Positions 1-57,358 of a stretch of 57,358 bases of DNA are shown here, piece by piece. The stretch covers positions 1 through 57,358 of the IMG/VR virus record IMGVR_UViG_3300015189_000004; one strand, written 5' to 3'. The notes under the pieces were generated by a model. It was not told the DNA's origin, did not search any database, and was given only the letters and a program-made list of their open reading frames with translations. The translations under genes were made by a program, and so were the position numbers. How positions within the stretch are numbered: the stretch's first letter is position 1; every line of letters begins with the position of its first letter. This stretch comes from a virus.

Positions 1-13
1 CCCCCGGCTGCAT
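1..13. repeat. Left copy of imperfect terminal repeat
   Basis: The first 13 bases (CCCCCGGCTGCAT) match the last 13 bases of the window (CCCCCGTCTGCAT) at 12 of 13 positions in the same orientation. This suggests that the window was cut at, or close to, the genome ends. It could be a cos-proximal or terminase-binding element, but a chance match of this length is not excluded. Confidence 0.4.
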
Positions 14-102
14 CGCCGCACCCTATATTTTAGCCCCGGGGGCCCTTTTGGCAGGAAGCTTCCGGTTTTTACTCCCGTTTGAACCACACGAAAGGCTCGG
101 TC

Positions 103-255
103 ATGACGACCCTGTACATGGTTCTCTACCTCCTCGCTGCCGTATGCTTCATTCTTGCGGCACTCGGCGTGCCCGTTCAGAAGGTCAACGTGCTGGCTCT
201 CGGATTGTTCTTCTGGGTTCTGGTTCCGTTGATCATGTCGTTGAAGGCTCTTTAG
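103..255 (+). CDS. Small two-span membrane protein
   Basis: This 50-residue ORF starts at ATG 103 behind a GAAAGG ribosome binding site. It is almost entirely hydrophobic, with two probable membrane segments (about residues 5-22 and 28-46) separated by a short polar turn (PVQKVN). That plan resembles small phage holin-like or inner-membrane proteins. It stands alone before the packaging genes, and the endolysin lies 1.4 kb downstream, so a lysis role is possible but unproven. Confidence 0.6.
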   Translation: MTTLYMVLYLLAAVCFILAALGVPVQKVNVLALGLFFWVLVPLIMSLKAL

Positions 256-302
256 AACCTCGCATAACTCATCCAAAACTACTACAGAAGGGAGTTGATT
301 CT

Positions 303-653
303 ATGGCTACTCGTCGAACAAATACTCCTGAAGAGAAGACAACTAGGCGCAGACCAGCTACAACTCCTGAGGCTCGAGAGAACCAGCTCATTGCTCAAGC
401 CGTTGACCTCGCTGAGAAGCAGATTAACAACGGAACCGCGTCAGCTCAAGTCATCAGTCACTTTCTGAAGCTTGGATCTTCACGCGAGAAGCTAGAGCAA
501 GAGCGTCTGATGAAAGAGAACAGTCTCTTGGACGCCAAGCGTGAACAACTTGCCTCGGCGGCTCGTGTTGAGGAGTTGTACAAGACAGCGCTCGACGCGA
601 TGCGTTCCTACGCTGGTCAAGAGCCTCTGGACCGTGACGACTACGATGATTAG
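303..653 (+). CDS. Probable packaging-associated protein (small terminase-like)
   Basis: This is a 116-residue charged protein. The N-terminus (residues 1-30) is basic and probably disordered (TRRTN, TTRRRP). It is followed by a long helical region around residues 33-105 with coiled-coil character (SSREKLEQERLMKENSLL) and an acidic C-terminus (DRDDYDD). The start is ATG 303 behind AGAAGGGAG. The stop overlaps the HNH gene by 8 nt. Short helical proteins of this kind sit just before HNH and terminase genes in many siphoviruses, so a small-terminase or packaging role is inferred from position and composition. No diagnostic motif is visible. Confidence 0.6.
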   Translation: MATRRTNTPEEKTTRRRPATTPEARENQLIAQAVDLAEKQINNGTASAQVISHFLKLGSSREKLEQERLMKENSLLDAKREQLASAARVEELYKTALDAMRSYAGQEPLDRDDYDD

Positions 654-1053
654 GCGCTATTCCGACCTGAGACGTCTTGATGATTTCGAGGAGCGTTATC
701 GCTACCTTGCACTTCGAGGCGGTGTCGGTGTTGCTACCTTCGGGTACGACCGCTACATCAATCAACAGTTCTATACGTCTCGTCAGTGGCGTCAACTTCG
801 ACAGCATGTTATTGCTCGAGACCTTGGCTGCGATTTGGGCATAGATGGCTACGAGATCCACAGTGGTCTTATCGTTCATCACATGAATCCAATGTCTGCT
901 GACGACATTACGCATGGAGACTCAAGCATCCTTGATCCTGAGTTTCTCATTTCGACCACCCACCAAACCCACAATGCGATTCACTATGGAGACGAGAAAC
1001 TGCTCCCAAAGATTCATGTGGCGCGTACTCGTGGTGACACAAAACTGTGGTAA
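646..1053 (+). CDS. HNH endonuclease
   Basis: A 135-residue HNH-family protein. The core contains FYTSRQWRQLRQHVIARD followed by the metal-site region LIVHHMNPM (two histidines near residue 85), and a later NAIHYG element could supply the final His. A CxxC zinc pair is not obvious. The start is ATG 646, overlapping the previous gene, because the longer upstream extension would lie inside that gene. HNH proteins next to the terminase often assist DNA packaging (HK97 gp74 is the known case), so a packaging nuclease role is likely. A free-standing homing nuclease is the alternative. Confidence 0.75.
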   Translation: MIRRYSDLRRLDDFEERYRYLALRGGVGVATFGYDRYINQQFYTSRQWRQLRQHVIARDLGCDLGIDGYEIHSGLIVHHMNPMSADDITHGDSSILDPEFLISTTHQTHNAIHYGDEKLLPKIHVARTRGDTKLW

Positions 1054-1070
1054 CCGAAAGTTGATTTTCA

Positions 1071-1433
1071 ATGCCCCTGACTATTGAATTGAAAAGCGAG
1101 ATAGCAAGACTCAACGCTACGAACTCAACGCTCCATATTGAGATTGCCCGGTTGGAGCATGCACTAGCTTCAGCGGATGTTCTTCGTGCAATGCTGGAAC
1201 CACCGAAAATTGTGGTGTTTGACGAAGAACACGATCTCACTCCAAAAGAGACTGAGGTGTTGCTTCTAATCATGGCTGGTGCGTCAACAGCAGAGATGGC
1301 GCAGACCATGTATTCGTGTGAAAGCACCGTCAAATCACACATTAGTTGTATCTATGAAAAACTAGGTGTGCACAACAGGGGTGGGGCCGCAATGGCCGGT
1401 GCACATTTAGGTTTAGACGAAACCGCGGCATAA
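1071..1433 (+). CDS. LuxR/GerE-type helix-turn-helix protein
   Basis: This 120-residue protein has an N-terminal coiled coil (about residues 1-42, leucine/isoleucine heptads) and a C-terminal LuxR-family DNA-binding domain (about residues 55-115). The hallmark TPKETEVLLLI, a short turn, then STAEMAQTM and ESTVKSHISCIYEKLGV all match the GerE four-helix fold. There is no receiver or autoinducer domain, so the coiled coil probably only dimerises it. It sits between the HNH and endolysin genes, suggesting control of the late (packaging/lysis) genes; this is inference. Confidence 0.8.
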   Translation: MPLTIELKSEIARLNATNSTLHIEIARLEHALASADVLRAMLEPPKIVVFDEEHDLTPKETEVLLLIMAGASTAEMAQTMYSCESTVKSHISCIYEKLGVHNRGGAAMAGAHLGLDETAA

Positions 1434-1458
1434 CTTCTCGTCCGGAAAGGACAACAAC

Positions 1459-1626
1459 ATGACTGACCAGCCAGAGGTTCCGGTAGAGAACCATGATGAC
1501 GAGGACGTAGCAGCACTTCTCGAAAGAGACACTGCCGATGGTCCTGGAACGGACGACGAGAACACTCTTCCCGAGAGCGACTTCGTCTCCTTCGCCGAGC
1601 CCGACGTTGAGATGGAGGACTCATGA
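1459..1626 (+). CDS. Small acidic protein coupled to endolysin
   Basis: A 55-residue, strongly acidic protein rich in Asp and Glu with almost no basic residues. It starts at ATG 1459 behind GGAAAGG, and its stop overlaps the endolysin start (ATGA), so translation is probably coupled. No known motif is visible. An acidic chaperone-like or regulatory partner of the endolysin is conceivable but unsupported. Confidence 0.6.
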   Translation: MTDQPEVPVENHDDEDVAALLERDTADGPGTDDENTLPESDFVSFAEPDVEMEDS

Positions 1627-2447
1627 CAACGATTGCCTACGACAAACCGGTTTCCGACTTTGTCGCTCGTCTCAGTGCAACAGGACACGTCTCGCACAGG
1701 GCATACCGGAAGACATCAGTCACGCTTCATCACAACGGAGGCCGGCTGTCGCATCAGGGTGTCCTCAATGTCTGGAAAGCTCGTCCGGCGTCTGCGCACT
1801 TCGATGTCGACGCGGCTGGTTCCGTTGCTCAGTACGTCAAGGTCAACGAGTACGCGTGGGCTGTTGGAAACACCGTCGGCAACCAGTCATCGATCAGCAT
1901 CGAGATGGCAAACGCTACTGTCGCGCCTAGCTGGACGGTTTCGGACGTTACGTGGAAGTCTGCGGCACGTCTTGCGGGTTGGCTCTTTGCCAAGGTGATC
2001 GGTGTTCGTCCTTCTTCGAGCAACTTCTTCTATCACCACCACTGGTCATCGACGGCTTGCGCCGGACCATACATGGACACGATTCCGAGGCAGGTTCTGG
2101 CAGAAGCTCAGCGGGCCTACGACACATTCAAGTCGTTTGGACACGTTCCACCGGTTGTTCCGCCGGTTGTCCACCCGCCGACAGGCAAGATCATGCTGAC
2201 TGTTGATGGCGTCTTTGGCTCTCAGAGTAAGCGTCGTCTTCAGCAGTGGGCCGGAGCAACGATCGACGGCATTCTCGGAAGAAACTCATGGGTGGCTGTT
2301 CAGCGAAAGCTTGGCGGACTTGCCGTGGATGGATCTCCGGGTCGAAACACCTGGATCAAGATTCAGAAGCTCGTCGGAGTGACTCAGGATGGTTCGCCGG
2401 GGCCAAACACCTATCGGCATCTTCAGGCATACCTGAATTCGCACTAG
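1623..2447 (+). CDS. Endolysin, N-acetylmuramoyl-L-alanine amidase
   Basis: A 274-residue cell-wall hydrolase. The N-terminal Amidase_2/PGRP domain (about residues 10-165) carries the zinc ligands as LHHN (H36/H37), YHHHW (H138-H140) and TAC (C146). After a proline-rich linker (PPVVPPVVHPP) the C-terminal part holds three short repeats with VDG-FG, IDGILGRNSW, VDGSPGRNTW and QDGSPGPNTY, which are peptidoglycan-binding-domain-like units. It cleaves the glycan-peptide amide bond to release virions. There is no signal peptide, so a holin is needed; holin candidates lie at 24.1-25.8 kb and perhaps at 103-255. Confidence 0.93.
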   Translation: MTTIAYDKPVSDFVARLSATGHVSHRAYRKTSVTLHHNGGRLSHQGVLNVWKARPASAHFDVDAAGSVAQYVKVNEYAWAVGNTVGNQSSISIEMANATVAPSWTVSDVTWKSAARLAGWLFAKVIGVRPSSSNFFYHHHWSSTACAGPYMDTIPRQVLAEAQRAYDTFKSFGHVPPVVPPVVHPPTGKIMLTVDGVFGSQSKRRLQQWAGATIDGILGRNSWVAVQRKLGGLAVDGSPGRNTWIKIQKLVGVTQDGSPGPNTYRHLQAYLNSH

Positions 2448-2493
2448 CAACACCAAACCGTCAAAATGGTAGCCAATCAAGGAGGTGACCAAC

Positions 2494-2874
2494 ATGAGCG
2501 ACAGCATTCTCAACACGACCAAGAAGATCTTGGGCATCGAGGCGGACTACACAGCCTTTGATGAAGACATCATGATGCACATCAACTCTGTGTTTGCAAC
2601 TTTGAACCAGATGGGCATCGGGCCGGTAGATGGCTTTGCGATCGATGATGCTGTAGCCACATGGGACAGCTTCACGAACGGAAACAGGAAGCTCAACTCA
2701 GTCAAGACGTACGTGTACCTTCGGGTTCGCATGCTTTTCGACCCGCCGACAACTTCCTATCTCATCGGGGCATTGAAAGAGCAGGTTGCCGAGTTTGAAT
2801 GGCGACTCAGCACATACAGGGAAGGAGAATCATGGACGAGTCCGTTCCCAGTGGTCGTAGACCCGTTGGTGTGA
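2494..2874 (+). CDS. Head-tail connector, gp6-like
   Basis: A 126-residue all-helical protein. It has the pattern of gp6-like connector proteins: an N-terminal ILNTTKKILGI, then FDEDIMMHINSVFATLNQMG, a VKTYVYLRVRMLFDPPTTS segment and an ALKEQVAEFEWRL helix. It is expected to form the ring below the portal. ATG 2494 is chosen over GTG 2485 because the ideal Shine-Dalgarno AAGGAGGTG (2479-2487) is correctly spaced only for the former. It overlaps the next gene by 43 nt. Confidence 0.8.
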   Translation: MSDSILNTTKKILGIEADYTAFDEDIMMHINSVFATLNQMGIGPVDGFAIDDAVATWDSFTNGNRKLNSVKTYVYLRVRMLFDPPTTSYLIGALKEQVAEFEWRLSTYREGESWTSPFPVVVDPLV

Positions 2875-3374
2875 GTGATGTTGTCCTTGCCCACTACGGG
2901 AAGAAGGGCATGCACTGGGGTGTTCGGCGTGCAAGCAAGTACTCCGATGGCCCAAAGGGTACAAACAACCCGGTAGTCACGAAAGAACGACCCGGACACA
3001 AGGTCACTGCCAAAGGAGGGGAGAATCAGCCAGCGTCTGCGGACGCAAAGGCTATTGCTATCTCTCGGCAGAAGGCGAAGAAGAGTTCCACAGACTCTCT
3101 TTCAACGAAGGACCTTCAGGACCTCGTCAATCGGATGAATCTTGAGCAGCAGTACTCTCGGCTGACTCCAGACTCGAGGTCGACGAAGGGTAAGAAGTTT
3201 GCCGGCAAGTTTGTGGGTCAGATAGCCAAAGAGCAGCTTCCAAAGCTTGCTGTTATCGGGCTCAAGAAGGCAACCGCCGGTATTGACGACCCTCGTGTCA
3301 ACACCGCGATGAAAGTTGCGGAAGCCATGGCCTCTGCCGGCGGAAACATGGCAGGAAAGAAGAAGAACAAGTAG
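2832..3374 (+). CDS. Virion-associated protein with HYGKKGMHWGVR motif
   Basis: A 180-residue basic protein. Residues 19-33 hold the motif LAHYGKKGMHWGVRR, related versions of which occur in two proteins at 5.2-6.0 kb and at the N-terminus of the RNA polymerase-like protein at 54.2 kb. The middle is polar and probably disordered. The C-terminus has alternating helices ending in a GKKKNK basic tail. ATG 2832 follows GAAGGAGAA. It lies between the connector and the large terminase, so a head-associated role is likely. The biochemical function is unknown. Confidence 0.7.
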   Translation: MDESVPSGRRPVGVSDVVLAHYGKKGMHWGVRRASKYSDGPKGTNNPVVTKERPGHKVTAKGGENQPASADAKAIAISRQKAKKSSTDSLSTKDLQDLVNRMNLEQQYSRLTPDSRSTKGKKFAGKFVGQIAKEQLPKLAVIGLKKATAGIDDPRVNTAMKVAEAMASAGGNMAGKKKNK

Positions 3375-3389
3375 AAGGGAGGGTTGGCG

Positions 3390-5132
3390 ATGAGTTTATC
3401 GAACAAAGCAGTGCCCACATACTACGGGCAGTTTCGTGATGCAGTACTTCATGGTGATATTCCTGTGAATCGGGAAGTCACGATGGAGATGAACCGCATT
3501 GACGCACTCATCGCCAATCCGAACATCTACTACGACGATCAAGCAGTCGAGGGGTTCGTTCTATATTGTGAGAACGAGCTCACCCTTACTGACGGAGGTG
3601 ACTTGCATCTTCTGCCCACGTTCAAGCTGTGGTCAGAGCAGATCTTCGGGTGGTATTACTTCGTTGAGCGAAGTGTGTATGAGCCAAATCCCGATAATCG
3701 TGGTGGTCGCTATGTCCAAAAGACAATCAAGAAGCGACTGACTACGAAGCAGTACTTGATCGTTGCACGAGGCGCAGCAAAGTCGATGTATGCCTCTTGC
3801 ATTCAGAGCTATTTCCTCAATGTCGATACCTCAACAACGCATCAGATTACAACGGCACCCACGATGAAACAGGCTGATGAAGTCATGTCACCTTGCCGCA
3901 CTGCGATCACGCGTAGTAGAGGACCACTGTTCAAATTCTTGACCGAGGGATCAATGCAGAACACAACCGGCTCTCGAGCCAACCGTGTGAAGCTTGCCTC
4001 GACCAAGAAAGGCGTCGAGAACTTCCTTACCGGGTCGATGCTTGAAGTCCGACCAATGGCCATCAACAAACTTCAGGGTCTAAGACCCAAGATTTCAACA
4101 ATTGATGAGTGGTTGTCTGGCGATATTCGGGAAGACGTAGTCGGGGCAGTCGAACAGGGCGCATCGAAGCTCGATGACTATCTTATTGTCGCTATTAGCT
4201 CCGAGGGAACAGTTCGAAACGGTAGTGGTGACACTATCAAGATGGAACTCGCAGACATTCTCAAGGGCGACTTCGTTGCTCCTCATATTTCGATCTGGCA
4301 TTACAAGTTGGACGAGCTTGAGGAAGTAAACGATCCCTCAACATGGTTGAAAGCCAACCCAAACCTTGGGAAGACTGTCACTTACGACACATACCACCTC
4401 GATGTCGAACGAGCAGAGAAGGCTCCCGCAGCAAGGAACGACATTCTCGCCAAGAGGTTTGGAATTCCGATGGAAGGCTACACGTATTTCTTCACGTACG
4501 AGGAAACCCTTCCACATCGGCCTCGTGAGTTCTGGGAGATGCCTTGCGCCATGGGTGCAGACCTTTCGCAGGGTGACGACTTCTGTGCTTTCACCTTCCT
4601 CTTCCCTTTGAGGATGGGTTTCGGCATTAAGACTCGAAGTTACATTTCTTCGCTGACTTTGATGAAGCTTCCAGGCGCAATGCGTCACAAGTACGACGAG
4701 TTCATCAACGAAGGTAGTCTTCACATCCTTGAGGGCACTATCCTCGACATGATGGAGGTCTATGAAGATCTCGAATCATTCATTGAGGATCAGAAGTTTG
4801 ATGTACGTGCTTTCGGTTTCGACCCATATAACGCCAAAGAGTTTGTGACTCGCTGGGAAGCGGAGAATGGACCATTCGGTATCGAGAAGGTTATTCAGGG
4901 TGCGAAGAGCGAGTCGGTTCCACTCGGTGAACTCAAGATTCTGAGTGAAGAGCGGCTTCTCATATTCGATCAGATCCTGATGTCTTTCACAATGGGTAAT
5001 GCCATCACGCTTGAAGACACAAATGGCAACCGAAAGCTCATGAAGAAGCGGCAAGACGAGAAGATTGATAACGTGTCCGCTCTCATGGACGCATACATCG
5101 CTTGGAAAGCCAATAAAGAAGCCTTTGAATAG
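3390..5132 (+). CDS. terL: Terminase large subunit
   Basis: A 580-residue packaging motor. ATPase domain: the Walker A-like loop is RGAAKS (R127-S132) and the Walker B/catalytic region STIDEW has D239 and E240. The nuclease domain has three expected acidic residues: D391 in MGADLSQGDD, D478 in FGFDPYN and D567 in ALMDAYIAW, as in the RNase H-like terminase nuclease. It translocates DNA into proheads and cuts the concatemer. The start is ATG 3390, six nt after AAGGGAGGG; TTG 3384 would be too close. Confidence 0.95.
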   Translation: MSLSNKAVPTYYGQFRDAVLHGDIPVNREVTMEMNRIDALIANPNIYYDDQAVEGFVLYCENELTLTDGGDLHLLPTFKLWSEQIFGWYYFVERSVYEPNPDNRGGRYVQKTIKKRLTTKQYLIVARGAAKSMYASCIQSYFLNVDTSTTHQITTAPTMKQADEVMSPCRTAITRSRGPLFKFLTEGSMQNTTGSRANRVKLASTKKGVENFLTGSMLEVRPMAINKLQGLRPKISTIDEWLSGDIREDVVGAVEQGASKLDDYLIVAISSEGTVRNGSGDTIKMELADILKGDFVAPHISIWHYKLDELEEVNDPSTWLKANPNLGKTVTYDTYHLDVERAEKAPAARNDILAKRFGIPMEGYTYFFTYEETLPHRPREFWEMPCAMGADLSQGDDFCAFTFLFPLRMGFGIKTRSYISSLTLMKLPGAMRHKYDEFINEGSLHILEGTILDMMEVYEDLESFIEDQKFDVRAFGFDPYNAKEFVTRWEAENGPFGIEKVIQGAKSESVPLGELKILSEERLLIFDQILMSFTMGNAITLEDTNGNRKLMKKRQDEKIDNVSALMDAYIAWKANKEAFE

Positions 5133-5140
5133 GAGGATTA

Positions 5141-5242
5141 ATGCTCGATGAAGATGAACACTGGGAATCGATTCCGGGCTATCCAACGCAACCAAAGGCT
5201 ATCGCTTTGAACGCATCGACTTATAGGAAGGCTTTCAAATGA
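5141..5242 (+). CDS. Very small ORF coupled to motif protein
   Basis: A 33-residue ORF with an excellent AGGAGG ribosome binding site seven nt before ATG 5141 and a stop overlapping the next start (ATG 5239). It is acidic at the N-terminus (DEDEHWESIPGYP). It could be a leader for translational coupling between terminase and the downstream motif protein, or a small structural peptide. The EHWESIPGYP stretch vaguely recalls the start of NUMOD4 domains, so a remnant of an HNH gene is also possible. Confidence 0.5.
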   Translation: MLDEDEHWESIPGYPTQPKAIALNASTYRKAFK

Positions 5243-5610
5243 CACAGGTGGCCGATAAACCGCCTCTAGACGAGGTGATGGAGCACGTTGGTGTAAAAGG
5301 CATGCACTGGGGTGTTCGAAAGAGTTCTTCATCCTCCAGTTCATCAAAACCGACTATGTCAACAAAGAAGAAGGTTGCTGTTGGCGTTGGTGTTGGTGTG
5401 TTGGCTGTTGGTGCAGCGGCTGCAGCAGTGGCCCTTTCGAAACATGGGAAAGTTCCGGTTCGAGAAGCGGTTGTTACCATCGCTACTCTAAAAGCTGAAA
5501 AATCCCCAACATACGACCAATACACAAAAGTTTTAGCATCAAAAGGCATGAACCAAAAGATCATGTTTGACAATGCTAAGAATGTGTACCACCTTGTTAG
5601 TTTCGACTGA
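5239..5610 (+). CDS. Membrane-anchored protein with HVGVKGMHWGVR motif
   Basis: A 123-residue protein. Residues 1-15 are similar to the next gene (MTQ-x-x-DKP), residues 16-28 are the HVGVKGMHWGVRK motif, then comes a run of eight serines, a lysine-rich patch and a glycine/alanine/valine membrane segment (about residues 45-68), followed by a polar C-terminus. It sits between terminase and portal. The tandem arrangement with the next gene indicates duplication of the N-terminal tag. Function unknown; a head-interior or ejected protein is a reasonable guess. Confidence 0.65.
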   Translation: MTQVADKPPLDEVMEHVGVKGMHWGVRKSSSSSSSSKPTMSTKKKVAVGVGVGVLAVGAAAAAVALSKHGKVPVREAVVTIATLKAEKSPTYDQYTKVLASKGMNQKIMFDNAKNVYHLVSFD

Positions 5611-5648
5611 CGTTGATACACCTCGACGTGTCGTAAGGAGAAAATCGA

Positions 5649-6044
5649 ATGACACAGATACCTGATAAGCCCTCGATCGAAGAGGCCATGGAGCACTTCG
5701 GAAAAAAGGGCATGCACTGGGGTGTTCGAAAAGGAGCCGATTCTGGATCTGGTGGTGGTTCACCAAAGAAAGTGAAGCCGACAACGGCTGACATCCAAGG
5801 CGCTCGGTTTCGAACCCAAGCTCGAGTCAAAAGGATCAACTCCGCGTCAGAGGATCATGCCGTAGCAACATCGTCAAAGGGTCGATCCGCTGCGATGAAA
5901 ATCATCAATGACAACATCAAAGCTGACCTCAAGTCTGGCGACTCAAAGCTCGCGGCAAAATCTACCAAGGGCGAGAAGATTGCCGCTGGAATCGCGTATG
6001 GACTTTCCGGAGCCATAGTTGTCAGCATGATTGCCGGAAGGTAG
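5649..6044 (+). CDS. Protein with HFGKKGMHWGVR motif, tandem paralogue
   Basis: A 131-residue basic protein whose first 28 residues closely follow the preceding gene and contain HFGKKGMHWGVRK at residues 16-28. The body is lysine/serine-rich with a helical stretch, and the C-terminus holds a hydrophobic segment (about residues 112-129) ending in AGR. It starts at ATG 5649 after AAGGAG and is immediately upstream of the portal gene. The body differs from its neighbour, so only the tag is shared. Confidence 0.65.
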   Translation: MTQIPDKPSIEEAMEHFGKKGMHWGVRKGADSGSGGGSPKKVKPTTADIQGARFRTQARVKRINSASEDHAVATSSKGRSAAMKIINDNIKADLKSGDSKLAAKSTKGEKIAAGIAYGLSGAIVVSMIAGR

Positions 6045-6076
6045 ATCGCCATCCATATTCAGAAAGGAGGTGACTC

Positions 6077-7375
6077 ATGGCACTCGGTTCCAGAATCAAG
6101 CATGCGTGGAGTGCGTTCACACTCACAAACGAGAGTTCTCTTGCCGACGACTTCTCATATTCGTCAGGCAGCGCAAGCTATGGCGCTCGACCAGATCGGG
6201 TAAGACTCCATTACTCGAACGAGCGATCGATCATCTCCTCGATCTACACCCGGCTTAGCATTGATGTTGCTTCTGTTGACATTCGGCATGTCCGTTTGGA
6301 CGACAAGAAACGTTACACGAAGGACGAGGACAGTGGTCTTAATGCCTGTCTGACGGTTGAGGCCAATCTCGATCAAGCTGCTCGTGCTTTTCGGCAAGAT
6401 GCAGCAATGACACTATTTGACAAGGGTGTTATTGCTATCGTTCCGGTAGACACGTCTCTCGATCCGTCAAGTTCTGGTTCGTTCGACATCAAGACGATGC
6501 GTGTTGGCGAGATTGTCACGTGGTACCCAAGGCACGTCAAGGTCAGTCTCTACAACGAGGCGACTGGACTGCGACAGGACATCACGCTTGAGAAGAAGTT
6601 CGTGGCGATTGTTGAGAATCCACTGTATTCAGTAATGAACGAGTCGAACTCGACTCTTCAGCGCCTCATCCGGAAGCTCAACATGCTTGATACCGTCGAC
6701 GAGGCTTCAAGTTCAGGCAAACTCGATCTCATCATTCAGCTTCCTTACGTCATCAAGTCTGAAGCCCGACGGCAACAGGCCGAACAGCGACGCGAGGACA
6801 TTGAGTTCCAGTTGAAGGGTAGTAAGTACGGCATCGCCTACACCGACGGTACCGAGAAGATCACTCAACTGAATCGTCCAGCCGAGAACAACCTACTCGC
6901 ACAGGTCACCTACCTCACGACCATGCTATACGGTCAACTGGGCCTTACCGAGGAAGTTATGAACGGCACCGCGGATGAGAAGGCCATGCTCAACTACATG
7001 AACCGAACGATTGAGCCTGTTCTGGCTTCAATCACAGAAGCGATGATCCGAACCTTCCTCACAAAGACGGCTCGCTCACAACTTCAGTCGATCATGTACT
7101 TCCGAGATCCCTTCAAGCTTGTCCCGATCGCTTCGATTGCCGACATTGCCGACAAGTTCGCTCGGAATGAGATCATGAGTTCGAACGAGATCCGACAGGT
7201 CATCGGCATCCAGCCGTCGGCTGATCCCAAGGCGGACAAGTTGCAGAACAGCAACATGCCACAGCCGTCAGCACCAGTAGTACCAATGCCACCGGTCGAT
7301 CCGTCGGCCAATGGGTTTACCAAGCGCATTATGCCAGCTCCGTCGGGGCTAGCAACTTCAGTACAAACAAGATAG
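6077..7375 (+). CDS. Portal protein
   Basis: A 432-residue portal of the HK97-like/SPP1-like group, based on size, position between terminase and capsid, and features: an N-terminal region preceding IYTRLSIDVASVDIRHVRLD, a central beta-rich clip with WYPRHVKVSLYNEATG, and a long C-terminal helical part with QLGLTEEVMNGTADEKAMLNYMNRTIEPV, typical of portal wing/stem segments. It forms the dodecameric DNA channel. Start ATG 6077 follows AAAGGAGGTG. The proline-rich tail (residues 395-420) is probably disordered. Confidence 0.9.
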   Translation: MALGSRIKHAWSAFTLTNESSLADDFSYSSGSASYGARPDRVRLHYSNERSIISSIYTRLSIDVASVDIRHVRLDDKKRYTKDEDSGLNACLTVEANLDQAARAFRQDAAMTLFDKGVIAIVPVDTSLDPSSSGSFDIKTMRVGEIVTWYPRHVKVSLYNEATGLRQDITLEKKFVAIVENPLYSVMNESNSTLQRLIRKLNMLDTVDEASSSGKLDLIIQLPYVIKSEARRQQAEQRREDIEFQLKGSKYGIAYTDGTEKITQLNRPAENNLLAQVTYLTTMLYGQLGLTEEVMNGTADEKAMLNYMNRTIEPVLASITEAMIRTFLTKTARSQLQSIMYFRDPFKLVPIASIADIADKFARNEIMSSNEIRQVIGIQPSADPKADKLQNSNMPQPSAPVVPMPPVDPSANGFTKRIMPAPSGLATSVQTR

Positions 7376-7392
7376 GAAGGAGAACAGTCAAA

Positions 7393-9552
7393 ATGGAAGC
7401 AGATTTCAGCGGTTACGCTACCAAGGCTGGCCTCAAGTGCTCCGACGGGCGAACCATCATGCCTGAAGCATTCAAGCACATGGACGGGTTGAAGGTTCCT
7501 CTCGTCTGGCAGCATGGTCACAACGATCCCGCGAATGTCCTCGGGCATGCGATCCTCGAAGCTCGAGGCGACGGCGTGTACACCTACGCCTTCTTCAACG
7601 AGAACTCCGGCGGCAAGAATGCCAAGGCTCTTGTTCAGCACGGCGACATTGTCGCGCTGTCCATCTACGCCAACCAGTTGGTTGAGCGGGCGAAGCAGGT
7701 CTTCCACGGAACCATCCGAGAGGTCAGTCTGGTCCTTTCGGGCGCGAACCCTGGAGCCCTCATCGACAACATCAGCCTCGCACATGGTGACGGTGACATG
7801 GAGACGCTCGAAGATGAGGCCATCATCTTCACCGGTCTTGCTCTCGAGCATGAAGACAAGCCGGGCGTCGTCGAAGAGAAGGTCGAAGAGAAGGTTGAGG
7901 TTGTCGACGAGTCGAACCCTCAGGCGATCTACGACGCGCTCACCGATGAGCAGAAAGAGGTCGTTCACTCCATGATCGGCGATGCTGTTGACTCAGCAAA
8001 GACCAACACTGCCGAGCACGCATTCGTGCCTTTCGTCAAGGGCGGTGCACCAGCAGCAAGCACTGCCACGGCCACCCCTGGCAACAGCACGGACAAGACC
8101 GTCAAAGATGTCTTCGACTCGTTCAGTGACGAGCAGAAGAACGTCGTTTACTACATGATCGGAGCCGCAATCGACGAGGCTTCGGCAGGCACGGCAGCAC
8201 ATTCCTCTGACGACAATGCCGAAGAGGGCACCACCACCAACGAGGGCGACCTCAAGCACACGGAAGGAACCGTTGACATGACCAACGTCTTCGAACAGAA
8301 CGGCATTGCCCACCAGGAGCGTCCCAGCCTGACCCACGACCAGCTCTCGGCCATCGTGCAGGACGCGCAGAAGATCGGTTCCTTCAAGGAGGCGTTCCTC
8401 GCGCACGTCACGACCTACGGCATCGAGAACATCGACTTCCTGTTCCCGGATGCCAAGACGCTCGCATCCAGCCCGGAGATGGTCACCCGTCGTCAGGAGT
8501 GGGTGAACGTGGTTCTCACCGGAGCCAAGAAGTCCCCCTTCTCGCGGATCAAGACGATCTCTGCCGACCTGACCCTCGATGCAGCCCGCGCCAAGGGTTA
8601 CGTCAAGGCCAACCTCAAGAAGGAGGAGTGGTTCGGTCTCCAGAAGCGAGTCACCACTCCGACCACCATCTACAAGAAGCAGAAGCTGGACCGGGACGAC
8701 ATCGTCGACATCACTGACCTCGACGTCGTGGCTTGGCTCAAGGCCGAGATGCGCATCATGCTGGACGAGGAGATCGCCCGCGCCGTTCTGGTTGGCGATG
8801 GTCGTGAGATCGACGACCTCGACAAGATCAACGAGACCAACATCCGTCCGATCGCGTACGAGGATGACTTCTACGCGCACAAGACGATCATCGCGGCCAA
8901 CGTTGTCGGCGACTCCATCGTCGAGGCTGTCCTTCGGGCTCGTCCGAACTACCGTGGCACCGGGTCCCCGACCCTGTTCTGCACCGAGGGTCTTCTGACC
9001 GACCTGCTTTTGATCAAGGACAAGCTCGGCCGTCGTCTCTACACCTCGCTGGACGAGCTGGCGGTCACGCTTCGCGTTGCGAAGATCGTTCCCGTCCCCG
9101 TCATGGAGTCGCTCACGACCACCGGTGGCGACATCCTCGCCATTCTGGTCAACCTGACCGACTACACCATGGGCGCCGACAAGGGCGGCAACATCTCGAT
9201 GTTCGATGACTTCGACATCGACTACAACCAGTACAAGTACCTGATGGAGACCCGCATGTCGGGTGCGCTCACTCTGTTCAAGTCTGCTCTGATTGTGCTC
9301 CGTGCTGCTGGCACGCAGGTCAGTCCCACCGTTCCGACCTTCGTTCCTGCCACTGGTGTCGTCACGATTCCGGCTGTCACCGGCGTTGTCTACTCGCAGA
9401 GCGTCGATGGTGGGCCGGTTGTCGTGGCCACTGCTGGTGCTCAGACCGCAATCGGTGCTGGTCTCAGCGTCGAGGTCTCTGCTGCTCCTGCGGCGGGTTA
9501 CTACTTCCCGCACAACTTCGACACCGACTGGATGTTCACCCGCGCCGCCTGA
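7393..9552 (+). CDS. Fused prohead protease, scaffold and major capsid protein
   Basis: A 719-residue fusion. Residues 1-140 are an HK97-type prohead serine protease (candidate His41 in VWQHGHN, Ser90 in ALSIYAN, and the conserved REVSLVLSGANPGA strand). Residues 150-290 are an acidic scaffold-like delta region with two copies of a repeat (TDEQKEVVHSMIG / SDEQKNVVYYMIG). Residues from about 296 are the HK97-fold capsid protein, and residues 640-719 form an Ig-like C-terminal domain also found in the first tail-tube protein. An in-frame ATG at 8278 (Met296) follows GGAAGGAA and could give free capsid protein. Codons are strongly C-ending from about 8.0 kb on, as expected for the most abundant protein. 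Confidence 0.92.
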   Translation: MEADFSGYATKAGLKCSDGRTIMPEAFKHMDGLKVPLVWQHGHNDPANVLGHAILEARGDGVYTYAFFNENSGGKNAKALVQHGDIVALSIYANQLVERAKQVFHGTIREVSLVLSGANPGALIDNISLAHGDGDMETLEDEAIIFTGLALEHEDKPGVVEEKVEEKVEVVDESNPQAIYDALTDEQKEVVHSMIGDAVDSAKTNTAEHAFVPFVKGGAPAASTATATPGNSTDKTVKDVFDSFSDEQKNVVYYMIGAAIDEASAGTAAHSSDDNAEEGTTTNEGDLKHTEGTVDMTNVFEQNGIAHQERPSLTHDQLSAIVQDAQKIGSFKEAFLAHVTTYGIENIDFLFPDAKTLASSPEMVTRRQEWVNVVLTGAKKSPFSRIKTISADLTLDAARAKGYVKANLKKEEWFGLQKRVTTPTTIYKKQKLDRDDIVDITDLDVVAWLKAEMRIMLDEEIARAVLVGDGREIDDLDKINETNIRPIAYEDDFYAHKTIIAANVVGDSIVEAVLRARPNYRGTGSPTLFCTEGLLTDLLLIKDKLGRRLYTSLDELAVTLRVAKIVPVPVMESLTTTGGDILAILVNLTDYTMGADKGGNISMFDDFDIDYNQYKYLMETRMSGALTLFKSALIVLRAAGTQVSPTVPTFVPATGVVTIPAVTGVVYSQSVDGGPVVVATAGAQTAIGAGLSVEVSAAPAAGYYFPHNFDTDWMFTRAA

Positions 9553-9567
9553 TCCAAGGAGTAAACG

Positions 9568-9909
9568 ATGGCAAAGTTCCACGGTGCAATCGGATATGGC
9601 GAAACCGTGGAGACTGTGGCTGGCGTGTGGGAGGACAATATCACCGAGCGCAACTATTTCGGCGATGTTATTCGAAACACACGCAAGCTACAGGATGGCA
9701 CTAGTGTCAACAACGACATAAGTGTCAACAACTCCATCAGTATCGTCGCTGACGCATACGCCAACGAGCATTTCTTTGCCATTCGCTACATCAAGTGGGC
9801 GGGGACTCTGTGGACGGTTTCAGACGTCGACGTACAGAGCCCCCGCCTACTTTTGAGGTTGGGAGGTGTCTATAATGGGCCTAAGGCTCCAGCTCCAGTC
9901 TCTCCTTGA
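9568..9909 (+). CDS. Head-tail completion protein
   Basis: A 113-residue beta-rich protein directly after the capsid gene. The pattern (YGETVETVAGVWEDNITERNYFGDVI near the start, then SVNNSISIVADAYANEHFFAIRYIKWAGTLWTVSDVDVQSPRLLLRLGG split over strands) matches small head-closure or stopper proteins of actinophages. ATG 9568 follows AAGGAG. It overlaps the next gene by 35 nt. Assignment rests on position and general pattern. Confidence 0.7.
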   Translation: MAKFHGAIGYGETVETVAGVWEDNITERNYFGDVIRNTRKLQDGTSVNNDISVNNSISIVADAYANEHFFAIRYIKWAGTLWTVSDVDVQSPRLLLRLGGVYNGPKAPAPVSP

Positions 9910-10180
9910 GGGAGTTTTGGGGAGTGGACAAGTTTACTTCCAACCACCAGCCAATGTGCAGATGCTGTATCCGTGTATCGTCTATAACAGAGATGCTGCG
10001 GTTACTCAGTTCGCTGGAAACGACCCGTATCGCTACACCAAGCGATACATGGTGACCATCATTGACCGTAATCCAGACAGTGAGATTCCGGACAAGGTTG
10101 CTGCTCTTCCGATGACGACCTTCAACAGGTTCTTCACGGCAGACAATCTCAATCACGACGTGTTCAACATCTACTTTTAG
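9875..10180 (+). CDS. Tail terminator-like protein
   Basis: A 101-residue protein with an N-terminal helix (LQLQSLLEGVLG) followed by VYFQPPANVQMLYPCIVYNRD and a beta-rich YTKRYMVTIIDRNPDS segment, the pattern of tail terminator/completion proteins that cap the tail tube. ATG 9875 is chosen over GTG 9866 because GGGAGGT (9861-9867) is spaced for it. The order connector, stopper, terminator, tail tube supports the call. Confidence 0.7.
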   Translation: MGLRLQLQSLLEGVLGSGQVYFQPPANVQMLYPCIVYNRDAAVTQFAGNDPYRYTKRYMVTIIDRNPDSEIPDKVAALPMTTFNRFFTADNLNHDVFNIYF

Positions 10181-10193
10181 AAAGGCAAGCAAC

Positions 10194-11084
10194 ATGACCA
10201 AGCTTCTTTGGGATCAGGTCGGTGAGCGGACGTATGAAACCGGTGTCGACCAGGGTGTTCTCTACATCCCGAACGCCGGCGTCTACGACAATGGCTATGC
10301 ATGGAACGGCCTCACGACCGTCACGGAGTCACCGTCCGGAGCAGAGGCCAAGCCTCTGTATGCCGACAACATCAAGTACCTGAACCTCATCTCGGCCGAA
10401 GAGTTCGGCGCGACGATCGAGGCTTTCACGTACCCGAGTCAGTTCTCGCAGTGCGACGGCACGCAGCAGCCCCAGCCCGGGGTTTCTGTCGGCCAGCAGT
10501 CTCGGAAGTCCTTCGGGCTGTCCTACCGGACCAAGCTCGGGAACGACGTCTCGGCAACCGACTACGGCTACAAGCTCCACCTGATCTACGGAGCCATCGC
10601 GGCCCCGTCAGAGCGAGCGTACGCCACGGTCAACGACTCTCCTGAGGCGCTGGCTTTCAGTTGGTCTGTGTCGACCAACCCGGTCGCCGTGGCAAACCTC
10701 AAGCCGACGGCAATTCTGACGATCGACTCGTCGAAGGTCACCCCGGCCAACCTGGTGGCGCTGCAGGACGCTCTCTATGGGACGCCCGGCACCAACCCGC
10801 GGCTTCCGCTTCCGGACGAGGTCATCGGCATGTTCGCCGGTGCTCAGACTCTGGTCACTCCGACGCCTCCGACCGCAACCACGGCCGGCGTCATCACCAT
10901 CCCGACCGTCACTGGTGTCACCTACCGTCGTGGAGACACGAATGCGGTTGTCACGAGCGGTGCCACCGTTCAGGTTCCTGGCGCCATCGGTCAGTCCTTG
11001 GTCATCAAGGCTGTCCCGGCTTCCGGCACCTACGCGTTCAACGTGAACGTTGACGACGACTGGAGCTTCACCAAGACGGTCTGA
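10194..11084 (+). CDS. Major tail (tube) protein with Ig-like domain
   Basis: A 296-residue protein. Residues 1-215 form a tube domain (VGERTYETGVDQGVLYIPNAG; YADNIKYLNLISAEEFGATIEAFTYPSQF; KSFGLSYRTKLGNDV; YKLHLIYGAIAAPSER). Residues 216-296 are an Ig-like domain (GVITIPTVTGVTYRRGD ... DDDWSFTKTV) that resembles the C-terminus of the capsid protein. It is one of three tube-domain genes in a row, interrupted by the tail chaperone. Codons are C-ending, as in the capsid gene, which suggests this is the main tube protein. Confidence 0.88.
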   Translation: MTKLLWDQVGERTYETGVDQGVLYIPNAGVYDNGYAWNGLTTVTESPSGAEAKPLYADNIKYLNLISAEEFGATIEAFTYPSQFSQCDGTQQPQPGVSVGQQSRKSFGLSYRTKLGNDVSATDYGYKLHLIYGAIAAPSERAYATVNDSPEALAFSWSVSTNPVAVANLKPTAILTIDSSKVTPANLVALQDALYGTPGTNPRLPLPDEVIGMFAGAQTLVTPTPPTATTAGVITIPTVTGVTYRRGDTNAVVTSGATVQVPGAIGQSLVIKAVPASGTYAFNVNVDDDWSFTKTV

Positions 11085-11125
11085 TCGTCGCTCCTTATGG
11101 AGTCTAGATAGAAAGGGGCCAGAGA

Positions 11126-11668
11126 GTGCTCACACTAAATGTTGTTTTGTCTGAAGGATTCGATGAAGAGAAGAACGAGTTTGTTACTTCGTCATCATTC
11201 ACTTTGGAGATTGAGCACTCTCTGGTTTCCCTGTCAAAATGGGAGTCTTTCTATGAGAAGCCGTTCTTAGGCCCAACAGAGAAGACTACTGAAGAGGCAT
11301 TGTGGTATGTCAAAGCAATGACGATCACGCCAAATGTTCCGCAAGAGGTTTTTCAGAAACTGTCTAACGACAATTTCGCAACGATCAACGCATACATCAA
11401 CGCCAAGATGACTGCTACCTGGTTTAGTGACAATGAGAAAAAAAGTCAGGGTCGAGAAGTTATCACGGCAGAGATCATCTACCACTGGATGATTGCCTTG
11501 TCTATTCCATTCGAGTGTCAAACTTGGCATTTGAATCGATTGTTAACCTTGGTGCGTGTTTGCAATCAGAAGAACACGCCTCAGAAGAAGATGAGCAGGA
11601 GCGATCTTGCCGCAAGAAACCGAGCACTCAACGAGCAGCGAAGAGCACAACTTGGAACGACTGGATGA
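11126..11668 (+). CDS. Tail assembly chaperone-like protein
   Basis: A 180-residue, mainly helical protein placed directly after the first tube gene. The segment [23 protein letters not shown] followed by acidic and helical regions, a Trp/His-containing middle and a basic C-terminus ([24 protein letters not shown]) match tail assembly chaperones that act with the tape measure. GTG 11126 follows GAAAGGGGCC. I see no convincing slippery heptamer for a programmed frameshift. Confidence 0.72.
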
Positions 11669-11680
11669 TAGGAGGACCAC

Positions 11681-12883
11681 ATGTCACGACTTACCTGGAG
11701 TACTGTCGGTGAGCGAGTATACGAGACAGGCGTCGATCGTGGCGTCCTCTATGTCGCTAATCAAGCTGGAGTCGCTTGGACCGGATTGACGTCGGTTGAA
11801 GAAGCTCCCACTGGAGGCGATGCAAAACCATACTACCTTGACGGGATCAAGTTTCTCAACATTGCTGCTGCTGAGGAGTTCGAGGCAACGATCAACGCCT
11901 TCTCCAGTCCTCCTGAGTTCGGTCTGTGTGACGGGATCTCATCAGTACAGAATGGCTTGTTTGCAACACAACAGCCACGGAAAGCCTTCGGTCTTTCGTA
12001 TCGAACGCTAATCGGAAACGATGTGTCTGGCGCTGGGTACGCCTACAAGATTCATCTCGTATACAACGCCCTTTCTGCGCCGTCATCTCGCTCAAACAAC
12101 ACCATGGGTAGCTCGACAGAACCGTCTGCGTTCAGTTGGCAGATCTCGACGTTGCCGCCAGCGATAACTGGCTACAAGCCAACCGCGCATTTCGTAATCG
12201 ATTCCCGGTCAACGTCAGTGCCAATTCTCACCCGAATCGAGAACGTTCTATATGGGACCGAGACGGTTGCGCCACGACTTCCCACGCCGAACGAACTCAT
12301 AACGCTGTATATTCCTCCTACTGGAGTTGCCTCAGACGACTTTGCACGCGCAGATGCTGTTGGCGCAGCCGCAGTTGGCAATGGTTGGTATGGCGGAATT
12401 GGCGGAGACGCGAGCATTATCGGTGGAGATCTCGTTCGTACGGACACTGGTGGCTACCGGTTGTTCCTCAACCCAGCGCTGGGCATTCTTCCAGTCAACT
12501 ACACCGTGACTGCAGTCGTTCCAGGAGCAATGGTAGCCGTTGGTTCTAATTTCTGGGGCTTGGTTGGTCGTTGGGATGGAAACAACGGCGTTCGCGCAAT
12601 GTTCACAGTCAGTGGTGGCCTCGAGATCGGAGATGCATCTGACTATGGCGTGAACAACGTCTATGCTGACGCGCCTGTCATGCCTGTTGGTTGGGACAAC
12701 ACAGCAATTGATCACACGATGGCTATGCGAATGACCGGTGAACAAATCGAGATCATATTCGATGGCACAGTCATTGTCACTACCTCGTGTAGCACGAACT
12801 CGATGAAGAGTGGCATGGGCTATGGCATATGTGGCGAAGGCAATAACCGAGCATGGCGAAGCATTGGAACCACTGTTCCATAG
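11681..12883 (+). CDS. Second tail-tube paralogue with lectin-like C-terminal domain
   Basis: A 400-residue protein. Residues 1-210 are clearly homologous to the first tube protein (VGERVYETGVDRGVLYVANQ; YLDGIKFLNIAAAEEFEATINAF; KAFGLSYRTLIGNDVSG; YKIHLVYNALSAPSSR). The last ~185 residues form a glycine- and aromatic-rich beta domain (SDDFARADAVG; NGWYGGIGGDASI; NFWGLVGRWDGNNGVRAMFTV) resembling concanavalin/LamG-type jelly rolls. It may decorate the tail or bind host glycans. ATG 11681 follows AGGAGG. Confidence 0.82.
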   Translation: MSRLTWSTVGERVYETGVDRGVLYVANQAGVAWTGLTSVEEAPTGGDAKPYYLDGIKFLNIAAAEEFEATINAFSSPPEFGLCDGISSVQNGLFATQQPRKAFGLSYRTLIGNDVSGAGYAYKIHLVYNALSAPSSRSNNTMGSSTEPSAFSWQISTLPPAITGYKPTAHFVIDSRSTSVPILTRIENVLYGTETVAPRLPTPNELITLYIPPTGVASDDFARADAVGAAAVGNGWYGGIGGDASIIGGDLVRTDTGGYRLFLNPALGILPVNYTVTAVVPGAMVAVGSNFWGLVGRWDGNNGVRAMFTVSGGLEIGDASDYGVNNVYADAPVMPVGWDNTAIDHTMAMRMTGEQIEIIFDGTVIVTTSCSTNSMKSGMGYGICGEGNNRAWRSIGTTVP

Positions 12884-12910
12884 ATAGTGTCGGAAGGAGA
12901 CTCTTACACA

Positions 12911-13639
12911 ATGACCAAAATCGTTTGGGACGAAACCGGTCTACGTCGTTACGAAACGGGCATAGATCGAGGAGTATATTACCCGAAGGATGGGTCTGGA
13001 GAAGTCTGGAATGGACTGACCTCAGTGCAAGAGTCTCCTTCCGATTCGGACGAGAAGATTCGCTATATCGACGGCGTAAAGGTCCGAGCTCGTCGAGGTT
13101 CTGGTGAGTTTTCAGGGTCTATCGAAGCATACACATATCCGTCGGCTTTTGGTGATCATTTGGTGATGCATCAGCGTCGAAACGTGTTTGATATGAGCTA
13201 TCGCGTTATGTCTGATGTTTCATACAAGATTCATCTCGTATACAACGTGCTTGTATCCCCTTCGAGTGCTTCTTATTCCTACGAGGATGCGTCACCGTTC
13301 TCATGGGCCTTCACAACTAGACCTATACCCATTCCCGGATCGGGTTTGAGTGCTCATCTAGTCATTGACACAGCCAAAGCCTATCCCGAGACTGTGGCTG
13401 CATTAGAGTCACTTATCTATGGGTCTGATATGAGCACTGCGCATATGCCAACGCCAGAAGAAGTGCTCATGGTGTTCGAGGAGAACTCTGTTTTAAGAGT
13501 TATCGACAACGGCGATGGAACATTCACAGTAACTGGTCCAGACTCAGCCATCATCATGATCGATGCAACAACGTTCGAGATTACTTGGGACTCTGCCGTC
13601 ATGATTGATGCGGTCAGTTATACCCTCAGCTCACTATAA
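12911..13639 (+). CDS. Third tail-tube paralogue
   Basis: A 242-residue protein, again with the tube domain (TKIVWDETGLRRYETGIDRGVYY; YIDGVKVRARRGSGEFSGSIEAYTYPSAF; YKIHLVYNVLVSPSS) but more diverged and lacking the KSFGLSYRT loop length of the others. The C-terminus is a short beta domain (VIDNGDGTFTVTGPDSAIIMID). ATG 12911 is preferred over GTG 12887 because the GGAAGGAGA site precedes it. It may form a tail-end segment or a minor tube component. Confidence 0.78.
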   Translation: MTKIVWDETGLRRYETGIDRGVYYPKDGSGEVWNGLTSVQESPSDSDEKIRYIDGVKVRARRGSGEFSGSIEAYTYPSAFGDHLVMHQRRNVFDMSYRVMSDVSYKIHLVYNVLVSPSSASYSYEDASPFSWAFTTRPIPIPGSGLSAHLVIDTAKAYPETVAALESLIYGSDMSTAHMPTPEEVLMVFEENSVLRVIDNGDGTFTVTGPDSAIIMIDATTFEITWDSAVMIDAVSYTLSSL

Positions 13640-13652
13640 GACAGGAGACGTC

Positions 13653-14666
13653 ATGGCTTCCATTACAGGACTTACTGCAGCACGAATGTTGGAGATTGAG
13701 GCCGCTTCTGTTGTCGACGGCGACGTCATAAACAACGATCTTGTCTTGACTACTCATGGCGGAGTTGTGATCAATGCTGGAAATGTTCGCGGTACTCGAT
13801 GGGGAACAACAACCGTCTTTGTGTTTAATCCGGTTCCAAACGCGTTAGTTTACTTTGCCGATGGGCAGCCACCTCGTATCGGAGACCTTGTCGTATCAAA
13901 TAATGGACTTGGTCCAGGTCTTGTGTCCAAGGTAACCGCTGTTGTTGACGCGAGTCACGCTGATTTGGCTGACGCAGGTCTAAGCTTACGCGGTGCCGCA
14001 GGAACGCCTGCGGACGAGACTGCGATTCGAGCTTATGCCGATGGTCAAGATCTTTTGGCTATTGCTTCAGCAAAGGCCTCTATATCAATAGCGGCTGGGA
14101 CCGATCTCAACAACATGAAGACTGAAGGAAACTACAAACAGGATACATCAGCAAACGCAACCCTTGCTTTGCACTATCCTGAAGTTACTGGTGGTCTACT
14201 CGAGGTCTTTGGCTCCACGATTGTTTATCAGCGGTATACAACCCTGACCTCTGGAGCAAGCAAAGTCTATCAACGGCTGTTTTCCAGCACGGTTTGGGGC
14301 GCATGGGTACGTCTGCTTGGTGACACGAACTCAATTACGACGCTGTCCAGCATCAAGGCAGGAACAACTCTCGACATGGGTGGCGCGTTCTACCAACAGG
14401 GTTTTGTTCAACCTAGACTCCACAAGATGACCCACGCTGGCGCGGTTACCAATACTGTTGGTCAGTTGGTGTTTAATCATGGAGCGCCGTTTACACCAAC
14501 AGCAGGTTTTATCATCAACACAAACAGCTCAAACTACTTTGGTCTTGCTTGGGGCTCATCAGCTTTTACAACAACGGCGTGTACTTTCCGATGGATCAAC
14601 GCGTCAACGGCAGGTAACCTAAACGCAATCAACACCGGCCCATTCACGGCAATCTTCGTAGCTTAG
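13653..14666 (+). CDS. Tail fibre-like protein with pyocin-knob domain
   Basis: A 337-residue protein. The N-terminal ~75 residues are beta-rich, and residues around 140-240 resemble the pyocin-knob fold (TDLNNMKTEGNYKQDTSAN ... YQRYTTLTSGASKVYQRL ... VWGAWVRLLGD). The C-terminal third is Thr/Asn/Gly-rich beta structure ending in FTAIFVA, as in trimeric fibre tips. It likely binds host surface glycans. Its place upstream of the tape measure, next to the tube paralogues, is unusual. ATG 13653 follows CAGGAGA. Confidence 0.75.
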   Translation: MASITGLTAARMLEIEAASVVDGDVINNDLVLTTHGGVVINAGNVRGTRWGTTTVFVFNPVPNALVYFADGQPPRIGDLVVSNNGLGPGLVSKVTAVVDASHADLADAGLSLRGAAGTPADETAIRAYADGQDLLAIASAKASISIAAGTDLNNMKTEGNYKQDTSANATLALHYPEVTGGLLEVFGSTIVYQRYTTLTSGASKVYQRLFSSTVWGAWVRLLGDTNSITTLSSIKAGTTLDMGGAFYQQGFVQPRLHKMTHAGAVTNTVGQLVFNHGAPFTPTAGFIINTNSSNYFGLAWGSSAFTTTACTFRWINASTAGNLNAINTGPFTAIFVA

Positions 14667-14673
14667 GAGTCTG

Positions 14674-15141
14674 ATGACGACCACAATTAGCTCAGTTGCA
14701 GTTACTGATGTAGCACCATGGATGTTCCCGGGGTTTGCAAAAGACCCGGCAGATCTCCCAGTCATTGTTGTCACGGGTCCTGTCGGTGGAATCTGGACAA
14801 TCACGGCTCCAGACTCAGTCTCTCAGGTGGATCTTGATGCTGCTGTAGCCCTTCAAGTCAAGTCGCTTTCTGCTCAGTCGAACCACGACAAGCTGATCAC
14901 AGATGCTACGGCTGCCCTCGCAACCAACCGTACTGAATCTGCGCAGAACACAGCAATCATCACAGCAGCAAACACAATGCTGGCTTTCGCTGGAACGTCA
15001 CTCACGAATGCCCAGCTCATATCCACGCTGAAAGATCTGGCAACTGGTGTCAAACTCATGGCCGTTCATGACCAGACGAACAAAGTGCAACTGAACTACC
15101 TGATTCGTCTTGTCGTTGGGAAGACCGACGGAACCAACTGA
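14674..15141 (+). CDS. Probable minor tail or fibre-associated protein
   Basis: A 155-residue protein starting at ATG 14674 after TTAGGAG. The first 45 residues are beta-like (VTDVAPWMFPGF; PVIVVTGPVGGIWTITAPDS) and the remainder is a long alanine-rich helical region (QVDLDAAVALQVKSLSAQSNHD; FAGTSLTNAQLISTLKDLATG). The helical tail suggests trimeric coiled-coil fibre architecture. It is transcribed with the pyocin-knob gene. No database family is recognised. Confidence 0.62.
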   Translation: MTTTISSVAVTDVAPWMFPGFAKDPADLPVIVVTGPVGGIWTITAPDSVSQVDLDAAVALQVKSLSAQSNHDKLITDATAALATNRTESAQNTAIITAANTMLAFAGTSLTNAQLISTLKDLATGVKLMAVHDQTNKVQLNYLIRLVVGKTDGTN

Positions 15142-15159
15142 TCCAAGAAAGGAGCCAAC

Positions 15160-15540
15160 ATGTCCATGACTTTTTCACATAGCGGCTCCTTCAACAAGAC
15201 GGAGGCCTTTCTTAAGTCTGTGTCAAAGCTCGATATTCTTGGTCTCATGCGATCGTGTGGTCAAGAGGGTGTGAATGCGTTGGTGTCAGCCACCCCTGCT
15301 GATTCTGGGTTGGCTGGTCATTCGTGGGGCTACGAGGTTTCTAGCTCCGGCGGAAGTTACACCATCATCTGGACCAACAGCGATGTTGAGAATGGATTTC
15401 CGGTGGCCATAATGCTTCAGTATGGTTATGGAACTGGTACTGGTGGGTATGTTCAAGGTCGGGATTACATCAATCCGGCTATGAAGCCCATATTTGACAA
15501 GATCGCAGACAAGATATGGAAGGCGGTGACATCAGCATGA
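15160..15540 (+). CDS. HK97 gp10-like tail completion protein
   Basis: A 126-residue protein with the classical gp10-like pattern: an N-terminal helix, SATPADSGLAGHSWGYEV, then SYTIIWTNSDV, PVAIMLQYGYGTGTGGYVQGRDYINPAMKPIFDKIADKIW. This family sits at the head-tail junction or tail end. It starts at ATG 15160 after GAAAGGAG and overlaps the tape measure start by ATGA. Its position after the tube genes is later than usual. Confidence 0.82.
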   Translation: MSMTFSHSGSFNKTEAFLKSVSKLDILGLMRSCGQEGVNALVSATPADSGLAGHSWGYEVSSSGGSYTIIWTNSDVENGFPVAIMLQYGYGTGTGGYVQGRDYINPAMKPIFDKIADKIWKAVTSA

Positions 15541-18500
15541 GCAGTGTCGACTCTCGCGTTGTCGAGATGAAGTTCAACAACACGCAGTTCGAGGCCGGTA
15601 TTCAGAAGACGCTTAGCTCTTTGGAATCCCTGAAGAAGGGGCTCAAGCTTGAAGGCGCCTCCAAAGGTTTGTCTGACATCAGTTCAGCAAGCAAGGGTTT
15701 CTCACTTGCACACATAGCGTCTGGTCTCGACGGTCTTTCGGCCAAGTTCAGTGCTCTTGGAATCATCGGAATCACAGCACTCACCAACATCGCCAACAAG
15801 GCTGTCAATGTTGGTTTGACCATGATCAAGTCGATGACTGTAGACCCCATCAAACAGGGCCTTGATGAGTACGAGACTACTCTCAACTCGATCCAGACGA
15901 TCTTGGCGAACACATCACAGAGCGGTGGGAACCTCACCAACGTTAACGCTGCGTTGGCTGAGCTGAACACCTACTCCGACAAGACGATCTACAACTTTTC
16001 AGAGATGGCCCGAAACATTGGCACATTTACTGCTGCTGGTGTGAAACTTGGACCGGCCACAGCGGCTATCAAGGGCATCGCAAACCTCGCAGCAGTCTCT
16101 GGCTCGAATTCGCAGCAGGCGTCTACCGCCATGTACCAGCTTTCACAGGCTATGGCTACAGGTACCGTCAAGTTGATGGACTGGAACTCGGTCGTTAACG
16201 CTGGTATGGGTGGTGCTGTCTTCCAGAACAACCTGAAGGAGACGGCTCGCGCCCACGGCGTCAACGTCGATGCGATCATCAAAAAGGAAGGTAGCTTTAG
16301 AGACTCCCTGTCAAAGGGTTGGCTCACATCAGCCATCTTGACCGAGTCGCTTTCGAAGTTTACAGGCGACCTTAGTGCAGCCCAGCTCAAGCAGATGGGT
16401 TACACCGACAAGCAGATCCCTGGCATCATGAAGATGGCCCAGACTGCGCAAGATGCTGCTACCAAAGTCAAGACATTCTCCCAACTGACCGGCACTTTGA
16501 AGGAAGCCGCGGGTTCGGGTTGGGCTCAGACATGGCAACTCATCTTTGGTGACTTCGAGCAAGCCAAGACCATGTGGACGAATGTCAACAACGTCCTCAG
16601 CGGCATGATTGGTGCTTCAGCAAAGGCTCGCAATGCTGTCATCGGGGACTGGAGTAAACTCGGTGGCCGTGATTTGGGCATCGATGCGATCAAGATTGCC
16701 TTCAACGACCTCATGGCCGCTGTCAAACCGATCAAGGATGCCTTCCGAGCTATCTTCCCACCAGCAACAGGCAAGCAGTTGTACGACATCACCGAGGCGA
16801 TTCATCACTTCGTTGAGGGCCTCAAAATGGGATCAGATACGGCCTTCAAGGTACAAAGGATCTTTCAGGGACTTTTCTCCATCCTGGATATTGGCTGGAT
16901 GGTTATTAAGCAGGGCATCAATTTCTTCATGCGTTTGTTCGGAGCAGTCACAACAGGCTCCGGCGGGTTTCTCACAACGCTGGCGAAGATCGGTGACTGG
17001 TTCAACAACCTTCGTTACGCCATCAAGAACGGTGAAGGCCTCGAGAAGTTCTTCACGAGGATTGGTGATCCGATTGTTGTGGTCATCAGTCTCCTCAAAG
17101 AGTTTGCTAGCTTTGTTGGTCGTGCGTTTAGCGGCTTGGGCAACGTCGACACTAGTGGTCTTGACAAACTCAAGTCTCGATTCGAGCCACTCGGTGCAAT
17201 TGGCAACGTCATCATCAGTATCTGGTCTCGAGTAGGGTCATTCCTCAAGAGTGCTTGGACTGCGTTTGCGCCAATCGCCGATGCTTTCTCTGGCTTCTTC
17301 GCCAATGTCGGAAAGACTGTCCAAGACGGAATGGGCAACATCAACTATTCCTCAATTCTCGACAGTATCAACACCGGTCTGTTCGCGGGTCTTCTCCTTC
17401 TGATCAAGAAGTTCTTGAAGGGTGGCGTGAGTGTAGACTTTGGTGGGGGCATGCTCAGCTCAATCAAGGATGCATTCGGTGGTCTGACAGACACCATGAA
17501 GGCGATGCAGACCAACCTCAAGGCTGGCGCTCTCATGAAGATCGCTATCGCAATCGCCTTACTGACGGTCTCGGTCGTCGCGCTATCTATGATCGACTCT
17601 GGAAAGTTGACTGTCGCTCTAACCGCAGTCACGTTCATGATGACTCAGCTCTTGGCTGCAATGTTCATGTTCACCAAGGTCGCCGGGCTTAAGGGCGTCG
17701 TCAAGATGCCGATCATCGCTGCTTCCATGATTCTTCTGGCTATTGCTATTGACGTTCTGTCTATCGCGGTAACGCGGTTGGCTAAGCTGAGTTGGCAAGA
17801 GTTGGCTAAGGGTCTAGTTGGGGTCACCGTACTTATCGGAGGCCTCGTCATTGCTGCCAACAGCATGAAGGGCGGCGCCAAGAACATGATCTCGACCGGT
17901 GCAGGTCTTGTTGTAATGGCAGTGGCGATCAAGATTCTCGTCAGTGCTGTTAAGGATCTTTCTGGCCTTGGCTGGGATGCATTGGGTAAAGGTCTTGTTG
18001 GTGTTGGGATGCTTCTCGGATCTCTCGCCCTATTCACCAAGTTTTCAGAGACGAACAAAGGTGGCCTTGCACAAGGCGCGGGTCTTATTCTACTCGCAGT
18101 TGCGATTAAGATCATGGCTAGTGCCGTGGCTACCTTTGCTGCTATGAGTTGGGGCGATATCGGTAAGGGATTGGTTGCAATGGCTGGTGGGCTAACGCTC
18201 ATGGCTGCAGCGCTTATTCTGATCCCACCGTCGTCAATTCTTTCAGCCGTCGCAATTCTCATTGTGGCATCCTCGCTAAGCATGATTGGGGTTGCCCTCG
18301 CACAGATGGGCGCGCTTGACTGGAGCACAATCGGTAAGGGACTCACGTCTCTCGCTGGTGCTCTGACGCTTATCGCTCTGGCTCTTATTCTCATTCCGCC
18401 GTCATCACTTCTCTCGGCGGCTGCCGTGTTTGTTGTGGCAGCATCTCTTGGTATGATTGCCTCTGCTCTTAGCTCTATGGGTGGTATGTCATGGGAAGAG

Positions 18501-20813
18501 ATTGGTAAGGGTCTGGTCACGCTTGCTGGCGCATTGACAATTATCGCCGTCGCAATGTTCGCCATGACGGGCGCAATCCCAGGTGCACTCGCGTTGATCA
18601 TCGTTGCTGGATCGCTTGCCATTATCGCTCCGATCCTCTTGCAGTTTGGACAGATGTCCTGGGAGGCGATTGGTAAAGGCCTGCTCATGCTTGCCGGAGT
18701 GTTTGTGATTCTTGCTGCAGCCGGTTTCTTGCTGACTCCAGTTATTCCGACACTGCTTGGTCTAGGTATCGCCATCACTCTTATGGGTGTTGGCATGCTT
18801 GCCGCTGGTGCAGGACTCCTTCTGTTCTCGGTTGGTCTCACAGCGTTGAGTGTTGCTGGAGCGGCTGGAACAGTGGCAATTGTAGGTATTGTGAGCGGCC
18901 TGATCGGTCTTATCCCGATGCTCATGACTCAGATTGGTTTGGGTGTTGTCGCTTTCGCCAAGGTGATTGCCATGTCGGGTCCTGCAATTACGGGGGCCAT
19001 CACGACTGTTCTTCTGGCACTCATAACGGCAATCAACACGTTGGCTCCAAGGATCGTATCAACGCTTCTTAGGCTGATATTCCTGCTTGTTGGAGCACTT
19101 CTGGCCGCAGTTCCAAGGCTTGTGAGCGCTGGTATGCAGTTGATTGTCGGTATCCTTACGGGTATTGCTAACAAAATCGGCGCGGTTGTTACGGCAGCAG
19201 TAAGTATCATCACTGGGTTCATCGGCGGAATATCCAGGAATATCGGTCGGATTATCGAATCTGGTGTCCAGCTTATTCTGTCGTTCATTCGAGGCCTAAC
19301 CTCTGCTATTAACGCACACTCTGCAGAACTGGGAGTCGCTGGTGGTAACTTGGCTAAGGCGATCGTATCTGGTATGGCTCGTGGTATTGCTGGAGGTCTT
19401 GGTGTAGTCGTAAACGCAGCTAAGAATCTTGCATCATCGGCTTTGAATGCTGCTAAGAGTGCTCTTGGGATCAAATCTCCGTCAAAGGAGTTCGCTAAGC
19501 TTGGTGTCTTCACGACACAGGGCTTCGCAAAGGGTGTCGTCGGTTCTCTGTCCAACGTTAAGGCCTCTCTAGCCCTTATGGGTAGCCTGATCAAGACAAC
19601 CGTAGCATCGACTCAGAAAGATGTCACCGCGGCAGCGAAGAAGCTGGCTACACTCAAAGCAGCCAAGCATCCGAACAAGGGTGCCATCGCAGCAGCAACG
19701 AAGTCTCTCAAGCAGTCTCAGCTCTTGCACACACAGGCAATTCATGCGGACACAGCCTTTACTAAGTGGCTGACTACGCAGAAGGCTGGGCTCACCAAAC
19801 TGGGCACCAATTATGACATCGTCACTGAGAAGCTCAAGAACGCCAAGGTTGCTCTTGTAGATGCACAGAAGTTGAAGGATGACTTCGCCAAGAGCACAAA
19901 AGAGAAGTTCAATGTTCTCCCGGATATTGACCCGAAGACGAGCGTTCTCTCATACGAGAATTCTATTAAGCGGGAAACCGCAGCCAACAACAAGTTCCGT
20001 GAGGCACTTGCGAATCTGCGCAAGATGGGTATGGACGACACAACGTATAACAAACTCCTCGCCGAGGGTGTTAGCGTACAACCGTTCCTAGACAAGCTCA
20101 TCAATGGTGGGCCGCAAGGCGTCAAGGATCTCAATGCTCTCAACGCCGATCTGGCAGCCTCAGCAACGAGTCTTGGCAATCAAGCGGCGACGGATCTATA
20201 TCAGGCCGGTGTCAATGCTGCGCAGGGTCTCGTGAATGGTCTGGCTGCAAGTCAGGCTCTGATCGTGAAGCAGATGAACACGCTGGCTGCAGCAATGGTT
20301 GCGTCGATCAAGAGGCAACTGGGCATTCGCTCTCCGTCACGAGTCTTCATGGAGGTTGGTAAGTACTCCAACGAAGGTCTTGCCAAGGGACTAGATCAGT
20401 ACTCTGGTGTAGTCGAGAAATCGGCTGCGGGTGTTGGTAGTACTGCGATCGATGCGATGCGTAAGTCTATATCAGGTATGTCGAGCCTTATCGCAGCGGA
20501 CATCGACATGACTCCGGTTATTCGGCCTGTTCTGGATCTGACGAGTATGCAGAAGGACGCGCTCAAGATAGACGCGTTGCTCAATACAAAGCCGATCTCG
20601 GTCGACACTGCATATTCGACAGCTAAGGATGCCTCCGCTGGGTATCAAAGTAATCAAGCAGCACTCGCTCAGCAGACAACGGCGTCTGCATCGGCGCAAG
20701 ACAATCTCACGTTCATCCAGAACAACAGTTCACCGAAGGCGTTGTCTTCTGCTGAGATTTACCGTCAGACGAAGAACCAACTGTCCGTAGCGAAGGGAGC
20801 TCTGACCAAATAA
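15537..20813 (+). CDS. Tape measure protein
   Basis: A 1758-residue protein, by far the longest gene. It has an N-terminal coiled-coil region (KTLSSLESLKKGLKLEGASK), a conserved segment with YNFSEMARNIGTFTAAGV typical of tape measures, then a hydrophobic core holding six W-x-x-(I/L)-x-KGL repeats spaced 56-60 residues (first Trp codons at 17793, 17973, 18150, 18321, 18492, 18660). The C-terminal part repeats the LGI(K/R)SPS motif twice (KSALGIKSPSKEF; KRQLGIRSPSRVF). It sets tail length and likely inserts in the host membrane. ATG 15537 follows AAGGCGG; the in-frame upstream start would lie inside the previous gene. Confidence 0.96.
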   Translation: MSSVDSRVVEMKFNNTQFEAGIQKTLSSLESLKKGLKLEGASKGLSDISSASKGFSLAHIASGLDGLSAKFSALGIIGITALTNIANKAVNVGLTMIKSMTVDPIKQGLDEYETTLNSIQTILANTSQSGGNLTNVNAALAELNTYSDKTIYNFSEMARNIGTFTAAGVKLGPATAAIKGIANLAAVSGSNSQQASTAMYQLSQAMATGTVKLMDWNSVVNAGMGGAVFQNNLKETARAHGVNVDAIIKKEGSFRDSLSKGWLTSAILTESLSKFTGDLSAAQLKQMGYTDKQIPGIMKMAQTAQDAATKVKTFSQLTGTLKEAAGSGWAQTWQLIFGDFEQAKTMWTNVNNVLSGMIGASAKARNAVIGDWSKLGGRDLGIDAIKIAFNDLMAAVKPIKDAFRAIFPPATGKQLYDITEAIHHFVEGLKMGSDTAFKVQRIFQGLFSILDIGWMVIKQGINFFMRLFGAVTTGSGGFLTTLAKIGDWFNNLRYAIKNGEGLEKFFTRIGDPIVVVISLLKEFASFVGRAFSGLGNVDTSGLDKLKSRFEPLGAIGNVIISIWSRVGSFLKSAWTAFAPIADAFSGFFANVGKTVQDGMGNINYSSILDSINTGLFAGLLLLIKKFLKGGVSVDFGGGMLSSIKDAFGGLTDTMKAMQTNLKAGALMKIAIAIALLTVSVVALSMIDSGKLTVALTAVTFMMTQLLAAMFMFTKVAGLKGVVKMPIIAASMILLAIAIDVLSIAVTRLAKLSWQELAKGLVGVTVLIGGLVIAANSMKGGAKNMISTGAGLVVMAVAIKILVSAVKDLSGLGWDALGKGLVGVGMLLGSLALFTKFSETNKGGLAQGAGLILLAVAIKIMASAVATFAAMSWGDIGKGLVAMAGGLTLMAAALILIPPSSILSAVAILIVASSLSMIGVALAQMGALDWSTIGKGLTSLAGALTLIALALILIPPSSLLSAAAVFVVAASLGMIASALSSMGGMSWEEIGKGLVTLAGALTIIAVAMFAMTGAIPGALALIIVAGSLAIIAPILLQFGQMSWEAIGKGLLMLAGVFVILAAAGFLLTPVIPTLLGLGIAITLMGVGMLAAGAGLLLFSVGLTALSVAGAAGTVAIVGIVSGLIGLIPMLMTQIGLGVVAFAKVIAMSGPAITGAITTVLLALITAINTLAPRIVSTLLRLIFLLVGALLAAVPRLVSAGMQLIVGILTGIANKIGAVVTAAVSIITGFIGGISRNIGRIIESGVQLILSFIRGLTSAINAHSAELGVAGGNLAKAIVSGMARGIAGGLGVVVNAAKNLASSALNAAKSALGIKSPSKEFAKLGVFTTQGFAKGVVGSLSNVKASLALMGSLIKTTVASTQKDVTAAAKKLATLKAAKHPNKGAIAAATKSLKQSQLLHTQAIHADTAFTKWLTTQKAGLTKLGTNYDIVTEKLKNAKVALVDAQKLKDDFAKSTKEKFNVLPDIDPKTSVLSYENSIKRETAANNKFREALANLRKMGMDDTTYNKLLAEGVSVQPFLDKLINGGPQGVKDLNALNADLAASATSLGNQAATDLYQAGVNAAQGLVNGLAASQALIVKQMNTLAAAMVASIKRQLGIRSPSRVFMEVGKYSNEGLAKGLDQYSGVVEKSAAGVGSTAIDAMRKSISGMSSLIAADIDMTPVIRPVLDLTSMQKDALKIDALLNTKPISVDTAYSTAKDASAGYQSNQAALAQQTTASASAQDNLTFIQNNSSPKALSSAEIYRQTKNQLSVAKGALTK

Positions 20814-21634
20814 TGCTTACACTAGTCGAAGTTCGAACCAGTCAGGGCGACCTCCTTGGAATATCTCTGGATGACATATCTGATGGTTTTGTCATCGAGA
20901 ACATTGAGGGTCTAGATCCCGTCAAAGCGACTCTCGTTTCATCGAGTTTCGCTCGAATGGATGGCGAACAGTATCAGTCTAGTCGTCGAGAGACGCGAAA
21001 TATCAAGATTCGGCTGGGCCTCGAGCCCGACTACGTGACGGGAACAGTTCGAGATCTTCGTCGCCGTCTGTACACGTTCTTCATGCCGAAGAGCGTTGTG
21101 AATCTCAAGTTTTACATGTCATCAGGTCTCATCGTGGACATTGCAGGACGAGTGGAATCCTTTGAGACTCCGCTCTTCACGAAAGAACCAGCGGTCGACA
21201 TCTCAGTCGTATGCTTTGACCCGGACTTCATCAGTCCGACGCCAGGCACGTTGAGTGGGGTGTCGACCGCGACCATGACAGAGACGTTGCTTCACTACGA
21301 CGGTTCTGTTGAGTCCGGAATTGTGATTGTGCTGCCTATAAACCGGACCATATCTGCGTTAACCATTTATCACCGTCCACCTGATGGAACGCTACGGCTC
21401 CTTGACTTTTCGGCACCACTTATTGCTGGCGATAACTTGACCATAAGCACGGTCGTCGGCGATAAGCGTGCCCAAATGACTCGCTCTGGAACCGTGTCTT
21501 CGGTTCTATACGGTGTCTCACCGCAATCGAGTTGGATCGAGTTACTGCCCGGAGATAACTACATTCGGGTGTATGCGCTAGGTGCCGGAATTCCGTTCGA
21601 CCTTGGATACAAGAACAGATACGGAGGTTTGTGA
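20813..21634 (+). CDS. Distal tail protein (Dit-like)
   Basis: A 273-residue protein directly after the tape measure, with the stop and start overlapping as TAATG. The N-terminal half has the distal-tail pattern (IENIEGLDPVKATLVSSSFARMDGEQYQSSRRETRNIKI split over strands, with RDLRRRLYTFFMP), followed by a beta-sandwich C-terminal half ending in LLPGDNYIRVYALG. It should form the hub ring linking tube and tip. Assignment is from order and fold pattern. Confidence 0.82.
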   Translation: MLTLVEVRTSQGDLLGISLDDISDGFVIENIEGLDPVKATLVSSSFARMDGEQYQSSRRETRNIKIRLGLEPDYVTGTVRDLRRRLYTFFMPKSVVNLKFYMSSGLIVDIAGRVESFETPLFTKEPAVDISVVCFDPDFISPTPGTLSGVSTATMTETLLHYDGSVESGIVIVLPINRTISALTIYHRPPDGTLRLLDFSAPLIAGDNLTISTVVGDKRAQMTRSGTVSSVLYGVSPQSSWIELLPGDNYIRVYALGAGIPFDLGYKNRYGGL

Positions 21635-22806
21635 TGGAGCTTTATATTCTTGACAGTCTGCTCCGTCGTGAAACGGTCGTGGACAGGTTTGAGTCTCTCA
21701 TTTGGACTGAACGATTTTCCTCCGCAGGAGACTTCGAGCTCGTAGTGCATTCGACTGCGGGTAATCGAAAACTGTTCAAATCTGGTGTCAAGTTGGCTCA
21801 GAACGAGTCATATCGAGTTATGTCGGTAGAGAGCGTTGAAGACAAGACCGACGCCGAAGGGAGGGCTCTTCTGACTGTCAAAGGGCCCTCTCTGGAGATT
21901 ATTCTTGATGATCGCGTCGCCAAAAATGTCTTTGCGGACACGTTCAATACGCCGACGTGGAACATGACCGGAACGCCTGCCGCGATTGCTCGAAAAATCT
22001 TTACTGATATCTGCATGACTGGTGTTCTAAACGTTGGCGACAAGATCCCATACATCCAACCGGGAACCATATTCCCAGCAGACACTATTGCTGAATCAGC
22101 CGTCGCAATCAACATTGAACTTGCGCTGACGACTGTGTATGCGGCGATCAAGAATCTTTGTGAACTGTATGACATGGGCTTTCGATTGGTCCGAAACTTC
22201 GACACATCCCAGCTATATTTCAACATCTATATGGGAAGCGATCGGACAACCAAGCAGAGCAATTTGGCCGCGGTGGTATTTTCCCCCGAACTCGACAATC
22301 TTCAAAACACGGCCGCACTGACGACGACCGAAACGTACAAGAATGTAGCATACGTTTTCTCTCCGGTTGGGTACACAACAGTGTATCCGCAGGGTGTCGA
22401 TCCATTGACGGCTGGACTAGAGCGTCGAGTGCTTCTGGTTAATGCCGATGACATCACAGACCCAGATCCGCCAACAGCGTTAGCGTTGATGATCCAACGT
22501 GGTAATGAGGAATTGTCGAAGCATCGTACATTCACAGCCTTTGACGGTGAACTCAACCAGAACATCAGTTCCTATAAGTATGGCACTGACTATCAACTCG
22601 GCGACCTTGTCGAGATGCGGAACATCGATGGTATGACGAACAACATGCAGGTCACGGAGCAGATCTTCGTATCTGACAAAGAGGGCGAGCGGTCATATCC
22701 GACGCTTGTCATCAACCAGTTCTTCCTGCCGGGTACTTGGGCAGCTTGGGACACCAATGAGGTCTGGATTGACCTTGGCACGACTGAATACTGGTCGACA
22801 GCATGA
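21634..22806 (+). CDS. Tail tip/hub protein, ReqiPepy6 Gp37-like
   Basis: A 390-residue protein with the start typical of the siphovirus ReqiPepy6 Gp37-like family: MELYILDSLLRRETVVDRFES, WTERFSSAGDFELVV, then DKTDAEGRALLTVKGPSLE and a C-terminal QLGDLVEMRNIDGMTNNM ... YPTLVINQF segment. It is expected to be part of the baseplate hub. ATG 21634, six nt after GGAGG, is chosen over GTG 21631. Confidence 0.85.
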   Translation: MELYILDSLLRRETVVDRFESLIWTERFSSAGDFELVVHSTAGNRKLFKSGVKLAQNESYRVMSVESVEDKTDAEGRALLTVKGPSLEIILDDRVAKNVFADTFNTPTWNMTGTPAAIARKIFTDICMTGVLNVGDKIPYIQPGTIFPADTIAESAVAINIELALTTVYAAIKNLCELYDMGFRLVRNFDTSQLYFNIYMGSDRTTKQSNLAAVVFSPELDNLQNTAALTTTETYKNVAYVFSPVGYTTVYPQGVDPLTAGLERRVLLVNADDITDPDPPTALALMIQRGNEELSKHRTFTAFDGELNQNISSYKYGTDYQLGDLVEMRNIDGMTNNMQVTEQIFVSDKEGERSYPTLVINQFFLPGTWAAWDTNEVWIDLGTTEYWSTA

Positions 22807-22830
22807 GTCACTTAGCGAAGGAGGTTTGAC

Positions 22831-23067
22831 ATGGCTGTTGGAGATAACGCTACTGCGGCTGGTTTTGCACTTGTCCCAGATACTGGCGAGGAAGGCCGAG
22901 TTCGCTGGGGCGGCAGAGAGATCAACCGCACTCGAGACTTCGTTGCTCAGGTCATTGCGCTGGTTCCCGTTGGAAAAGCTGCGTATCGTACAGCAGCGGG
23001 AATCACCTCGGGTACAGCAGATCCCACGGGCGGTAACGACGGCGACATCTACTTCAAGACCATCTAG
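22831..23067 (+). CDS. Small tail-tip associated protein
   Basis: A 78-residue protein starting at ATG 22831 after GAAGGAGG. It has a glycine-rich N-terminus, a central helix (EINRTRDFVAQVIALVP) and a C-terminus with TAGITSGTADPTGGNDGDIYFKTI, the last part being a motif often seen where fibre or appendage modules begin. It lies between the hub and fibronectin-like tip genes, so a tip adaptor role is likely. Confidence 0.65.
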   Translation: MAVGDNATAAGFALVPDTGEEGRVRWGGREINRTRDFVAQVIALVPVGKAAYRTAAGITSGTADPTGGNDGDIYFKTI

Positions 23068-23075
23068 GCGGCATC

Positions 23076-24056
23076 ATGGCTGATTACATAAAGGCCACTG
23101 GTACTGGCGACATGATGATCCGGGACACCGGATCTACAGTGTACTTCTATATCCGAGCTGGGTCGTCGTCAACGTGGGTTGGTAGCACATCCTACAGTTG
23201 GACCATGAATGGGTCTGGCAGCGGAACGTGGAGCTATAACGATGGTGGTTCCTACAAGCTAATTCGGTCTGCAGTTGTTAGTTCAGACCAAACAGTGACA
23301 TTTGCAATTGGTGCCACAGGTACTTCTGGTCTTGGCGGTCCAACAAGCTTCAGTGTGTTCATCAATCGCTCATCGGTACCGAATGCTCCGTCAACCCCAA
23401 CTATATCTTCGCTAACGTCTACCTCATGGGTCAACTCCTTTACGGATGGCGCAAACAATGGTGCTGCCATAACGACAAGGCAGCTTGGATGGAGTGGTGC
23501 GTCTGGGTCGGGTTATCCCGATAACCTAGTTACCTCGGATGGGTCAACTCAGTTCAATGGGTTTGTAGCAGGAACGACATACTATGTCTGGGCTCGCACA
23601 TATAACTCGCAGGGTTGGAGCGCTTGGTCTGGTCGACGAACTGTCGTCACCTATCGCATTCCGGATGCTCCTGACCCAGTCGTATTGTCACTCATAACCC
23701 AAACCACAATGCGTACGGCGTTCAACGGAAATGGCAATGGTGGGACCGCGGTTCTCGAGTGGCGAGTTGGATACGGCACAAGCTCCACCGCAGTACAAAC
23801 AATGGTCACGTCAACAGGAACAAAAGACATATCCGGCCTTCTTCCAGCAACGACGTATTACTTCTGGGCACAAGGTCGCAACTCTGTTGGTTGGGGTCCT
23901 TGGTCAGCACGGACAACTGCTAGAACCGTTGGTGGTGCAAGAGTTCTTGTCGGCGGTATCTGGAAGGAAGCGATACCGTACGTACGCGTCGGTGGCGTTT
24001 GGAAAGTGGCTCAACCGTGGGGGAAAATCGCAGGCATTTGGAAGAAGACAGGTTAA
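23076..24056 (+). CDS. Tail tip protein with fibronectin type III repeats
   Basis: A 326-residue protein. The N-terminal 105 residues are beta-rich and aromatic. Two fibronectin type III domains follow (about residues 107-195 and 200-285), each with the signature ending TTYYVWARTYNSQGWSAWS and TTYYFWAQGRNSVGWGPWS. The C-terminal 40 residues are two to three short repeats of the GGIWK / VGGVWKVAQPW / AGIWKKTG type, which resemble small sugar- or wall-binding repeats. It likely mediates surface contact. Confidence 0.82.
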   Translation: MADYIKATGTGDMMIRDTGSTVYFYIRAGSSSTWVGSTSYSWTMNGSGSGTWSYNDGGSYKLIRSAVVSSDQTVTFAIGATGTSGLGGPTSFSVFINRSSVPNAPSTPTISSLTSTSWVNSFTDGANNGAAITTRQLGWSGASGSGYPDNLVTSDGSTQFNGFVAGTTYYVWARTYNSQGWSAWSGRRTVVTYRIPDAPDPVVLSLITQTTMRTAFNGNGNGGTAVLEWRVGYGTSSTAVQTMVTSTGTKDISGLLPATTYYFWAQGRNSVGWGPWSARTTARTVGGARVLVGGIWKEAIPYVRVGGVWKVAQPWGKIAGIWKKTG

Positions 24057-24080
24057 CCCTACAACATAAGGCGGCACTCA

Positions 24081-24524
24081 TTGTTCAAGCCCAGATTGGA
24101 GTATGAAGACATGTCTCCACGGCAGCGCATGCATCGCAGTCGAGTATATTTGGCACTTGTGGTTGCGGGAAGCCACTTTACGCTCATGGTCTTGGGTTTG
24201 ACAGATCGCCTTGCGTTCACACTCCCAACGCGGTACGAATTGCTCACAATAACGCTAGAGAATCCGCTATGGTTTGTTCTTCATGGCGTATGTGCTCTGG
24301 CCATCATTGTCACTTTAAAAGTGAACCGAGGCATAATTCAGGCACTAGGCGCGGCAACCGGAGTTATGGGTTCTTGGGCTTTCTTGAGTTTCTTGTGGGG
24401 ATTAACCACAGAAACACCAGTATCTTTGGCCGGACCAGTCCTGGGTGGTGCTATCGCAACCTTGTCATATTTGCTCACGATCGCATGGGCACGTTCGCCA
24501 CACGTCCACGAAAGGACTGATTAA
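24081..24524 (+). CDS. Four-span membrane protein, holin candidate
   Basis: A 147-residue protein with about four membrane segments (about residues 22-42, 56-76, 88-108, 112-135) and a charged C-terminus (SPHVHERTD). TTG 24081 is favoured because AAGGCGG lies seven nt upstream; ATG 24111 is the alternative. Position after the tail genes and before two further membrane proteins suggests a lysis cassette component, though the endolysin is far away in the linear map. Confidence 0.65.
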   Translation: MFKPRLEYEDMSPRQRMHRSRVYLALVVAGSHFTLMVLGLTDRLAFTLPTRYELLTITLENPLWFVLHGVCALAIIVTLKVNRGIIQALGAATGVMGSWAFLSFLWGLTTETPVSLAGPVLGGAIATLSYLLTIAWARSPHVHERTD

Positions 24525-24526
24525 TC

Positions 24527-24763
24527 GTGGACCCAGCGACCATATCTGCGTTACTTATTAGTGTCGCATCCCTTGTGGGTTGGATGGTAACGCAGACACA
24601 GGCAAGAAACAAAGCCCAAAGAGCTGAGCTGAGAGGTCGTCGAAAGCACTCTCTACTTGCCGATCAATACATGTTTCGTCTTGAATCGCTTCTTGCGCAA
24701 CGAGATATTCCTCTACCGGCGAAACCAGAAGGTCTCGACCCTGAAGAAGGAGAAGACTGGTGA
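24527..24763 (+). CDS. Single-span membrane protein, possible holin partner
   Basis: A 78-residue protein starting at GTG 24527. It has an N-terminal membrane segment (PATISALLISVASLVGWMV), followed by a strongly basic patch (RNKAQRAELRGRRKH) and a helical, acidic C-terminus. This resembles class III holins or spanin-like regulators. Its stop overlaps the collagen-like gene (GTGA), suggesting coupled expression. Confidence 0.6.
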   Translation: MDPATISALLISVASLVGWMVTQTQARNKAQRAELRGRRKHSLLADQYMFRLESLLAQRDIPLPAKPEGLDPEEGEDW

Positions 24764-25509
24764 CGCCACACACACAGGCGATGCCCGACAACGAGCTAGA
24801 GCCCGACAATGCAGACCTCGATAAGGCAGACCGTAACGACAAGTACAGATATGGCGTCTGGATTCTGGCTGCACTGCTCATTGGTGCTATCACCTGGATT
24901 CTTCTCGTCCAAAACGGAAACGCGAATGATCGAGCAGCAATCGAGGCTTCCCAGAAGTTCACATTGGCCCAGCAAGTAGCTGCAGCATGCGCTATCAAAG
25001 ATCAGAAAGACGATCTGGGAGGCCTTTGCACGAAGGCGCAACAGTTGGTCAAAGAGGGTCCTGCGGGCTCTACAGGCGCTCAGGGAGACCCTGGCGCTAC
25101 TGGTGCTCAAGGCCCACTCGGTCCGAAAGGTGAACAAGGCGTACAGGGAAATCAGGGAACTCAAGGGCTTCTAGGTCCTCAGGGCATATTCGGTAAAACG
25201 GGCTCAAATGGCATCACTGGTGTTCCGGGTATTGCTGGTACTAATGGTACTGCAGGTTCCGATGGTGTAACAGGAGCTACCGGTAAAGATGGTCAGACCG
25301 GTCCTGCTGGAGCAACAGGCGCTGATGGAAAAGATGGCGCTACTGGTGCTAAAGGTGATACCGGTGTTGCAGGTCCACCCGGAGTTACAGGTCCAACCGG
25401 CGCTAATGCGTTTCCATTCTCATTCACATTCAAGACCACGCTAGAGACGTTCAATTGCGTAATTACAGCATCGGATGCTGTTGCAACCTGCGCGTCCACA
25501 ACTCCATAA
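24760..25509 (+). CDS. Membrane-anchored collagen-like protein
   Basis: A 249-residue protein. An acidic N-terminus precedes one membrane segment (about residues 31-52), a helical stalk with two Cys (around residues 75-89), then about 115 residues of Gly-X-Y collagen-like repeats (GAQGDPGATGAQGPLGPKGE and onward) and a small C-terminal domain (FPFSFTFKTTLETFNCVITASDAV). Collagen-like repeats in phages usually occur in trimeric fibres; here the membrane anchor suggests a cell-envelope or virion-surface protein. GTG 24760 follows GAAGGAG. Confidence 0.8.
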   Translation: MTPHTQAMPDNELEPDNADLDKADRNDKYRYGVWILAALLIGAITWILLVQNGNANDRAAIEASQKFTLAQQVAAACAIKDQKDDLGGLCTKAQQLVKEGPAGSTGAQGDPGATGAQGPLGPKGEQGVQGNQGTQGLLGPQGIFGKTGSNGITGVPGIAGTNGTAGSDGVTGATGKDGQTGPAGATGADGKDGATGAKGDTGVAGPPGVTGPTGANAFPFSFTFKTTLETFNCVITASDAVATCASTTP

Positions 25510-25520
25510 GGAGCATATTC

Positions 25521-25829
25521 ATGAACAACGTAAAACTCATGGTAAGTGCAAAGTCAAGCAAGGCGTTCGTAGCCGCATTTCTCGCTTCGGCCGCTGCTGT
25601 CACCGTTGCTGCACCTGACGGTTACACACTGCCAGAAGCGCTCACCATCATCGGCGCGTTTCTGCTGACGTTTCAGGCCACATACTGGACCAGCAACGCT
25701 AAGGACGTCGCCGGAACCATTGACGTGGCTGTGACGCCTGATGGCAAGAAGACCTTCTCGCTCAATCTCGACTCTGATCCAGAGGATCTCGAGACTAAGG
25801 ACGAGGTCACGTTCAAGATCGTCAAGTAG
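25521..25829 (+). CDS. Putative holin
   Basis: A 102-residue protein. The N-terminus is short and basic, then two membrane segments occur (about residues 12-33 and 40-60, TLPEALTIIGAFLLTFQATYW), followed by a charged, acidic C-terminal tail. This two-span plan with cytoplasmic tail is typical of actinophage holins. ATG 25521 follows AAGGAGC. It is the last gene before the early-type promoter island. Confidence 0.7.
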   Translation: MNNVKLMVSAKSSKAFVAAFLASAAAVTVAAPDGYTLPEALTIIGAFLLTFQATYWTSNAKDVAGTIDVAVTPDGKKTFSLNLDSDPEDLETKDEVTFKIVK

Positions 25830-25844
25830 CTCCTAAACGTAGGG

Positions 25845-25876
25845 TCGCGGGTTTTACACCGCCTATAATGAGACCC
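25845..25876 (+). promoter_or_regulatory. Phage promoter motif copy 1
   Basis: TCGCG begins at 25845 and TATAAT at 25864, exactly 19 nt later, followed by GAGACCC. It lies 24 nt before the next gene. This is one of ten copies with this geometry. There is no TTGACA-like -35 element at the usual distance. Confidence 0.75.
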
Positions 25877-25893
25877 CTACTTAAGGAGAACGC

Positions 25894-26184
25894 ATGTTCC
25901 ATCCCTTTGCCAAATCTGAAAAGACTGGACTTGAGGAGGCCCGCGATCAAGCGCTACTCGAACTGAAGAATTTCACGACCGACGACGCATTGTACGAACA
26001 AACACTGAAGCACGTGAAGACGCTCAGCAAACTCATTGAGGCAGAAGCCCATGAGAAGCTGAACCCAAACACTGTTGCACTGATTGCCGGCAATGCATTC
26101 GTCGCACTGATAGTCGTCAGCTACGAGAGCAAGAACGTCGTGGGCACCAAAGTCATATCTTTCCTGATGAAAGCTACCCGATGA
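25894..26184 (+). CDS. Hypothetical small protein with C-terminal membrane segment
   Basis: A 96-residue protein. The first 60 residues are charged and helical (coiled-coil-like: EEARDQALLELKNF ... HVKTLSKLIEAEAHEKL), and residues 66-92 form a probable membrane segment (NAFVALIVVSYESKNVVGTK is its centre). It is the first gene of the promoter-motif island, with a short leader and AAGGAG site. Function unknown. Confidence 0.72.
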   Translation: MFHPFAKSEKTGLEEARDQALLELKNFTTDDALYEQTLKHVKTLSKLIEAEAHEKLNPNTVALIAGNAFVALIVVSYESKNVVGTKVISFLMKATR

Positions 26185-26214
26185 ACTGCTGACCTAACAC
26201 AGGCAGCCCAAAAC

Positions 26215-26261
26215 ACAGAAGACGTGTGAGACCTAAACCCTCTTACACGTCTTCTGTTTTT
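26215..26261 (+). terminator. Intrinsic terminator with 13-bp stem
   Basis: Arms ACAGAAGACGTGT (26215-26227) and ACACGTCTTCTGT (26245-26257) are perfectly complementary and run into a T tract (26257-26261). The loop begins with GAGACC, the same bases that follow the promoter motif. Confidence 0.85.
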
Positions 26262-26327
26262 GTGCAGTTCTACAAGGGTTCTAAAAATTGCTTCCAAAAA
26301 ATCCCGCGGAGGAAATTTTGGACAAGG

Positions 26328-26358
26328 TCGCAGGAATTACATGTCATATAATGAGACC
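26328..26358 (+). promoter_or_regulatory. Phage promoter motif copy 2
   Basis: TCGCA starts at 26328 and TATAAT at 26347 (19 nt), followed by GAGACCC. It precedes the small membrane gene at 26382. Confidence 0.78.
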
Positions 26359-26381
26359 CACACACCACGAAAGGATTCATT

Positions 26382-26534
26382 ATGAACATCATCGACCGTG
26401 TCAACAAGAAGGTCCACACCGTAACCAACAACTCCAACGTTCGTACCACCGCAAAAATCACCGCGCTGGTCGTCGCCACCGTTGTCTGGGTTCGAGTTGT
26501 GGACGCTGCTTACGACAAGTTCACCGAAGAATGA
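26382..26534 (+). CDS. Small membrane protein
   Basis: A 50-residue protein with a polar N-terminal half and one membrane segment (about residues 25-42, KITALVVATVVWVRVV). ATG 26382 follows GAAAGG. It has its own promoter motif and its own downstream terminator, i.e. a monocistronic unit. Function unknown. Confidence 0.7.
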   Translation: MNIIDRVNKKVHTVTNNSNVRTTAKITALVVATVVWVRVVDAAYDKFTEE

Positions 26535-26564
26535 TCTGATACACCCCACTCAGTTGTAAATCTC

Positions 26565-26597
26565 AAACCAACAGCCCCTAACACGGGCTTAAGGTTT
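26565..26597 (+). terminator. Hairpin terminator with CTAACAC loop
   Basis: A two-part stem: AAACC (26565) with GGTTT (26593) and AGCCC with GGGCT, loop CTAACAC. It is followed by GCCTC instead of a long T tract. The same loop and layout recur at 26842 and 30908. Confidence 0.7.
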
Positions 26598-26603
26598 GCC
26601 TCT

Positions 26604-26634
26604 TCGCAAGATATTCGGGCCCTATAATGAACCC
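26604..26634 (+). promoter_or_regulatory. Phage promoter motif copy 3
   Basis: TCGCA at 26604 and TATAAT at 26623 (19 nt), followed by GAACCCC rather than GAGACCC. It lies directly after the hairpin at 26565 and before the gene at 26657. Confidence 0.75.
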
Positions 26635-26656
26635 CTACCACCCGAAAGGACACACC

Positions 26657-26836
26657 ATGTTCGACAAGTACACTTCCGCCAAGAAGTTCGTTGCCAAGCA
26701 CAAGGTCGCCATCGCAATCACCGGTACAGCAGCAGTCTGCTTGTACCTGAATCGCCTGGCCCTCACGCAGCACAACGACTTCCTCAAGGAGCACGACCTG
26801 TACGAAGCATTCTATCTCGTCGGATCAGAAGAGTAG
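26657..26836 (+). CDS. Small membrane protein
   Basis: A 59-residue protein with a basic N-terminus (FDKYTSAKKFVAKHK) and a single membrane segment (about residues 17-33), then an acidic C-terminus. The upstream in-frame ATG lies inside the promoter motif, so ATG 26657 after CGAAAGG is chosen. Monocistronic, with its own promoter and terminator. Function unknown. Confidence 0.7.
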   Translation: MFDKYTSAKKFVAKHKVAIAITGTAAVCLYLNRLALTQHNDFLKEHDLYEAFYLVGSEE

Positions 26837-26841
26837 TTCAC

Positions 26842-26885
26842 AGACCTTAACCCCCTAACACGGGGTTAAGGTCTGCCTTATTTTT
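26842..26885 (+). terminator. Strong intrinsic terminator
   Basis: The 13-bp arms AGACCTTAACCCC (26842-26854) and GGGGTTAAGGTCT (26862-26874) enclose loop CTAACAC. They are followed by GCCTTATTTTTGCC. Confidence 0.88.
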
Positions 26886-26915
26886 GCCTCAAACCAAATC
26901 TCCGAAAGGGACATC

Positions 26916-27137
26916 ATGTTCAAGAAGCACTCGATTCAGGTACAGATGATCAAGACCCCGAATGTCAAGCCGACGGTAGAGACACCAACTCCCGCAGCTA
27001 GCTTCGACCCAGACCACATCAGTCAACTCATATCCGAGCAGGTGGAGCACACAGCCATCACTGTTGTTGCTTCTTTTGCTGCGATCATCCTGTTCAAGAC
27101 CGTGAGTGAGATTGCCATCAACTTGTCGAAGGCCTGA
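26916..27137 (+). CDS. Small protein with C-terminal membrane segment
   Basis: A 73-residue protein. The N-terminal 40 residues are polar and proline-rich, and residues 46-66 form a hydrophobic segment (AITVVASFAAIILFKTVS). ATG 26916 follows CGAAAGG. No promoter motif copy lies directly before it, so it may depend on readthrough of the preceding unit. Function unknown. Confidence 0.68.
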   Translation: MFKKHSIQVQMIKTPNVKPTVETPTPAASFDPDHISQLISEQVEHTAITVVASFAAIILFKTVSEIAINLSKA

Positions 27138-27139
27138 CC

Positions 27140-27170
27140 TCGCAAGAAAACCACGTCCTATAATGAGACC
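27140..27170 (+). promoter_or_regulatory. Phage promoter motif copy 4, drives ncRNA A
   Basis: TCGCA at 27140 (overlapping the stop of the preceding gene) and TATAAT at 27159 (19 nt), followed by GAGACCC. No gene follows within 140 nt. Instead a structured RNA with a closing stem and U tract lies immediately downstream. Confidence 0.78.
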
Positions 27171-27251
27171 CATAACGCCTACCATCCTATCAACGGAGAA
27201 ACGGCTGACCACATAGTGGAAACCGCTAAAGCGGAATGGTATCTCATTTTT
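27165..27251 (+). ncRNA. Multi-hairpin ncRNA A
   Basis: After TATAAT, GAGA (27165-27168) and TACCAT (27180-27185) pair with the contiguous 3' arm ATGGTATCTC (27236-27245), leaving an 11-nt bulge. Inside are hairpins CCAC-ATA-GTGG (27209-27219) and CCGC-TAAA-GCGG (27223-27234). The 3' arm is followed by ATTTTT. There is no ORF. It belongs to the same architectural class as ncRNAs B-F but its hairpins are not repeats of each other. Confidence 0.65.
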
Positions 27252-27310
27252 CTGCCTCATCCTTCTAGAATCCTCTAGCAGGCAATTGTGAAACTAGTAA
27301 GGAGATAGGC

Positions 27311-27703
27311 ATGAACATGGACCAGCGTGCGAAGATCAAGGACCACTTCCGTGAGAACAAGAACGTGTATATCGCTGCTGGTGTTGGCGTCCTCGTCGGT
27401 GCTGCCGGCTGTGTCTTCCTGAAAGATTCATCCACACTTGTCTCGATTCGAGAGACTCTGAACTTCAAGTGGAAATCGCCGACGACAAATGTTGTTCAGT
27501 TGATCATTCCGCCACTTGGTGATGCTGGGAATGTTGTTCAGTGTGTTGAAACAGGAACGATCTATGCGAGTCAAGGTCAAGCAGCACGAGAGCTTGGTGT
27601 CCGTGCTACGGACGTCTCGAAGCATATGCATGGTGTTCAAGAGCACGTCGCTGGATTGCATCTAAAGCTTCTAGGCAAGGCTGGCGAACCACTCGCAGGA
27701 TAA
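27311..27703 (+). CDS. Membrane-anchored NUMOD1-like DNA-binding protein
   Basis: A 130-residue protein. A basic N-terminus precedes a membrane segment (about residues 20-40), a short linker with FKWKSPTTN, and a C-terminal domain (about residues 75-115) containing VQCVETGTIYASQGQAAREL and DVSKHMHG, the NUMOD1/helix-turn-helix pattern normally appended to homing endonucleases. No nuclease domain is present. A paralogue with the same plan lies at 39869. A membrane-tethered DNA- or RNA-binding protein is inferred. Confidence 0.75.
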   Translation: MNMDQRAKIKDHFRENKNVYIAAGVGVLVGAAGCVFLKDSSTLVSIRETLNFKWKSPTTNVVQLIIPPLGDAGNVVQCVETGTIYASQGQAARELGVRATDVSKHMHGVQEHVAGLHLKLLGKAGEPLAG

Positions 27704-27723
27704 ACCCGCCCTATAATGAGAAC
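27693..27723 (+). promoter_or_regulatory. Phage promoter motif copy 5, drives ncRNA B
   Basis: TCGCA at 27693, inside the last codons of the preceding gene, and TATAAT at 27712 (19 nt), followed by GAGAACC. Confidence 0.8.
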
Positions 27724-27800
27724 CACACTACCGGTCACCCGCTTACGGGAGGCTGACTACCCGCTTACGGGAAGTTGAAAAGTAGTGTGGTTCTCCTTTT
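27718..27800 (+). ncRNA. Multi-hairpin ncRNA B (two repeats)
   Basis: The closing stem is 14 perfect pairs: GAGAACCACACTAC (27718-27731) with GTAGTGTGGTTCTC (27782-27795), followed by CTTTT. Inside are two identical hairpins CCCG-CTTA-CGGG at 27738-27749 and 27760-27771. The stem begins with the first base after TATAAT. No ORF is present. Confidence 0.75.
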
Positions 27801-27803
27801 GCC

Positions 27804-27834
27804 ACGCAGGAAAACCACACCCTATAATGAGAAC
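27804..27834 (+). promoter_or_regulatory. Phage promoter motif copy 6, drives ncRNA C
   Basis: ACGCA at 27804 and TATAAT at 27823 (19 nt), followed by GAGAACC. It starts four nt after the U tract of ncRNA B. Confidence 0.8.
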
Positions 27835-27939
27835 CTAGTATCTGGATCACCCGATAAGGGAGATCTGAATGGCCACCCGATAAGGGAGACCTACTTGCCA
27901 CCCGATAAGGGAGACAACAGATACTAGGTTCTCATTTTT
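27829..27939 (+). ncRNA. Multi-hairpin ncRNA C (three repeats)
   Basis: The closing stem is 15 perfect pairs: GAGAACCTAGTATCT (27829-27843) with AGATACTAGGTTCTC (27919-27933), followed by ATTTTT. Three identical hairpins CCC-GATAA-GGG begin at 27850, 27876 and 27901 (period 25-26 nt), each within CACCCGATAAGGGAGA, with different spacers. No ORF is present. Confidence 0.78.
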
Positions 27940-27967
27940 CTGCCTAAACTCAACGAAAGGAATTGTT

Positions 27968-28090
27968 ATGTACTCACAGTGCAGAAAGCGTTACGGATTC
28001 TGGAACTTCATCGGAGACGTCCTCATGACGTGTCTCACAAGTGGGCTCTGGCTCATCTGGATCTTCGTTCGTGAGATGCGTCGTCGCTGA
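27968..28090 (+). CDS. Very small membrane protein
   Basis: A 40-residue protein with basic ends (CRKRYG and REMRRR) and one central membrane segment (about residues 13-34). ATG 27968 follows GAAAGGAATT. It lies one nt before the next start. Function unknown. Confidence 0.6.
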   Translation: MYSQCRKRYGFWNFIGDVLMTCLTSGLWLIWIFVREMRRR

Positions 28091-28091
28091 C

Positions 28092-28241
28092 ATGCGTCTC
28101 ATATTCTGGGTCTCCATGCTGATCATCGCCGCAGGGTTCATCGCACGCTGGTACCGCGTCAGTGCGCCTCAGTCTCAGACAACAAATCTGCCGGAGACTT
28201 CCGGTGAAACGCTCGAAAGGAACACCGATGACGCTGCTTGA
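28092..28241 (+). CDS. Very small membrane protein
   Basis: A 49-residue protein with an N-terminal membrane segment (residues 2-18) followed by a polar, acidic tail. It overlaps the DUF6353-like gene by 14 nt, and its last codons hold that gene's ribosome binding site (CGAAAGG). Function unknown. Confidence 0.6.
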   Translation: MRLIFWVSMLIIAAGFIARWYRVSAPQSQTTNLPETSGETLERNTDDAA

Positions 28242-29001
28242 CATCGCAAAGAAGGTTGAGAGACTTGCCATTGAGAACTCTCCGGCCATTCTGACAGCGA
28301 TTGCTGTTACTGGATCACTGGCCACAGCATATCTTGCTGGTTCGGCCTCGTTCAAGGCTGCGGATCTGATTGCGGACGAGCAGTACCGCTTGGACCTGCA
28401 CCCGACGGCACACCAGCTCGAAACCAAGGAGAAGTTCTACCTCGTATGGAAAGCCTATATCCCAGCCGCTGGTACGGGTGTCGTGACCATAGTGTGCATC
28501 ATCGGCGCCAACCGTATCGGATCACGTCGGGCTGCAGCAGTAGCTGCCGCGTACACGATATCCGAGAAGGCATTCACCGAGTACCGGGAAAAGGTCGTCG
28601 AGAAGATGGGCGAAGCCAAGGAGCGGAAGGTCCGCGATGAGGTGGCGCAGGATCAGGTCAATCGGAATCCTGCCGGATCTCGAGAGATCGTCATCACTGG
28701 CAATGGCGACGTGCTCTGCTATGACGTCTTCTCGGAGCGATATTTCGAGAGCGACATGGAGACGCTCAAGAAGGCTCAGAACGATCTGAACTACACGCTC
28801 CTCAACGATGGTTATGCCTCTCTCGGGGACTTCTACGGCAAGATTGGCCTCTCTGCGATGCCGTATTCCGAAGAAGTTGGCTGGACGAGTGAGCATCTGA
28901 TGGAGATGCAGCTCTCGACCACGCTTTCGGATGATCAGCGTCCGTGCATTTCGCTCGACTTCCGCGTGACACCTGTGCGGGACTACTACCGCGTTCACTG
29001 A
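28228..29001 (+). CDS. DUF6353-like membrane protein
   Basis: A 257-residue protein. Two membrane segments (about residues 20-40 and 72-92) lie before a helical region (AAYTISEKAFTEYREKVVEKMGEAKERKVRDEV, interrupted here) and a C-terminal globular part containing YDVFSERYFESDMETLKKAQNDLNY and a SLGDFYGKIGL element. Similar segments occur in the gene at 32080, so the two are paralogues. This phage family (DUF6353) has no known function. ATG 28228 is preferred because the upstream extension lies in another gene. Confidence 0.78.
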   Translation: MTLLDIAKKVERLAIENSPAILTAIAVTGSLATAYLAGSASFKAADLIADEQYRLDLHPTAHQLETKEKFYLVWKAYIPAAGTGVVTIVCIIGANRIGSRRAAAVAAAYTISEKAFTEYREKVVEKMGEAKERKVRDEVAQDQVNRNPAGSREIVITGNGDVLCYDVFSERYFESDMETLKKAQNDLNYTLLNDGYASLGDFYGKIGLSAMPYSEEVGWTSEHLMEMQLSTTLSDDQRPCISLDFRVTPVRDYYRVH

Positions 29002-29011
29002 GGCCTACGCC

Positions 29012-29042
29012 TCGCAAGAATTACGGGTCCTATAATGAGACC
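29012..29042 (+). promoter_or_regulatory. Phage promoter motif copy 7
   Basis: TCGCA at 29012 and TATAAT at 29031 (19 nt), followed by GAGACCC. It precedes the gene at 29067. Confidence 0.8.
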
Positions 29043-29066
29043 CATCCAACAAAAAGGAGAACCATC

Positions 29067-29261
29067 ATGTCCGAGCAGATCCCCGACATCAGCACCCTTC
29101 CCACCAAGAAGTTCGCATTCCTCAACAAGACCAACGCCATCCGCGTCGCCGTCGCAGCCACCGCTGTCGCCGTCGTCGCAGTACTCGTCGTCAAGTTGAA
29201 GGACGGCGCCTTCGAGGACGAGATCGGTGACCTGACCGTCGTCGAGACCCCCGAGTCCTGA
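29067..29261 (+). CDS. Small membrane protein
   Basis: A 64-residue protein with a polar N-terminus, one alanine/valine-rich membrane segment (about residues 25-43) and an acidic C-terminal tail (EDEIGDLTVVETPES). ATG 29067 follows AAAAGGAG. It forms a monocistronic unit between promoter copy 7 and the terminator at 29289. Function unknown. Confidence 0.7.
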   Translation: MSEQIPDISTLPTKKFAFLNKTNAIRVAVAATAVAVVAVLVVKLKDGAFEDEIGDLTVVETPES

Positions 29262-29288
29262 CACACCCCCAAGTTTGACCCCTCGAAA

Positions 29289-29330
29289 GGAAAGGCTTTG
29301 TAACCAACAATTACAGAGCCTTTCCTTTTT
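29289..29330 (+). terminator. Strong intrinsic terminator
   Basis: Fifteen-pair arms GGAAAGGCTTTGTAA (29289-29303) and TTACAGAGCCTTTCC (29311-29325), one G-U pair, loop CCAACAA, followed by TTTTT. Confidence 0.88.
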
Positions 29331-29357
29331 GCTTTGACCAATGATAAGGAATACTAG

Positions 29358-29777
29358 ATGCAACACAAAGATTTCGAACGCGTTCTCGATCAGCAGATCA
29401 AGATGTGTCAGGATGTTCTGGTCGTCAAATCCGGAAGCTACTCGACTGAGTCAGACAAACTGCACAACTTCAAGGTTGCCGCCGATATTCAGGGATGCAC
29501 GATCCCGCAGGCGGTTGCCGGGATGATGGTCAAGCACACGGTCTCGATCTATGACATGTGCGCCAGTGACAAGGGCTTCGACATGGAGATCTGGGACGAA
29601 AAGATCACAGACCACCTGAACTACCTGTTCTTGCTCAAGGCAGCAGTGCTCGAAGAGGCCTACGACACGCTTCCGTGGGCACTGCTTCCCTATTTCGAGT
29701 CGGGACCACCCGCTCCGTCGGCTCACGCCACAGTCAACACGGACGGCTCTATCCACCTGCATTGCACTGAGATCTGA
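29358..29777 (+). CDS. Conserved phage hypothetical protein
   Basis: A 139-residue soluble helical protein (LDQQIKMCQDVLVVKSGSY; LHNFKVAADIQGCTIPQAVAG; WDEKITDHLNYLFLLKAAVLEEAY). This arrangement matches a widespread phage family of unknown function in which the middle QAVAGMMVKHTVSIYDM block is conserved. The C-terminal 30 residues are proline-rich and variable. It is followed by a small membrane-protein gene. Confidence 0.72.
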   Translation: MQHKDFERVLDQQIKMCQDVLVVKSGSYSTESDKLHNFKVAADIQGCTIPQAVAGMMVKHTVSIYDMCASDKGFDMEIWDEKITDHLNYLFLLKAAVLEEAYDTLPWALLPYFESGPPAPSAHATVNTDGSIHLHCTEI

Positions 29778-29788
29778 GAGGCATACCC

Positions 29789-29917
29789 ATGCATGATCGT
29801 CTTACCAAGATCCAATACGTCGCTTTCATCGCTGGTGCTTCGGTTGGACTCCTCATGGCCCGAGGGTTCATTGCTGGCGTCAACAAGGTCTTCCCGCCCA
29901 ACCCCATCAAGAACTGA
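29789..29917 (+). CDS. Very small membrane protein
   Basis: A 42-residue protein with a single hydrophobic segment (about residues 11-31, containing GASVGLLMARGFIAG) and a polar C-terminus (NPIKN). ATG 29789 follows GAGAGGC. The gene lies 11 nt before the next start. Function unknown. Confidence 0.55.
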   Translation: MHDRLTKIQYVAFIAGASVGLLMARGFIAGVNKVFPPNPIKN

Positions 29918-29928
29918 AAGGCACACCC

Positions 29929-30486
29929 ATGCTCAAGAAAGACATCACATACCAGGACCTCGACGGCAACTCCCTCACGGAGACCTTCTGGTTCAACCTC
30001 TCCAAGGCTGAGATCGCCAAGATGGAGCTCAGCAAGAACGGCGGGGGCCTGACCGGCTACCTCAAGGCCATCGTGGAGGCAGAAGACGGAGAGGCCATCG
30101 TCACTACCTTCGAGGAGATCTTGACCAAGGCCTACGGCATCCGCAATGCGGACAACAAGGGCTTCGACAAGTCTCCTGAGATCTCGAAGCACTTCATGTC
30201 GACCGATGCTTATTCGGTTCTGTTCATGGAGCTCGTGACGGACGCTGAGGCAAGCTCGGCCTTCATTCGGGGGATCGTTCCGGCAGATCTCAGCGAGAAG
30301 ATGGACGACACCGTCCTTCCGGCTGGAATGCTTCCGAAGTCTGACTTCCGTCTCGAGAGTGTAGGGACGGATCTTCACAGTGCGGCTGAGACGGTCTCTG
30401 CTGCGGTCGAGACGGCAAAGACGTCGAACATGACTCTCGACGAGATGAAGGCTGCGATCCGCAAGGCCGAAGAGAACAGCCAGTAG
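29929..30486 (+). CDS. Conserved phage protein, tail-chaperone-like pattern
   Basis: A 185-residue protein beginning with KKDITYQDLDGNSLTETFWFN, then LSKAEIAKMELSKNGG, a central helical block (FEEILTKAYGIRNADNKGF; SPEISKHFMSTDAYSVLFMELVTD) and FIRGIVPADL. This family is common in phages of Gram-positives, where it is usually uncharacterised; the N-terminal pattern recalls tail assembly chaperones. Its place in the non-structural island argues against a simple tail role. C-ending codons suggest strong expression. Confidence 0.7.
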   Translation: MLKKDITYQDLDGNSLTETFWFNLSKAEIAKMELSKNGGGLTGYLKAIVEAEDGEAIVTTFEEILTKAYGIRNADNKGFDKSPEISKHFMSTDAYSVLFMELVTDAEASSAFIRGIVPADLSEKMDDTVLPAGMLPKSDFRLESVGTDLHSAAETVSAAVETAKTSNMTLDEMKAAIRKAEENSQ

Positions 30487-30595
30487 TTCATATTTGCGAG
30501 ATGGGAGTTAGCAAGGGTCCTTTCTCAGGGGTCTCGCCCTATTCCGGATGCTGACTTATAAACGCCAGCCGACGTTCCCATATCATGTGCCCACC
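30487..30595 (+). other. Noncoding segment with weak pairing
   Basis: No ORF with a ribosome binding site is visible. A long-range pairing ATGGGA/TCCCAT (about 30499 and 30577) could enclose smaller hairpins such as AGGG/CCCT. It lies between two genes and just upstream of promoter copy 8. It may be a terminator region or another structured RNA, but the evidence is weak. Confidence 0.3.
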
Positions 30596-30626
30596 TCGCA
30601 GAAACTCCACGCCCTATAATGAGACC
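30596..30626 (+). promoter_or_regulatory. Phage promoter motif copy 8
   Basis: TCGCA at 30596 and TATAAT at 30615 (19 nt), followed by GAGACCC. It precedes the gene at 30647. Confidence 0.8.
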
Positions 30627-30646
30627 CCTATGAAAGGAACACCACC

Positions 30647-30901
30647 ATGACCAAAACTGACATCACCAAAGCTGTCGTTCGCAACATCGTTGGCTACACC
30701 ACTTCGTTCACTATCGCAAACCTCATCCGTCGCAACCTCCAGACAGAATCCACCATTGAAACGGTCGAGATCTATGTCGGGTCGGTTGTCGTCGGTGCCA
30801 TGATTGCCGAGAGTGCACAGAAGTACGTAGACAAAGAGATTGACGACCTGACCGCCGCGTGGAAGTCCATGAAGACCACCATGAAAGCCAACCAGAACTA
30901 G
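30647..30901 (+). CDS. Small membrane-associated protein
   Basis: An 84-residue protein with moderately hydrophobic stretches (VGYTTSFTIANLI near residues 14-26 and YVGSVVVGAMIAESA near 43-57) and a charged C-terminal helix. It is a monocistronic unit between promoter copy 8 and the terminator at 30908. ATG 30647 follows GAAAGG. Function unknown. Confidence 0.7.
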   Translation: MTKTDITKAVVRNIVGYTTSFTIANLIRRNLQTESTIETVEIYVGSVVVGAMIAESAQKYVDKEIDDLTAAWKSMKTTMKANQN

Positions 30902-30907
30902 ACCCTC

Positions 30908-30948
30908 AAACCCACAGCCCCTAACACGGGCTTACGGTTTGCTTTTTT
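30908..30948 (+). terminator. Intrinsic terminator with CTAACAC loop
   Basis: AAACC/GGTTT and AGCCC/GGGCT pairs, loop CTAACAC, followed by GCTTTTTT (T run 30943-30948). It is the third copy of this terminator type. Confidence 0.85.
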
Positions 30949-30963
30949 GACAGAGGACTAATT

Positions 30964-31269
30964 ATGGAATATCCCGGCAACAGTTATGCCATGCGAGGCG
31001 AGATGAAGCGCGTTGCCAGCGAAGATCCAAGCACATATCAAAACACCTCTGGCCATTACTACGTTCGACTCAAATACACGGTGTGGCCTGAACTCTACGG
31101 GGACGAACTCCCGATTCCTTTTCCGACTCTCAAAGCAGCACTATTCTTTGCTGAGATCAACATCACGTCCACAGTAGTTCGTGCTCGTGTGTACACGCCA
31201 TCCGGCACTCTGGTCACTATATTTGCCTACTCCAATAGTGGGACAGTACGCAATGACCTTCTCTCTTAG
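30964..31269 (+). CDS. Hypothetical protein
   Basis: A 101-residue soluble protein with a beta-rich centre (GHYYVRLKYTVWPELYG; NITSTVVRARVYTPSGTLVTIF). ATG 30964 follows GAGGAC. It starts the longer operon that runs to the replication genes. No motif is recognised. Confidence 0.65.
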   Translation: MEYPGNSYAMRGEMKRVASEDPSTYQNTSGHYYVRLKYTVWPELYGDELPIPFPTLKAALFFAEINITSTVVRARVYTPSGTLVTIFAYSNSGTVRNDLLS

Positions 31270-31281
31270 ATTGAGGACAAA

Positions 31282-31932
31282 ATGGTTAGCGAATTCCCCA
31301 GCAACAGCAAGAACCCTACGAACGAAAAGAAGTCGAAGGAAGAGCCGAAGAAGGTCGAGCGGGTCATTCAGGGCGAAGTCATTCGTCGAAAGAAGCCGAT
31401 GCTGCGACGTCTCAAGGACACCTTCGGCGGTGGCGACGCCAAGGGCGCTGTCAGTTTCGTTCTGATCGACGTGATTCTTCCGATGACGAAGGACATGGTT
31501 GCTGACGCGGTCAGTCAGGGCGCCGAGCGAATGATATTCGGTGAGTCGAGGTCTACGAGTCGTCGAAGTGGTCGTCATTTCGGAAGCGGCTCGAACAACC
31601 ACACCAACTACCAGAAGTCGTTCCGAGGAGGCTCTCGTGACAACTACCGAGACGATCCTCGGGCAAACCCGACACGCAAGGCACGAGCAAGCTTCGACTT
31701 CGAAGACATCATCATCCCCACGCGCGCTGAGGCTGAGGACGTTATCGACCAGCTCTTTGAGTTGATCTCGAAGTTCGAGGCAGTCACCGTCGCGGAACTC
31801 TACAGTCTCGTAGGTGTCACACCGACCTACACCGACGAGCAGTGGGGCTGGTACGACCTTCGTGGTGCAGGACCGACCCGGATCAGCAATGGATATCTGC
31901 TTGAACTCCCGAAGCCGGAACCTCTCGACTGA
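31282..31932 (+). CDS. Conserved phage protein with Arg/Ser/Gly-rich region
   Basis: A 216-residue protein. A lysine-rich N-terminus leads to KVERVIQGEVIRRKKPMLRR, a moderately hydrophobic helix (SFVLIDVILPMTKDMVADAVS), an Arg/Ser/Gly-rich disordered region (about residues 90-135) and a C-terminal globular part (DVIDQLFELISKFEAVTVAELYSLVG split; EQWGWYDLRG). This family is widespread in siphoviruses of Gram-positives; its role is unknown. The Arg/Ser/Gly region could bind nucleic acid. Confidence 0.78.
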   Translation: MVSEFPSNSKNPTNEKKSKEEPKKVERVIQGEVIRRKKPMLRRLKDTFGGGDAKGAVSFVLIDVILPMTKDMVADAVSQGAERMIFGESRSTSRRSGRHFGSGSNNHTNYQKSFRGGSRDNYRDDPRANPTRKARASFDFEDIIIPTRAEAEDVIDQLFELISKFEAVTVAELYSLVGVTPTYTDEQWGWYDLRGAGPTRISNGYLLELPKPEPLD

Positions 31933-32069
31933 TGGCGAGCAACAGCAAAGAGCGAGAGTTGTTGAAGACTGTATATCCCAGCAAGCAGTGGGCTGAGAAA
32001 GTCAACAACATGACCACCGCTCAAGTCATAGCCGTAGTTATGCGGCTCAAGATGCAGAACAAACTTTAA
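31932..32069 (+). CDS. Very small basic protein
   Basis: A 45-residue protein whose ATG overlaps the previous stop. It is lysine-rich with the pattern LLKTVYPSKQWAEKVNNMTTAQVIAV, split by loops; small proteins like this follow the preceding family in many phages. Function unknown. Confidence 0.6.
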   Translation: MASNSKERELLKTVYPSKQWAEKVNNMTTAQVIAVVMRLKMQNKL

Positions 32070-32079
32070 GGAGTCAAGC

Positions 32080-32988
32080 ATGAATCTGAAACTCACAACG
32101 ATTAAGAACGCCATCACGTCGAAGGCGGCACGACAGATCCTCGTCACTCAGAAGCACTCACCCACGCTGCTTTTCGGTGCGGGCGTCGTTGGTGTCATCG
32201 CAACAGTGGTGCTTGCCTCTCGGGCAACGCTATATCTGGATGCTGCCATTGACGAGACCAACGATAAGCTGGTCAAGGCATGGGACATGCACGAGGAGAA
32301 CAAGAACTACACAGACAGCCAGTGGAACCGCGACAAGCTCACCATCCGTTCTCGTGGTGCCATGCAGATCGCCAAGTTGTACTGGCCGGCAGTCACCGTG
32401 GGCGTCATCTCCATCGGTTGCCTCAGTGGTTCACACGTCATTCTCACCAAGCGCAACGTTGGCTTGACCGCAGCATACGCCGCTGTCGAGAAGGGTTTCG
32501 CCGAGTATCGGGCGAGGGTCACCAGCGAGTTCGGTGAGGACAAGGATCGTGAGCTTCGCTACGGGACCGAGATGCATGAGGTCATCTCCGAGACGTCCAA
32601 GGGTGAGCATATTGTCACGAAAGTTCCGAGGGTTGGTCCCAATGGCTCGTCGATCTACGCCAAGTACTTCGATGAGTTCAACAAGAACTGGAACCGGGAA
32701 GCGGACTACAACCGGATCTTCATCCAGTGCCAGCAGGACTACGCCAACCACCTGCTTCACGCTCGTGGGCACGTCACTCTCAACGACGTGTATGACTCCC
32801 TCGGTATCGAGCGGAGCACCGCAGGATTCGTCGTCGGCTGGGTTCTGAACAAGGACGGTAGCGGAGACAATTTCATCGATTTCGGTGTATACGACAACAC
32901 CCAGAAGGCCCGAGACTTCGTCAACGGCCGAGAGGGTTCCATTCTGCTCGACTTCAATGTCGACGGCGTCATCTACGACAAGATCTGA
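32080..32988 (+). CDS. DUF6353-like membrane protein, second copy
   Basis: A 302-residue paralogue of the gene at 28228. It has a membrane segment near residues 27-47, a charged helix, a second membrane segment near residues 104-124, an AAYAAVEKGFAEYRARV helix, and a C-terminal domain with YAKYFDEFNKNWNREADYN and VTLNDVYDSLG. The two copies share architecture but are diverged. ATG 32080 follows AAGGAG. Function unknown; a membrane complex is plausible. Confidence 0.78.
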   Translation: MNLKLTTIKNAITSKAARQILVTQKHSPTLLFGAGVVGVIATVVLASRATLYLDAAIDETNDKLVKAWDMHEENKNYTDSQWNRDKLTIRSRGAMQIAKLYWPAVTVGVISIGCLSGSHVILTKRNVGLTAAYAAVEKGFAEYRARVTSEFGEDKDRELRYGTEMHEVISETSKGEHIVTKVPRVGPNGSSIYAKYFDEFNKNWNREADYNRIFIQCQQDYANHLLHARGHVTLNDVYDSLGIERSTAGFVVGWVLNKDGSGDNFIDFGVYDNTQKARDFVNGREGSILLDFNVDGVIYDKI

Positions 32989-33001
32989 AAGGATCGAAAT
33001 T

Positions 33002-33166
33002 ATGAACGCAAAGCCGAAGCCCCCGACCAAGAAGACTCCTACCCTGAAGCAGACTGCATGGGGTAAGAACTTCCTCCCCGATCAGGGCCCGAAGATCAAT
33101 GGGTCCTCACTGCAGTACACGTCCAACTCGTCCAAGTCCTTTCAGATTCCGGAGGCTCGCGCATGA
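33002..33166 (+). CDS. Small basic proline-rich protein
   Basis: A 54-residue protein rich in Lys and Pro at the N-terminus (NAKPKPPTKKTPTLK), probably unstructured. ATG 33002 follows GAAAGG. The stop overlaps the next start by ATGA. Function unknown. Confidence 0.6.
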   Translation: MNAKPKPPTKKTPTLKQTAWGKNFLPDQGPKINGSSLQYTSNSSKSFQIPEARA

Positions 33167-33990
33167 ATCGCCCCGAGATCGTCTCTGGTTGTGGTGGCAT
33201 TGTTCTCGGCCTAAGTGTTGGAGGTGCTGTTGCCTTCGTTCTCGTGAAGAAAATGGAGGCGAAGTACAACCTCATCGCTGAGAAAGAGATTCAGGAGGCG
33301 AAGAAGTTCTACTCGTCCAAGTTCAAGACGGGCGACTTTGCCTCACCTGAGATGATGGTCGCAAGTCTTGGTATCGACTCTCCGGACGAAGTACTGCCAT
33401 CAGTCAAGGATGCTGCCGAAGCCCTCGTCAGTTACAAGGCCGACGGTGAGGTCATCGAGACTGACAGCGATATCGTCGCTCTCGTTGAGCGTGAGATGAA
33501 CGAAGCTGAACCGATCGAAGAGATCAACGCTCGTCTCAACAAGATGCCCGAGCAGGTTCGGAACATCTTCAAGGACGCAGAGCCCGATCCCACGGGTGTC
33601 TTCGATTACAAGGAGGAGTTGAAGCATCGTACAAAGACGACTCCATACGTGATCTCGCATGACGAGTTCATGGAGAACGAAGAAGAGCACAGTCAGGTCT
33701 CGGTCACATATTTCGAGGGTGACAACGTCATCACCGATGAGAAAGACGAGATCCTTGAGGATGTCGACAACACCATCGGCGAAGTCAACCTCGAGAAATT
33801 CGGACACGGCTCCAAAGACAGCAAGATCGTCTACGTCCGGAATGATCGGCTCGACCTTGACTTCGAAGTGGTTCTGAGTCATGGCAAGTACACCGAGGAA
33901 GTTCTCGGATTCCTCGAGCACTCAGGCGAAACTCGTCACTCTCGTGATGGTCGCTCCAAGATCCGCCGATTCAGGGGTGACGATGAGTGA
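33163..33990 (+). CDS. Membrane-anchored acidic protein
   Basis: A 275-residue protein with an N-terminal membrane segment (about residues 9-29, GIVLGLSVGGAVAFVLV) followed by a highly acidic cytoplasmic or external part. It includes helical regions (KYNLIAEKEIQEAKKFY) and a conserved-looking C-terminal SKIVYVRNDRLDLDFEVVLSHG. This is a common phage family of unknown function, next to DUF6353-like genes in related phages. Confidence 0.75.
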   Translation: MNRPEIVSGCGGIVLGLSVGGAVAFVLVKKMEAKYNLIAEKEIQEAKKFYSSKFKTGDFASPEMMVASLGIDSPDEVLPSVKDAAEALVSYKADGEVIETDSDIVALVEREMNEAEPIEEINARLNKMPEQVRNIFKDAEPDPTGVFDYKEELKHRTKTTPYVISHDEFMENEEEHSQVSVTYFEGDNVITDEKDEILEDVDNTIGEVNLEKFGHGSKDSKIVYVRNDRLDLDFEVVLSHGKYTEEVLGFLEHSGETRHSRDGRSKIRRFRGDDE

Positions 33991-34520
33991 TGAGCGAGCC
34001 ACTGGATGATCTATATCTGACGTGGCTCTACAGTCAAACCGGCTCTGTCAAGCTCAAGAACCCAGCAAGGACCTACTGGTCCCTTCTCAGACTGCTCTAT
34101 ACCAAAGAGTTCGTCTGGATAATCCCAAATGATGACAACCGAGTAGAGGACGGGCGTGACCTAAGAGACGAGTTCTGTGCGGTCCACAATATTGACGATG
34201 CGGATCAAGAGTGGATGGACATGGGCTGCTCCATGCTCGAGATGATGATTGCCTTATCGCGGAGGCTCGCCTTTGAAGCTGAGGGTGAGCCCCGCGACTG
34301 GTTTTGGCAGATCATTACAAACCTCGAGTTGCGACATTACAACGACAAAGTTCGTATCCCACTAGATGAATTGGACGAACGTCTCAACATGATCATATTC
34401 CGGACGTACGATCCGGATGGTCAAGGAGGACTCTTCCCACTGAAGTGGCCTGAAAGGGATCAACGCGACATCGAAATCTGGTACCAATTAGCCGGTTACA
34501 TCATGGAAAGGGATAACTAA
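33990..34520 (+). CDS. Conserved phage hypothetical protein
   Basis: A 176-residue acidic, Trp-rich soluble protein (LTWLYSQTG; TYWSLLRLLYTKEFVWIIPNDDNR; EWMDMGCSMLEMMIALSRRLAFE; WFWQIITNL). The two first blocks are conserved in a widespread phage family without known function. ATG 33990 overlaps the previous stop (TGATG). Confidence 0.75.
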   Translation: MSEPLDDLYLTWLYSQTGSVKLKNPARTYWSLLRLLYTKEFVWIIPNDDNRVEDGRDLRDEFCAVHNIDDADQEWMDMGCSMLEMMIALSRRLAFEAEGEPRDWFWQIITNLELRHYNDKVRIPLDELDERLNMIIFRTYDPDGQGGLFPLKWPERDQRDIEIWYQLAGYIMERDN

Positions 34521-34522
34521 GC

Positions 34523-35026
34523 ATGGACGGGATCGAGGTCTGGTTAGAGATCGAAGAGGCGCCAAGATATCTTGTAAGCAGTCTTGGTCGCGTTCAAAAC
34601 CGTATGACTGGTCGGATACTAAGTCAAAGTCCAAATACGAGAGGTTATCCAAAAGTTCGATTGGTAATTGGTAATCGATCGTGGACCAGATCTGTTCATA
34701 GACTCGTTTCGGAAGCTTTTTTCGATGGTGATCACACAGGTCTTGAACCAAACCATGGTGACGGACAAAAACATAACAACTACATAGCAAATTTGGAGTG
34801 GACTACGCATAAGAAAAATATGATACATGCTGTTCGAACTGGACTGTTTACGCCTTCGGGAGGATCTAAAAAGGTTCCGATACGAATCGTGGAGACAGAT
34901 GAATTTTTTGACAGCATAAGTTCGTGTGCTAGAGCCATTGGTGGTAGACACGGGTCCATTCAACAATGTTTAGATGGTCGTCAACGATCACATAAAGGTT
35001 ACACATTCGAGTATGTTGATGACTAA
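34523..35026 (+). CDS. HNH homing endonuclease (NUMOD4-HNH)
   Basis: A 167-residue protein. A NUMOD4-like N-terminus (VWLEIEEAPRYLVSSLGRVQN) is followed by the HNH domain (VHRLVSEAFF ... NHGDGQKHNNYIANLEW) and a NUMOD1-like C-terminus (EFFDSISSCARAIGGRHGSIQQCLDG, interrupted). Lower GC and A/T-ending codons differ from the neighbours, indicating recent acquisition. It sits just before the replicase gene, a usual homing target. Confidence 0.88.
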   Translation: MDGIEVWLEIEEAPRYLVSSLGRVQNRMTGRILSQSPNTRGYPKVRLVIGNRSWTRSVHRLVSEAFFDGDHTGLEPNHGDGQKHNNYIANLEWTTHKKNMIHAVRTGLFTPSGGSKKVPIRIVETDEFFDSISSCARAIGGRHGSIQQCLDGRQRSHKGYTFEYVDD

Positions 35027-35051
35027 CTCTGTCAAATAGAAAGGAGGGTAG

Positions 35052-38000
35052 ATGGATTTCTATCAGATGTGTACCCGAGAGAACAAGGGCGTACTGGACC
35101 TATATCCAGACTTTACAATCGGTAGGTCAAAGGATCTCATGGTGCGAGGGCATTCGTTCTATGCAATTTGGGACGAAGAGCGTGGCCTATGGTCCACCGA
35201 TGAGTATGACGTTCAGCGTCTCGTAGATGCAGAACTTCGGAAGTACACTGAAGACTCTCTTTCGTCGTCCGGAATCACGCACAACGTGAAGTACCTGCAG
35301 TCGTTCGGCAGCAATAACTGGACTCAGTTCCAGAGTTTCATGAAGAATGTCAGTGATAACAGCCACCAGTTGGACGAGAAGCTCACTTTCGCAAACTCTG
35401 AGACGAAGAAGTCCGATTACGTCAGTCGGAGTCTTCCATATCCTCTAGCCGCTGGTGATTATAGTGCGTGGGACGAACTCGTAGGAACGCTGTACTCCGT
35501 CGAGGAACGCGCAAAGATTGAATGGGCCATTGGTGCAGTAGTTTCTGGAGACTCGAAGAAGATTCAGAAGTTCATTGTTCTTTACGGTCCTGCTGGTACC
35601 GGGAAGTCAACAATTCTGAACATAATCCTGAAGATGTTCGAGGGCTACACCACAACATTCGAGGCGAAAGCTCTCGGATCAGCCAACGGCTCATTTGCCA
35701 CAGAAGTCTTCAAGAACAACCCCCTAGTTGCGATCCAACAGGATGGGGATCTCTCCAAGATCGATGACAACACCAAACTGAACTCGATCATTGCTCACGA
35801 AGACATGACTATGAATGAGAAGTTCAAGCCTAGCTACACGGCCAAGGTGAACGCCTTCTTATTCATGGGTACCAACCAGCCAGTCAAGATCTCAGATGCG
35901 AAGTCTGGGATTATTCGACGTCTGATCGACGTGCATCCGACTGGCGTCAAGATTCCCGTGAACCACTACCACACTTTGATGTCCAAGATCGACTTCGAGT
36001 TGGGTGCTATTGCCCAACATTGTCTCGAGGTCTATCAGCGTATGGGGAAGAACTACTACAACGCGTATCGTCCACTTGAGATGATGTTGCAGACAGACAT
36101 ATTCTTCAACTTCATCGAAGCGAACTACGACGTATTCAAAGAACAAGACGGTGCCACACTCAAGCAGGCGTACCAGTTGTACAAAGAGTTCTGCAGCGAT
36201 ACCGGCATCGAACGCGTTCTTGCTCAGTACAAGGTTCGTGAGGAGTTGCGAAACTACTTCGAGGACTTCAAGGATCGTGTCACTATCGATGGGATTGTCA
36301 TGAGGAGTTACTACTCGGGTTTCACCGCCCGTCCCTTCAAGGCTCCGTCGAAAACCGACACGAGTTTCTCTCTGGTCATGGACGAGCGTGAGTCTACGTT
36401 TGATCAAGACTATGCAGAGTACCCTGCTCAGTATGCCAACGCAGACGAGACGCCTCTTCACAGATGGTCGTCAGTCAAGACAACGCTTGCTGATATTGAC
36501 ACGACCAAGGTTCACTTTGTTCAGATCCCAGAGAACCATATTGTGATCGACTTCGACCTCAAGAATGAACTGGGCGAGAAGTCTCTTGAGCAGAACCTGG
36601 AAGCAGCAAGCTTCTGGCCAGCAACATACGCTGAGATCAGCAAGGGTGAGGGAGGCGTTCACCTTCACTATATCTATGACGGTGACGTCTCTGAACTCGC
36701 ACCTGAGTACTCAACGGGTATCGAGGTTAAAGTCTATACGGGCAAAAGCGCACTGCGCCGAAAGCTCACCAAATGTAACAACGTACCTGTGGCGTCCATT
36801 AACAGTGGGCTCCCCATTAAGGAGAAGAAGATGCTCCACACGAACACCATCACCAGCGAGAAAGGTCTGCGTGACCTGATCATTCGGAATCTTCGTAAGG
36901 AGATTCATCCGGGGACCAAGCCTTCGATCGACTTCATCCAGAAGATCCTCGACGACGCCTACGACTCAGGCATGGCGTATGACCTGACCGACATGCGCTC
37001 TACCATCATGGCGTTTGCTAGCAACAGCAGCAACCAGCCCATGCAGGCGCTCAAGATCGTGCAGAAGATGAAGTTCCAGGGGAAAGAGGACGCCCAGCCA
37101 ACTGTCGCACAGGCTAAGGACGAACGAATCGTCTTGTTCGACCTCGAGGTCTACCCGAACCTGTTCGTCGTGTGTTGGAAGTACAAAGGCGATGCTGATG
37201 TCGCTCGGATGGTCAACCCGACAGCGCAGGATGTTGAGGCGTTGTTCAGATTCAAACTGGTGGGGTTCAACAACCGTCGGTATGACAACCACATCCTCTA
37301 CGCACGCTACCTCGGGTACAGCAACGAGCAGTTGTATATCCTCTCGCAGAAGATCATCAACAACGATCACGGCGCAATGTTCGGTGAGGCATACAGCCTC
37401 TCATACGCCGACATCTACGACTTCACCTCGAAGAAGCAGAGCCTGAAGAAGTACGAGATCGAGTTGGGGATTCATCACATGGAGATGGACCTTCCGTGGG
37501 ATGAGCCTGTGGCCGAAGAGGATATTCCTCGTGTTGTGGAGTACTGCTGCAACGACGTCAATGCCACTGAGGCAGTTCTTGACGACCGCAAACAGGACTT
37601 CGTCGCTCGAAGCATTCTCGCTGATCTGAGTGGTCTTGAGATCAACGACACCACACAGAAGCACACTGCGAAGATCGTCTTCGGGAATGACAAGTTCCCG
37701 CAAAAGCAGTTCCAGTACACCGATCTGAGCAAGGAGTTCCCGGGGTACGTATTCGACCTCGGCAAAAGCACGTACAAGGGCGAGGAGGTTGGTGAGGGAG
37801 GCTACGTCTACGCGGAGCCTGGCATCTACGAGAACGTCGCACTTCTGGATATTGCGTCGATGCATCCGACAACCATCGATGTCCTGAACATGTTTGGGGA
37901 CTACACGAAGAACTACATCGACCTGAAAGATGCTCGTCTGGCTATCAAGCACGGCGAGTACGACTGGGCTCGGAAGCTCTTCGGTGGAAAGCTGAAGCCA

Positions 38001-38837
38001 TATCTCAAGGACGAGAAGGATGCAAAGGAGCTTTCCTACGCACTCAAGATCGTTATCAACATCGTCTATGGGTTGACTTCAGCGAAGTTCGACAACCCAT
38101 TCCGAGACACTCGCAACACGGACAATATCGTGGCTAAGCGTGGTGCTCTCTTCATGATCGATCTCAAGGAGTATGTCCAGAGCGAAGGATTCACTGTTGC
38201 TCACATCAAGACTGACTCGATTAAGATCCCGAACGCAACACCTGAGATCATCGAGAAGGTCTCTCTCTTTGGTTCCAAGTATGGCTACGACTTCGAGCAT
38301 GAGGCGACCTACACCAAGTTCTGCTTGGTCAACGACGCTGTCTATATCGCTCGGATCGATGAGAAAGAGAACCCGAATACGAAGTCTTGGATCGCGGTTG
38401 GTGCGCAGTTCCAGCACCCATTCGTATACAAGACTCTGTTCGACGTTCAGGCTGTCACGTTCGATGACTACTGCGAGACCAAGCAGGTCACTCAGGGTTC
38501 GATGTACCTGAACTTCGATGCTGTCCAGAGGCCAATGTTCATGGCGGAAGGAATGCACTTCGTTGGACGATGTGGTCGTTTCGTTCCTGTCACTCCAGAA
38601 AGCGGTGGCGGAGTTCTCGTTCGAGTCAAAGATGAGAAGCAGTACGCCGTGACGGGTACGAAGGGTTTCTTCTGGGTAGAAGCTGACGTGGCCAAGAATG
38701 TTGGTTGGGTTATCGATCCTGAAGATGACCCAACGAGTGACGCTGTTGTCATCGACATGGCCTATTTCGATCACCTCACTCGTGATGCAATCAAGACCAT
38801 CAACAAGTTCGGCGACTTCGAGGAGTTCGTGTCATGA
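35052..38837 (+). CDS. Helicase-primase-DNA polymerase B fusion (replicase)
   Basis: A 1261-residue replicase. Residues 130-330: SF3/D5-type helicase, Walker A GPAGTGKS (179-186) and an FLFMGTNQPVKI sensor region. Residues 430-600: a primase-polymerase-like domain (VIDFDLKNE; SKGEGGVHLHYIYDGD; GKSALRRKL). Residues 690-1200: family B DNA polymerase with exonuclease motifs (D697/E699 in FDLEVYPN; VGFNNRRYDN; YCCNDV) and polymerase motifs A (LLDIASMHP, D933), B (KIVINIVYG, K999) and C (KTDS, D1055). In motif C the first Asp of the usual DTDS is Lys, but the essential second Asp is kept. It can prime, unwind and copy the phage DNA in one chain. Confidence 0.93.
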   Translation: MDFYQMCTRENKGVLDLYPDFTIGRSKDLMVRGHSFYAIWDEERGLWSTDEYDVQRLVDAELRKYTEDSLSSSGITHNVKYLQSFGSNNWTQFQSFMKNVSDNSHQLDEKLTFANSETKKSDYVSRSLPYPLAAGDYSAWDELVGTLYSVEERAKIEWAIGAVVSGDSKKIQKFIVLYGPAGTGKSTILNIILKMFEGYTTTFEAKALGSANGSFATEVFKNNPLVAIQQDGDLSKIDDNTKLNSIIAHEDMTMNEKFKPSYTAKVNAFLFMGTNQPVKISDAKSGIIRRLIDVHPTGVKIPVNHYHTLMSKIDFELGAIAQHCLEVYQRMGKNYYNAYRPLEMMLQTDIFFNFIEANYDVFKEQDGATLKQAYQLYKEFCSDTGIERVLAQYKVREELRNYFEDFKDRVTIDGIVMRSYYSGFTARPFKAPSKTDTSFSLVMDERESTFDQDYAEYPAQYANADETPLHRWSSVKTTLADIDTTKVHFVQIPENHIVIDFDLKNELGEKSLEQNLEAASFWPATYAEISKGEGGVHLHYIYDGDVSELAPEYSTGIEVKVYTGKSALRRKLTKCNNVPVASINSGLPIKEKKMLHTNTITSEKGLRDLIIRNLRKEIHPGTKPSIDFIQKILDDAYDSGMAYDLTDMRSTIMAFASNSSNQPMQALKIVQKMKFQGKEDAQPTVAQAKDERIVLFDLEVYPNLFVVCWKYKGDADVARMVNPTAQDVEALFRFKLVGFNNRRYDNHILYARYLGYSNEQLYILSQKIINNDHGAMFGEAYSLSYADIYDFTSKKQSLKKYEIELGIHHMEMDLPWDEPVAEEDIPRVVEYCCNDVNATEAVLDDRKQDFVARSILADLSGLEINDTTQKHTAKIVFGNDKFPQKQFQYTDLSKEFPGYVFDLGKSTYKGEEVGEGGYVYAEPGIYENVALLDIASMHPTTIDVLNMFGDYTKNYIDLKDARLAIKHGEYDWARKLFGGKLKPYLKDEKDAKELSYALKIVINIVYGLTSAKFDNPFRDTRNTDNIVAKRGALFMIDLKEYVQSEGFTVAHIKTDSIKIPNATPEIIEKVSLFGSKYGYDFEHEATYTKFCLVNDAVYIARIDEKENPNTKSWIAVGAQFQHPFVYKTLFDVQAVTFDDYCETKQVTQGSMYLNFDAVQRPMFMAEGMHFVGRCGRFVPVTPESGGGVLVRVKDEKQYAVTGTKGFFWVEADVAKNVGWVIDPEDDPTSDAVVIDMAYFDHLTRDAIKTINKFGDFEEFVS

Positions 38838-38995
38838 CTGAGTTGGAGTTGTTGCACCGTGCTCACAAATTATTGAATGATGCTTCCGAAGTGCGATTCA
38901 GCATGGTTGAGAAAGTCGTTCCTCTCGCAACAGAGGCTCTTGCCTGCATAGCTTTGGCAGCAGAACTTCGTATTCGTAGGGAGAACGATGCTTGA
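38834..38995 (+). CDS. Small helical protein
   Basis: A 53-residue helical protein that overlaps the replicase stop (ATGA). It is rich in Leu and Ala with charged ends (LHRAHKLLNDASEVRF; AAELRIRREND). It could be a small replisome partner, by position only. Confidence 0.6.
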   Translation: MTELELLHRAHKLLNDASEVRFSMVEKVVPLATEALACIALAAELRIRRENDA

Positions 38996-39410
38996 TCAGC
39001 CGATGGCCCGGGAGGTTTGTGATCACTCCTGGGCTTGGGTGCATCCTGCAGGAGCAAAGCATTCCGCAAGAATCTGTATGTCCTGTCATGAGCCCTCAGC
39101 AGAGTGGCTTAACACAATTATTGAAAAGGGAGACATCATGGACGCACCGTTTCAGGTCATTGCCCGAACGATCGTCATGGAGTACGTCAACGAGCACCTC
39201 GAGAAGACGGACAACGTCACGGCTGGTCTCGACGACATCTACGTGGTCTGGTGGTCCAAGACACTCCAGAACTGGAAGGCGATGGTCAGCACCACGCTTC
39301 CCGACGGGATGTACTACGAGGTCACCCACAACGGTGACAAGAACGAGACATATCTCGACACGTACAAGAAGTTTGACAACATCGTCATTTCGGACCTGAA
39401 CCATGTGTGA
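38988..39410 (+). CDS. Zinc-ribbon fused to DUF6275-like domain
   Basis: A 140-residue protein. Residues 11-36 form a Cys/His motif (CDHSWAWVHPAG ... CMSCHEP). From Met51 (ATG 39138, after AAAAGGGAG) the sequence matches DUF6275-type phage proteins (VMEYVNEHLEKTDNVTAG; YVVWWSKTLQNWKAMVSTTLPDGMYYEVTHNGDK, split). Both starts have good ribosome binding sites, so full-length and short forms may coexist. Function unknown. Confidence 0.72.
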   Translation: MLDQPMAREVCDHSWAWVHPAGAKHSARICMSCHEPSAEWLNTIIEKGDIMDAPFQVIARTIVMEYVNEHLEKTDNVTAGLDDIYVVWWSKTLQNWKAMVSTTLPDGMYYEVTHNGDKNETYLDTYKKFDNIVISDLNHV

Positions 39411-39624
39411 CTGCGAAGAGCGAATCCATGAAGGCATTCATTGCGGTAGCCCGGCGTGTGAGTGTCATCCATCCGAGTTTGTCTACATGAGTATCTCATT
39501 TCCTCGTGTAGGTCGAGAGACGGCCAAGGCGCTCGTCTTGACTCTCACAGAGGCGGCGGGTCTTATCCCGTACAACGTGTTCTTCGAGGCGTCGATCGAC
39601 GAAGACGAGGACAACGATGGCTGA
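39403..39624 (+). CDS. Small Cys-rich protein
   Basis: A 73-residue protein beginning with a Cys/His cluster (MCDCEERIHEGIHCGSPACE then CHP), a likely zinc site, followed by a small alpha/beta region (VYMSISFPRVGRETAKALVL). It overlaps both neighbours by 8 nt. Function unknown. Confidence 0.62.
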   Translation: MCDCEERIHEGIHCGSPACECHPSEFVYMSISFPRVGRETAKALVLTLTEAAGLIPYNVFFEASIDEDEDNDG

Positions 39625-39730
39625 CGTCGTCGAGCTTCCGGACCCAGTCTGTCACTGTCAGGGACGCGATCACCCGAAGATCAGGTGTGGTAGTGAGCAT
39701 TGCCACTGTCACTGCGACCCGCACCGCTAG
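39617..39730 (+). CDS. Tiny Cys/His-rich protein
   Basis: A 37-residue ORF whose second half holds alternating Cys and His (CHCQGRDHPKIRCGS; HCHCHCDPHR). The Cys/His spacing resembles the start of the previous protein (C-x-C ... H ... C-G-S ... C-x-C-x-P), suggesting duplication of a small zinc module. ATG 39617 overlaps the preceding stop. Confidence 0.55.
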   Translation: MADVVELPDPVCHCQGRDHPKIRCGSEHCHCHCDPHR

Positions 39731-39791
39731 CGTTACCCCACGGCTCTTGGTCAAGGGGTTTGTGTTCTCTTGGGACTACCAGCGAACAATC

Positions 39792-39872
39792 ATGGTAGAG
39801 ATTGAGATCACAGACCCCTTGGCCATCGCCGAAATTCAGCGAGACCTCATAACAAAGAAGGAGGCTTTATGA
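39792..39872 (+). CDS. Possible leader ORF coupled to NUMOD1 paralogue
   Basis: A 26-residue ORF ending as ATGA on the next start. It carries the next gene's AAGGAGG site in its last codons. There is no good ribosome binding site of its own. It may be real only as a coupling leader. Confidence 0.3.
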   Translation: MVEIEITDPLAIAEIQRDLITKKEAL

Positions 39873-40258
39873 AACACGAGATCAAGAAACATTTCCAAGA
39901 GAACAAACGAGTGTATCTCGTGGGTGCAGGGTGTCTTGTTGTTGGGGTTGCTGGAGCACTTATGCTTACGCGTAGCGATGCTCGAGTGACGGTAGACGCT
40001 TGGAAGTTCATCGAGTTCAAATGGAAGTCCCCAACGACAAACAACATAATGCAAACGGTCATGGAACGTCGAGGGCACCCGGGCTATGTTGTTCGATGTA
40101 TTGAGACTGGCAAGAAGTTTGCAAGCCAAAACCAAGCTGCTTCTGAAATGGGGCTAAACGCGGGGAATCTTTGTTCGCATTTGAACGGTAAGTATGCTCA
40201 CGTTCAAGGATTCACGTTTGAACGTCTTGGCGAAGCCATTGCCTCCGGGGTCGCATAA
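39869..40258 (+). CDS. Membrane-anchored NUMOD1-like protein, second copy
   Basis: A 129-residue paralogue of the gene at 27311: basic N-terminus (KHEIKKHFQENKRVYLV), a membrane segment (about residues 15-33), FKWKSPTTN, then the NUMOD1/HTH region (VVRCIETGKKFASQNQAAS; NLCSHLNGKYAHVQGF). In both copies a promoter motif and an ncRNA follow directly, so protein and ncRNA form a repeated genetic unit. Confidence 0.76.
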   Translation: MKHEIKKHFQENKRVYLVGAGCLVVGVAGALMLTRSDARVTVDAWKFIEFKWKSPTTNNIMQTVMERRGHPGYVVRCIETGKKFASQNQAASEMGLNAGNLCSHLNGKYAHVQGFTFERLGEAIASGVA

Positions 40259-40281
40259 AATACACGCTCTATAATGAGACC
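40251..40281 (+). promoter_or_regulatory. Phage promoter motif copy 9, drives ncRNAs D/E
   Basis: TCGCA at 40251 lies in the last codons of the NUMOD1-like gene. TATAAT at 40270 is 19 nt after its start, followed by GAGACCAACC. Confidence 0.8.
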
Positions 40282-40410
40282 AACCACTGGACGCCCGTTA
40301 AGGGTATCCGACAATGGACGCCCGTTAAGGGTATCCGACAATGGACGCCCGTTAAGGGTATCCAATACCAGACGCCCGTTAAGGGTATCGAAAAGTGGTT
40401 GGTCTCATTT
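40276..40410 (+). ncRNA. Multi-hairpin ncRNA D (four repeats, 27-nt period)
   Basis: The closing stem is 13 perfect pairs: GAGACCAACCACT (40276-40288) with AGTGGTTGGTCTC (40394-40406), then ATTT. Four hairpins of the form GGA-CG-CCC-GTTAA-GGG-TA-TCC begin at 40289, 40316, 40343 and 40370, an exact 27-nt period; the last differs at its outer bases. Spacers are six nt. No ORF with a ribosome binding site lies here. Confidence 0.8.
40289..40390 (+). repeat. Four direct repeats of 21 nt, period 27
   Basis: Copies start at 40289, 40316, 40343 and 40370. The first three are identical and the fourth differs at its first and last base. They form the hairpins inside ncRNA D. Spacers are too short and too alike for a CRISPR array. 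Confidence 0.95.
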
Positions 40411-40495
40411 GAACCCATAACGTATAGGAGACCCCAGAAGGGGACACCTTTGCCGGAGACCCCAGAAGGGGACACTGGTAGTTATGGGTTCTCAT
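40411..40495 (+). ncRNA. Multi-hairpin ncRNA E (two repeats)
   Basis: GAACCCATAAC (40411-40421) pairs with GTTATGGGTTC (40481-40491). Inside are two identical hairpins CCCC-AGAA-GGGG (40432-40443 and 40460-40471), each within GAGACCCCAGAAGGGGACAC. It has no promoter motif of its own and directly follows ncRNA D, so the two may be one two-domain transcript. No long T tract follows. Confidence 0.68.
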
Positions 40496-40590
40496 AAACA
40501 AGATTAGAACTCCAATCAACGAGTCACCCCTTTAGGGGAGGCCATGTTATGCACTGCAGGCTTGGGTTGTACACGGATTCTTGTTTTCTC
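40496..40590 (+). ncRNA. Possible further hairpin RNA G
   Basis: AAACAAGA (40496-40503) can pair with TCTTGTTT (40579-40586), followed by a T-rich stretch. The enclosed region has the hairpin CCCC-TTTA-GGGG (40527-40538), similar to those of ncRNAs C-E. No promoter motif is seen, and the closing stem is short, so this may be only a leader of the next gene. Confidence 0.35.
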
Positions 40591-40624
40591 ATTTCTGCTT
40601 TCAAACAAAGAAGGAGTAGCAATT

Positions 40625-41050
40625 GTGCAGACATTTCTGCCATACGAAAGCTTCGAGGAGTCAGCACGAGTTCTTGACCGTCAGCGCTTAGGCAAGCAAC
40701 GTGTTGAGGGTTACCAAATCCTCAAGGCACTTGTCCTAGGGACGGGATGGATTCATCATCCGGCAACAAAGCAGTGGGCTGGCCACGAGTTCTGGTTAGT
40801 GGACTACATTCTCGTCATGATCGACGAGTGGACACGTCGAGGCTACAAGGACTCCGTCCGGGACAAGATCGATGCTCTTCTTCTGGAGTATCCACTTCCT
40901 TTGTGTTCTCGTCCAGACTGGCTTGGGTATGAGCCATACCACGCATCACACCGAGCAAACCTTCTTCGTAAGGATCAGTTCTACTACGGTCAGTTCGGAT
41001 GGACCGAAGATTCAACCACGCCATATTACTGGCCATCGCACAACAACTAA
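40625..41050 (+). CDS. MSMEG_6728-like pyrimidine-dimer glycosylase family protein
   Basis: A 141-residue protein that begins VQTFLPYESFEESARVLDRQRLGKQRVEG, split here by helix turns, followed by GWIHHPATKQWAGHEFWL and a C-terminal RANLLRKDQFYY. This matches the MSMEG_6728 / pyrimidine dimer DNA glycosylase family of actinobacteria. A DNA-repair role (excision of UV dimers) is inferred. GTG 40625 after GAAGGAG is preferred to the long upstream ATG extension, which runs through noncoding hairpin sequence. Confidence 0.78.
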   Translation: MQTFLPYESFEESARVLDRQRLGKQRVEGYQILKALVLGTGWIHHPATKQWAGHEFWLVDYILVMIDEWTRRGYKDSVRDKIDALLLEYPLPLCSRPDWLGYEPYHASHRANLLRKDQFYYGQFGWTEDSTTPYYWPSHNN

Positions 41051-41062
41051 GGAGCACTAAAT

Positions 41063-41560
41063 ATGGCTTACAACGACAACAACGTTCTCATGGAGGACGT
41101 TCGTATCATCTTCCGAAACTTCGCTGGCAAGGAGGGGATGTACAACCGAGAAGGCGACCGCAACTTCGCAGTTCTCCTCGATCCTCAGCTCGCGGAAGCG
41201 ATGTCCAAGGACGGCTGGAACGTCAAGACCCTCAAGGCGCGAGAAGAGGAGGACGAGCCTCAGGCATATCTGCAGATCTCGGTCAACTTCAAGGGCCGTC
41301 CGCCGCAGATCGTCATGATCACCTCTCGTGGTCGCAACCATCTCGGTGAAGACGAGGTCGAGCTTCTGGACTGGGCAGACATCCGTCAGACGGACCTGAT
41401 CATCCGGCCCTACGAGTGGGCTGTCAACGGCAAGACTGGAGTCAAGGCATATCTCCAGTCGATCTACGTGACCATCGAGGAAGACGCACTGCAGCTCAAG
41501 TACGCCGATGTGCAGGACATCCAGTCTCGCAGCGGACGTACCGACGACCGGGAGGACTGA
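41063..41560 (+). CDS. Probable single-stranded DNA-binding protein
   Basis: A 165-residue acidic beta-rich protein (VLMEDVRIIFRNFAGKEGMYN; RNFAVLLDPQLAEAM; YLQISVNFKGRPPQIVMIT; IIRPYEWAVNGKTGVKAYLQSIYVT, split) with an acidic C-terminus (SGRTDDRED). Such proteins are found beside primase-polymerases in phages and are predicted to bind ssDNA; the acidic tail fits. ATG 41063 follows AAGGAG. C-ending codons suggest high expression. Confidence 0.68.
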   Translation: MAYNDNNVLMEDVRIIFRNFAGKEGMYNREGDRNFAVLLDPQLAEAMSKDGWNVKTLKAREEEDEPQAYLQISVNFKGRPPQIVMITSRGRNHLGEDEVELLDWADIRQTDLIIRPYEWAVNGKTGVKAYLQSIYVTIEEDALQLKYADVQDIQSRSGRTDDRED

Positions 41561-41742
41561 TGGACGAAGAGTTCATTCGACCGGCAACCTGTCAGTTCTG
41601 TCTCGCTGATCCGAAATACACCGGCTTGGGTCCTGATCCAACAAAAAGATGTCCTGTCTGTGGATCGGCATACTGTGGCCCTCGTCGATCTAAAGAGTAT
41701 GTAACCCTAGTTGAGGCGCAACTCGTCTCGAGAGAGGACTGA
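41560..41742 (+). CDS. Small zinc-ribbon protein
   Basis: A 60-residue protein with two Cys pairs (CQFC at residues 11-14 and CPVCGSAYC near residues 31-39), a zinc-ribbon pattern. ATG 41560 overlaps the previous stop (TGATG). It may be a nucleic-acid-binding accessory of the ssDNA-binding protein. Confidence 0.65.
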   Translation: MDEEFIRPATCQFCLADPKYTGLGPDPTKRCPVCGSAYCGPRRSKEYVTLVEAQLVSRED

Positions 41743-41743
41743 C

Positions 41744-42370
41744 ATGGACAGCGATACCTGGGTTCAGAGGATTCGGGCATGGTGGAACTGGACGTTCTAC
41801 TACCGCGTGACACGAAACCGGGAGCAGTTGCTTCTGTGGTTTGTCGGTCATCTGCCTCGAGAGGTTGCCTATCGTGCAGCCATTCGGGTGATTGCTGACG
41901 CGACTACCGGTGCATATGGCAACCAGAACGTTCCGGAGTTGTATGCCATGGATGCAATCGAACGTTGGCCAAAGCGTCTGGGTGGTGATCGTACTAACAG
42001 AAAGACTAGGGACGATCAAGTTCTTCTGACTGATGAGCAGCTCGGCCGGTACACCTATCAAGACGATCAGAGATCTCACGATCTTGCTGTAGCGATCTGT
42101 CACACAGTCGATTACATCGGCACGGAGAACCTTCCGGCAGTTCCGGGTTGGTCTTGGTTTGATGCCCTCGATCAGCATTATCCAGAGATGGCTCAGCAGT
42201 TCGTTTCCGGTCGTGTCGGTGAGAAGGGTGGTCGATGCTCATCTTGTCATACCATGCAGACGATTCGTTACGGGATGATCAGAGCGCATGCCGACTCGAA
42301 CGAGAAGATCTGTTCGGGTTCAGGGTTCCCTCCGCTTGATCCACCTCTGAACGTGTCGAACGGTGAATAG
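41744..42370 (+). CDS. Hypothetical protein with C-terminal zinc motif
   Basis: A 208-residue protein. Its first 70 residues (WNWTFYYRVTRNREQLLLWFVGHLPREVAYRA, split; AIRVIADATTGAYGNQNVPE) match a block found in many phage proteins of unknown function. The C-terminus has CSSCH near residue 165 and a further Cys, perhaps a zinc site. ATG 41744 lies one nt after the previous stop. Confidence 0.68.
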   Translation: MDSDTWVQRIRAWWNWTFYYRVTRNREQLLLWFVGHLPREVAYRAAIRVIADATTGAYGNQNVPELYAMDAIERWPKRLGGDRTNRKTRDDQVLLTDEQLGRYTYQDDQRSHDLAVAICHTVDYIGTENLPAVPGWSWFDALDQHYPEMAQQFVSGRVGEKGGRCSSCHTMQTIRYGMIRAHADSNEKICSGSGFPPLDPPLNVSNGE

Positions 42371-42662
42371 CTCACACATATTCACGTACTGGAATGGTCT
42401 TCCCACAACAGCTTCACGTGGGACGGCCGTAGTCGCTGACGCACCAGAGTTCTCCCTTTACTGGGCAAGGGCTTTGGTGGGTCAGCGCATTCCAGTTGTG
42501 AAGGTCTACCTTGACGGCGTGAACTACGGCGGGGGTATCACATATCTCGACAACCGCGATGGCTCAGGGTGGCATAAGGTCACTGCGGGTCGCGGTTCGT
42601 CGAGGTATGCACACGGAGAAGTGTCCATCGAAGAAGACAGCTTTGAGGAAGATCATGCATAA
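42363..42662 (+). CDS. Hypothetical protein
   Basis: A 99-residue protein starting at GTG 42363 and overlapping both neighbours by 8 nt. It is beta-rich with YWARALVGQRIPVVKVYLDG and a Gly-rich turn, and ends in an acidic tail. No family is recognised. Confidence 0.6.
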   Translation: MNSSHIFTYWNGLPTTASRGTAVVADAPEFSLYWARALVGQRIPVVKVYLDGVNYGGGITYLDNRDGSGWHKVTAGRGSSRYAHGEVSIEEDSFEEDHA

Positions 42663-42834
42663 CGAAGCGGTGCAGACTCTTATTCTGTTGGAGCCTGACG
42701 AAGCACACACAGATAGCTGCAGAGCACACAAGGACCCGTCCAAGTGCAACTGCTATCTTCTCCAGAATGCCAAAACTCGAGTCACCGCGCTGGAGCAGGC
42801 GGGGTGGACAAATATCAGGAGGCACTCAGTATGA
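42655..42834 (+). CDS. Small Cys-containing protein
   Basis: A 59-residue protein with LILLEPDEAHTDSCRAHKDP and a CNC motif, possibly metal-binding, followed by an amphipathic helix. ATG 42655 overlaps the previous gene. Function unknown. Confidence 0.58.
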   Translation: MHNEAVQTLILLEPDEAHTDSCRAHKDPSKCNCYLLQNAKTRVTALEQAGWTNIRRHSV

Positions 42835-43211
42835 ACGAAGCGAAGCGTTACCGCAGGAAAGCTCGAGCCATCGACAAACTCATCCCAACAGACGACATCG
42901 TTCTCGAAGCGATGCAGTTGACTGGTCGTCCTGTTGAGACCATGCATGTCTGTGAGTGGATTCGAGACAGCGGATATCCATGGCTTCTCGGAAACGCGAC
43001 TCAGCCCGAAACGCTTGTGCCCGAGGGTGGTGGAAAAGCCGGCGACCCCGGTATCTATCTCGACCCAGCAACGGGAGAGCTTGTCGTTCGAATGCGCGAT
43101 CACGATGAGCGGGGTAAGTATGGGGAGTGGTGGCTTCATTTCCCTGACGGAAGTTTTCGAGCGTACTCTCCGGAGTTCTTTGCAGCCATGTACGAACCGC
43201 TCAACGACTGA
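42831..43211 (+). CDS. Hypothetical protein
   Basis: A 126-residue protein with a basic N-terminal helix (NEAKRYRRKARAIDKL), a middle region with METMHVCEWI-like pattern and a C-terminal beta segment (YGEWWLHFPDGSFRAYSPEFFAA). ATG 42831 overlaps the previous stop (ATGA). Function unknown. Confidence 0.62.
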   Translation: MNEAKRYRRKARAIDKLIPTDDIVLEAMQLTGRPVETMHVCEWIRDSGYPWLLGNATQPETLVPEGGGKAGDPGIYLDPATGELVVRMRDHDERGKYGEWWLHFPDGSFRAYSPEFFAAMYEPLND

Positions 43212-43249
43212 TCCCAACCACCCGCCCCCAGTACTAAGAAGGAGTAAAT

Positions 43250-43594
43250 GTGTCTACCACGATCCCCAAAGAGTTCGTCGGAACGCCCACAGTCACCCCC
43301 GGAAAGATTGCTGATTTTACCGAGTGGTATGTGAGCATGCTCGGCGACATGGACAAGGCTAGCGACATGGATGACGCCCTCTACTACTGGGGGTTCAGCG
43401 ATGCGATGGAGTCAGTACTTACGGTTCTCCACAACAATACCGCCGAAGCTGTCAAGGTCGTAGTCAAGCCGGGTCGTCATCTCATCACCAAGAAGCGTGT
43501 CATCATCGGCGTGACGATCTTTGTCTTGTACAAGAACCGGACTCGAATCAAAACCAAGCTCAATGAGGTCAAGGACCACCTCAAGCACATCTGA
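43250..43594 (+). CDS. Hypothetical protein with basic C-terminal hydrophobic helix
   Basis: A 114-residue protein starting at GTG 43250 behind AAGGAG. An acidic helical half (YVSMLGDMDKASDMDDALYYW) is followed by a segment that may insert in the membrane (VIIGVTIFVLY near residue 85) flanked by lysines and a basic tail. Function unknown. Confidence 0.65.
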   Translation: MSTTIPKEFVGTPTVTPGKIADFTEWYVSMLGDMDKASDMDDALYYWGFSDAMESVLTVLHNNTAEAVKVVVKPGRHLITKKRVIIGVTIFVLYKNRTRIKTKLNEVKDHLKHI

Positions 43595-43625
43595 TCTACA
43601 CAAACTCTGAAAGAGGAATCGAATT

Positions 43626-44084
43626 ATGTCTTTGAAGCCAGTGAAGTATGTCCGCAAGCCGTTCTACATCGACGCCATACAGGTTACCACAGAGAACCTC
43701 AACGAGGTTGCCAAGTGGTGCCAGGGTGAGGTGCGCTGGGCATGCAGAGACCCCAAGGGGACTGCTGAGAAGGATGCGTACGTCAAGGTCCGTGTTCATC
43801 GTCCTCTGAATGAGCGTCAGACTCAGGCCTTCGTCGGTGACTGGGTTCTGTATGCCGGAACCGGGTACAAGGTCTACACCCTCAAGGCGTTCACCAACAG
43901 CTTCGAGGTTGTTGACAGCGTCTCGAGGTATGAGATGGAGCGGATCGAGAACGAGCGTGAGGCAGAGGCCAAGATCGTCCGTGAAGAGAAGTTCAACCAG
44001 ATCGAGCTCACCGAGAAGATCGAAGAGCTCATGACCGTCAACCAGCAGGCAGTGCTTGCTCCCGTCGAATTCAAGGAAGCCTGA
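43626..44084 (+). CDS. Conserved phage hypothetical protein
   Basis: A 152-residue protein. The first 95 residues (KYVRKPFYIDAIQVTTENL; EVAKWCQGEVRW; FVGDWVLYAGTGYKVYTLKAF) are a common phage domain of unknown function that also occurs alone. The C-terminal 55 residues are a charged helix. ATG 43626 follows GAAAGAGG. Confidence 0.7.
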   Translation: MSLKPVKYVRKPFYIDAIQVTTENLNEVAKWCQGEVRWACRDPKGTAEKDAYVKVRVHRPLNERQTQAFVGDWVLYAGTGYKVYTLKAFTNSFEVVDSVSRYEMERIENEREAEAKIVREEKFNQIELTEKIEELMTVNQQAVLAPVEFKEA

Positions 44085-44085
44085 C

Positions 44086-44178
44086 ATGAACGAGCACACG
44101 GCCAACGTGGCCACCATCACCATCATTGTCCTCGGGGTTTTGGCCCTGAAGGTTCTCAAGAAGAAGGGTTTGTTATGA
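44086..44178 (+). CDS. Tiny membrane protein
   Basis: A 30-residue ORF with one membrane segment (residues 7-24) and a lysine-rich end (LKKKGLL). ATG 44086 follows AAGGAAG, and the stop overlaps the next gene (ATGA). Function unknown. Confidence 0.55.
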   Translation: MNEHTANVATITIIVLGVLALKVLKKKGLL

Positions 44179-44480
44179 GCGAACAGCCTGCAGTTCCCGC
44201 AGTGACCCAGATCGTCATCCCGCCGAAGCCCCGGCCGACGCGTGAGCTTGAGATCGAGGCTGACATGGCCGTTCGATATCTCGAGCAGTTCACTCGCAGT
44301 GACCGGCTTGACCCGGACCTGCGGATGGCGATGACGGGCATGGGTGTCTTCTGTGTTGGTGTGATGGTTATCGCCGTCAAGGCGGGCATCGCACAGGAAG
44401 CACGGATGACTTCTACGTTGAATGGGTACGTCGATCAGCTCAACGCTTTGGTCGAGATGTCTCAGGTCAACGCGCTGTAA
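44175..44480 (+). CDS. Membrane protein, small
   Basis: A 101-residue protein. The N-terminal 55 residues are soluble (PPKPRPTRELEIEADMAVRY), a membrane segment follows (about residues 56-74, GMGVFCVGVMVIAVKAG) and the C-terminus is polar. Function unknown. It is the last gene before a 318-nt noncoding region. Confidence 0.65.
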   Translation: MSEQPAVPAVTQIVIPPKPRPTRELEIEADMAVRYLEQFTRSDRLDPDLRMAMTGMGVFCVGVMVIAVKAGIAQEARMTSTLNGYVDQLNALVEMSQVNAL

Positions 44481-44482
44481 CA

Positions 44483-44765
44483 ACTCCTCTGGGGGAGTCT
44501 AAACCGCTTAAGCCCAGAGCGTCGGGACTCGATTTGTAGGGGGTCGGGTCCCGGGTGGCTGTGAAGGACAACACAGAAGTCTAATTGACGGTAGCCTGTC
44601 GATATAGATCTAAATAAAAAACCGGTTCGTGGTTTACCCCGCGAGGGGATCGAAGAGGATCGACTACTCCAAGTCGAAACTCGATTACCTTTATGCATGG
44701 AGCTTAAGGTAAACGAACGACGGTGGTGGGGCTATGGACAGCGACAGGTTCTTAGCCCCACTGCC
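44483..44765 (+). ncRNA. Densely structured noncoding region H
   Basis: The 318 nt between the genes hold no ORF with a ribosome binding site but many hairpins: ACTCC/GGAGT (44483-44498) or the alternative CTCTGGG/CCCAGAG (44487-44519), CGGGACTCGA/TCGGGTCCCG (44523-44553, one G-U), CCCC-GCGA-GGGG with a GNRA loop (44637-44648), TCGACT/AGTCGA (44660-44677), TTACCTT/AAGGTAA (44685-44712) and TGGGGCTA/TAGCCCCA (44727-44760). The first two are mutually exclusive, as in a switch. No copy of the phage promoter motif is present. A structured RNA or a long regulatory leader is likely. Confidence 0.5.
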
Positions 44766-44798
44766 CTTTAACCCACCCAAATTTTGAAGGAGATCGGC

Positions 44799-45026
44799 AT
44801 GACCAAAGCTCGGCGTCAGGGTTTCTATACCCGAGGCAAAAGTAACCGCAGCAGCAAGCGTCTGTACATGACTGGATCTCCGGTCGAGAAGCTCATCAAC
44901 TTGATTGAGCGCGAGGCCAAGCACAACCCACACGCAAGCGCTTTGCAGAGGAAGCGTGACGAAGACGCACGAGCCTTCCGGCTCAGCGAAAACCAAACCA
45001 AAATTTCAGAAAAGGAATTGTCATGA
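44799..45026 (+). CDS. Small basic protein
   Basis: A 75-residue strongly basic protein (TKARRQGFYTRGKSNRSSKR; helical KLINLIEREAKHN). ATG 44799 follows GAAGGAG. The stop overlaps the lipoprotein start (ATGA). It could bind nucleic acid. Function unknown. Confidence 0.62.
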   Translation: MTKARRQGFYTRGKSNRSSKRLYMTGSPVEKLINLIEREAKHNPHASALQRKRDEDARAFRLSENQTKISEKELS

Positions 45027-45451
45027 AGAAGTCCATTGCTTCGATCATCGCTATCTGCACCATAGCTTTTCTGTCTGCCTGCTCCAGTCCTGCTGTCGAG
45101 GACGCTGCATCGGTAGCCGCTCCGGTTGCCGTCGTCACCACCACGGAGGCTCCTGTGTCTTGGAACGGTACTTGGAAGGCCGAGGGAATGTCGGCTGTCA
45201 TCAAGGACAATCTCATCACGATCAACATCGTCTCTCCCGACACCACCTCGCTCTACTGGCAGGGTGACTGGGATATGAGCAAGCCGGCTAAGGATGGGAC
45301 TGACATGGTCTCGATCGGGGATGTCGCAGCAATGAGTGCGTCGATGCTCGGCTCGCAGGACAACAAGAAGGCCTTCTCTTTTGAGAACGATGAGCTGAAG
45401 TTCTCGTTCTCGATGATGGGGACCACCAAGACCATTCGTCTGAAGAAGTAG
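45023..45451 (+). CDS. Phage-encoded lipoprotein
   Basis: A 142-residue protein with a typical lipoprotein signal: basic start (MKKS), hydrophobic stretch and lipobox LSAC (Cys20), followed by a Ser/Ala/Pro/Thr-rich linker and a beta-rich domain (WNGTWKAEGMSAVIKDNLITINI; KKAFSFENDELKFSFSM). It is exported and anchored outside the membrane. Phage lipoproteins often block superinfection by sealing receptors or DNA-entry channels; this role is inferred here. Confidence 0.8.
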   Translation: MKKSIASIIAICTIAFLSACSSPAVEDAASVAAPVAVVTTTEAPVSWNGTWKAEGMSAVIKDNLITINIVSPDTTSLYWQGDWDMSKPAKDGTDMVSIGDVAAMSASMLGSQDNKKAFSFENDELKFSFSMMGTTKTIRLKK

Positions 45452-45456
45452 GGGCT

Positions 45457-45648
45457 ATGAAGATCAAGTGTGAGAAGCACAACCGTAGGGTCATGATCAT
45501 CCCAAAGCCGCTGGGTATTCCTCAGGTCACTCTTCATCGAGATGACGGGTCACACTGCGATCTTCTCGGCGCATACATCATGGGTAAGAAGGTCGTATCT
45601 TTTCGTGCGATTGATCACCACATCATGGTCATGAAGGAGCTCAAGTGA
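45457..45648 (+). CDS. Hypothetical small protein
   Basis: A 63-residue basic protein with Cys and His residues (KIKCEKHNRR near the start; DGSHCD near residue 30), possibly a small metal-binding fold, and a C-terminal beta segment. It starts six nt after the lipoprotein stop. Function unknown. Confidence 0.6.
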   Translation: MKIKCEKHNRRVMIIPKPLGIPQVTLHRDDGSHCDLLGAYIMGKKVVSFRAIDHHIMVMKELK

Positions 45649-45881
45649 CTCAGAACGTTTTCGACAACGCTGAGCCAGACCCAACGGTTCCGGGGATGAC
45701 CTTGGAGAAGCTCAACGCGATGATCAAGTCAGAGAACATCTGGCATGAGGGTCAAGTCGCTCTGGACCTCAGTCGGTACGAGGCAACTGCTCGCACTGAG
45801 AAAGCTCGTCACGATTTTCGACTGCAGGAACTCGAGATGATCATCACGACTCTCAAAAGTCTGCCTAGAGGAGAACAATGA
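45645..45881 (+). CDS. Hypothetical small helical protein
   Basis: A 78-residue protein starting at GTG 45645 and overlapping both neighbours (GTGA and ATGA). The C-terminal half is a long charged helix (YEATARTEKARHDFRLQELE). Function unknown. Confidence 0.6.
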   Translation: MTQNVFDNAEPDPTVPGMTLEKLNAMIKSENIWHEGQVALDLSRYEATARTEKARHDFRLQELEMIITTLKSLPRGEQ

Positions 45882-46111
45882 GCATTTTCACACTGTCCGA
45901 GGATGACCCAATCGTTATTCGGGCGAAGGGTCTCAAGGATGCAGGCATGACTGAGGTCGGCTTCATTCCCGAAGACGAGTACGGCTGCAAGATCTACGGT
46001 CGGAACGAGTACGGACGACTGATGCTCATCGGCATTCACTCAAAGAGCTACGGGTGCCCGAAGAAGAGCACCGACAGCATCCAGATCACAGCAAGTCTAC
46101 TAAGGAGGTGA
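45878..46111 (+). CDS. Hypothetical small protein
   Basis: A 77-residue protein with an acidic first half and an alternating beta pattern (VGFIPEDEYGCKIYGRNEYGR). Its last codons contain the very strong ribosome binding site for the mini-ORF at 46117. Function unknown. Confidence 0.6.
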   Translation: MSIFTLSEDDPIVIRAKGLKDAGMTEVGFIPEDEYGCKIYGRNEYGRLMLIGIHSKSYGCPKKSTDSIQITASLLRR

Positions 46112-46113
46112 TC
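46102..46113 (+). promoter_or_regulatory. Full-length anti-SD match upstream of mini-ORF
   Basis: AAGGAGGTGATC is a 12-nt perfect complement of the bacterial 16S rRNA 3' end, three nt before ATG 46117. It is the strongest such site in the window and serves only a 10-codon ORF. Confidence 0.7.
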
Positions 46114-46116
46114 GGC

Positions 46117-46149
46117 ATGAGACCCAAGTCCAACACCCACGCACTCTGA
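46117..46149 (+). CDS. Mini-ORF 1 (10 codons), leader-peptide-like
   Basis: ATG 46117 encodes MRPKSNTHAL and stops at TGA 46149, just upstream of the tRNA-like element. The exceptionally strong ribosome binding site suggests that translation here matters in itself, as for a leader or stalling peptide. Confidence 0.4.
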   Translation: MRPKSNTHAL

Positions 46150-46180
46150 GTATAGCTCGTCGCCGGCCCATAACTGAATA

Positions 46181-46259
46181 GCGCTGCACGGCACCTCATA
46201 GGGCTGTGGGAACTCACTCGATATCGAGGAGTAAAGAGGTTCGAACCCTCTTCAGCGCA
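46181..46259 (+). ncRNA. tRNA-like RNA without anticodon loop
   Basis: A 79-nt element. The acceptor-like stem is GCGCTGC (46181-46187) with TCAGCGC (46252-46258), six pairs and one mismatch, with A46259 as discriminator. The T arm AGAGG-TTCGAAC-CCTCT (46235-46251) is fully canonical. A D-like arm pairs CACGGC with GCTGTG around loop ACCTCATAGG. The anticodon position is instead a near-perfect hairpin (CTC-a-CTCGA / TCGAG-GAG, 46213-46231) with no 7-nt loop. No CCA is encoded. It cannot decode in this form; a tRNA mimic or a degenerate tRNA are the options. Confidence 0.55.
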
Positions 46260-46296
46260 CGATCCTTTAAACGGTCATTACTAAGGTGGTGATGTC

Positions 46297-46335
46297 ATGC
46301 AACCGAGCGTTAAACGCGCTCACGCTTTCCGTTAA
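46297..46335 (+). CDS. Mini-ORF 2 (12 codons)
   Basis: ATG 46297 encodes MQPSVKRAHAFR and stops at TAA 46335. It is preceded by TAAGGTGGTGATGTC, a near copy of the leader of mini-ORF 1. The coding stretch contains a hairpin GAGCG/CGCTC. Downstream, GGTGGG/CCCACC pairs around the GGGATCTCTAGCC region. Leader-like function is inferred. Confidence 0.35.
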   Translation: MQPSVKRAHAFR

Positions 46336-46407
46336 GGAGTTGGTGGGGATCTCTAGCCGGGGTTCCCACCGCTCTGACAAACCCAAATTCAACCAAAGGG
46401 AACCAAA

Positions 46408-46644
46408 ATGAGAACCACTAAACTGACGACTCCCAAGATGAACAAAGACCTCGCATCAGACAAGCCTGCTGGTTACTGCCGAGAATGTGCACACTTCATT
46501 CTCCTCAACAACGAAACCGGCATGGTCCGCAAGCATGGTCGTAAGGCTGACGGTGTGTACTGCAAGGGCTCGCATCGTGCGCCTTCGAAGGCTGCAGACT
46601 CATATCTCGTGAAGGACTGGACCCCTCCGCGTAGAAGCTCGTAG
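46408..46644 (+). CDS. Small zinc-binding protein
   Basis: A 78-residue basic protein with CRECAHF (Cys24 and Cys27) and a later Cys (VYCKGSH), a plausible zinc site. ATG 46408 follows AAAGGGAACC. The promoter motif copy 10 starts in its last codons. Function unknown. Confidence 0.65.
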   Translation: MRTTKLTTPKMNKDLASDKPAGYCRECAHFILLNNETGMVRKHGRKADGVYCKGSHRAPSKAADSYLVKDWTPPRRSS

Positions 46645-46669
46645 GAATTACACGCCATATAATGAAGAG
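46639..46669 (+). promoter_or_regulatory. Phage promoter motif copy 10, drives ncRNA F
   Basis: TCGTA at 46639 and TATAAT at 46658 (19 nt). It is followed by GAAGAGAAGACC instead of GAGACCC, the most diverged downstream part of the set. Confidence 0.75.
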
Positions 46670-46747
46670 AAGACCCTTAATCAGGTAAGTAATCGACAGG
46701 CCTAAACGAACCTCGACTACCGAGGATTATTATGGTCTTCTCTATTT
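46664..46747 (+). ncRNA. Multi-hairpin ncRNA F
   Basis: AGAGAAGACC (46666-46675) pairs perfectly with GGTCTTCTCT (46734-46743), followed by ATTTGCC. Inside are CCTCG-ACTAC-CGAGG (46711-46725) and a small CCT-TAATC-AGG hairpin (46676-46685 area). As in ncRNAs B-D the closing stem starts just after TATAAT, here at the third base. No ORF is present. Confidence 0.65.
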
Positions 46748-46774
46748 GCCTCACCCCTACTTGTAAGGATCATC

Positions 46775-46984
46775 ATGATTGTCATCACCAAAGCTAAAGC
46801 AAAGATGCTTCGACCCGGAATGGTATTTGACATCTTCGGTAAGTGTGCGCTCATCATCTACGCAGAGCCAAACACCTCGGGCATGATCGTGATTCGCTTC
46901 GACGTCATTGGCGTCGACGACACGAGCTACAGCGTTCTCATCGTACAGCCCGACATGCTCTTCAATCTCGTCAACCTCGGTTAG
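46775..46984 (+). CDS. Hypothetical small protein
   Basis: A 69-residue beta-rich protein (KMLRPGMVFDIFGKCALIIYAEP; IVIRFDVIGVDDTSYSVLIV). ATG 46775 follows TAAGGATC. It directly follows ncRNA F. Function unknown. Confidence 0.62.
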   Translation: MIVITKAKAKMLRPGMVFDIFGKCALIIYAEPNTSGMIVIRFDVIGVDDTSYSVLIVQPDMLFNLVNLG

Positions 46985-46995
46985 GAAACCCGATC

Positions 46996-47196
46996 ATGGC
47001 TTCACGTAAAGCTTCATACTACGACATCGGCTACGACCTTCTCTTCGCTGTCGATGCAATTATGCAGGAAACCGGAGACCCCGAGAAGATGGGAAAGCGA
47101 TTCTGGGAGACGTTCGTGCCCTTTGTCGAGCGCTACAAGCTTGCTGACGTCCCCCACGAGGCTGTGGAGGAGAAGGCGCTTCCACATGCTAGCTGA
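46996..47196 (+). CDS. Small helical protein
   Basis: A 66-residue protein (YDIGYDLLFAVDAIMQETGD; RFWETFVPFVERYKLADV). It overlaps the deaminase start by 11 nt. Function unknown; small helical partners often precede nucleotide enzymes in phages, but there is no direct evidence. Confidence 0.62.
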   Translation: MASRKASYYDIGYDLLFAVDAIMQETGDPEKMGKRFWETFVPFVERYKLADVPHEAVEEKALPHAS

Positions 47197-47749
47197 CTAC
47201 CAAATCAGTGCTGCAGTCAACAGCAGATCACTGATACATCAGGGGCTGAACATCAAGGGCTTCAACACAGCACACCTCAACCCAGCCTCGTATGACCTGA
47301 CACTGAGTTCCATCGTGAGACCGGTGAGATTCGATCTGCCAGACATCATCGACGTGGCGTGTGTGCCTCCCGACTACACATATCCACATGACATGGCGGA
47401 TGAGGGGTTCACCCTGCTACCTGGAGACTTTCTCCTAGGGGCTACGAACGAAGTGATTGAGTTGCCACTTACTCTCTCTGCGAGGGTTGAAGGGAAATCT
47501 TCCCTCGGGAGAATTGGGCTGGCTGTTCATATCACTGCGGGTTTCATTGACCCCGGTTTCCATGGCAGCATCACGCTCGAGATTGTCAACATGTTAGGAC
47601 GACCGATCATCCTTCGTCAAAACATGCGCATTGCCCAAATCGCTTTCACACCGATGAGCGGTACTCCAGATCAGGGATACGCCTTGACTGGGCACTACCA
47701 AAACCAAGGCTTGAACGGAGAACCGATCGAGTCCCGCTACAAAATGTAA
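47186..47749 (+). CDS. dcd: dCTP deaminase (Dcd family)
   Basis: A 187-residue trimeric dCTP deaminase/dUTPase-superfamily enzyme. Signature segments: LNPASYDLTLS, LLPGDFLLGATNEVIELP, VEGKSSLGRIGL (phosphate-binding S and R) and TAGFIDPGFHGSITLEIVN with the catalytic Glu in TLE. It converts dCTP to dUTP (or dUMP in bifunctional forms), feeding dTTP synthesis during replication. ATG 47186 overlaps the previous gene; an upstream extension would lie out of the family length. Confidence 0.92.
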   Translation: MLADYQISAAVNSRSLIHQGLNIKGFNTAHLNPASYDLTLSSIVRPVRFDLPDIIDVACVPPDYTYPHDMADEGFTLLPGDFLLGATNEVIELPLTLSARVEGKSSLGRIGLAVHITAGFIDPGFHGSITLEIVNMLGRPIILRQNMRIAQIAFTPMSGTPDQGYALTGHYQNQGLNGEPIESRYKM

Positions 47750-47760
47750 GGAACCCAATT

Positions 47761-47979
47761 ATGATCGACCCGATGAATCTGATCAACGGCAAGGGTATGG
47801 CTCTTCGATACAAGGTTGGCACACCTGCTGTTCGTATGTGGGAACTGCGTAACGATGACTTCCCAGTGCCCATTCACACCCCTCTGGTGGTCGGCATTCC
47901 GATGTGGGATGTTCGTGAGGTAGATGCGTGGTGGGTTATCAACGTCGACATACCTTCTAGAAACAGAGGCACCAAATGA
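47761..47979 (+). CDS. Hypothetical small protein
   Basis: A 72-residue protein with VRMWELRNDDFPVPIHTP and EVDAWWVINVDIPSR segments, probably a small beta fold. It overlaps the next gene by ATGA. Function unknown. Confidence 0.6.
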   Translation: MIDPMNLINGKGMALRYKVGTPAVRMWELRNDDFPVPIHTPLVVGIPMWDVREVDAWWVINVDIPSRNRGTK

Positions 47980-48158
47980 AGTTCGACTTCGAGACCCTTC
48001 ACCCCAACCACAAGTTCGCCTTCCTCGATGGGTTCCTCTGTGGTGCGATGGCTGCATATCTGGTCTACCGCATCGTCGAGGACAACAAGTCGTTCGCGAA
48101 GCCGGCTCTTAAAATCGTTCCTGACCCAGCGACGATCGTCTACACCAAGGACCAGTAG
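47976..48158 (+). CDS. Small membrane protein
   Basis: A 60-residue protein with one hydrophobic segment (about residues 15-31, FLDGFLCGAMAAYLVYRIV) and a polar C-terminus. ATG 47976 overlaps the previous stop. It is followed by a terminator. Function unknown. Confidence 0.62.
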   Translation: MKFDFETLHPNHKFAFLDGFLCGAMAAYLVYRIVEDNKSFAKPALKIVPDPATIVYTKDQ

Positions 48159-48175
48159 AGTCCATCACCAAAAGG

Positions 48176-48206
48176 CTAGAACCCACATATCTCGGGTTTT
48201 AGTTTT
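48176..48206 (+). terminator. Intrinsic terminator
   Basis: CTAGAACCC (48176-48184) pairs with GGGTTTTAG (48194-48202), one G-U pair, loop ACATATCTC, followed by TTTTGCCTC. Confidence 0.8.
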
Positions 48207-48226
48207 GCCTCGACTAAGGAGAAAAC

Positions 48227-48526
48227 ATGCAAAAACGACACGTCAAGGTCTGGGTCACGAAGACAAATCACGTGTGGGCTTCCGAAGCGACTGGTCTACC
48301 TCTCGAAGAAATCAAGCGGCGCTACGAAGAGGCACATGCTCAGAAGGTTGTCTGCACGATCACAGCGACATTCTACGGAGACTATGAAGAGGACTACGCG
48401 AACCAGTACGGAGTCCTTCGTAGTCGTTGGGAAGAGTACCGAGATTCCGAGCGACAGAAATCCCGGCGCACTATCCCATTCGAGGACTGGCGTGATGAGG
48501 GTCCACAAGGCGAGATACGAGTCTAA
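48227..48526 (+). CDS. Hypothetical protein
   Basis: A 99-residue charged protein with a helix (PLEEIKRRYEEAHAQK) and acidic/aromatic patches (YGDYEEDYANQYG; WEEYRDSERQKSRR). ATG 48227 follows AAGGAGAA. It is the first gene of the long operon after the terminator at 48176; no promoter is evident. Function unknown. Confidence 0.62.
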   Translation: MQKRHVKVWVTKTNHVWASEATGLPLEEIKRRYEEAHAQKVVCTITATFYGDYEEDYANQYGVLRSRWEEYRDSERQKSRRTIPFEDWRDEGPQGEIRV

Positions 48527-48535
48527 GGAGAAGTC

Positions 48536-48751
48536 ATGACAATCACCAGCTTGAAAATCACCCCAGAGACCTACTCTATCTACCTTACCATTCCGGGAAT
48601 CGAGCACTACTCTTTGATGATGGTCAACCGGATGCATGTGATCATCCAGCTCGGTAAGGTTGGTTATCTCGAAGAGCGTGAGTTCCACGAGTTGTACAAG
48701 TACGTGGGATCACCGTCTTTGACCAAACCAACCGCAATCGAAAGGTTGTAG
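48536..48751 (+). CDS. Hypothetical small protein
   Basis: A 71-residue alternating beta protein (ITPETYSIYLTIPGIEHYSL; VIIQLGKVGYLEEREFHEL). ATG 48536 follows AAGGAGA. Function unknown. Confidence 0.6.
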   Translation: MTITSLKITPETYSIYLTIPGIEHYSLMMVNRMHVIIQLGKVGYLEEREFHELYKYVGSPSLTKPTAIERL

Positions 48752-48753
48752 TC

Positions 48754-49005
48754 ATGACTGATCCTGAATACTCAAGCGTCAAAATTGTTGTCACAACGGG
48801 CGACTCTGAGACTACATATGAGATCCCCATCGTGAAAAACTTCGAGGTGGACGTCAAGCCTGAAGAGCCACCGATCAGGATGTCGGATCGGAAGTTCGAT
48901 ACAATGGAGATCGAGTCTCTGAGCTTCACGATGCATCCACTCAAGGATCTTGCAGGCAAGTATATGATCATCACTCAGCGACAAGAGGGAAAGAGGGTCT
49001 TGTGA
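48754..49005 (+). CDS. Hypothetical small protein
   Basis: An 83-residue protein, acidic, with beta strands (VKIVVTTGDSETTYEIPIV; MEIESLSFTMHPL). It starts two nt after the preceding stop and overlaps the next gene by 4 nt. Function unknown. Confidence 0.6.
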   Translation: MTDPEYSSVKIVVTTGDSETTYEIPIVKNFEVDVKPEEPPIRMSDRKFDTMEIESLSFTMHPLKDLAGKYMIITQRQEGKRVL

Positions 49006-49259
49006 AACTTAATCCCGATCGGGTACGACGTCACATGGCTCGGTCTACTCCAGATCGTGTTGAGCGATACTTCGACACCATCACGCCAGAGTTTGTAGAC
49101 CAGCAACGCCAGTACCAAGAGTGGCTCAAGCAATTCGGTAAGCGTATGTCCATCAAACACAACCAAGCGCATGTCGAGGTCATTATCGACTCTGGTGGTG
49201 CTCGCTATCCCGGAGAAGTCCTCGTCATTGCTCGTCAGGTACCAAGAACGGAGTGGTGA
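49002..49259 (+). CDS. Hypothetical small protein
   Basis: An 85-residue protein starting at GTG 49002. Basic N-terminal helix (RVRRHMARSTPDRVERYF), then a Gln-rich stretch and a beta pair (AHVEVIIDSGGARYPGEVLVIAR). Function unknown. Confidence 0.58.
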   Translation: MKLNPDRVRRHMARSTPDRVERYFDTITPEFVDQQRQYQEWLKQFGKRMSIKHNQAHVEVIIDSGGARYPGEVLVIARQVPRTEW

Positions 49260-49396
49260 TGAACTTCCTGATCGTACAAGAATGCGGACGGACTTGGTAT
49301 CGCCGGAGCAGTTGGCGAGGACCATTGTTTCGAACGTTCCATCACGGGTTTGCTGTTGGTCCGATCATGTTCATAGGAAGGAAGTGGCGCTCATGA
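49259..49396 (+). CDS. Very small basic protein
   Basis: A 45-residue Arg/Trp-rich protein (CGRTWYRRSSWRGPLFRTF). ATG 49259 and TGA 49396 overlap its neighbours, as expected for an intact operon member. Function unknown. Confidence 0.5.
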   Translation: MNFLIVQECGRTWYRRSSWRGPLFRTFHHGFAVGPIMFIGRKWRS

Positions 49397-49734
49397 CACG
49401 CAAGGTTGTAGCTTTTGAGGGCAAGATCACTGTTGACGGTCGCTTCATTCTTCCTGGCGCGATAACGGTCAAGGAAGGCTTCATACCTGTAACGACCGAC
49501 TGGTATAAGTCTGCCGCTGGTAGAGCAGGCTACTTCGAGAGAGATGATTCCACGGGAGAAATCTCGATGGATATCTCGATGCAGGGTGAACTTCCAGAGG
49601 GAATGAACACACATGTCTCCTTGTTTGAGATCGTGTCACATGTCGACGAGAACAACGTCATGGTCATCGAGTCTGCAGTTCTCAAAGGAATCTTTCTGTC
49701 GACGGGTCTTTCGTCATGGATGGAGACGTCATGA
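49393..49734 (+). CDS. Hypothetical protein
   Basis: A 113-residue beta-rich protein (KVVAFEGKITVDGRFILPGAI; ISMDISMQGELPEGMNTHVSLFEIV, split; NNVMVIESAVLKGIFL). ATG 49393 overlaps the previous stop; longer in-frame extensions would cover two other genes. Function unknown. Confidence 0.6.
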   Translation: MTRKVVAFEGKITVDGRFILPGAITVKEGFIPVTTDWYKSAAGRAGYFERDDSTGEISMDISMQGELPEGMNTHVSLFEIVSHVDENNVMVIESAVLKGIFLSTGLSSWMETS

Positions 49735-50111
49735 TAGCTGCTCTACGTACTGTAGAGGATCATGGTCATGCATACGCGGCTATTCTAATCATGTGTCCCG
49801 CATGTGATGATCTCCACATGCTTGCTGTCGACGGAGATGTTCCTCCCGGCAAGCCACAGTGGGAATTCAACGGGAATCTCGAGGCACCAACACTCAGCCC
49901 GTCGATTCTGTCTCGTATGTTCGGTTACCCAAAAGGAATCGATCCAGCTCTTACAGAGACACAGAAGCCAAGCGATCAAATCTGTCACTCATTCCTTCGA
50001 GATGGTATCTGGGAGTTCTTGGGTGACTGCACACATGCATTTGCTGGACAACACGTACCCTCCCCGGAACTTCCCGAGTGGGTTTTCAAAGAGTCTAAGG
50101 AGGATTTGTAA
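49731..50111 (+). CDS. DUF6527-like protein
   Basis: A 126-residue protein with the pattern of DUF6527: an N-terminal CPACDDLHML (CPxC metal pair), WEFNGNLEAPTLSPSIL, and C-terminal CHSFLRDGIWEFLGDCTHAFAGQHVPSPELP. The conserved Cys and His residues suggest a structural zinc. Function is unknown; the family is widespread in phages and bacteria. ATG 49731 overlaps the preceding stop. Confidence 0.78.
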   Translation: MIAALRTVEDHGHAYAAILIMCPACDDLHMLAVDGDVPPGKPQWEFNGNLEAPTLSPSILSRMFGYPKGIDPALTETQKPSDQICHSFLRDGIWEFLGDCTHAFAGQHVPSPELPEWVFKESKEDL

Positions 50112-50359
50112 TGACTGAATACATTGTTCCGGATGAGCCCAAGCAACTGCGAGAGACTTTGTGTGTAGCACAGTCTCAGATCGGAAACTCAGAGCTCAAC
50201 CAAGATCTCAGACAAAGGCACATGTGGGTGCTACAGAGGTTGATTGATGAGTGTGATCGTCACCGACCGCTTGGTACTGATGGGAAGCATAGAGAGTTGC
50301 ACACGCCTACTTGTGGATGCGCCTACGAAGACTACGGGAATTTGGCGGGAACGCCATGA
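50111..50359 (+). CDS. Hypothetical protein, paralogue A
   Basis: An 82-residue protein containing DEPKQLRETLCVAQSQIGNSEL, split by the helix boundary, then HMWVLQRLIDECDRHRPLG, DGKHRELHTPTCGCA. A clear paralogue (DEPKQLRETLC ... GNS ... LQRLI ... DGKH ... CGCA) lies at 50712. The His and Cys at the C-terminus may bind metal. Function unknown. Confidence 0.65.
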   Translation: MTEYIVPDEPKQLRETLCVAQSQIGNSELNQDLRQRHMWVLQRLIDECDRHRPLGTDGKHRELHTPTCGCAYEDYGNLAGTP

Positions 50360-50712
50360 ACCCATACTGGTCATATCTCTTGACTGCCGTTGGTGTCTTC
50401 GGACTCTGGCTTGCAGGTCGTAAGGACCGTCGTGGTTGGATGGTCGGTATCGGTGCTCAGGTCTTGTGGATTGCGTACGCTACGGCAACGCAGCAGTGGG
50501 GCTTCTATATCTCTGCTCTTGCCTATGGCTGGGTCTACATCAAGAACGCTCGTGCATGGAAGCCCAAAGAACCCGGGTGGAGAGCGTCATGTCTCGATTG
50601 CAACTGGCGGAGTCCTGATTACGACACTGCCAGAGAGGCTATAGACGATAGTGACATTCACGCCAAAACAGCAAACCACATGGCTCGCATCGGCTACGAC
50701 AAGGAGAAGTGA
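50356..50712 (+). CDS. Membrane protein
   Basis: A 118-residue protein with two to three membrane segments (about residues 6-20, 28-45 and 48-62) and a soluble C-terminal part with CLDCNWRSPDYDTAREAIDDS, where a Cys pair and a later His may bind zinc. It lies between two paralogous genes. Function unknown. Confidence 0.65.
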   Translation: MNPYWSYLLTAVGVFGLWLAGRKDRRGWMVGIGAQVLWIAYATATQQWGFYISALAYGWVYIKNARAWKPKEPGWRASCLDCNWRSPDYDTAREAIDDSDIHAKTANHMARIGYDKEK

Positions 50713-51026
50713 TGAAATACGAAACGACAGATGAACCAAAGCAACTACGCGAAACACTGTGTATTGCTCAGTCCCAAATCGGGAACTCTGCACTCAATCC
50801 TTCTTTGAAGAAGACCCATATGGACAGGCTTCAGCGTCTAATCAATGACTGTGATGGTATGTGGTCGTTTGGTCCTGACGGGAAGCACGGCAATATGCAC
50901 ACAGACATGTGCGGATGTGCGCCTCGACGATTCACAGTCAGTCAAGAAGAGCTCACTACTAACCATCCCGACATGATTTCTGTCATAAGACAAGAGCTTC
51001 TCGATTTGATGAAGAAACCGAAGTAA
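50712..51026 (+). CDS. Hypothetical protein, paralogue B
   Basis: A 104-residue paralogue of the gene at 50111 with an extra C-terminal helix (EELTTNHPDMISVIRQELLD). ATG 50712 overlaps the previous stop (GTGATG); the GTG in front is the alternative. The pair brackets the membrane protein gene, pointing to tandem duplication. Function unknown. Confidence 0.65.
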   Translation: MKYETTDEPKQLRETLCIAQSQIGNSALNPSLKKTHMDRLQRLINDCDGMWSFGPDGKHGNMHTDMCGCAPRRFTVSQEELTTNHPDMISVIRQELLDLMKKPK

Positions 51027-51217
51027 TGCCAGACCTAAGCAGGCTGAGTGAAGATGAGATCATCCTTGTCGACTCTCTCCAAATCAACGACGCCGTCTTG
51101 ACCAAAGCATGGAAAGACTACAAGGGTGCTGTTCACATCCATTTGATCTATCCCGCAGAAAGGAAAGATCATGGAACTGTACCCCCACCAAGTGAAGGCG
51201 GTCAAACAGCTCCGTAA
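51026..51217 (+). CDS. Hypothetical small protein
   Basis: A 63-residue protein ([36 protein letters not shown]). Its last 47 nt overlap the helicase start in another frame. Function unknown. Confidence 0.55.
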
Positions 51218-52400
51218 CGGCTCCATTCTCTGGGGTGGCGTCGGTACTGGGAAGTCTATGACTGCTGTGGCCTACTACATGTATCAGGAGTCTCCCAAGG
51301 ATGTGTATGTCATTACCACAGCCAAGAAACGAGATTCGCTGGACTGGATTGCCGAGTTCGCTCAATTCGGTGTGGGACAGGCTAAGGACGCAACAGTAGC
51401 AGGAGTACTGACCGTCGACTCGTGGAACAACATAGGGAAGTACACAGATGTTAAGGATGCCTTCTTCTTATTCGATGAGCAGCGCCTTGTCGGAGCAGGT
51501 GCCTGGACCAAAGCCTTCATCAAGATTGCCAAGAGAAACCGATGGATCTTGCTTAGCGCTACTCCGGGAGATACGTGGCTTGACTACATTCCTGTATTTG
51601 TTGCAAACGGATTCTACAAGAACCGAACAGAGTTCAAGAGAGAGCACGTCGTCTACAACACCTTCTCGAAGTTCCCGAAGGTAGATCGGTACGTCAGCGT
51701 AGGCAGGCTTGTAAAACAGCGTAACGACATCCTTGTAGAAATGCCATACGTTCGACACACCATACGACACATCGAGAGCATCTTGGTGGATCACGACAAG
51801 GACCAATTCGAAAGGGTGGTGAAGAAGAGATGGCATGTCTTCGAGAGCAGGCCGCTGAAAAACGTTGCGGAGATGTTCTATGTGATGAGGAAGGTTGTGA
51901 ACTCCGATGGCAGTCGTCTCGAGGCTATTCGATCCCTCCAGGAGAACCATCCGAAGCTTATTGTGTTCTACAACTTCGACTACGAGTTGGAGATACTTCG
52001 GACACTAAGCGCACCTCAATGTCTCGAGAAGAATTCGAGCAGCTCCTCGGAATCAAGATCTACGACTGGCAGTGGAGTTGGTACCTTCGCCGTGGCAGAG
52101 TGGAACGGACACAAGCACGAAGAAGTTCCGCAGACTGATTCGTGGGTTTATCTTGTGCAGTACGTTGCGGGCTCTGAAGGATGGAACTGTATAGATACTG
52201 ACGCGATGGTGTTCTATTCGCTGACGTATTCTTACAAGAACTGGCATCAAGCCCACGGGCGTATAGACAGGCTAAATACGCCATTTACCAATCTTTGGTA
52301 CTTCAAAATAGTGTCAAATTCTGCCATAGATTTGGCAATAGCAAAATCCTTGCGCGGAAAGAAGAGCTTTAACGAGTCCAGTTTCGGGGTCAAATTCTGA
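51171..52400 (+). CDS. SF2 DEAH-type helicase
   Basis: A 409-residue superfamily 2 helicase. Motif [13 protein letters not shown] with Walker A GGVGTGKS (22-29); motif II is FLFDEQR (D102, E103; DEQR instead of DEAH); motif III is LSATP near residue 130; motif V AGSEGWNC; motif [12 protein letters not shown]. Between [18 protein letters not shown] and [13 protein letters not shown] there is a ~25-residue low-complexity Ser/Thr stretch that related helicases do not need. It may remodel replication or recombination intermediates. ATG 51171 follows GAAAGGA. Confidence 0.88.
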
Positions 52401-52579
52401 CGATTTTGAGGCTCCAAAAAAAGTTTTTCAGAAATGACATGTCTGCTCGGAGGTTGAGAGTGACGCCACGGGCCTCTGAGCAGGCATTATGTCAAAATGT
52501 ACCTTATTTCGTGAGAAGCCAAATCTGCCAAAAGTAAACGTAAACCCTTCTTTCCCGTGTGAGAGTTAATATATATACA
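52401..52579 (+). other. AT-rich noncoding region with hairpin
   Basis: About 180 nt without a gene. A 10-bp hairpin TGCTCGGAGG / CCTCTGAGCA (about 52443-52484, one G-U pair) lies 40 nt after the helicase stop. There is no U tract. The rest is AT-rich with AATATATATAC just before a host-type promoter. It could hold a terminator, a regulatory RNA or an origin; none is proved. Confidence 0.4.
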
Positions 52580-52609
52580 TTTACATGTGTTTTCCAGCCC
52601 CGCTATAGA
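52580..52609 (+). promoter_or_regulatory. Host-type (sigma-A) promoter before HNH gene
   Basis: TTTACA (52580-52585) and TATAGA (52604-52609) are separated by 18 nt. It lacks the TCGCA element of the phage motif. It is the first promoter before the nuclease/RNA polymerase-like gene block. Confidence 0.5.
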
Positions 52610-52664
52610 AAGTATTATTGGCAACGTTTTTGACATGTTGCTCAAAATCTCGAAAGGAGTCCAA

Positions 52665-53192
52665 ATGCAAGACGAAGAGCTAGCTGTTGAGGGTTTTCCA
52701 GGGTACAGCGTTGACGTGTATGGTGACGTTCGGAATGGTTATAGTCGTCGCGTCCTTACACGCTCAGTCAACCAGCAGGGTGTTGCCTCGGTTGCTTTGG
52801 TAGTTGAGCGCGGATCTGCACAATGTCGTCGATCAATTGCTCTGCTCGTTGCCAACGCGTTCTTAGCCGACTCGAAGTATGACTGCGTCTATGCTTCAGA
52901 TACTCCAACACCCATCCACCTTGATGGCGATCGGATGAACTGTCGGGTAGACAACCTCATGTGGCGTCCTCGATGGTTTGCACGGCAATACCACAAAGAG
53001 CGTGCAGTCGATCCCTTTCCAAACTGGGGCCGACCGTTCGAGTTACTCGAGACTGGTGAGGTGTTCGCTCACCCAAGAGAGTGTGCTGTTGCGTATGGCC
53101 TGCTCGAAGCAACCAATCATGGCATCTATATCGCTCTTGCAAACAAACGTCACATCTTCCCGACCGGTCAGAGTTTCTGGTGGTGTGATTGA
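52665..53192 (+). CDS. HNH homing endonuclease-like protein
   Basis: A 175-residue protein. NUMOD4-like N-terminus (LAVEGFPGYSVDVYGDVRN), HNH-like core (IHLDGDRMNCRVDNLMWRPRW) and C-terminal NUMOD1-like end (FELLETGEVFAHPRECAVAYGL). ATG 52665 follows GAAAGGAG; an upstream in-frame start would lie across the promoter. It is inserted between the helicase and VRR-NUC genes, as a mobile element would be. Confidence 0.8.
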   Translation: MQDEELAVEGFPGYSVDVYGDVRNGYSRRVLTRSVNQQGVASVALVVERGSAQCRRSIALLVANAFLADSKYDCVYASDTPTPIHLDGDRMNCRVDNLMWRPRWFARQYHKERAVDPFPNWGRPFELLETGEVFAHPRECAVAYGLLEATNHGIYIALANKRHIFPTGQSFWWCD

Positions 53193-53200
53193 TTTATACA

Positions 53201-53230
53201 TTGAGTAGTCACTTATTCGTGGCTTATAAT
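53201..53230 (+). promoter_or_regulatory. Canonical host sigma-A promoter before nuclease/RNAP operon
   Basis: TTGAGT (53201-53206) and TATAAT (53225-53230) are separated by 18 nt, a good match to host housekeeping promoters. It lies 50 nt before the VRR-NUC gene and could drive the nuclease and RNA polymerase-like genes early. Confidence 0.68.
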
Positions 53231-53279
53231 AGAAGGGGATAAGCAACTTCCATGCCATCTATTTTTGGGGAGATTCCAC

Positions 53280-53597
53280 ATGCTCGAGCGCGATTACCAA
53301 GCCCAGCTCATCAAAGAGCTCCGGCACAGGTTCCGTGGATGCATCATCCTGAAGAACGACACGGACTACCTGCAAGGCATGCCGGATCTCACGATCTTGT
53401 TCAAGGACAAGTGGGCGATGCTCGAGGTCAAGGCCTCCGAAGACGCCCCCTGTCAGCCGAACCAAGAGTACTACGTGGACGAGATGAACAATCTGTCCTT
53501 CGCGGCATTCATTTACCCCGAGAACGAGGACGACGTCTTAACAGCGCTCGCTCTCAAATTCAAACCTCGTCGGCAAGCACGCGCCCAGCGCGAGTAA
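53280..53597 (+). CDS. VRR-NUC domain endonuclease
   Basis: A 105-residue protein with the VRR-NUC (PD-(D/E)xK) core: an N-terminal helix (LERDYQAQLIKELRHRF), IILKNDTDYLQGMPDLTILF with the catalytic GMPD and the LEVKASE acidic/lysine pair, and a C-terminal Pro/Glu-rich part. Such phage enzymes act as Holliday-junction or structure-specific nucleases. ATG 53280 follows GGGGAG; TTG 53265 is the alternative. Confidence 0.88.
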   Translation: MLERDYQAQLIKELRHRFRGCIILKNDTDYLQGMPDLTILFKDKWAMLEVKASEDAPCQPNQEYYVDEMNNLSFAAFIYPENEDDVLTALALKFKPRRQARAQRE

Positions 53598-53622
53598 GCC
53601 ACAGACATAGGAGGCTCTACAT

Positions 53623-54183
53623 ATGCTCTTCAATCCTCACACGAATCTGATTGGTCAACACGCATTTCTGTCTGCATCAAAGTATGCGTGGGTGAACTAT
53701 GACGAGGAGAAGATCGACCGCGTCTACATCGCCAACTTGGCAGCACGACGTGGCACCGAGCTTCATGAGTTTGCGCATGAGGCTATTCGGTTAGGTATCA
53801 AGCTTCCTAGGACAGACCAGACACTTTGTCTCTACGTCAATGATGCTATTGGTTATCGAATGATTTCGGAGCAGATCCTTTACTACTCGGACAACTGCTT
53901 CGGAACTGCCGATACCATATCATTCAGACGTAACAAACTCAGGATTCACGACCTGAAGACCGGCGTGGGTCCAACGTCAGAACACCAGCTTGAGATCTAT
54001 GCTGCAATGTTCTGCCTTGAGTATCGGATCAAACCCTTCGAGATCGAGACTGAGCTTCGGATCTACCAGAACGATGAGGTTCGGATCTATGAAGTAGACC
54101 CCGACGTGATCGTTCATATCATGGACAGGATCATCACGTTCGACAAGCGCATTCAAGCCATCAGAATCGAGGCGATGCAGTAG
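53623..54183 (+). CDS. Cas4/RecB-like PD-(D/E)xK exonuclease
   Basis: A 186-residue protein with the RecB/Cas4-like nuclease signature: a GTELHEFAHEAI helix, GTADTISF with the first Asp, LRIHDLKTG (catalytic D and K) and HQLEIYAAMF (the QxxxY motif). The cysteine clusters of true Cas4 are absent. It probably resects DNA ends in phage recombination. Its stop and the next start share one base. Confidence 0.85.
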   Translation: MLFNPHTNLIGQHAFLSASKYAWVNYDEEKIDRVYIANLAARRGTELHEFAHEAIRLGIKLPRTDQTLCLYVNDAIGYRMISEQILYYSDNCFGTADTISFRRNKLRIHDLKTGVGPTSEHQLEIYAAMFCLEYRIKPFEIETELRIYQNDEVRIYEVDPDVIVHIMDRIITFDKRIQAIRIEAMQ

Positions 54184-56897
54184 TGATCATAGATGAAGAA
54201 GAGTACCTTGCTCACTATGGCACGGCACGTAAGTCAGGCCGTTATCCTTGGGGTTCTGGTGGCACAGAGAATCAGCAGAACAAGAGCTTCCTCGACCACG
54301 TAGACACTATGCGGAAGCAGGGACTCACTGATACTGAGATTGCCAAAGGTCTCGACATGACAAGGACTGCTCTTCAAGCCAAGAAGACCATGGCAAAGAA
54401 TGAGCAGAAGCAGACCGACATCACCACGGCCCAACGACTCAAGGCCAAGGGTATGGGAAACATGGCCATCGGTCGTCAGATGAATCTCAATGAGTCGTCT
54501 GTACGCTCTCTGCTGGCTCCTGGTCAGATGGCAAAAGCTCAGGCGCTCATGTCAACTGCGAACATGTTGAAGAGGCATGTAGATGAGAAGGGTGTCATTG
54601 ACGTCGGTTCTGGCGTTGAGCATCACCTTGGGCTGAGTCGTGACAGGCTTGACAAAGCCATTGAGATCTTGCGGCAACAGGACTACTACATGACCAATGT
54701 TCAGATCGACCAACTTGGTACTGGTGGAAACCAGAAGACAAACATCAAGGTGTTGGCTCTTCCGGGAACCACATATCGAGACATCGTGAAGGACAAGAGC
54801 TCGATCAAGTCTGTTACTGACTACACCGATGATGGTGGCTTGTCTTGGTCAGGACTCAGGCCTCCGCTCAACATCAACTCAAATCGTGTGCAGGTGCGTT
54901 ACAAGGAGCAAGGCGGCGGTGAAGCTGACGGCGTGATATACGTTCGTCGTGGAGTTGACGACCTGTCTCTCGGAACCAATCGGTATGCACAGGTTCGTGT
55001 GGCTGTTGATGGAACGCACTACCTCAAGGGTATGGCCATGTACAAAGATGACATGCCAAAGGGTGCAGACCTCGTATTCAACACGGTGAAGAGCGACACG
55101 GGCAACAAGCGTGACGCCATGAAGAAGATGCAGATCGACAACGCAACCGGCAAGATCGATGAGGGTAACCCCTTCGGTGCTGTCATTGGGCGTCAGATCA
55201 AAGAGTTGGGTCCTGATGGAAAAGAGCGCTGTACCTCAGTGATGAATATGGTCAATGAGGAAGGTCAATGGGACAAGTGGTCGAGAAACCTTTCATCCCA
55301 GATGCTGTCAAAGCAAAGTCCTGCTCTCGCTAAGACTCAGTTGGATATGACATACGAGAAGAAGAAGCTCGCTCTCGATGAGATATCCGCTCTAACCAAC
55401 CCTGTTGTTAGGGCCAAGCTTCTTCAGTCGTTTGCAGATTCAGCAGACTCATCTGCTGTGCACCTCAAGGCAGCCGCAATGCCGAGGCAAAGCTCTCATG
55501 TTATTCTCCCTGTTCCGGGAATGAAGGAAAACGAGATCTTTGCACCCAACTTCGACAATGGGACTCGCGTTGCTCTGATTCGTTACCCCCATGGTGGCAT
55601 ATTCGAGATCCCAGAGTTGACAGTCAACAACAAGCATGCTGAGGCGAACAAGCTTCTTCATGGCGCCATAGATGCAGTAGGCATCAGCGCAAAGGTGGCA
55701 GAGCGTCTTTCGGGTGCAGACTTCGATGGCGATACTGTCCTTGTCATACCAAATGGCAGAGGCGAAATCAAGACTGCGCCACCGCTAGCTCGGCTAGTTC
55801 ATTTTGATCCCAAAACTGAGTATCCCAAATATGATGGCATGCAGCTTATGACCGTCCACGCAAAGGGCACTCATATGGGTGAGATCTCGAATCTCATTAC
55901 GGATATGACAATCAAGGGCGCATCGCCAGCCGAGCTCGCTCGAGCAGTCCGGCATTCCATGGTTGTTATTGATGCTGAGAAGCACAGCCTTGACTACAAG
56001 CGATCTGCCGTAGATCATGGGATCAAGCAGCTCAAGACCAAATATCAGGAGAACGGGACTGGTAATAGAGGTGCATCAACAATCATCTCTAGAGCAACGG
56101 CTAGGACAGACATCCTTGCTAAGAAACCCCGTCCAATGGCAGATGGTGGTCCCATTGACAAGAAGACTGGTGCACTGGTATTCGTACCCACAGGAGAGCA
56201 CTACACCAGGACTACGGTCAGCAAGAAGGGCGTCACCAAAGAGACGGTCATCTACAAGAAGCAGCGTTCTCAGAAGCTGATTGAAGAGACCAACGCTCAC
56301 AACCTAGTCTCTGACAAGGGTGGCACTAAGATCGAGAAGATCTATGCCGATCACTCCAACAAGCTGAAAGCATTGGCTAACACAGCAAGGCTTGAGATGG
56401 TGCACACTAAGACACACCCCATCTCTCTATCAGCAAAGGCCGCATACAAGCCTGAAGTGATCTCCCTAGGTGCGAAACTGACCCTCGCCCAAAGGAACGC
56501 CCCCCTCGAAAGACAAGCCCAGGTGCTAGCAAACTCCGTCATCGAGGCCAAGAAGGCTTCTAATGCGAACATGGAGAAGGCTGAACTCAAGAAGATTAAG
56601 TTCCAGGCACTTGAGGCGATGCGTGCAAGGACAGGCGCAGACAAGCAGAAGATCGTTATCACACCTACTGAGTGGGCTGCTATCCAAGCAGGTGCTATCA
56701 GTAACGATAGGTTAGGCAAGATCCTTGACCATGCTGACCTAGATGTAGTCAAGGCCTTGGCAACACCAAGAGTTCAGGTACTGATGACATCAGCTAAGAA
56801 GTCCAAGGCTGCAAGCATGGCCGTACGTGGGTACACACAGGCAGAGATAGCTGCTGCCTTAGGTGTCTCGTTGACAACACTCAAGACTAACATCTAG
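54183..56897 (+). CDS. YonO-like single-chain RNA polymerase with N-terminal tag
   Basis: A 904-residue protein. The metal-binding loop SGADFDGDTVLVIP (D513, D515, D517) is the DxDGD signature of two-barrel RNA polymerases (beta-prime, YonO, QDE-1). A preceding barrel-like region has VALIRYPHGGIFEIPEL. The N-terminus is EYLAHYGTARKSGRYPWGSG (residues 7-26), related to the HxGxKG-x-x-WG motif of three head-region proteins, then two HTH segments (about residues 40-115: GLTDTEIAKGLDMTRTAL; GMGNMAIGRQMNLNESSVRSL). A third HTH closes the protein (GYTQAEIAAALGVSLTTL). Length is near that of YonO (905). It probably makes phage RNA; tag and HTHs may serve targeting and promoter recognition. GTG 54183 is the only in-frame start before the tag. 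Confidence 0.82.
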   Translation: MIIDEEEYLAHYGTARKSGRYPWGSGGTENQQNKSFLDHVDTMRKQGLTDTEIAKGLDMTRTALQAKKTMAKNEQKQTDITTAQRLKAKGMGNMAIGRQMNLNESSVRSLLAPGQMAKAQALMSTANMLKRHVDEKGVIDVGSGVEHHLGLSRDRLDKAIEILRQQDYYMTNVQIDQLGTGGNQKTNIKVLALPGTTYRDIVKDKSSIKSVTDYTDDGGLSWSGLRPPLNINSNRVQVRYKEQGGGEADGVIYVRRGVDDLSLGTNRYAQVRVAVDGTHYLKGMAMYKDDMPKGADLVFNTVKSDTGNKRDAMKKMQIDNATGKIDEGNPFGAVIGRQIKELGPDGKERCTSVMNMVNEEGQWDKWSRNLSSQMLSKQSPALAKTQLDMTYEKKKLALDEISALTNPVVRAKLLQSFADSADSSAVHLKAAAMPRQSSHVILPVPGMKENEIFAPNFDNGTRVALIRYPHGGIFEIPELTVNNKHAEANKLLHGAIDAVGISAKVAERLSGADFDGDTVLVIPNGRGEIKTAPPLARLVHFDPKTEYPKYDGMQLMTVHAKGTHMGEISNLITDMTIKGASPAELARAVRHSMVVIDAEKHSLDYKRSAVDHGIKQLKTKYQENGTGNRGASTIISRATARTDILAKKPRPMADGGPIDKKTGALVFVPTGEHYTRTTVSKKGVTKETVIYKKQRSQKLIEETNAHNLVSDKGGTKIEKIYADHSNKLKALANTARLEMVHTKTHPISLSAKAAYKPEVISLGAKLTLAQRNAPLERQAQVLANSVIEAKKASNANMEKAELKKIKFQALEAMRARTGADKQKIVITPTEWAAIQAGAISNDRLGKILDHADLDVVKALATPRVQVLMTSAKKSKAASMAVRGYTQAEIAAALGVSLTTLKTNI

Positions 56898-56911
56898 AGA
56901 GGAAGGATGAA

Positions 56912-57199
56912 GTGGTTCAACACATGCTAACAACAGTAGACAATCCTTTCAATCCTTTCACTCACTTCGACGAGTGGCATGCATACGACGAGGCATCAGG
57001 CTACTACACATCAGAGTTCCTTGCAAGGATTGTGATTACATCTGATGAACTGTCAGAGGCTGATCAAGTGTTGGCGATCGAACATGCAATCGATGAGATT
57101 GTAGAAGAGAATGTTCTTGGGTTGTACAGGAAGGTTACTGAAGATGGTCAACCATCGACAGAGAAAACTTCTGTGCAGTCCACTGCGATCGCGGTGTAG
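56912..57199 (+). CDS. Conserved phage hypothetical protein
   Basis: A 95-residue protein with the conserved start DNPFNPFTHFDEWHAYDEASG and GYYTSEFLARIV, then ELSEADQVLAIEHAIDEIVEENVLGLY, a pattern common in phages of Gram-positive bacteria but without known function. GTG 56912 lies five nt after GGAAGGA; ATG 56924 is too far away. Last gene of the window. Confidence 0.7.
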   Translation: MVQHMLTTVDNPFNPFTHFDEWHAYDEASGYYTSEFLARIVITSDELSEADQVLAIEHAIDEIVEENVLGLYRKVTEDGQPSTEKTSVQSTAIAV

Positions 57200-57358
57200 C
57201 TTCTTGTTTTGATTCGACAAAGTGTGTTTGTTTCTAGTGTGAGGGTTCACCCTTTCCAAACTTTTTACTTGAGACTTGAGGATATAAAAATCTTTCAGAT
57301 CTCGGGGACAAAAGTTGGGGAGGGGGGGACCCTCGCAAAAGAGACCCCCCGTCTGCAT
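57200..57358. other. Noncoding right end with G/C tracts
   Basis: No gene is visible. The segment contains a G-run followed by C-runs (GGGGAGGGGGGG and CCCCCC), resembling the C-run at the left end. Such G/C-rich termini could be packaging or end-processing sites. Confidence 0.5.
57346..57358. repeat. Right copy of imperfect terminal repeat
   Basis: CCCCCGTCTGCAT at the extreme right end matches the first 13 bases of the window at 12 of 13 positions (T instead of G at position 7). Confidence 0.4.

Follow-up and report, generated by a model that had tools for sequence, protein, structure and literature searches.

Phage RNAs with repeated identical hairpins are linked to genes for membrane helix-turn-helix proteins

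The sponge RNAs CsrB/CsrC and RsmY/RsmZ are short and carry several like hairpins that present one binding motif, GGA, in their loops. Phage pseudo-ToxI evolves through repeat expansion (PMC3475682, PMC8860590), and Racrs are small phage non-coding RNAs with a hairpin behind their own promoter (PMC10651486). YonO of SPbeta is a phage-encoded single-chain RNA polymerase whose promoter was left undetermined (PMC5467207). The present analysis concerns the window, i.e. the whole stretch of 57,358 nt of virus record IMGVR_UViG_3300015189_000004, with the features collected in Table 1. An earlier note on this DNA had described a family of compact multi-hairpin RNAs, and the coordinates and sequences given there for the RNA loci proved correct. 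The observation of such a family was confirmed, and the family extends well past the window.

Table 1. RNA loci, promoters and genes of the window. HTH, helix-turn-helix.
Feature	Coordinates	Strand	Description	Score or evidence
Promoter of A	27138..27164	+	phage-type, TCGCA..TATAAT; TATAAT at 27159	PWM site
RNA A	27165..27252	+	closed RNA 5′ of gene 1; three unlike hairpins	fold z -2.3
Gene 1	27311..27703	+	membrane helix and NUMOD-like HTH, 130 aa	PHROG 27818, E 6e-25; PF22083, E 3e-4, 20.6 bits, below cut-off 27
Promoter of B	27692..27717	+	overlaps gene 1 last codons and stop; TATAAT at 27712, 11 nt past gene 1 coding end	
RNA B	27718..27799	+	heads CCCG(CTTA)CGGG at 27738, 27760; closing stem 27715-27731/27782-27798, 17, one mismatch	fold z -7.2
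Promoter of C	27803..27828	+	TATAAT at 27823	PWM
RNA C	27829..27941	+	heads CCC(GATAA)GGG at 27850, 27876, 27901; closing stem 27826-27844/27918-27936, 19 bp, perfect	fold z -6.9
Gene 2	39869..40258	+	gene 1 paralogue, membrane helix and NUMOD-like HTH, 129 aa	PF22083, E 8e-9, 35.4 bits, cut-off 27; structure model
Promoter of D	40250..40275	+	overlaps gene 2 end; TATAAT at 40270	
RNA D	40276..40411	+	heads CCC(GTTAA)GGG at 40294, 40321, 40348, 40375; closing stem 40273-40288/40394-40409, 16, perfect	fold z -7.4
RNA E	40410..40494	+	heads CCCC(AGAA)GGGG at 40432, 40460; closing stem 40411-40421/40481-40491, 11, perfect	fold z -5.4
RNA G	40494..40600	+	conserved RNA, C(TTTA)G head; 3′ of E	
Promoter of F	46638..46663	+	TATAAT at 46658	PWM
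RNA F	46664..46747	+	closed RNA, two unlike hairpins; no adjoining family gene	fold z -3.2
YonO-like single-chain RNA polymerase	54183..56897	+	904 aa	PHROG 4291, 1260 bits; profile positions 6-903 of 909 (full length)

The identical hairpins that had been read inside B, C, D and E were confirmed by a repeat scan: CCCGCTTACGGG occurs twice in B, CCCGATAAGGG three times in C, CCCGTTAAGGG four times in D and CCCCAGAAGGGG twice in E, each time exactly. In the 40 phage loci scanned, other exact hairpin repeats were found only in coding DNA, and mono-shuffled versions of these loci gave about 1.3 such repeats in all. The predicted folds of B, C and E match the closed multi-hairpin form as drawn, and the shape of D is not settled by folding alone because its minimum-energy fold fuses the second and third copies in a single long hairpin. 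The common plan proposed earlier (promoter, closing stem, inner hairpins, U-rich end) held for B, C, D and E as closed multi-hairpin RNAs (fold z from -5.4 to -7.4) but not in every element: E, directly 3′ of D, has neither a promoter of its own nor a U-run, the U-run of D is weak (ATTTG), and A and F display unlike hairpins.

Each hairpin is built of an apical head (a short stem with its loop), usually an unpaired position beneath it, and then a covarying outer stem. The outer stem below the unpaired position was absent from the earlier description, as were RNA G and the kinship of the two genes that precede B-C and D-E. When the modules were compared, the heads were identical within an RNA, and the outer stems varied in sequence yet stayed paired. 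Positions 4–6 were paired in 100 of 120 cells (40 unique modules, L104 minus strand 12763 being left out), while the expected number was 65.0 ± 4.2 for shuffles among all modules and 84.9 ± 4.2 for shuffles within arrays; the observed value was reached in 0/5000 shuffles of either kind. On the sense strand of the modules, G.T exceeded A.C by 27 to 11, and RNA G shows two-sided changes in 16 of its 32 predicted pairs. RNA structure is conserved in related phages, a point on which the earlier observation had been made to depend; the observation survived, and the data support a genuine RNA family whose members share one plan, carry identical heads in several copies and are under selection for structure.

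These data bear also on whether the heads could be sites in duplex DNA, imperfect palindromes through which the adjacent HTH protein would tether phage DNA to the membrane. Arrays of binding sites often lie beside the gene for the protein that binds them. The known NUMOD domains, as in I-HmuI and I-TevI, bind duplex DNA, which at the same time counts against RNA as the ligand. But DNA sites would not account for the pairing kept by outer stems of different sequence, for the excess of G.T over A.C or for the two-sided changes in RNA G, nor for arrays bounded by a promoter, a closing stem and, usually, a U-run. We consider this reading very improbable.

Many more such RNAs were found in relatives of this phage, among them cultured phages of Arthrobacter, Gordonia and Rhodococcus. 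The heads GATAA, GTTAA, ATTGC and TTTA recur between phages, ATTGC being the commonest and occurring in both Arthrobacter and Gordonia phages; the loops TTATG and GCAT also occur in relatives. The GTTAA head of RNA D is common to L184, and RNA G is shared with Magel, Pherobrine, Odesza and ReqiPepy6. The scaffold of RNA C is that of L073 RNA3, its only other carrier found in the scan, and all three heads have been swapped together on it. More than one head type, two or three, may follow one gene (window genes 1 and 2, L073).

Closing stems followed by U-runs resemble terminators, so that the RNAs might have no function in trans and be elaborate terminators or insulators, or might act through kissing of their loops, for which partial complementarity between B and C and between two L073 RNAs was seen by eye. 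However, this genome also has simple terminators, such as the one at 26841-26875 of the window, and termination needs no identical heads. The kissing-loop antisense units proposed in the earlier note were not upheld: most loops have 3–5 nt and, by eye, complementarity was not consistent, with none of this kind in the ATTGC arrays or in D/E. Taken together, these possibilities appear quite improbable.

Concerning transcription, many copies of one promoter motif were found in the non-structural region. The window encodes a polymerase matching PHROG 4291 (Table 1), which we take to be the YonO-like polymerase family, and the related phages bearing these RNAs encode a YonO-like RNA polymerase as well. 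The shared motif is a candidate for the promoter of this polymerase. A sigma70 promoter would have its -35 hexamer some 17 nt 5′ of TATAAT and a start 6–7 nt past it. This reading was rejected because the predicted stems begin too near TATAAT, at the G that directly follows it; TCGCA lies 19 nt before TATAAT. As a criterion for finding RNAs, promoter plus closing stem alone gave many false positives in coding DNA, and the search was therefore based on U-runs, repeats and gene ends. L104 minus strand 12763 and L059 minus strand 3707, which looked like RNAs, lie inside reading frames. A contig (L173/L174) that also carries the GATAA pattern, in a long tandem array that lacks closing stems, was set aside.

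The B-C pair and the D-E pair each lie 3′ of a gene from one protein family. The C-terminal domain of the linked protein resembles nucleic-acid-binding NUMOD domains, and its structure model shows a fold match to the NUMOD of I-HmuI. A search for related loci with gene 2 alone yielded no relative; one with the alignment did. A structured RNA, with TATAAT at most 30 nt from the stop codon, was found directly 3′ of 24 of the 27 distinct family genes, and gene and RNA are thus linked. Since the promoter in most cases begins in the last codons of the protein gene, the RNA and the membrane-anchored nucleic-acid-binding protein look like matched partners. So tight a coupling would also suit an addiction module of the RNA-antitoxin kind, in which a harmful membrane protein would be neutralised by the multi-head RNA, with the type III gene order reversed; repeated RNA units are found in ToxIN too (PMC8860590). 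Yet profile searches found no nuclease or other toxin domain in the linked protein (genes 1 and 2 show neither an HNH nor a GIY-YIG nuclease domain), the RNA is 3′ of the gene and not 5′, and there is no pseudoknot repeat. A module of this type is improbable.

The explanation that we consider most likely, although its chance falls somewhat short of even, is that the RNAs form one of the two components of a phage cassette and act as a multivalent ligand of the linked protein. One component would be the small protein, with its N-terminal membrane helix and C-terminal NUMOD-type HTH. The other would consist of at least one RNA, made from a promoter of the phage's own type that begins in the last codons of the gene. 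The ends of the RNA would pair and close the molecule, and with a 3′ U-run would usually serve also as the terminator. Each RNA would display one head on its outer stems, in one to four copies and mostly in at least two; several HTH domains could dock on these heads, and docking may cluster, titrate or switch the membrane protein. Computation shows a conserved RNA structure, heads that are identical within an RNA, a concerted exchange of heads on one scaffold and the link between gene and RNA; synthesis of the RNAs, recognition of the heads by the protein and a cellular role of the complex are inferred. Of the uses suggested in the earlier note, a protein ligand remains plausible, with the adjacent membrane NUMOD-type HTH protein, which the note did not name, as a candidate. 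A fuller version, in which this HTH reads the head, the RNA is multivalent on a constant scaffold, heads and helices are exchanged together and the YonO-like polymerase reads the promoters, is doubtful as a whole.

In 19 cassettes, the identity of the recognition helix was related to a shared head when the rest of the protein was controlled for (partial r 0.29, permutation p 0.0024). No such relation was seen for the remainder of the sequence (p 0.60); the sample is small, the heads were called by eye and the permutation leaves some relatedness. Four TTTA cassettes have helices of the form xPxRISE(H/N)LxG, and Odesza, close to Magel outside the HTH region, differs from it in both helix and head. 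Further observations count against the RNA being a ligand of the protein: ATTGC cassettes have unlike helices (mean identity 0.44 versus 0.42 for pairs with different heads), a single gene can precede RNAs that differ in head, and only 14 of the 24 RNAs that follow a family gene carry the same head twice or more, the other 10 having no repeated head.

The main rival, which we regard as unlikely, is that the RNAs are decoys, counter-defence sponges whose heads would mimic what a host nuclease or RNA-binding protein binds. More copies would mean more capacity, and the membrane protein would share the locus without binding the RNAs. If the phages had a host target in common, heads that vary between RNAs and phages yet recur across genera (ATTGC) would be expected; the presence at one locus of several RNAs that differ in head also fits, and RNA mimicry by phages has precedents in pseudo-ToxI (PMC3475682) and Racrs (PMC10651486). 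However, decoys leave unexplained the position of the promoter, in most cases, in the last codons of one gene family, as well as the association of head with helix.

If the linked protein does read the heads, a fold known for DNA binding would have been adapted to RNA, and the naturally occurring pairs would show how specificity changes. The cultured phages Qui, Artorias, Conley, Magel and Odesza, which grow on laboratory hosts, make both the protein-RNA and the promoter claims directly testable. The hosts include Arthrobacter globiformis for Qui and Gordonia rubripertincta for Artorias, Conley and Pherobrine, and the proteins in question are Qui gp75, Artorias gp44, Magel gp56 and Odesza gp54.

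The gene-RNA pair seems to be a system undescribed so far. Nothing in the window matched an Rfam 15 family at or above gathering score, and at E ≤ 1 the stretches 27100-27980 and 40200-46800 gave no sense-strand match but only opposite-strand chance matches, which agrees with the earlier statement that no described RNA class has this plan. ARAGORN found no tRNA in the window. When D-E was compared with phage records by blastn, the hits were limited to short chance matches and, in Gordonia phages, the promoter stretch. To our knowledge, no described RNA class combines a closed 5′-3′ scaffold, two to four identical heads, concerted swapping and a promoter that starts within a membrane HTH gene.

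Compared to known systems, the RNAs are like CsrB/CsrC and RsmY/RsmZ in being short, with several like hairpins showing one motif. They differ in that heads vary between RNAs, GGA is absent from the loops CTTA, GATAA, GTTAA and AGAA and from ATTGC, TTATG and GCAT of the relatives, and the linked gene is that of a membrane HTH protein, not CsrA. With ToxIN and phage pseudo-ToxI they share a protein gene beside an RNA of repeated units (PMC3475682, PMC8860590). Unlike in type III toxin-antitoxin systems, the RNA is here 3′ of the gene, with its own promoter and closing stem, the repeats are hairpins with unlike outer stems and not pseudoknots, and the adjacent protein shows no endoribonuclease of the ToxN/CptN/TenpN kinds, matching only NUMOD-like profiles and PHROG 27818. 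Racrs are similar as small phage non-coding RNAs with a hairpin after their own promoter (PMC10651486), but have a solitary repeat, whereas here two to four heads stand on a closed scaffold and about 11–20 nt are common to the copies. The linked protein shares its C-terminal HTH fold with the NUMOD domains of I-HmuI and I-TevI, and differs from homing endonucleases in that the HTH is fused to a membrane helix with no nuclease domain. Finally, the polymerase is, like YonO, a phage-encoded single-chain enzyme, and while the YonO promoter was left open (PMC5467207), many copies of a sharply defined motif are present in this phage.

The window carries members of a phage RNA family that is real and conserved: its RNAs show several copies of one hairpin head (the head being the apical short stem and loop of a hairpin) and are linked to a gene for a membrane-anchored helix-turn-helix (HTH) protein. 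It is an IMG/VR virus record of 57,358 bases, the polymerase region of which is similar to those of Gordonia, Arthrobacter and Streptomyces phages. The sequences quoted in the earlier note were found in place, and the common plan it proposed (promoter motif, closing stem, repeated C/G hairpins, U-rich end) held with exceptions. B, C, D and E have closing stems of 11–19 bp, perfect or near-perfect, and one C/G hairpin each, repeated exactly, with folding z-scores of −7.2, −6.9, −7.4 and −5.4, respectively. A and F (z-scores −2.3 and −3.2) are closed RNAs without repeated hairpins, and E, which runs on directly from D, has neither a promoter of its own nor a U-run. In the minimum-energy fold of D, copies 2 and 3 are merged into a single long hairpin, so that folding alone leaves the shape of D unsettled.

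Features of the window and of related phage contigs (L-numbers)
Feature	Location	Strand	Head loop (copies)
RNA A	window 27165-27252	+	
Gene 1	window 27311-27703	+	
RNA B	window 27718-27799	+	CTTA (2)
RNA C	window 27829-27941	+	GATAA (3)
Gene 2	window 39869-40258	+	
RNA D	window 40276-40411	+	GTTAA (4)
RNA E	window 40410-40494	+	AGAA (2)
RNA G	window 40494-40600		TTTA
Mechanical ORF	window 40544-41050		
Long non-coding stretches	window 44486-44800, 46110-46400		
tRNA-like element	window 46186-46268		
RNA F	window 46664-46747	+	
Polymerase, presumably YonO-like	window 54183-56897		
tRNA or tRNA-like RNA	L167 (ReqiPepy6) 14193-14300; L169 (Chikenjars) 12524-12630		
More repeated-head hairpins	L167 21560-21800; L177 (Odesza) after 945		
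Repeated-head RNA away from family gene	L041 5477		
Two-hairpin element in reading frame	L104 12763; L059 3707	−	
ACGAATG-like RNA	L015 2462; L045 1719; L165 11033; L167 14316		
ACGAATG-like RNA	L104 12414	−	
Related RNAs	L073, L059, L175, L186, L190, Arthrobacter phage Qui, Gordonia phages Conley, Artorias, Pherobrine		ATTGC
Related RNA	L073		GATAA
Related RNA	L184		GTTAA
Related RNA	L071		ATCTAC
Related RNA	L025		GCAT
Related RNA	L187		CGTATTGAA, ATTGA
Related RNA	L194		TTTA

The conservation of hairpin structure in related phages, on which the earlier note had staked its proposal, was borne out: RNAs of the same plan carry other heads, and the outer stems below the heads are mostly paired across 40 unique modules (heads with their flanks). 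Pairing was read outward from each head and compared with 5000 shuffles per test. The first position below the head is mostly unpaired (paired in 9 of the 40 modules, no more than in shuffles), and pairing exceeds the shuffles at each of positions 2–7. Positions 4–6 were paired in 100 of 120 cells, versus 65.0 ± 4.2 when the 3′ flanks were redealt among all modules and 84.9 ± 4.2 when they were redealt within the array only; none of the 5000 shuffles reached the observed value in either test. Copies inside one RNA keep the head constant while their outer stems are mostly different, yet still paired, so that recent tandem duplication does not account for them, D being in part an exception. At positions 4–7 of the sense strand, G·T pairs exceeded A·C mismatches (27 versus 11), as expected for an RNA of that strand.

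Among the relatives, the loop is constant while its closing pairs change (for ATTGC these are GTC/GAC, ATC/GAT or GC/GC). Head replacement is seen most clearly in the third RNA of L073, which is built on the scaffold of C, with closing and outer stems that agree nearly letter for letter, and carries CCG(TTATG)CGG in place of each of the three CCC(GATAA)GGG heads. RNA G, a conserved RNA 3′ of E with a C(TTTA)G head, is common to Magel, Pherobrine, Odesza and ReqiPepy6, with two-sided change in 16 of 32 predicted pairs; the start of the mechanical ORF falls inside it, and the true start of that frame probably lies further downstream. ReqiPepy6 and Odesza have more repeated-head hairpins, e.g., GCC(ATTG)GGT and CTTTATGAGG, 3′ of their first linked RNA; these seem either to share its transcript or to stand in tandem with it.

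The two array pairs, B–C and D–E, each sit 3′ of one of two paralogous genes of the PHROG 27818 family, whose products combine a membrane helix with a NUMOD-like HTH (PF22083 match: gene 2, E 8e-9; gene 1, E 3e-4, below cut-off). Linkage was judged by reading the DNA downstream of 27 distinct family genes (13 + 7 + 7). In 24 of them a structured RNA follows directly; TATAAT lies at most 30 nt from the stop codon, and TCGCA is mostly within the final codons or at the stop itself. Three genes differ: L071 has three multi-hairpin RNAs upstream of the gene instead, L193 has the leader of a coding gene downstream, and L079 has no promoter. For 14 of the 24 linked genes, two or more heads of the first RNA have one and the same loop, and a single clear repeated-head RNA away from a family gene (L041) was seen among the 39 first relatives and the fetched contigs. 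In L104 and L059, a promoter motif with a closed two-hairpin element lies inside the membrane-NUMOD reading frame, between the parts coding for the membrane helix and the HTH.

In the predicted protein structure, the membrane helix is accompanied by a C-terminal domain modelled with confidence (pLDDT above 90), the best PDB matches of which, I-HmuI and sCTP-23166, are both DNA-binding. Our leading hypothesis is that the linked protein binds the heads, and the biological role of the RNAs is likewise a matter of inference. In 19 cassettes (gene plus linked RNA), with heads called by eye, identity of the 12-residue recognition helix tracked the shared head when the rest of the protein was controlled for (partial r 0.29, p 0.0024), while the rest of the protein showed no relation to it (r −0.04, p 0.60). 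Four TTTA cassettes have recognition helices of the form xPxRISE(H/N)LxG. The proteins of Odesza and Magel are 82% identical over their whole length, differing mostly in the HTH region, and their otherwise similar RNAs have CTATGC and CTTTAG heads, respectively. Against head reading, ATTGC accompanies unlike helices, and RNAs with several different heads can follow one gene.

When a weight matrix was extended step by step over the window and 39 related loci, it settled on the motif TCGCA-N7-ACA-N5-TATAATGAGACCCC, with 302 of 303 sites on the coding strand. The motif occurs 5–16 times per phage, always on the coding strand, in eight cultured phages (of Arthrobacter, Rhodococcus, Streptomyces, Gordonia, Microbacterium and Curtobacterium), and not at all in shuffled sequence. 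The start of TCGCA is 19 nt upstream of TATAAT, too short a distance for a sigma70 −35 box. Closing stems regularly start at the G immediately 3′ of TATAAT; if they form in RNA, the transcript begins at this G or just upstream of it, not 6–7 nt downstream. In 64 automatically found closures, some of them probably due to chance, the last T of TATAAT faces an A in 31 cases, a T in 22, a G in 6 and a C in 5, as compared to an A in 2 of 21 ordinary terminators.

Among the products of the window is a 904-aa protein of PHROG 4291, which we assign by its family to the YonO-like single-chain polymerases; both its ends match HTH profiles (residues 31–73 and 879–904). Full-length relatives occur in 24 of the 39 related contigs (the remaining contigs include many fragments), and in 249 phage records at least 80% of the protein is covered. 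The motif, common to this polymerase-bearing group, is a candidate promoter for the YonO-like polymerase, and we infer that this enzyme reads it and that the RNAs are expressed; the alternative reader would be a phage activator acting with the host RNA polymerase. The promoter of YonO was unknown when the enzyme was described (PMC5467207).

The window also has long non-coding stretches, one of which contains a tRNA-like element (T-arm GAGG-TTCGAAC-CCTC, acceptor-like GCGCTG/CAGCGC), in which neither ARAGORN nor Rfam recognized a tRNA. In ReqiPepy6 and Chikenjars, a tRNA or tRNA-like RNA lies within the same kind of cassette (promoter, closing stem and U-run), so phages may use the closed scaffold more generally as a frame for expressing RNAs. 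A recurrent RNA, in which an ACGAATG-like stretch precedes a T-arm-like hairpin, has the same promoter type as the hairpin RNAs; its copies in L015, L045, L104 and L167 gave no Rfam match.

In the open-licence literature, no description of these RNAs was found. For RNA mimicry by phages, the closest precedents are pseudo-ToxI (PMC3475682) and Racrs (PMC10651486), both of which differ from the hairpin RNAs in the defining features.

Follow-up and report, generated by a model that had tools for sequence, protein, structure and literature searches.

Here, we describe a predicted small phage RNA that carries four copies of one hairpin and is encoded directly behind a gene for a small predicted membrane protein with a NUMOD-like helix-turn-helix (HTH) tail, a pairing that recurs in phages of Gordonia, Rhodococcus and Arthrobacter and in metagenomic viral contigs. 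Base-pair covariation shows that the RNA fold is selected, and the hairpin cores evolve in concert within one RNA while the scaffold is retained, as if tracking a partner, which points to an undescribed RNA-protein system. The reality of the RNA and its linkage to the gene family are well supported, whereas binding of the cores by the HTH domain is inferred, given that a global co-evolution test over 29 loci was not significant and that the predicted membrane topology argues against it. The DNA analyzed (hereafter, the window) is the 57,358-nucleotide stretch of IMG/VR virus record IMGVR_UViG_3300015189_000004, and its relatives by DNA infect Gordonia, Streptomyces, Arthrobacter and Rhodococcus. 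Individual phage and viral contig records read for comparison are denoted by L followed by a number.

Structure of the RNA locus

The first domain, D (40276-40406, plus strand), comprises a closing stem of 13 perfect pairs (40276-40288 / 40394-40406; 16 pairs if the AAT before the start is counted) around four hairpins with the 15-nt core CGCCCGTTAAGGGTA at 40292-40306, 40319-40333, 40346-40360 and 40373-40387, that is, at an exact 27-nt period. Tandem Repeats Finder assigned 40288-40389 a score of 169, the highest in the window. The second domain, E (40411-40491, plus strand), is separated from D by four bases (40407-40410) and consists of an 11-bp closing stem (40411-40421 / 40481-40491) with two identical 21-nt hairpins at 40427 and 40455, 28 nt apart. 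The predicted fold of 40262-40500 was more stable than that of all 200 shuffled sequences (z -7.5), as was that of the reverse strand (z -8.6), which is a necessary consequence of inverted repeats. Thus, the observation in the original prediction, four near-identical hairpins at a strict period within a 13-bp closing stem followed by a second closed domain, is confirmed, including the absence of a promoter before E. However, the first three hairpins are identical whereas the fourth has a weaker outer stem, and the four-hairpin fold (-65.4 kcal/mol) is about level with the minimum-energy fold (-66.5 kcal/mol), in which hairpins 2 and 3 are fused.

A third closed domain, F (40496-40586, plus strand), overlooked in the original prediction, follows E at once, with the closing stem AAACAAGA/TCTTGTTT around a non-repeated fold, so that D-E-F is probably one transcript of about 310 nt. 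F is related to an RNA behind the homologous gene in the Gordonia phage Odesza (75.6% identity over query positions 302-377) and in Tanis, Pherobrine and ReqiPepy6. Among the three domains, only D has a promoter, TCGCA-N14-TATAAT (40251-40275, plus strand; TCGCA at 40251-40255, -10 box at 40270-40275), which overlaps the stop codon of the upstream gene. Ten TATAATG sites in the window are preceded by TCG[CGT]A or a similar element. A 43-base intergenic motif with TATAAT has been reported for phage Conley (PMC10868162), and hence this promoter is already known; a search of the Petito and Conley announcements for RNAs, repeats and promoters yielded only this motif.

The scan for closed RNAs behind promoters was, in itself, weak evidence. 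A closing stem behind TATAAT alone was hardly more frequent than expected by chance (26 of 993, against 12 of 622, 19 of 996, 11 of 789, 10 of 763 and 13 of 742 in controls), and with the upstream CGNA element, it was found in 28 of 469 cases, against 11 of 463 and 6 of 24; the case for the RNA therefore rests on linkage and covariation. Other closed RNA candidates in the window are located at 27165-27245, behind the TATAAT at 27159, ending in ATTTTT, following a different small membrane-like ORF and lacking a repeated core, and at 46664-46743, behind the TATAAT at 46658, with a 10-bp stem (score 10) and not beside a membrane-HTH gene. A second, non-repeat closed RNA with a GGYGAGAYRC...CCYRCCTGGYG...AATCRC.GTTTT core is shared by Gordonia, Rhodococcus and metagenomic phages (L234 at 3890, L235 at 3650, L236 at 9123, L072 at 2333, L169 at 915 on the minus strand, and L203 at +65 after the gene ending at 3143 on the minus strand) and looks like a conserved, unnamed phage RNA family. 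A third closed type, with CTGGCTGA...GATACG...AGA(T/C)AAGGACCACG, was observed in L072 at 1479, L203 at 1097 (minus strand) and L044 at about 371 after 13668. A tRNA-like sequence in L086 (10703) and an annotated tRNA in ReqiPoco6 (L236, 8702) sit in the same promoter-and-closing-stem arrangement.

None of 4227 Rfam families (including phi29 pRNA and ToxI) reached the gathering threshold in the window, and only chance-like weak hits were detected near D-E-F, the best being NsiR9 on the other strand (22.5 against 90 bits). No tRNA was identified in the window, and a search of plasmids returned one unrelated short match. A scan of viral contigs for two occurrences of the pattern CCCGNTAAGGG returned 17 stretches, of which only L137 is of this kind, most of the rest being one coding sequence of other phages or unrelated repeats.

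The adjacent gene and its protein family

D lies directly behind gene P0001 (39869-40258, plus strand), which encodes a 129-aa protein with a basic N-terminus, a predicted membrane helix and a C-terminal NUMOD-like HTH. Upstream of the array RNAs found by promoter and closing stem, we encountered the same gene each time, encoding a protein of 120-155 aa with a basic start (KIKxHFxENK), a hydrophobic helix and a C-terminal HTH, except that in L054 alone the RNA lies upstream of the gene and that for L037 no such gene was found within 900 nt upstream. P0001 matches the I-HmuI_NUMOD-like domain PF22083 (E 8.1e-9; 35.4 bits against the cut-off of 27), as does the L137 protein (27.8 bits), whereas the other six of the eight proteins scanned are below the cut-off or do not match. 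All eight match phrog_27818, of unknown function (E 1.9e-63 to 8.7e-5; P0001, 1.7e-20). A comparison with PADLOC profiles produced only weak homing-endonuclease and PDC-S05 matches.

The AlphaFold model of P0001 is confident for residues 70-122 (block pLDDT 94-98) and uncertain in the middle, and the predicted C-domain aligns with I-HmuI (Z 8.3, 62 residues, 3.3 A), sCTP-23166 (Z 7.5) and I-TevI (Z 5.7). A hydrophobic 19-mer is present in 31 of 32 homologues examined. The basic KVKNHxRKNR-like N-terminus with a hydrophobic stretch also begins other small early proteins (L235 at 4459 and L236 at 8044) and so may be a shared membrane-targeting module, although a strict motif search found only P0002 in the window.

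P0002 (27311-27703, plus strand) is a paralogous membrane-HTH protein, 42% identical to P0001, followed by two closed array RNAs on the plus strand, one at 27718-27795 (14-bp stem, two hairpins with core ACCCGCTTACGGGA) and one at 27829-27933 (16-bp stem, three hairpins with core ACCCGATAAGGGA), the latter with the scaffold that we denote B-type. Thus, the window carries two pairs. A further NUMOD-like ORF (34523-35026; E 3e-6) precedes the polymerase gene, lacks an RNA array and is probably a homing-endonuclease-like gene. A search of bacterial genomes with P0001 as the single query found no relative among 174 candidate stretches, so that no prophage or host copy was seen at that sensitivity.

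Linkage between the gene family and the RNAs

To avoid circularity, homologues were searched for by protein alone, and the downstream sequence was then inspected. An automatic rule (promoter-like hexamer with upstream CGNN and a closing stem score of 7 or more, within 180 nt) detected the RNA behind 16 of 23 genes, against 5 of 732 other ORF stops in six loci. By eye, the count is 22 of 23, because six of the seven failures have the RNA with an interrupted closing stem or an unusual -35 (the latter in the case of L240), the only miss being the first gene of L241; of the Tanis-like group, only Tanis was included among the records read, without FortCran and Paella.

Copy number varies among relatives, with four hairpins in D, two plus a variant in L137 and two or three elsewhere, whereas the strict period does not carry over, the spacing being 25-28 nt in the eleven B-type arrays. 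The original prediction would have been undermined if the hairpins were absent or random in sequence in near relatives. This did not occur as such: the closest phage (L003) lacks the pair at this site but has one elsewhere, and a more distant phage (L137) has the identical 15-nt core.

Covariation and concerted evolution of the RNAs

In an alignment of ten B-type RNAs, 87.0% of cells pair, 55 cells have changes on both sides against 16.0 expected from shuffling, and the covariation score is 0.449 against 0.137, with none of 500 shuffles as high; sliding the partner by 1-3 columns leaves at most 50.5% paired. In a count by structural position, sliding by any 1-3 bases reduced pairing from 202 of 231 to at most 108 of 231. 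The B-type set of 11 RNAs was chosen by eye for a shared scaffold, with Captrips left out as identical to Avazak and L037 left out of the alignment. Inner pair 1 is CG, GC, GU or UA, and inner pair 3 is CG, GC or UA. A C-A mismatch two pairs below the core is kept in 21 of 22 second and third hairpins, while first hairpins pair normally there in 10 of 11, a pattern that makes no sense for DNA sites alone.

These results bear on the possibility that the HTH binds the repeats as duplex DNA in the phage genome, tethering it to the membrane or regulating the RNA gene, with the RNA fold being secondary. NUMOD-like domains and the three best structural matches are DNA-binding, and the cores are imperfect palindromes. 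However, base pairs covary in outer, inner and closing stems, outer stems differ between copies while pairing is kept, and the array starts at the promoter and ends at the closing stem, none of which a DNA site requires, and we consider this alternative improbable.

Over the 11 B-type RNAs, core identity is 0.83 within an RNA and 0.54 between RNAs, whereas for the flanks the relation is reversed (0.54 and 0.77); none of 5000 permutations reached the core value, and 363 of 5000 reached that for the flanks. In a comparison of window 27829-27933 with L070, the scaffold is kept and all three cores change from CCC-GAUAA-GGG to CCG-UUAUG-CGG, and in L240, three different outer stems (GAUG/CAUC, GACG/CGUC, CGUG/CACG) enclose one core. 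Unequal crossing-over would copy the outer stems too, so selection for one shared binding partner is the simpler account.

The interpretation in the original prediction is therefore supported in part. A regular array of protein sites, its better half, is supported by the concerted evolution of the cores and by the adjacent HTH protein; a single RNA is probable for the transcript, albeit with three domains rather than two; and recent tandem expansion fits the first three copies in D, which are identical including the outer stem and spacer, but is not the general rule, since in the other arrays outer stems differ between copies while the core is constant.

A possible association between hairpin cores and the C-terminal domain

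The closest test is the comparison of the Gordonia phages Avazak and Artorias. Codons 1-94 carry 8 silent and no replacement changes, whereas codons 95-131, the HTH end, carry 10 replacement and 15 silent-only changes; after the stop codon, the DNA is again nearly identical (33 of 36), the RNA outside the cores is 45 of 46 identical, and the three cores are 27 of 39. Thus, the HTH and three separate core islands changed while the DNA between them did not, although the HTH block was imported by recombination (15 silent changes), so that part of the joint change could be neighborhood. Captrips, with a protein identical to that of Avazak, has identical cores, and Perkunas, with an HTH closer to that of Artorias, has the Artorias core but for one base per copy. 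In the nine loci of the GDPGN clade, RNA similarity follows the C-domain (rho 0.49, 17 of 5000) and not the rest of the protein (0.14, 967 of 5000), although the RNA stretch of Avazak gp45 and Artorias gp44 includes a shared downstream leader that inflates that pair; in the six STPSK loci, the trend is borderline (rho 0.62, 41 of 720; rest of the protein 0.41, 128 of 720). The 19-mer of D, GACGCCCGTTAAGGGTATC, occurs in only one other stretch of the viral collection, L137, a phage about 66% identical to the window over matching DNA, with an unrelated closing stem, and P0001 and the L137 protein are mutual best C-domain matches among 29 loci.

By contrast, over all 29 loci, core similarity does not follow the C-domain (rho 0.09, 232 of 2000) any better than the N-terminus (0.11, 186 of 2000), nor does it do so outside Deejayvirinae pairs (0.02, 779 of 2000). 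The cores in this test were read by hand, and genes whose RNA has no clear repeated core or that have no RNA were not entered (among them Tanis, ReqiPepy6, Untouchable, OhMyWard, Avazak gp45, L171, L204, L064, L233, L062, L203, L039, L044, L079, L160 and the first gene of L241). Similar cores sit beside different C-domains, namely GTCATTGCGA(C/T) in L070, Pherobrine gp57, Conley and L041, and AGCATTGCGCA behind Perkunas gp56 as well as Artorias gp44 and Conley, and one protein can be followed by up to three RNAs with different cores (L240, L241, L198). Either recognition is lost to view at long distance, or some RNAs serve other partners. Net charges also favor an N-in/C-out orientation (mean +2.74 before and +1.03 after the helix; N-terminal side higher in 24 of 31, with 3 ties), which would place the HTH outside the cell and rule out binding in the cytoplasm, and the structural relatives of the domain bind DNA.

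A rival reading is a decoy array, in which the cores imitate host RNA elements and soak up a host RNA-binding protein or nuclease, for example a defense enzyme, while the neighboring membrane protein is a separate anti-host gene or only helps. Compatible with this view are the concerted change of cores, as in an arms race, the similar cores beside unrelated C-domains, the multiple RNAs behind one gene, and the resemblance, by our own reading, of some loops to anticodon loops (CTGTTAA and CTGATAA in L037 and Odesza). A decoy, however, explains neither why the RNA lies behind this one gene family nor the joint HTH and core change in Avazak and Artorias, and no host target was identified; we regard it as unlikely. 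Likenesses to boxB or MS2 operators, tRNA anticodon loops, CRISPR repeats, as in an RNA anti-CRISPR (E, CCCCAGAAGGGGAC, may resemble some type III repeats), and pRNA-like packaging RNA were considered and dropped, with no test passed.

A hypothetical membrane-anchored protein-RNA module

The explanation we favor, which we consider about as likely as not, is that D-E-F is the RNA half of a two-part phage module, the protein half being the small predicted membrane protein encoded immediately upstream, whose HTH would bind the repeated cores of its own RNA. In this view, each RNA, closed by pairing of its first bases with its 3' end, which would protect the ends, would display 2-4 copies of one core and bring several anchored protein molecules together, thereby collecting, holding or titrating the protein at the membrane, and outer stems that differ between copies would help each hairpin fold alone. 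D departs from the last point, since its first three hairpins are identical and can pair with each other, which fits a recent expansion. Our analysis demonstrates a structured RNA under selection, its linkage to the gene family and the concerted evolution of cores, whereas HTH-core binding, membrane location and multivalency in the cell are inferences. The RNA might restrain the protein, or the protein might fix the RNA at the membrane for some act against the host or a rival phage; possible roles include anti-defense, superinfection exclusion, placing of phage nucleic acid and self-restraint of the protein.

The broader possibility, that these modules comprise a widespread, undescribed class of phage ribonucleoprotein in which protein and RNA specificity evolve together and orthogonal pairs coexist in one genome, is not excluded but remains tentative, being slightly less likely than not. 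If true, phages of actinobacteria used in teaching and research (Gordonia, Arthrobacter) and many metagenomic viruses keep a membrane-bound RNA-protein system that nobody has described. The gene family is annotated only as membrane protein, HTH or HNH endonuclease, and the RNAs are not annotated at all in the records read. Avazak and Artorias form a ready natural domain-swap experiment, the arrays would provide new orthogonal RNA-protein binding pairs for laboratory use, and their concerted cores would be a clear case of fast evolution of RNA recognition.

Comparison with known systems

In the literature searched, no account of such arrays, or of this gene family paired with RNA, was found among the titles and abstract openings listed, and we therefore consider the pair to be new, although built of a known domain. 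The arrangement somewhat resembles type III toxin-antitoxin systems (ToxIN), in which the antitoxins consist of multiple RNA repeats (PMC8860590), and an RNA-antidote pair, in which a harmful membrane protein is held inactive by the repeat RNA, protecting the infected cell or excluding other phages, would account for a cognate repeat RNA beside a fast-changing protein and for two pairs in this genome. However, the protein resembles no nuclease toxin of the ToxN kind, with only NUMOD/HTH matches in Pfam, PHROGs and PADLOC, and each RNA is a closed multi-hairpin fold downstream of the gene with its own promoter (L054 excepted in position), whereas type III repeats lie upstream of the toxin gene in one operon; in addition, no Rfam family reached its cut-off. 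We consider this reading improbable, although it overlaps with the one we favor.

The protein recalls, in plan, p16.7 of phi29, a small phage membrane protein with a nucleic-acid-binding part that organizes phage DNA replication, for which no cognate RNA array was found mentioned (PMC4974454). The CsrB/RsmZ-type protein-titrating RNAs likewise possess multivalent hairpins that could collect many copies of one protein, but their sites share one short motif for a soluble conserved protein, with GGA exposed in hairpin loops, whereas here the cores differ between RNAs and change in concert, and the loops are TTATG, GATAA, TTATA, GTTTG and so on in the B-type RNAs and GTTAA in D. Finally, the C-terminal domain belongs with the NUMOD domains of HNH and GIY-YIG homing endonucleases (PF22083; I-HmuI fold match of the predicted structure), but here it is fused to a predicted membrane segment, without a nuclease domain, and is linked to an RNA array.

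Follow-up and report, generated by a model that had tools for sequence, protein, structure and literature searches.

A predicted single-chain RNA polymerase with candidate promoters and a head-region tag in phages of Actinomycetota and Bacillota

Introduction

Can a phage bring its own transcription enzyme into the cell and, if so, which start signals would that enzyme read and how would it travel? The question is raised by one gene in the window (the whole stretch of viral DNA analysed, 57,358 nucleotides, IMG/VR record IMGVR_UViG_3300015189_000004). An initial annotation had proposed that this gene encodes a YonO/QDE-1-like RNA polymerase with HTH segments at both ends, a tag linking it to virion-region proteins, and a candidate promoter set to go with it. 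Here we follow up the enzyme, its tag and its putative promoters, in the window and among its relatives.

Results

The gene is the third in the following conserved operon:

53206..53236, + strand: degenerate promoter-like element before the operon (TAGTC-N4-ATTCG-N5-TATAAT-AGAAGG), a weak match in the window (11 of 14), though strong in the majority of relatives
53265..53597, + strand: VRR-nuclease-like gene, first of the operon
53623..54183, + strand: exonuclease (phrog_3953; Cas4 family in the relatives' annotation)
54183..56897, + strand: predicted single-chain two-barrel RNA polymerase (PHROG 4291), 904 aa, from profile match, AF2 model and fold search
56912..57199, + strand: small last gene (phrog_4303), beside the polymerase in 10/10 relatives

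The reading frame, which starts at GTG, was confirmed as initially annotated, with its RYPHGG and DFDGD (residues 513-517) motifs, and the PHROG 4291 profile matches it over its full length (residues 3-902, E 0, 1260 bits). PHROG 4291 and RefSeq name the family "RNA-dependent RNA polymerase", so it is already called a polymerase there; its members in 250 phage records are nevertheless mostly labelled "HTH protein" or "HTH DNA-binding protein". They come from actinophages, the Lactococcus 1706 group, the Faecalibacterium phage FP_oengus and gut Clostridia genomes. A literature search found no functional study of any member: this is a known family, uncharacterised as far as we could find, for which the promoter set and the tag link are new here. 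The Pfam RNA_pol domain of T7-like single-subunit RNA polymerases was absent among the 13 Pfam families matched at E up to 1; a phmmer search of solved-structure sequences gave no match, and the family profile matched only HTH-like or designed repeat proteins among them. Its neighbours are replication and recombination genes, away from the structural module, and it is the single polymerase gene that we found in the window.

Structure prediction supported the two-barrel assignment. With the AF2 model (mean pLDDT 83.3), the fold search returned RDR2 (Z 18.7), QDE-1 (Z 18.1) and P74-26 gp62 (Z 14.4), and multisubunit large-subunit chains at Z about 10.8. QDE-1 residues 682-1188 align to model residues 228-742 (rmsd 4.3, 363 residues), and it is over this range that the two catalytic barrels, whose absence had been set beforehand as the refuting outcome, were matched.

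54858..55262, + strand: region of the first, beta-like barrel, residues about 226-360, containing the invariant K282-G-M-A; limits deduced from the range of the QDE-1 alignment
55470..55757, + strand: region of the second, beta'-like barrel, residues about 430-525, containing R467-x-PH; model, fold alignment and conservation
55719..55733, + strand: DFDGD metal-binding loop, residues 513-517; sequence and conservation

R467, P469, H470 and D513-D517 are invariant in 79/79 aligned family sequences, although the invariance of DFDGD is partly selected for, because relatives were fetched partly by the pattern GADFDGD. (The alignment was drawn from 93 sequences, the window and 92 loci; near-duplicates and other rows were left out, as was the partial locus L013.) The loop is present in 11/11 diverse named phage members. 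K282 is found in 79/79 and K288 in 63/79 aligned sequences, and they are candidates for catalytic lysines of the first barrel. Judged by its model, the protein is of the single-chain two-barrel RNA polymerase fold class, and it almost certainly synthesises RNA.

The HTHs proposed for the two ends are also predicted, by profiles and by the model:

54288..54590, + strand: helices near the N-terminus, residues 36-136, in which two HTHs are predicted; phrog profile and AF2 model
56790..56891, + strand: C-terminal HTH, residues 870-903; Pfam and AF2 model

The N-terminal region matches phrog_3855, "HTH DNA binding protein" (5.9e-7, best stretch residues 31-73), with modelled helices at 36-45, 50-56, 61-88, 93-100 and 104-111; the C-terminal one matches Pfam Sigma70_r4_2 at residues 883-904 (5.9e-5, under the family's curated cut-off). 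Some relatives encode stand-alone proteins that resemble the N-terminal modules.

Ahead of these helices, residues 1-33 have pLDDT below 50 in the model, and it is here that the tag lies. The same module was indeed found on proteins encoded in the head-gene region of the window itself, as the initial annotation had suggested, in a variant form (Pfam DUF7211); it recurs in two forms on terminase-flanking proteins.

54207..54260, + strand: N-terminal tag of the polymerase, LAHYGTARKSGRYPWGSG, residues 9-26; sequence and conservation, unstructured in the model
2799..3374, + strand: tagged protein HYGKKGMHWGVRR (DUF7211), directly before the terminase
5239..5610, + strand: tagged protein HVGVKGMHWGVRK (DUF7211), after the terminase
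5649..6044, + strand: tagged protein HFGKKGMHWGVRK, before the portal gene

On the polymerase the tag reads HYG...SGRYPWGSG, and SGRYPWGS is kept in 79/79 aligned sequences; unlike DFDGD, it was no criterion in fetching them. Its strict form is nearly confined to the polymerase family in phage records. In Lactococcus phage 1706 both the polymerase (orf75) and a tag-bearing protein (orf7) are deposited as "structural protein", by deposited name only; the ReqiPoco6 label was assigned by similarity. We found no relevant paper on the tag peptides and none on DUF7211/PF23847, and a term lookup for proteomics of the family, in PMC5513430 and PMC11536984, did not return "mass spectrometry".

On balance the polymerase is probably packed into the virus head. 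A competing view, which we consider less probable but credible, is that the enzyme is real but acts only after infection, that host RNA polymerase starts the infection and that the tag does something else, such as head-proximal tethering. The position of the gene in the replication/recombination part, near Cas4-like and VRR-nuclease genes, would suit this, as would the precedent of phage P23-45, which has a separate non-virion two-barrel polymerase (PMC10770324). Against it, the tag shows no more variation than the active site and is otherwise carried by terminase-flanking proteins, and orf75 of 1706 was deposited as structural.

What the enzyme might read is suggested by a motif of three blocks: TCGCA; a looser NNACA; and a -10-like hexamer followed by GAGA. 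The candidate promoter set that had been proposed does exist, as a set of promoter-like elements: ten copies, with the TCGCA box 14 nt before TATAATGA, lie on the + strand and none on the - strand, vs 0 in 200 dinucleotide shuffles of the window.

Promoter-like elements found by motif scan:
25845..25875, + strand: element 1 (TCGCG-N14-TATAATGAGACC)
26328..26358, + strand: element 2
26604..26634, + strand: element 3
27140..27170, + strand: element 4
27693..27723, + strand: element 5
27804..27834, + strand: element 6
29012..29042, + strand: element 7
30596..30626, + strand: element 8
40251..40281, + strand: element 9
46639..46669, + strand: element 10

For most of them a small early gene follows after about 30-46 nt, and none is in the structural region of the window. 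CTATAATGAGACC may resemble the T7 promoter. We found no description of the motif in print; the ten papers listed as containing one of its strings were, by title and the start of the abstract, unrelated to phage transcription.

The layout recurs in 10/10 relatives examined, with diverged letters in the Lactococcus and Faecalibacterium phages. In seven relatives the motif is on the + strand only (12, 10, 6, 7, 11, 12 and 2 sites), and over eight genomes the block spacing was N14 at 40 sites, N22 at one, and N8-13 or N15-21 at none. Where the letters have diverged, the layout is still kept: FP_oengus, with elements of the form ACGCG...CTTTAT, has 12 sites on the + strand and none on the - strand, at a single spacing, 1706 has 13 and none, and P078 has 10 and two; for FP_oengus and Lactococcus the patterns were drawn up once the data had been inspected, the FP_oengus set having first been seen by eye.

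The motif also keeps company with the polymerase. It occurs in 230 of 50,697 phage records (Arthrobacter 95, Gordonia 55, Streptomyces 54, Siphovirus 12, Rhodococcus 4), and the genus counts for the 250 polymerase records (95, 55, 54, 12, 4) track these in the same order; 53 of the 60 motif records among those listed are polymerase carriers, matched by name. Among metagenomic contigs with the motif (73 distinct contigs, from 80 motif loci), a polymerase-profile match was found in 43/73: 25/25 of those of at least 40 kb and 18/48 of the shorter ones. The strands of motif and polymerase, read by eye, agree in 37/37 contigs with a long polymerase match. Base counts from the 80 motif loci are biased, because the loci were chosen by exact pattern; named-phage counts are unbiased. 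Several short motif contigs match only a small N-terminal-like piece of the polymerase.

Six non-structural proteins are common to all 10 relatives, and the polymerase is the sole transcription enzyme among the six. Shared ancestry confounds the co-occurrence: primase/polymerase, helicase and nucleases are common to these phages too, and the motif could be read by some other factor of that kind; we nevertheless hold it highly probable that the polymerase reads it. It is unlikely that the motif is instead a host sigma-A promoter overlapping an operator or activator site for another phage protein, with the polymerase reading something else. TATAAT is indeed the commonest hexamer, is in most actinophage sites and could be used by host sigma too, and the stand-alone N-terminal-module-like proteins of some relatives could supply such a factor. 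However, no TTGACA-like block was found 16-18 nt before the -10, the conserved upstream block being TCGCA at exactly N14; sites found by their outer blocks have TATAAT in only 2/11 cases in Kardashian and 0/6 in Scap1, with GAGACC kept, and the FP_oengus hexamer is CTTTAT; and the layout follows the polymerase across phages of Actinomycetota and Bacillota. It is very improbable that the protein is a true RNA-copying RdRP, or that it is an inactive two-barrel relative which does no more than bind DNA: the database name and the best fold matches, QDE-1 and RDR2, lean that way, but this is a double-stranded DNA phage, the protein has HTH domains and a promoter-like set, the catalytic DFDGD is kept across the diverse members, and, going by PDB titles, QDE-1 accepts DNA templates as well.

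In most relatives a variant of the motif stands before the polymerase operon. Among the 86 loci with at least 600 nt of the upstream stretch, the element scored at least 12 in 55, vs 4/86 on the - strand and 0/86 when shuffled; in the window it scores 11, with 9 for both the - strand and the shuffled sequence. A host sigma promoter (TTGAGT-N18-TATAAT in the window) was first suspected here and was replaced by the degenerate three-block element, since relatives share the three-block layout; from the window alone, both are possible.

Discussion

Like QDE-1 and RDR2, with which it aligns from about residue 227 to 742-804, the protein would be a single chain with two barrels and a DxDGD loop; unlike it, those are eukaryotic RNA-interference enzymes, with about 11-16% identity, and to our knowledge they have no such HTHs or tag. 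The QDE-1 half of the initial class assignment thus stood (Z 18.1), whereas the YonO half found weak sequence support. YonO of SPbeta is likewise a single-chain phage polymerase, of about 840 aa, with DNDGD and R-S-PH, and in the best local alignment R-x-PH, DxDGD and G-x-x-SN-x-IT are in register. Yet hhalign gave a non-significant probability of 3.9 with the single sequence and of 1.1 (E 0.049) with a 19-sequence profile (19 of 78 YonO loci; L285, with a stop codon, and L296 left out), and a close relationship with YonO is no more than possible. YonO also transcribes late genes (PMC5467207), whereas here the structural region has no promoter-like element.

The P23-45 and P74-26 polymerases (gp64, gp62; gp96, the virion polymerase) are also phage single-chain two-barrel enzymes. 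In P23-45 the virion polymerase belongs to the tape measure protein; ours is a separate polypeptide that has HTHs and, at its N-terminus, a short tag. Neither P23-45 gp96 nor gp66 of the crAss-like phage phi14:2, a polymerase with a virion role, was among the fold matches listed, which excludes nothing. In PMC10770324, gp66 is named as a single-chain two-barrel phage polymerase and gp96 is a virion enzyme with an early-gene role.

The best explanation overall, and a likely one, is a polymerase that works without sigma, is probably carried in the virion and serves the early genes as well as its own operon. A DNA-dependent single-chain two-barrel enzyme, made from one gene, would recognise the three-block promoter without host sigma, via the HTH domains near its two termini, and would transcribe the small early genes. 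With a promoter variant also before its own operon in most relatives, it would amplify itself. The disordered N-terminal tag, common with proteins around terminase and portal, most likely loads the polymerase into the head; if so, some enzyme would enter the cell with the DNA and start early transcription. The fullest form of this proposal is evenly poised: a virion-borne, sigma-free system whose tagged polymerase is loaded by the peptide tag that internal head proteins also use, and in which several HTHs on one helix face read the three-block promoter, the early-gene array and then the polymerase operon are fired, and enzyme and promoter have co-diverged across phages of Actinomycetota and Bacillota.

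Hundreds of phages, in which this gene is mostly labelled "HTH DNA-binding protein", seem to be equipped with a polymerase of their own and with a promoter code that can be read, which makes their gene timing directly testable. The pair is a candidate orthogonal promoter/polymerase system for Streptomyces, Gordonia, Arthrobacter and Lactococcus, and a case for studying sigma-free promoter finding by a two-barrel enzyme; for the 25-residue tag family DUF7211, cargo loading into phage heads becomes a candidate function. Such a phage may enter the cell together with a transcription machine of its own, one that appears to read private start signals and has a tag in common with proteins encoded beside the head genes.

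The polymerase gene and its fold

The following features of the window are discussed:
54183-56897, + strand, gene of a single-chain two-barrel RNA polymerase with an N-terminal tag (residues 9-26)
53206-53236, degenerate promoter-like element before the polymerase operon
25845-46669, + strand, promoter-like elements 1-10
2799-3374, 5239-5610 and 5649-6044, genes of tagged head-region proteins

The ORF at 54183-56897 was confirmed on the + strand, with a GTG start and a 904-aa product that belongs to PHROG 4291 over its full length. By tblastn it matched 250 of 50,697 phage records, the best places all lying below 60% identity, with coverage of at least 80% in 249 of the 250; the carriers were Arthrobacter (95), Gordonia (55), Streptomyces (54), Lactococcus (13), Siphovirus (12), Curtobacterium (7), Rhodococcus (4), Microbacterium (4) and others. 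IMG/VR holds at least 518 relatives. In records viewed in full, the polymerase is the penultimate gene at the right end of linear records, followed by a small conserved gene; the FP_oengus record (MG711463) is opened at a different point. This phage has an annotated integrase (146-1387), so part of the polymerase-bearing group is probably temperate; beside this reading we note that many of the 152 confirmed relatives in bacterial and archaeal species genomes carry a gut Clostridia label.

The family has been named before, most commonly by depositors as ‘helix-turn-helix DNA-binding protein’, by RefSeq as ‘RNA-dependent RNA polymerase’, in FP_oengus as ‘putative RNA polymerase’, and in ReqiPoco6 and Lactococcus phage 1706 as ‘structural protein’. 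Literature searches, mostly at the level of titles, gave no recognisable account of it as a characterised polymerase.

An AF2 model built from 79 sequences (mean pLDDT 83.3, pTM 0.74; residues 1-33 below pLDDT 50) matched, by Foldseek against the PDB, QDE-1 (7e-10), maize RDR2 (2.1e-7) and P74-26 gp62 (2.2e-7), and multisubunit polymerase chains only at about 2e-3. VIA-align gave Z scores of 18.7 for RDR2, 18.1 for QDE-1 (across 228-742), 14.4 for P74 gp62 and 14.2 for P32 gp64, against about 10.8, mostly across ~421-725, for multisubunit chains. Invariant in all 79 sequences were DFDGD (residues 513-517), R467-x-P469-H470, K282-G-M-A, M565-G, N570-L-I, H591 and D597, which recur in 11 named phages with small changes (P078 has KGV for KGM). 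Given these fold matches and invariant active-site residues, the two barrels proposed in the initial annotation, whose absence was to count against it, are borne out. As for its label ‘YonO-like’, sequence kinship to YonO was not demonstrable, although in the top-scoring profile alignment RYPH falls opposite RSPH, DFDGD opposite DNDGD and GEISNLIT opposite GEYSNNIT.

A promoter-like set and its relatives

The polymerase had also been paired with a candidate promoter set, and a search of the window for repeated sequence turned up such an element in ten 40-nt copies, all on the + strand, with the aligned consensus TCGCA-N14-TATAATGA, then mostly GAC or ACC. Seven copies keep the first block unchanged (the others read TCGCG, ACGCA and TCGTA, once each), and a looser middle block (NNACA in 4/10) lies 4 nt after it and 5 nt before TATAAT. 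Seven of the elements stand 30-46 nt, and the remaining three 74-157 nt, ahead of the nearest downstream start codon that has a ribosome site. The exact-spacing pattern, derived from these sites themselves, matched ten times on the + strand, never on the - strand and never in 200 dinucleotide shuffles; no promoter-like element was found in window 1-25 kb. Nearby, a CACCCGATAAGGGAGA unit occurs three times at ~25-nt spacing directly after element 6 (27846-27915), three related repeats around CCCCTAACACGGG (26562-26611, 26839-26888, 30905-30954) lie between small genes and look terminator-like, and the early region holds a DUF6353 (phrog_2152) paralogue pair (28162-28998 and 32080-32985) kept in most relatives.

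A matrix from the ten sites (threshold 15), applied for most relatives to the non-structural genome part alone, found + strand sites only: ReqiPoco6 12, Shepard 10, Scap1 6, Chikenjars 7, Kardashian 11, Count 12, AddiRose 2 (with further sites by eye), 1706 1 and P078 3; the parts of FP_oengus and SPbeta scanned gave none on either strand. Across eight genomes the gap between TCGCA and TATAATGA is exactly 14 nt at 40 sites; of the other gaps from 8 to 22 nt, only 22 was seen, once. The letters drift: sites found via TCGCA and GAGACC alone have TATAAT in only 2 of 11 cases in the Streptomyces phage Kardashian and in none of six in Scap1; 1706 has mostly TTTTACA-N5-TATAGTAGAA (loose pattern, 13 + / 0 -) and P078 TTTTACATACCCTATAATGA (10 + / 2 -). 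FP_oengus has (A/G)CGCG, a middle block mostly ending CA, and CTTTAT-G, at 12 + and 0 - sites of one spacing, with a single exception (at 24) among other spacings of 6-25. Since all these variants keep the arrangement, the layout is constant while the letters change.

A single blastn search with a 44-nt consensus (E up to 10) matched 230 of the 50,697 phage records. Genus by genus, it hit 95 records in Arthrobacter, 55 in Gordonia, 54 in Streptomyces, 12 in Siphovirus and 4 in Rhodococcus, each the same number as for the polymerase, and fell below the polymerase counts in Curtobacterium (4/7), Lactococcus (4/13), Microbacterium (1/4) and Caudovirus (1/2). Of the 60 motif records listed, individual checks covered 53 (all but six Arthrobacter and one contig89), and each of these was confirmed by name as carrying the polymerase; among IMG/VR contigs with the exact motif, it is encoded in 25/25 of at least 40 kb and 18/48 shorter ones. 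This is strong evidence that the motif follows the polymerase and not the host, but not proof, because the co-occurrence could also stem from common ancestry of the phage group as a whole. Non-structural proteins common to all ten relatives are a primase/polymerase, helicase, VRR-nuclease, Cas4-like exonuclease, the polymerase and the last small gene; the polymerase is the sole transcription enzyme among them. Small stand-alone proteins resembling its N-terminal pieces (profile 42-119 or ~114-209) are found at L224:43498-43974 (Microbacterium phage Count), L137:2828-3301 (-), L166:4970-5404 and L121:6365-6793 (-), and are possibly regulators competing for its candidate promoters.

Within an upstream stretch of 600-1500 nt ending at the polymerase start, a three-block element (at least 12/14 matches) was found on the + strand in 55 of 86 loci, on the - strand in four and in shuffled sequence in none, followed mostly by AGAAGG instead of GAGACC. 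The window's own element scored only 11 and is thus a suggestion there. One of the 12 FP_oengus sites (27684) lies ~80 nt before 27766, the first gene of the polymerase operon.

The tag and head-region proteins

The HxG...WGSG tag was found by regular expression in 88 of 92 IMG/VR members, the other four deviating solely after SGRYPWGS; a stricter pattern matched 68 of 80 bacterial-genome members, with a variant in 10 of the remaining 12, a count partly selected, as a tag pattern was among the queries that fetched them. A second form, H-x-G-x-x-G-M-x-W-G-V-R-R, corresponds to Pfam DUF7211 (unknown function; no paper found in the literature searched) and occurs in three proteins of the window whose genes neighbour terminase and portal; two of them were scanned against Pfam and both matched. 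In gut phage MT835616 the polymerase form occurs on a protein directly before terminase (RYKWGSG) and another before portal (RYKYGSG), both matched by PHROG 4291 via their N-terminal part (3.3e-10, 6.2e-9). The pre-terminase protein matches phrog_7021 and phrog_24711, as does the window 2799-3374 protein (BLASTP E 0.001 between the two), and the two forms are thereby linked, upholding the proposed tie between polymerase and virion-region proteins. A DUF7211-like form marks 80 further ORFs in the 80 bacterial-genome loci; each shares the strand of the polymerase, and 31 stand directly before terminase.

The tag is probably a head-loading signal, for which a T4-like capsid-targeting sequence would be the analogy. 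Two tagged proteins of 1706, orf7 and orf75, carry the deposited name ‘structural protein’, even though orf75 lies far from the structural genes. In some phages the tagged places fall within genes whose annotation is RNA ligase or acetyltransferase. Gene 6 of the Streptomyces phage Miek (L230:2341-3399), directly before terminase, combines a 2'-5' RNA ligase-like domain (Pfam 2.3e-10) with a mid-chain DUF7211 tag, and its product is possibly a head-loaded RNA enzyme. Elsewhere in the window, a head maturation protease profile spans a 719-aa protein (7393-9552) that probably doubles as the major capsid protein, a situation reported in Arthrobacter phages of clusters AM/AU, and collagen-like repeat DNA (25057-25355) lies inside ORF 24760-25509, perhaps a tail fibre.

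Proposed working

This analysis adds to the named family the link by tag to head-region proteins, and the promoter code with its divergence alongside the enzyme; no paper describing the motif was found in the literature searched. YonO serves late genes (PMC5467207), in contrast to the window polymerase, which would most likely serve small early genes. The P23-45 virion polymerase, part of its tape measure protein, serves pre-early genes (PMC10770324). The promoter blocks are spaced by roughly one turn of the helix, an arrangement that could let several HTHs read them from the same side, and in most relatives the polymerase's own operon would also be among its sites of action.
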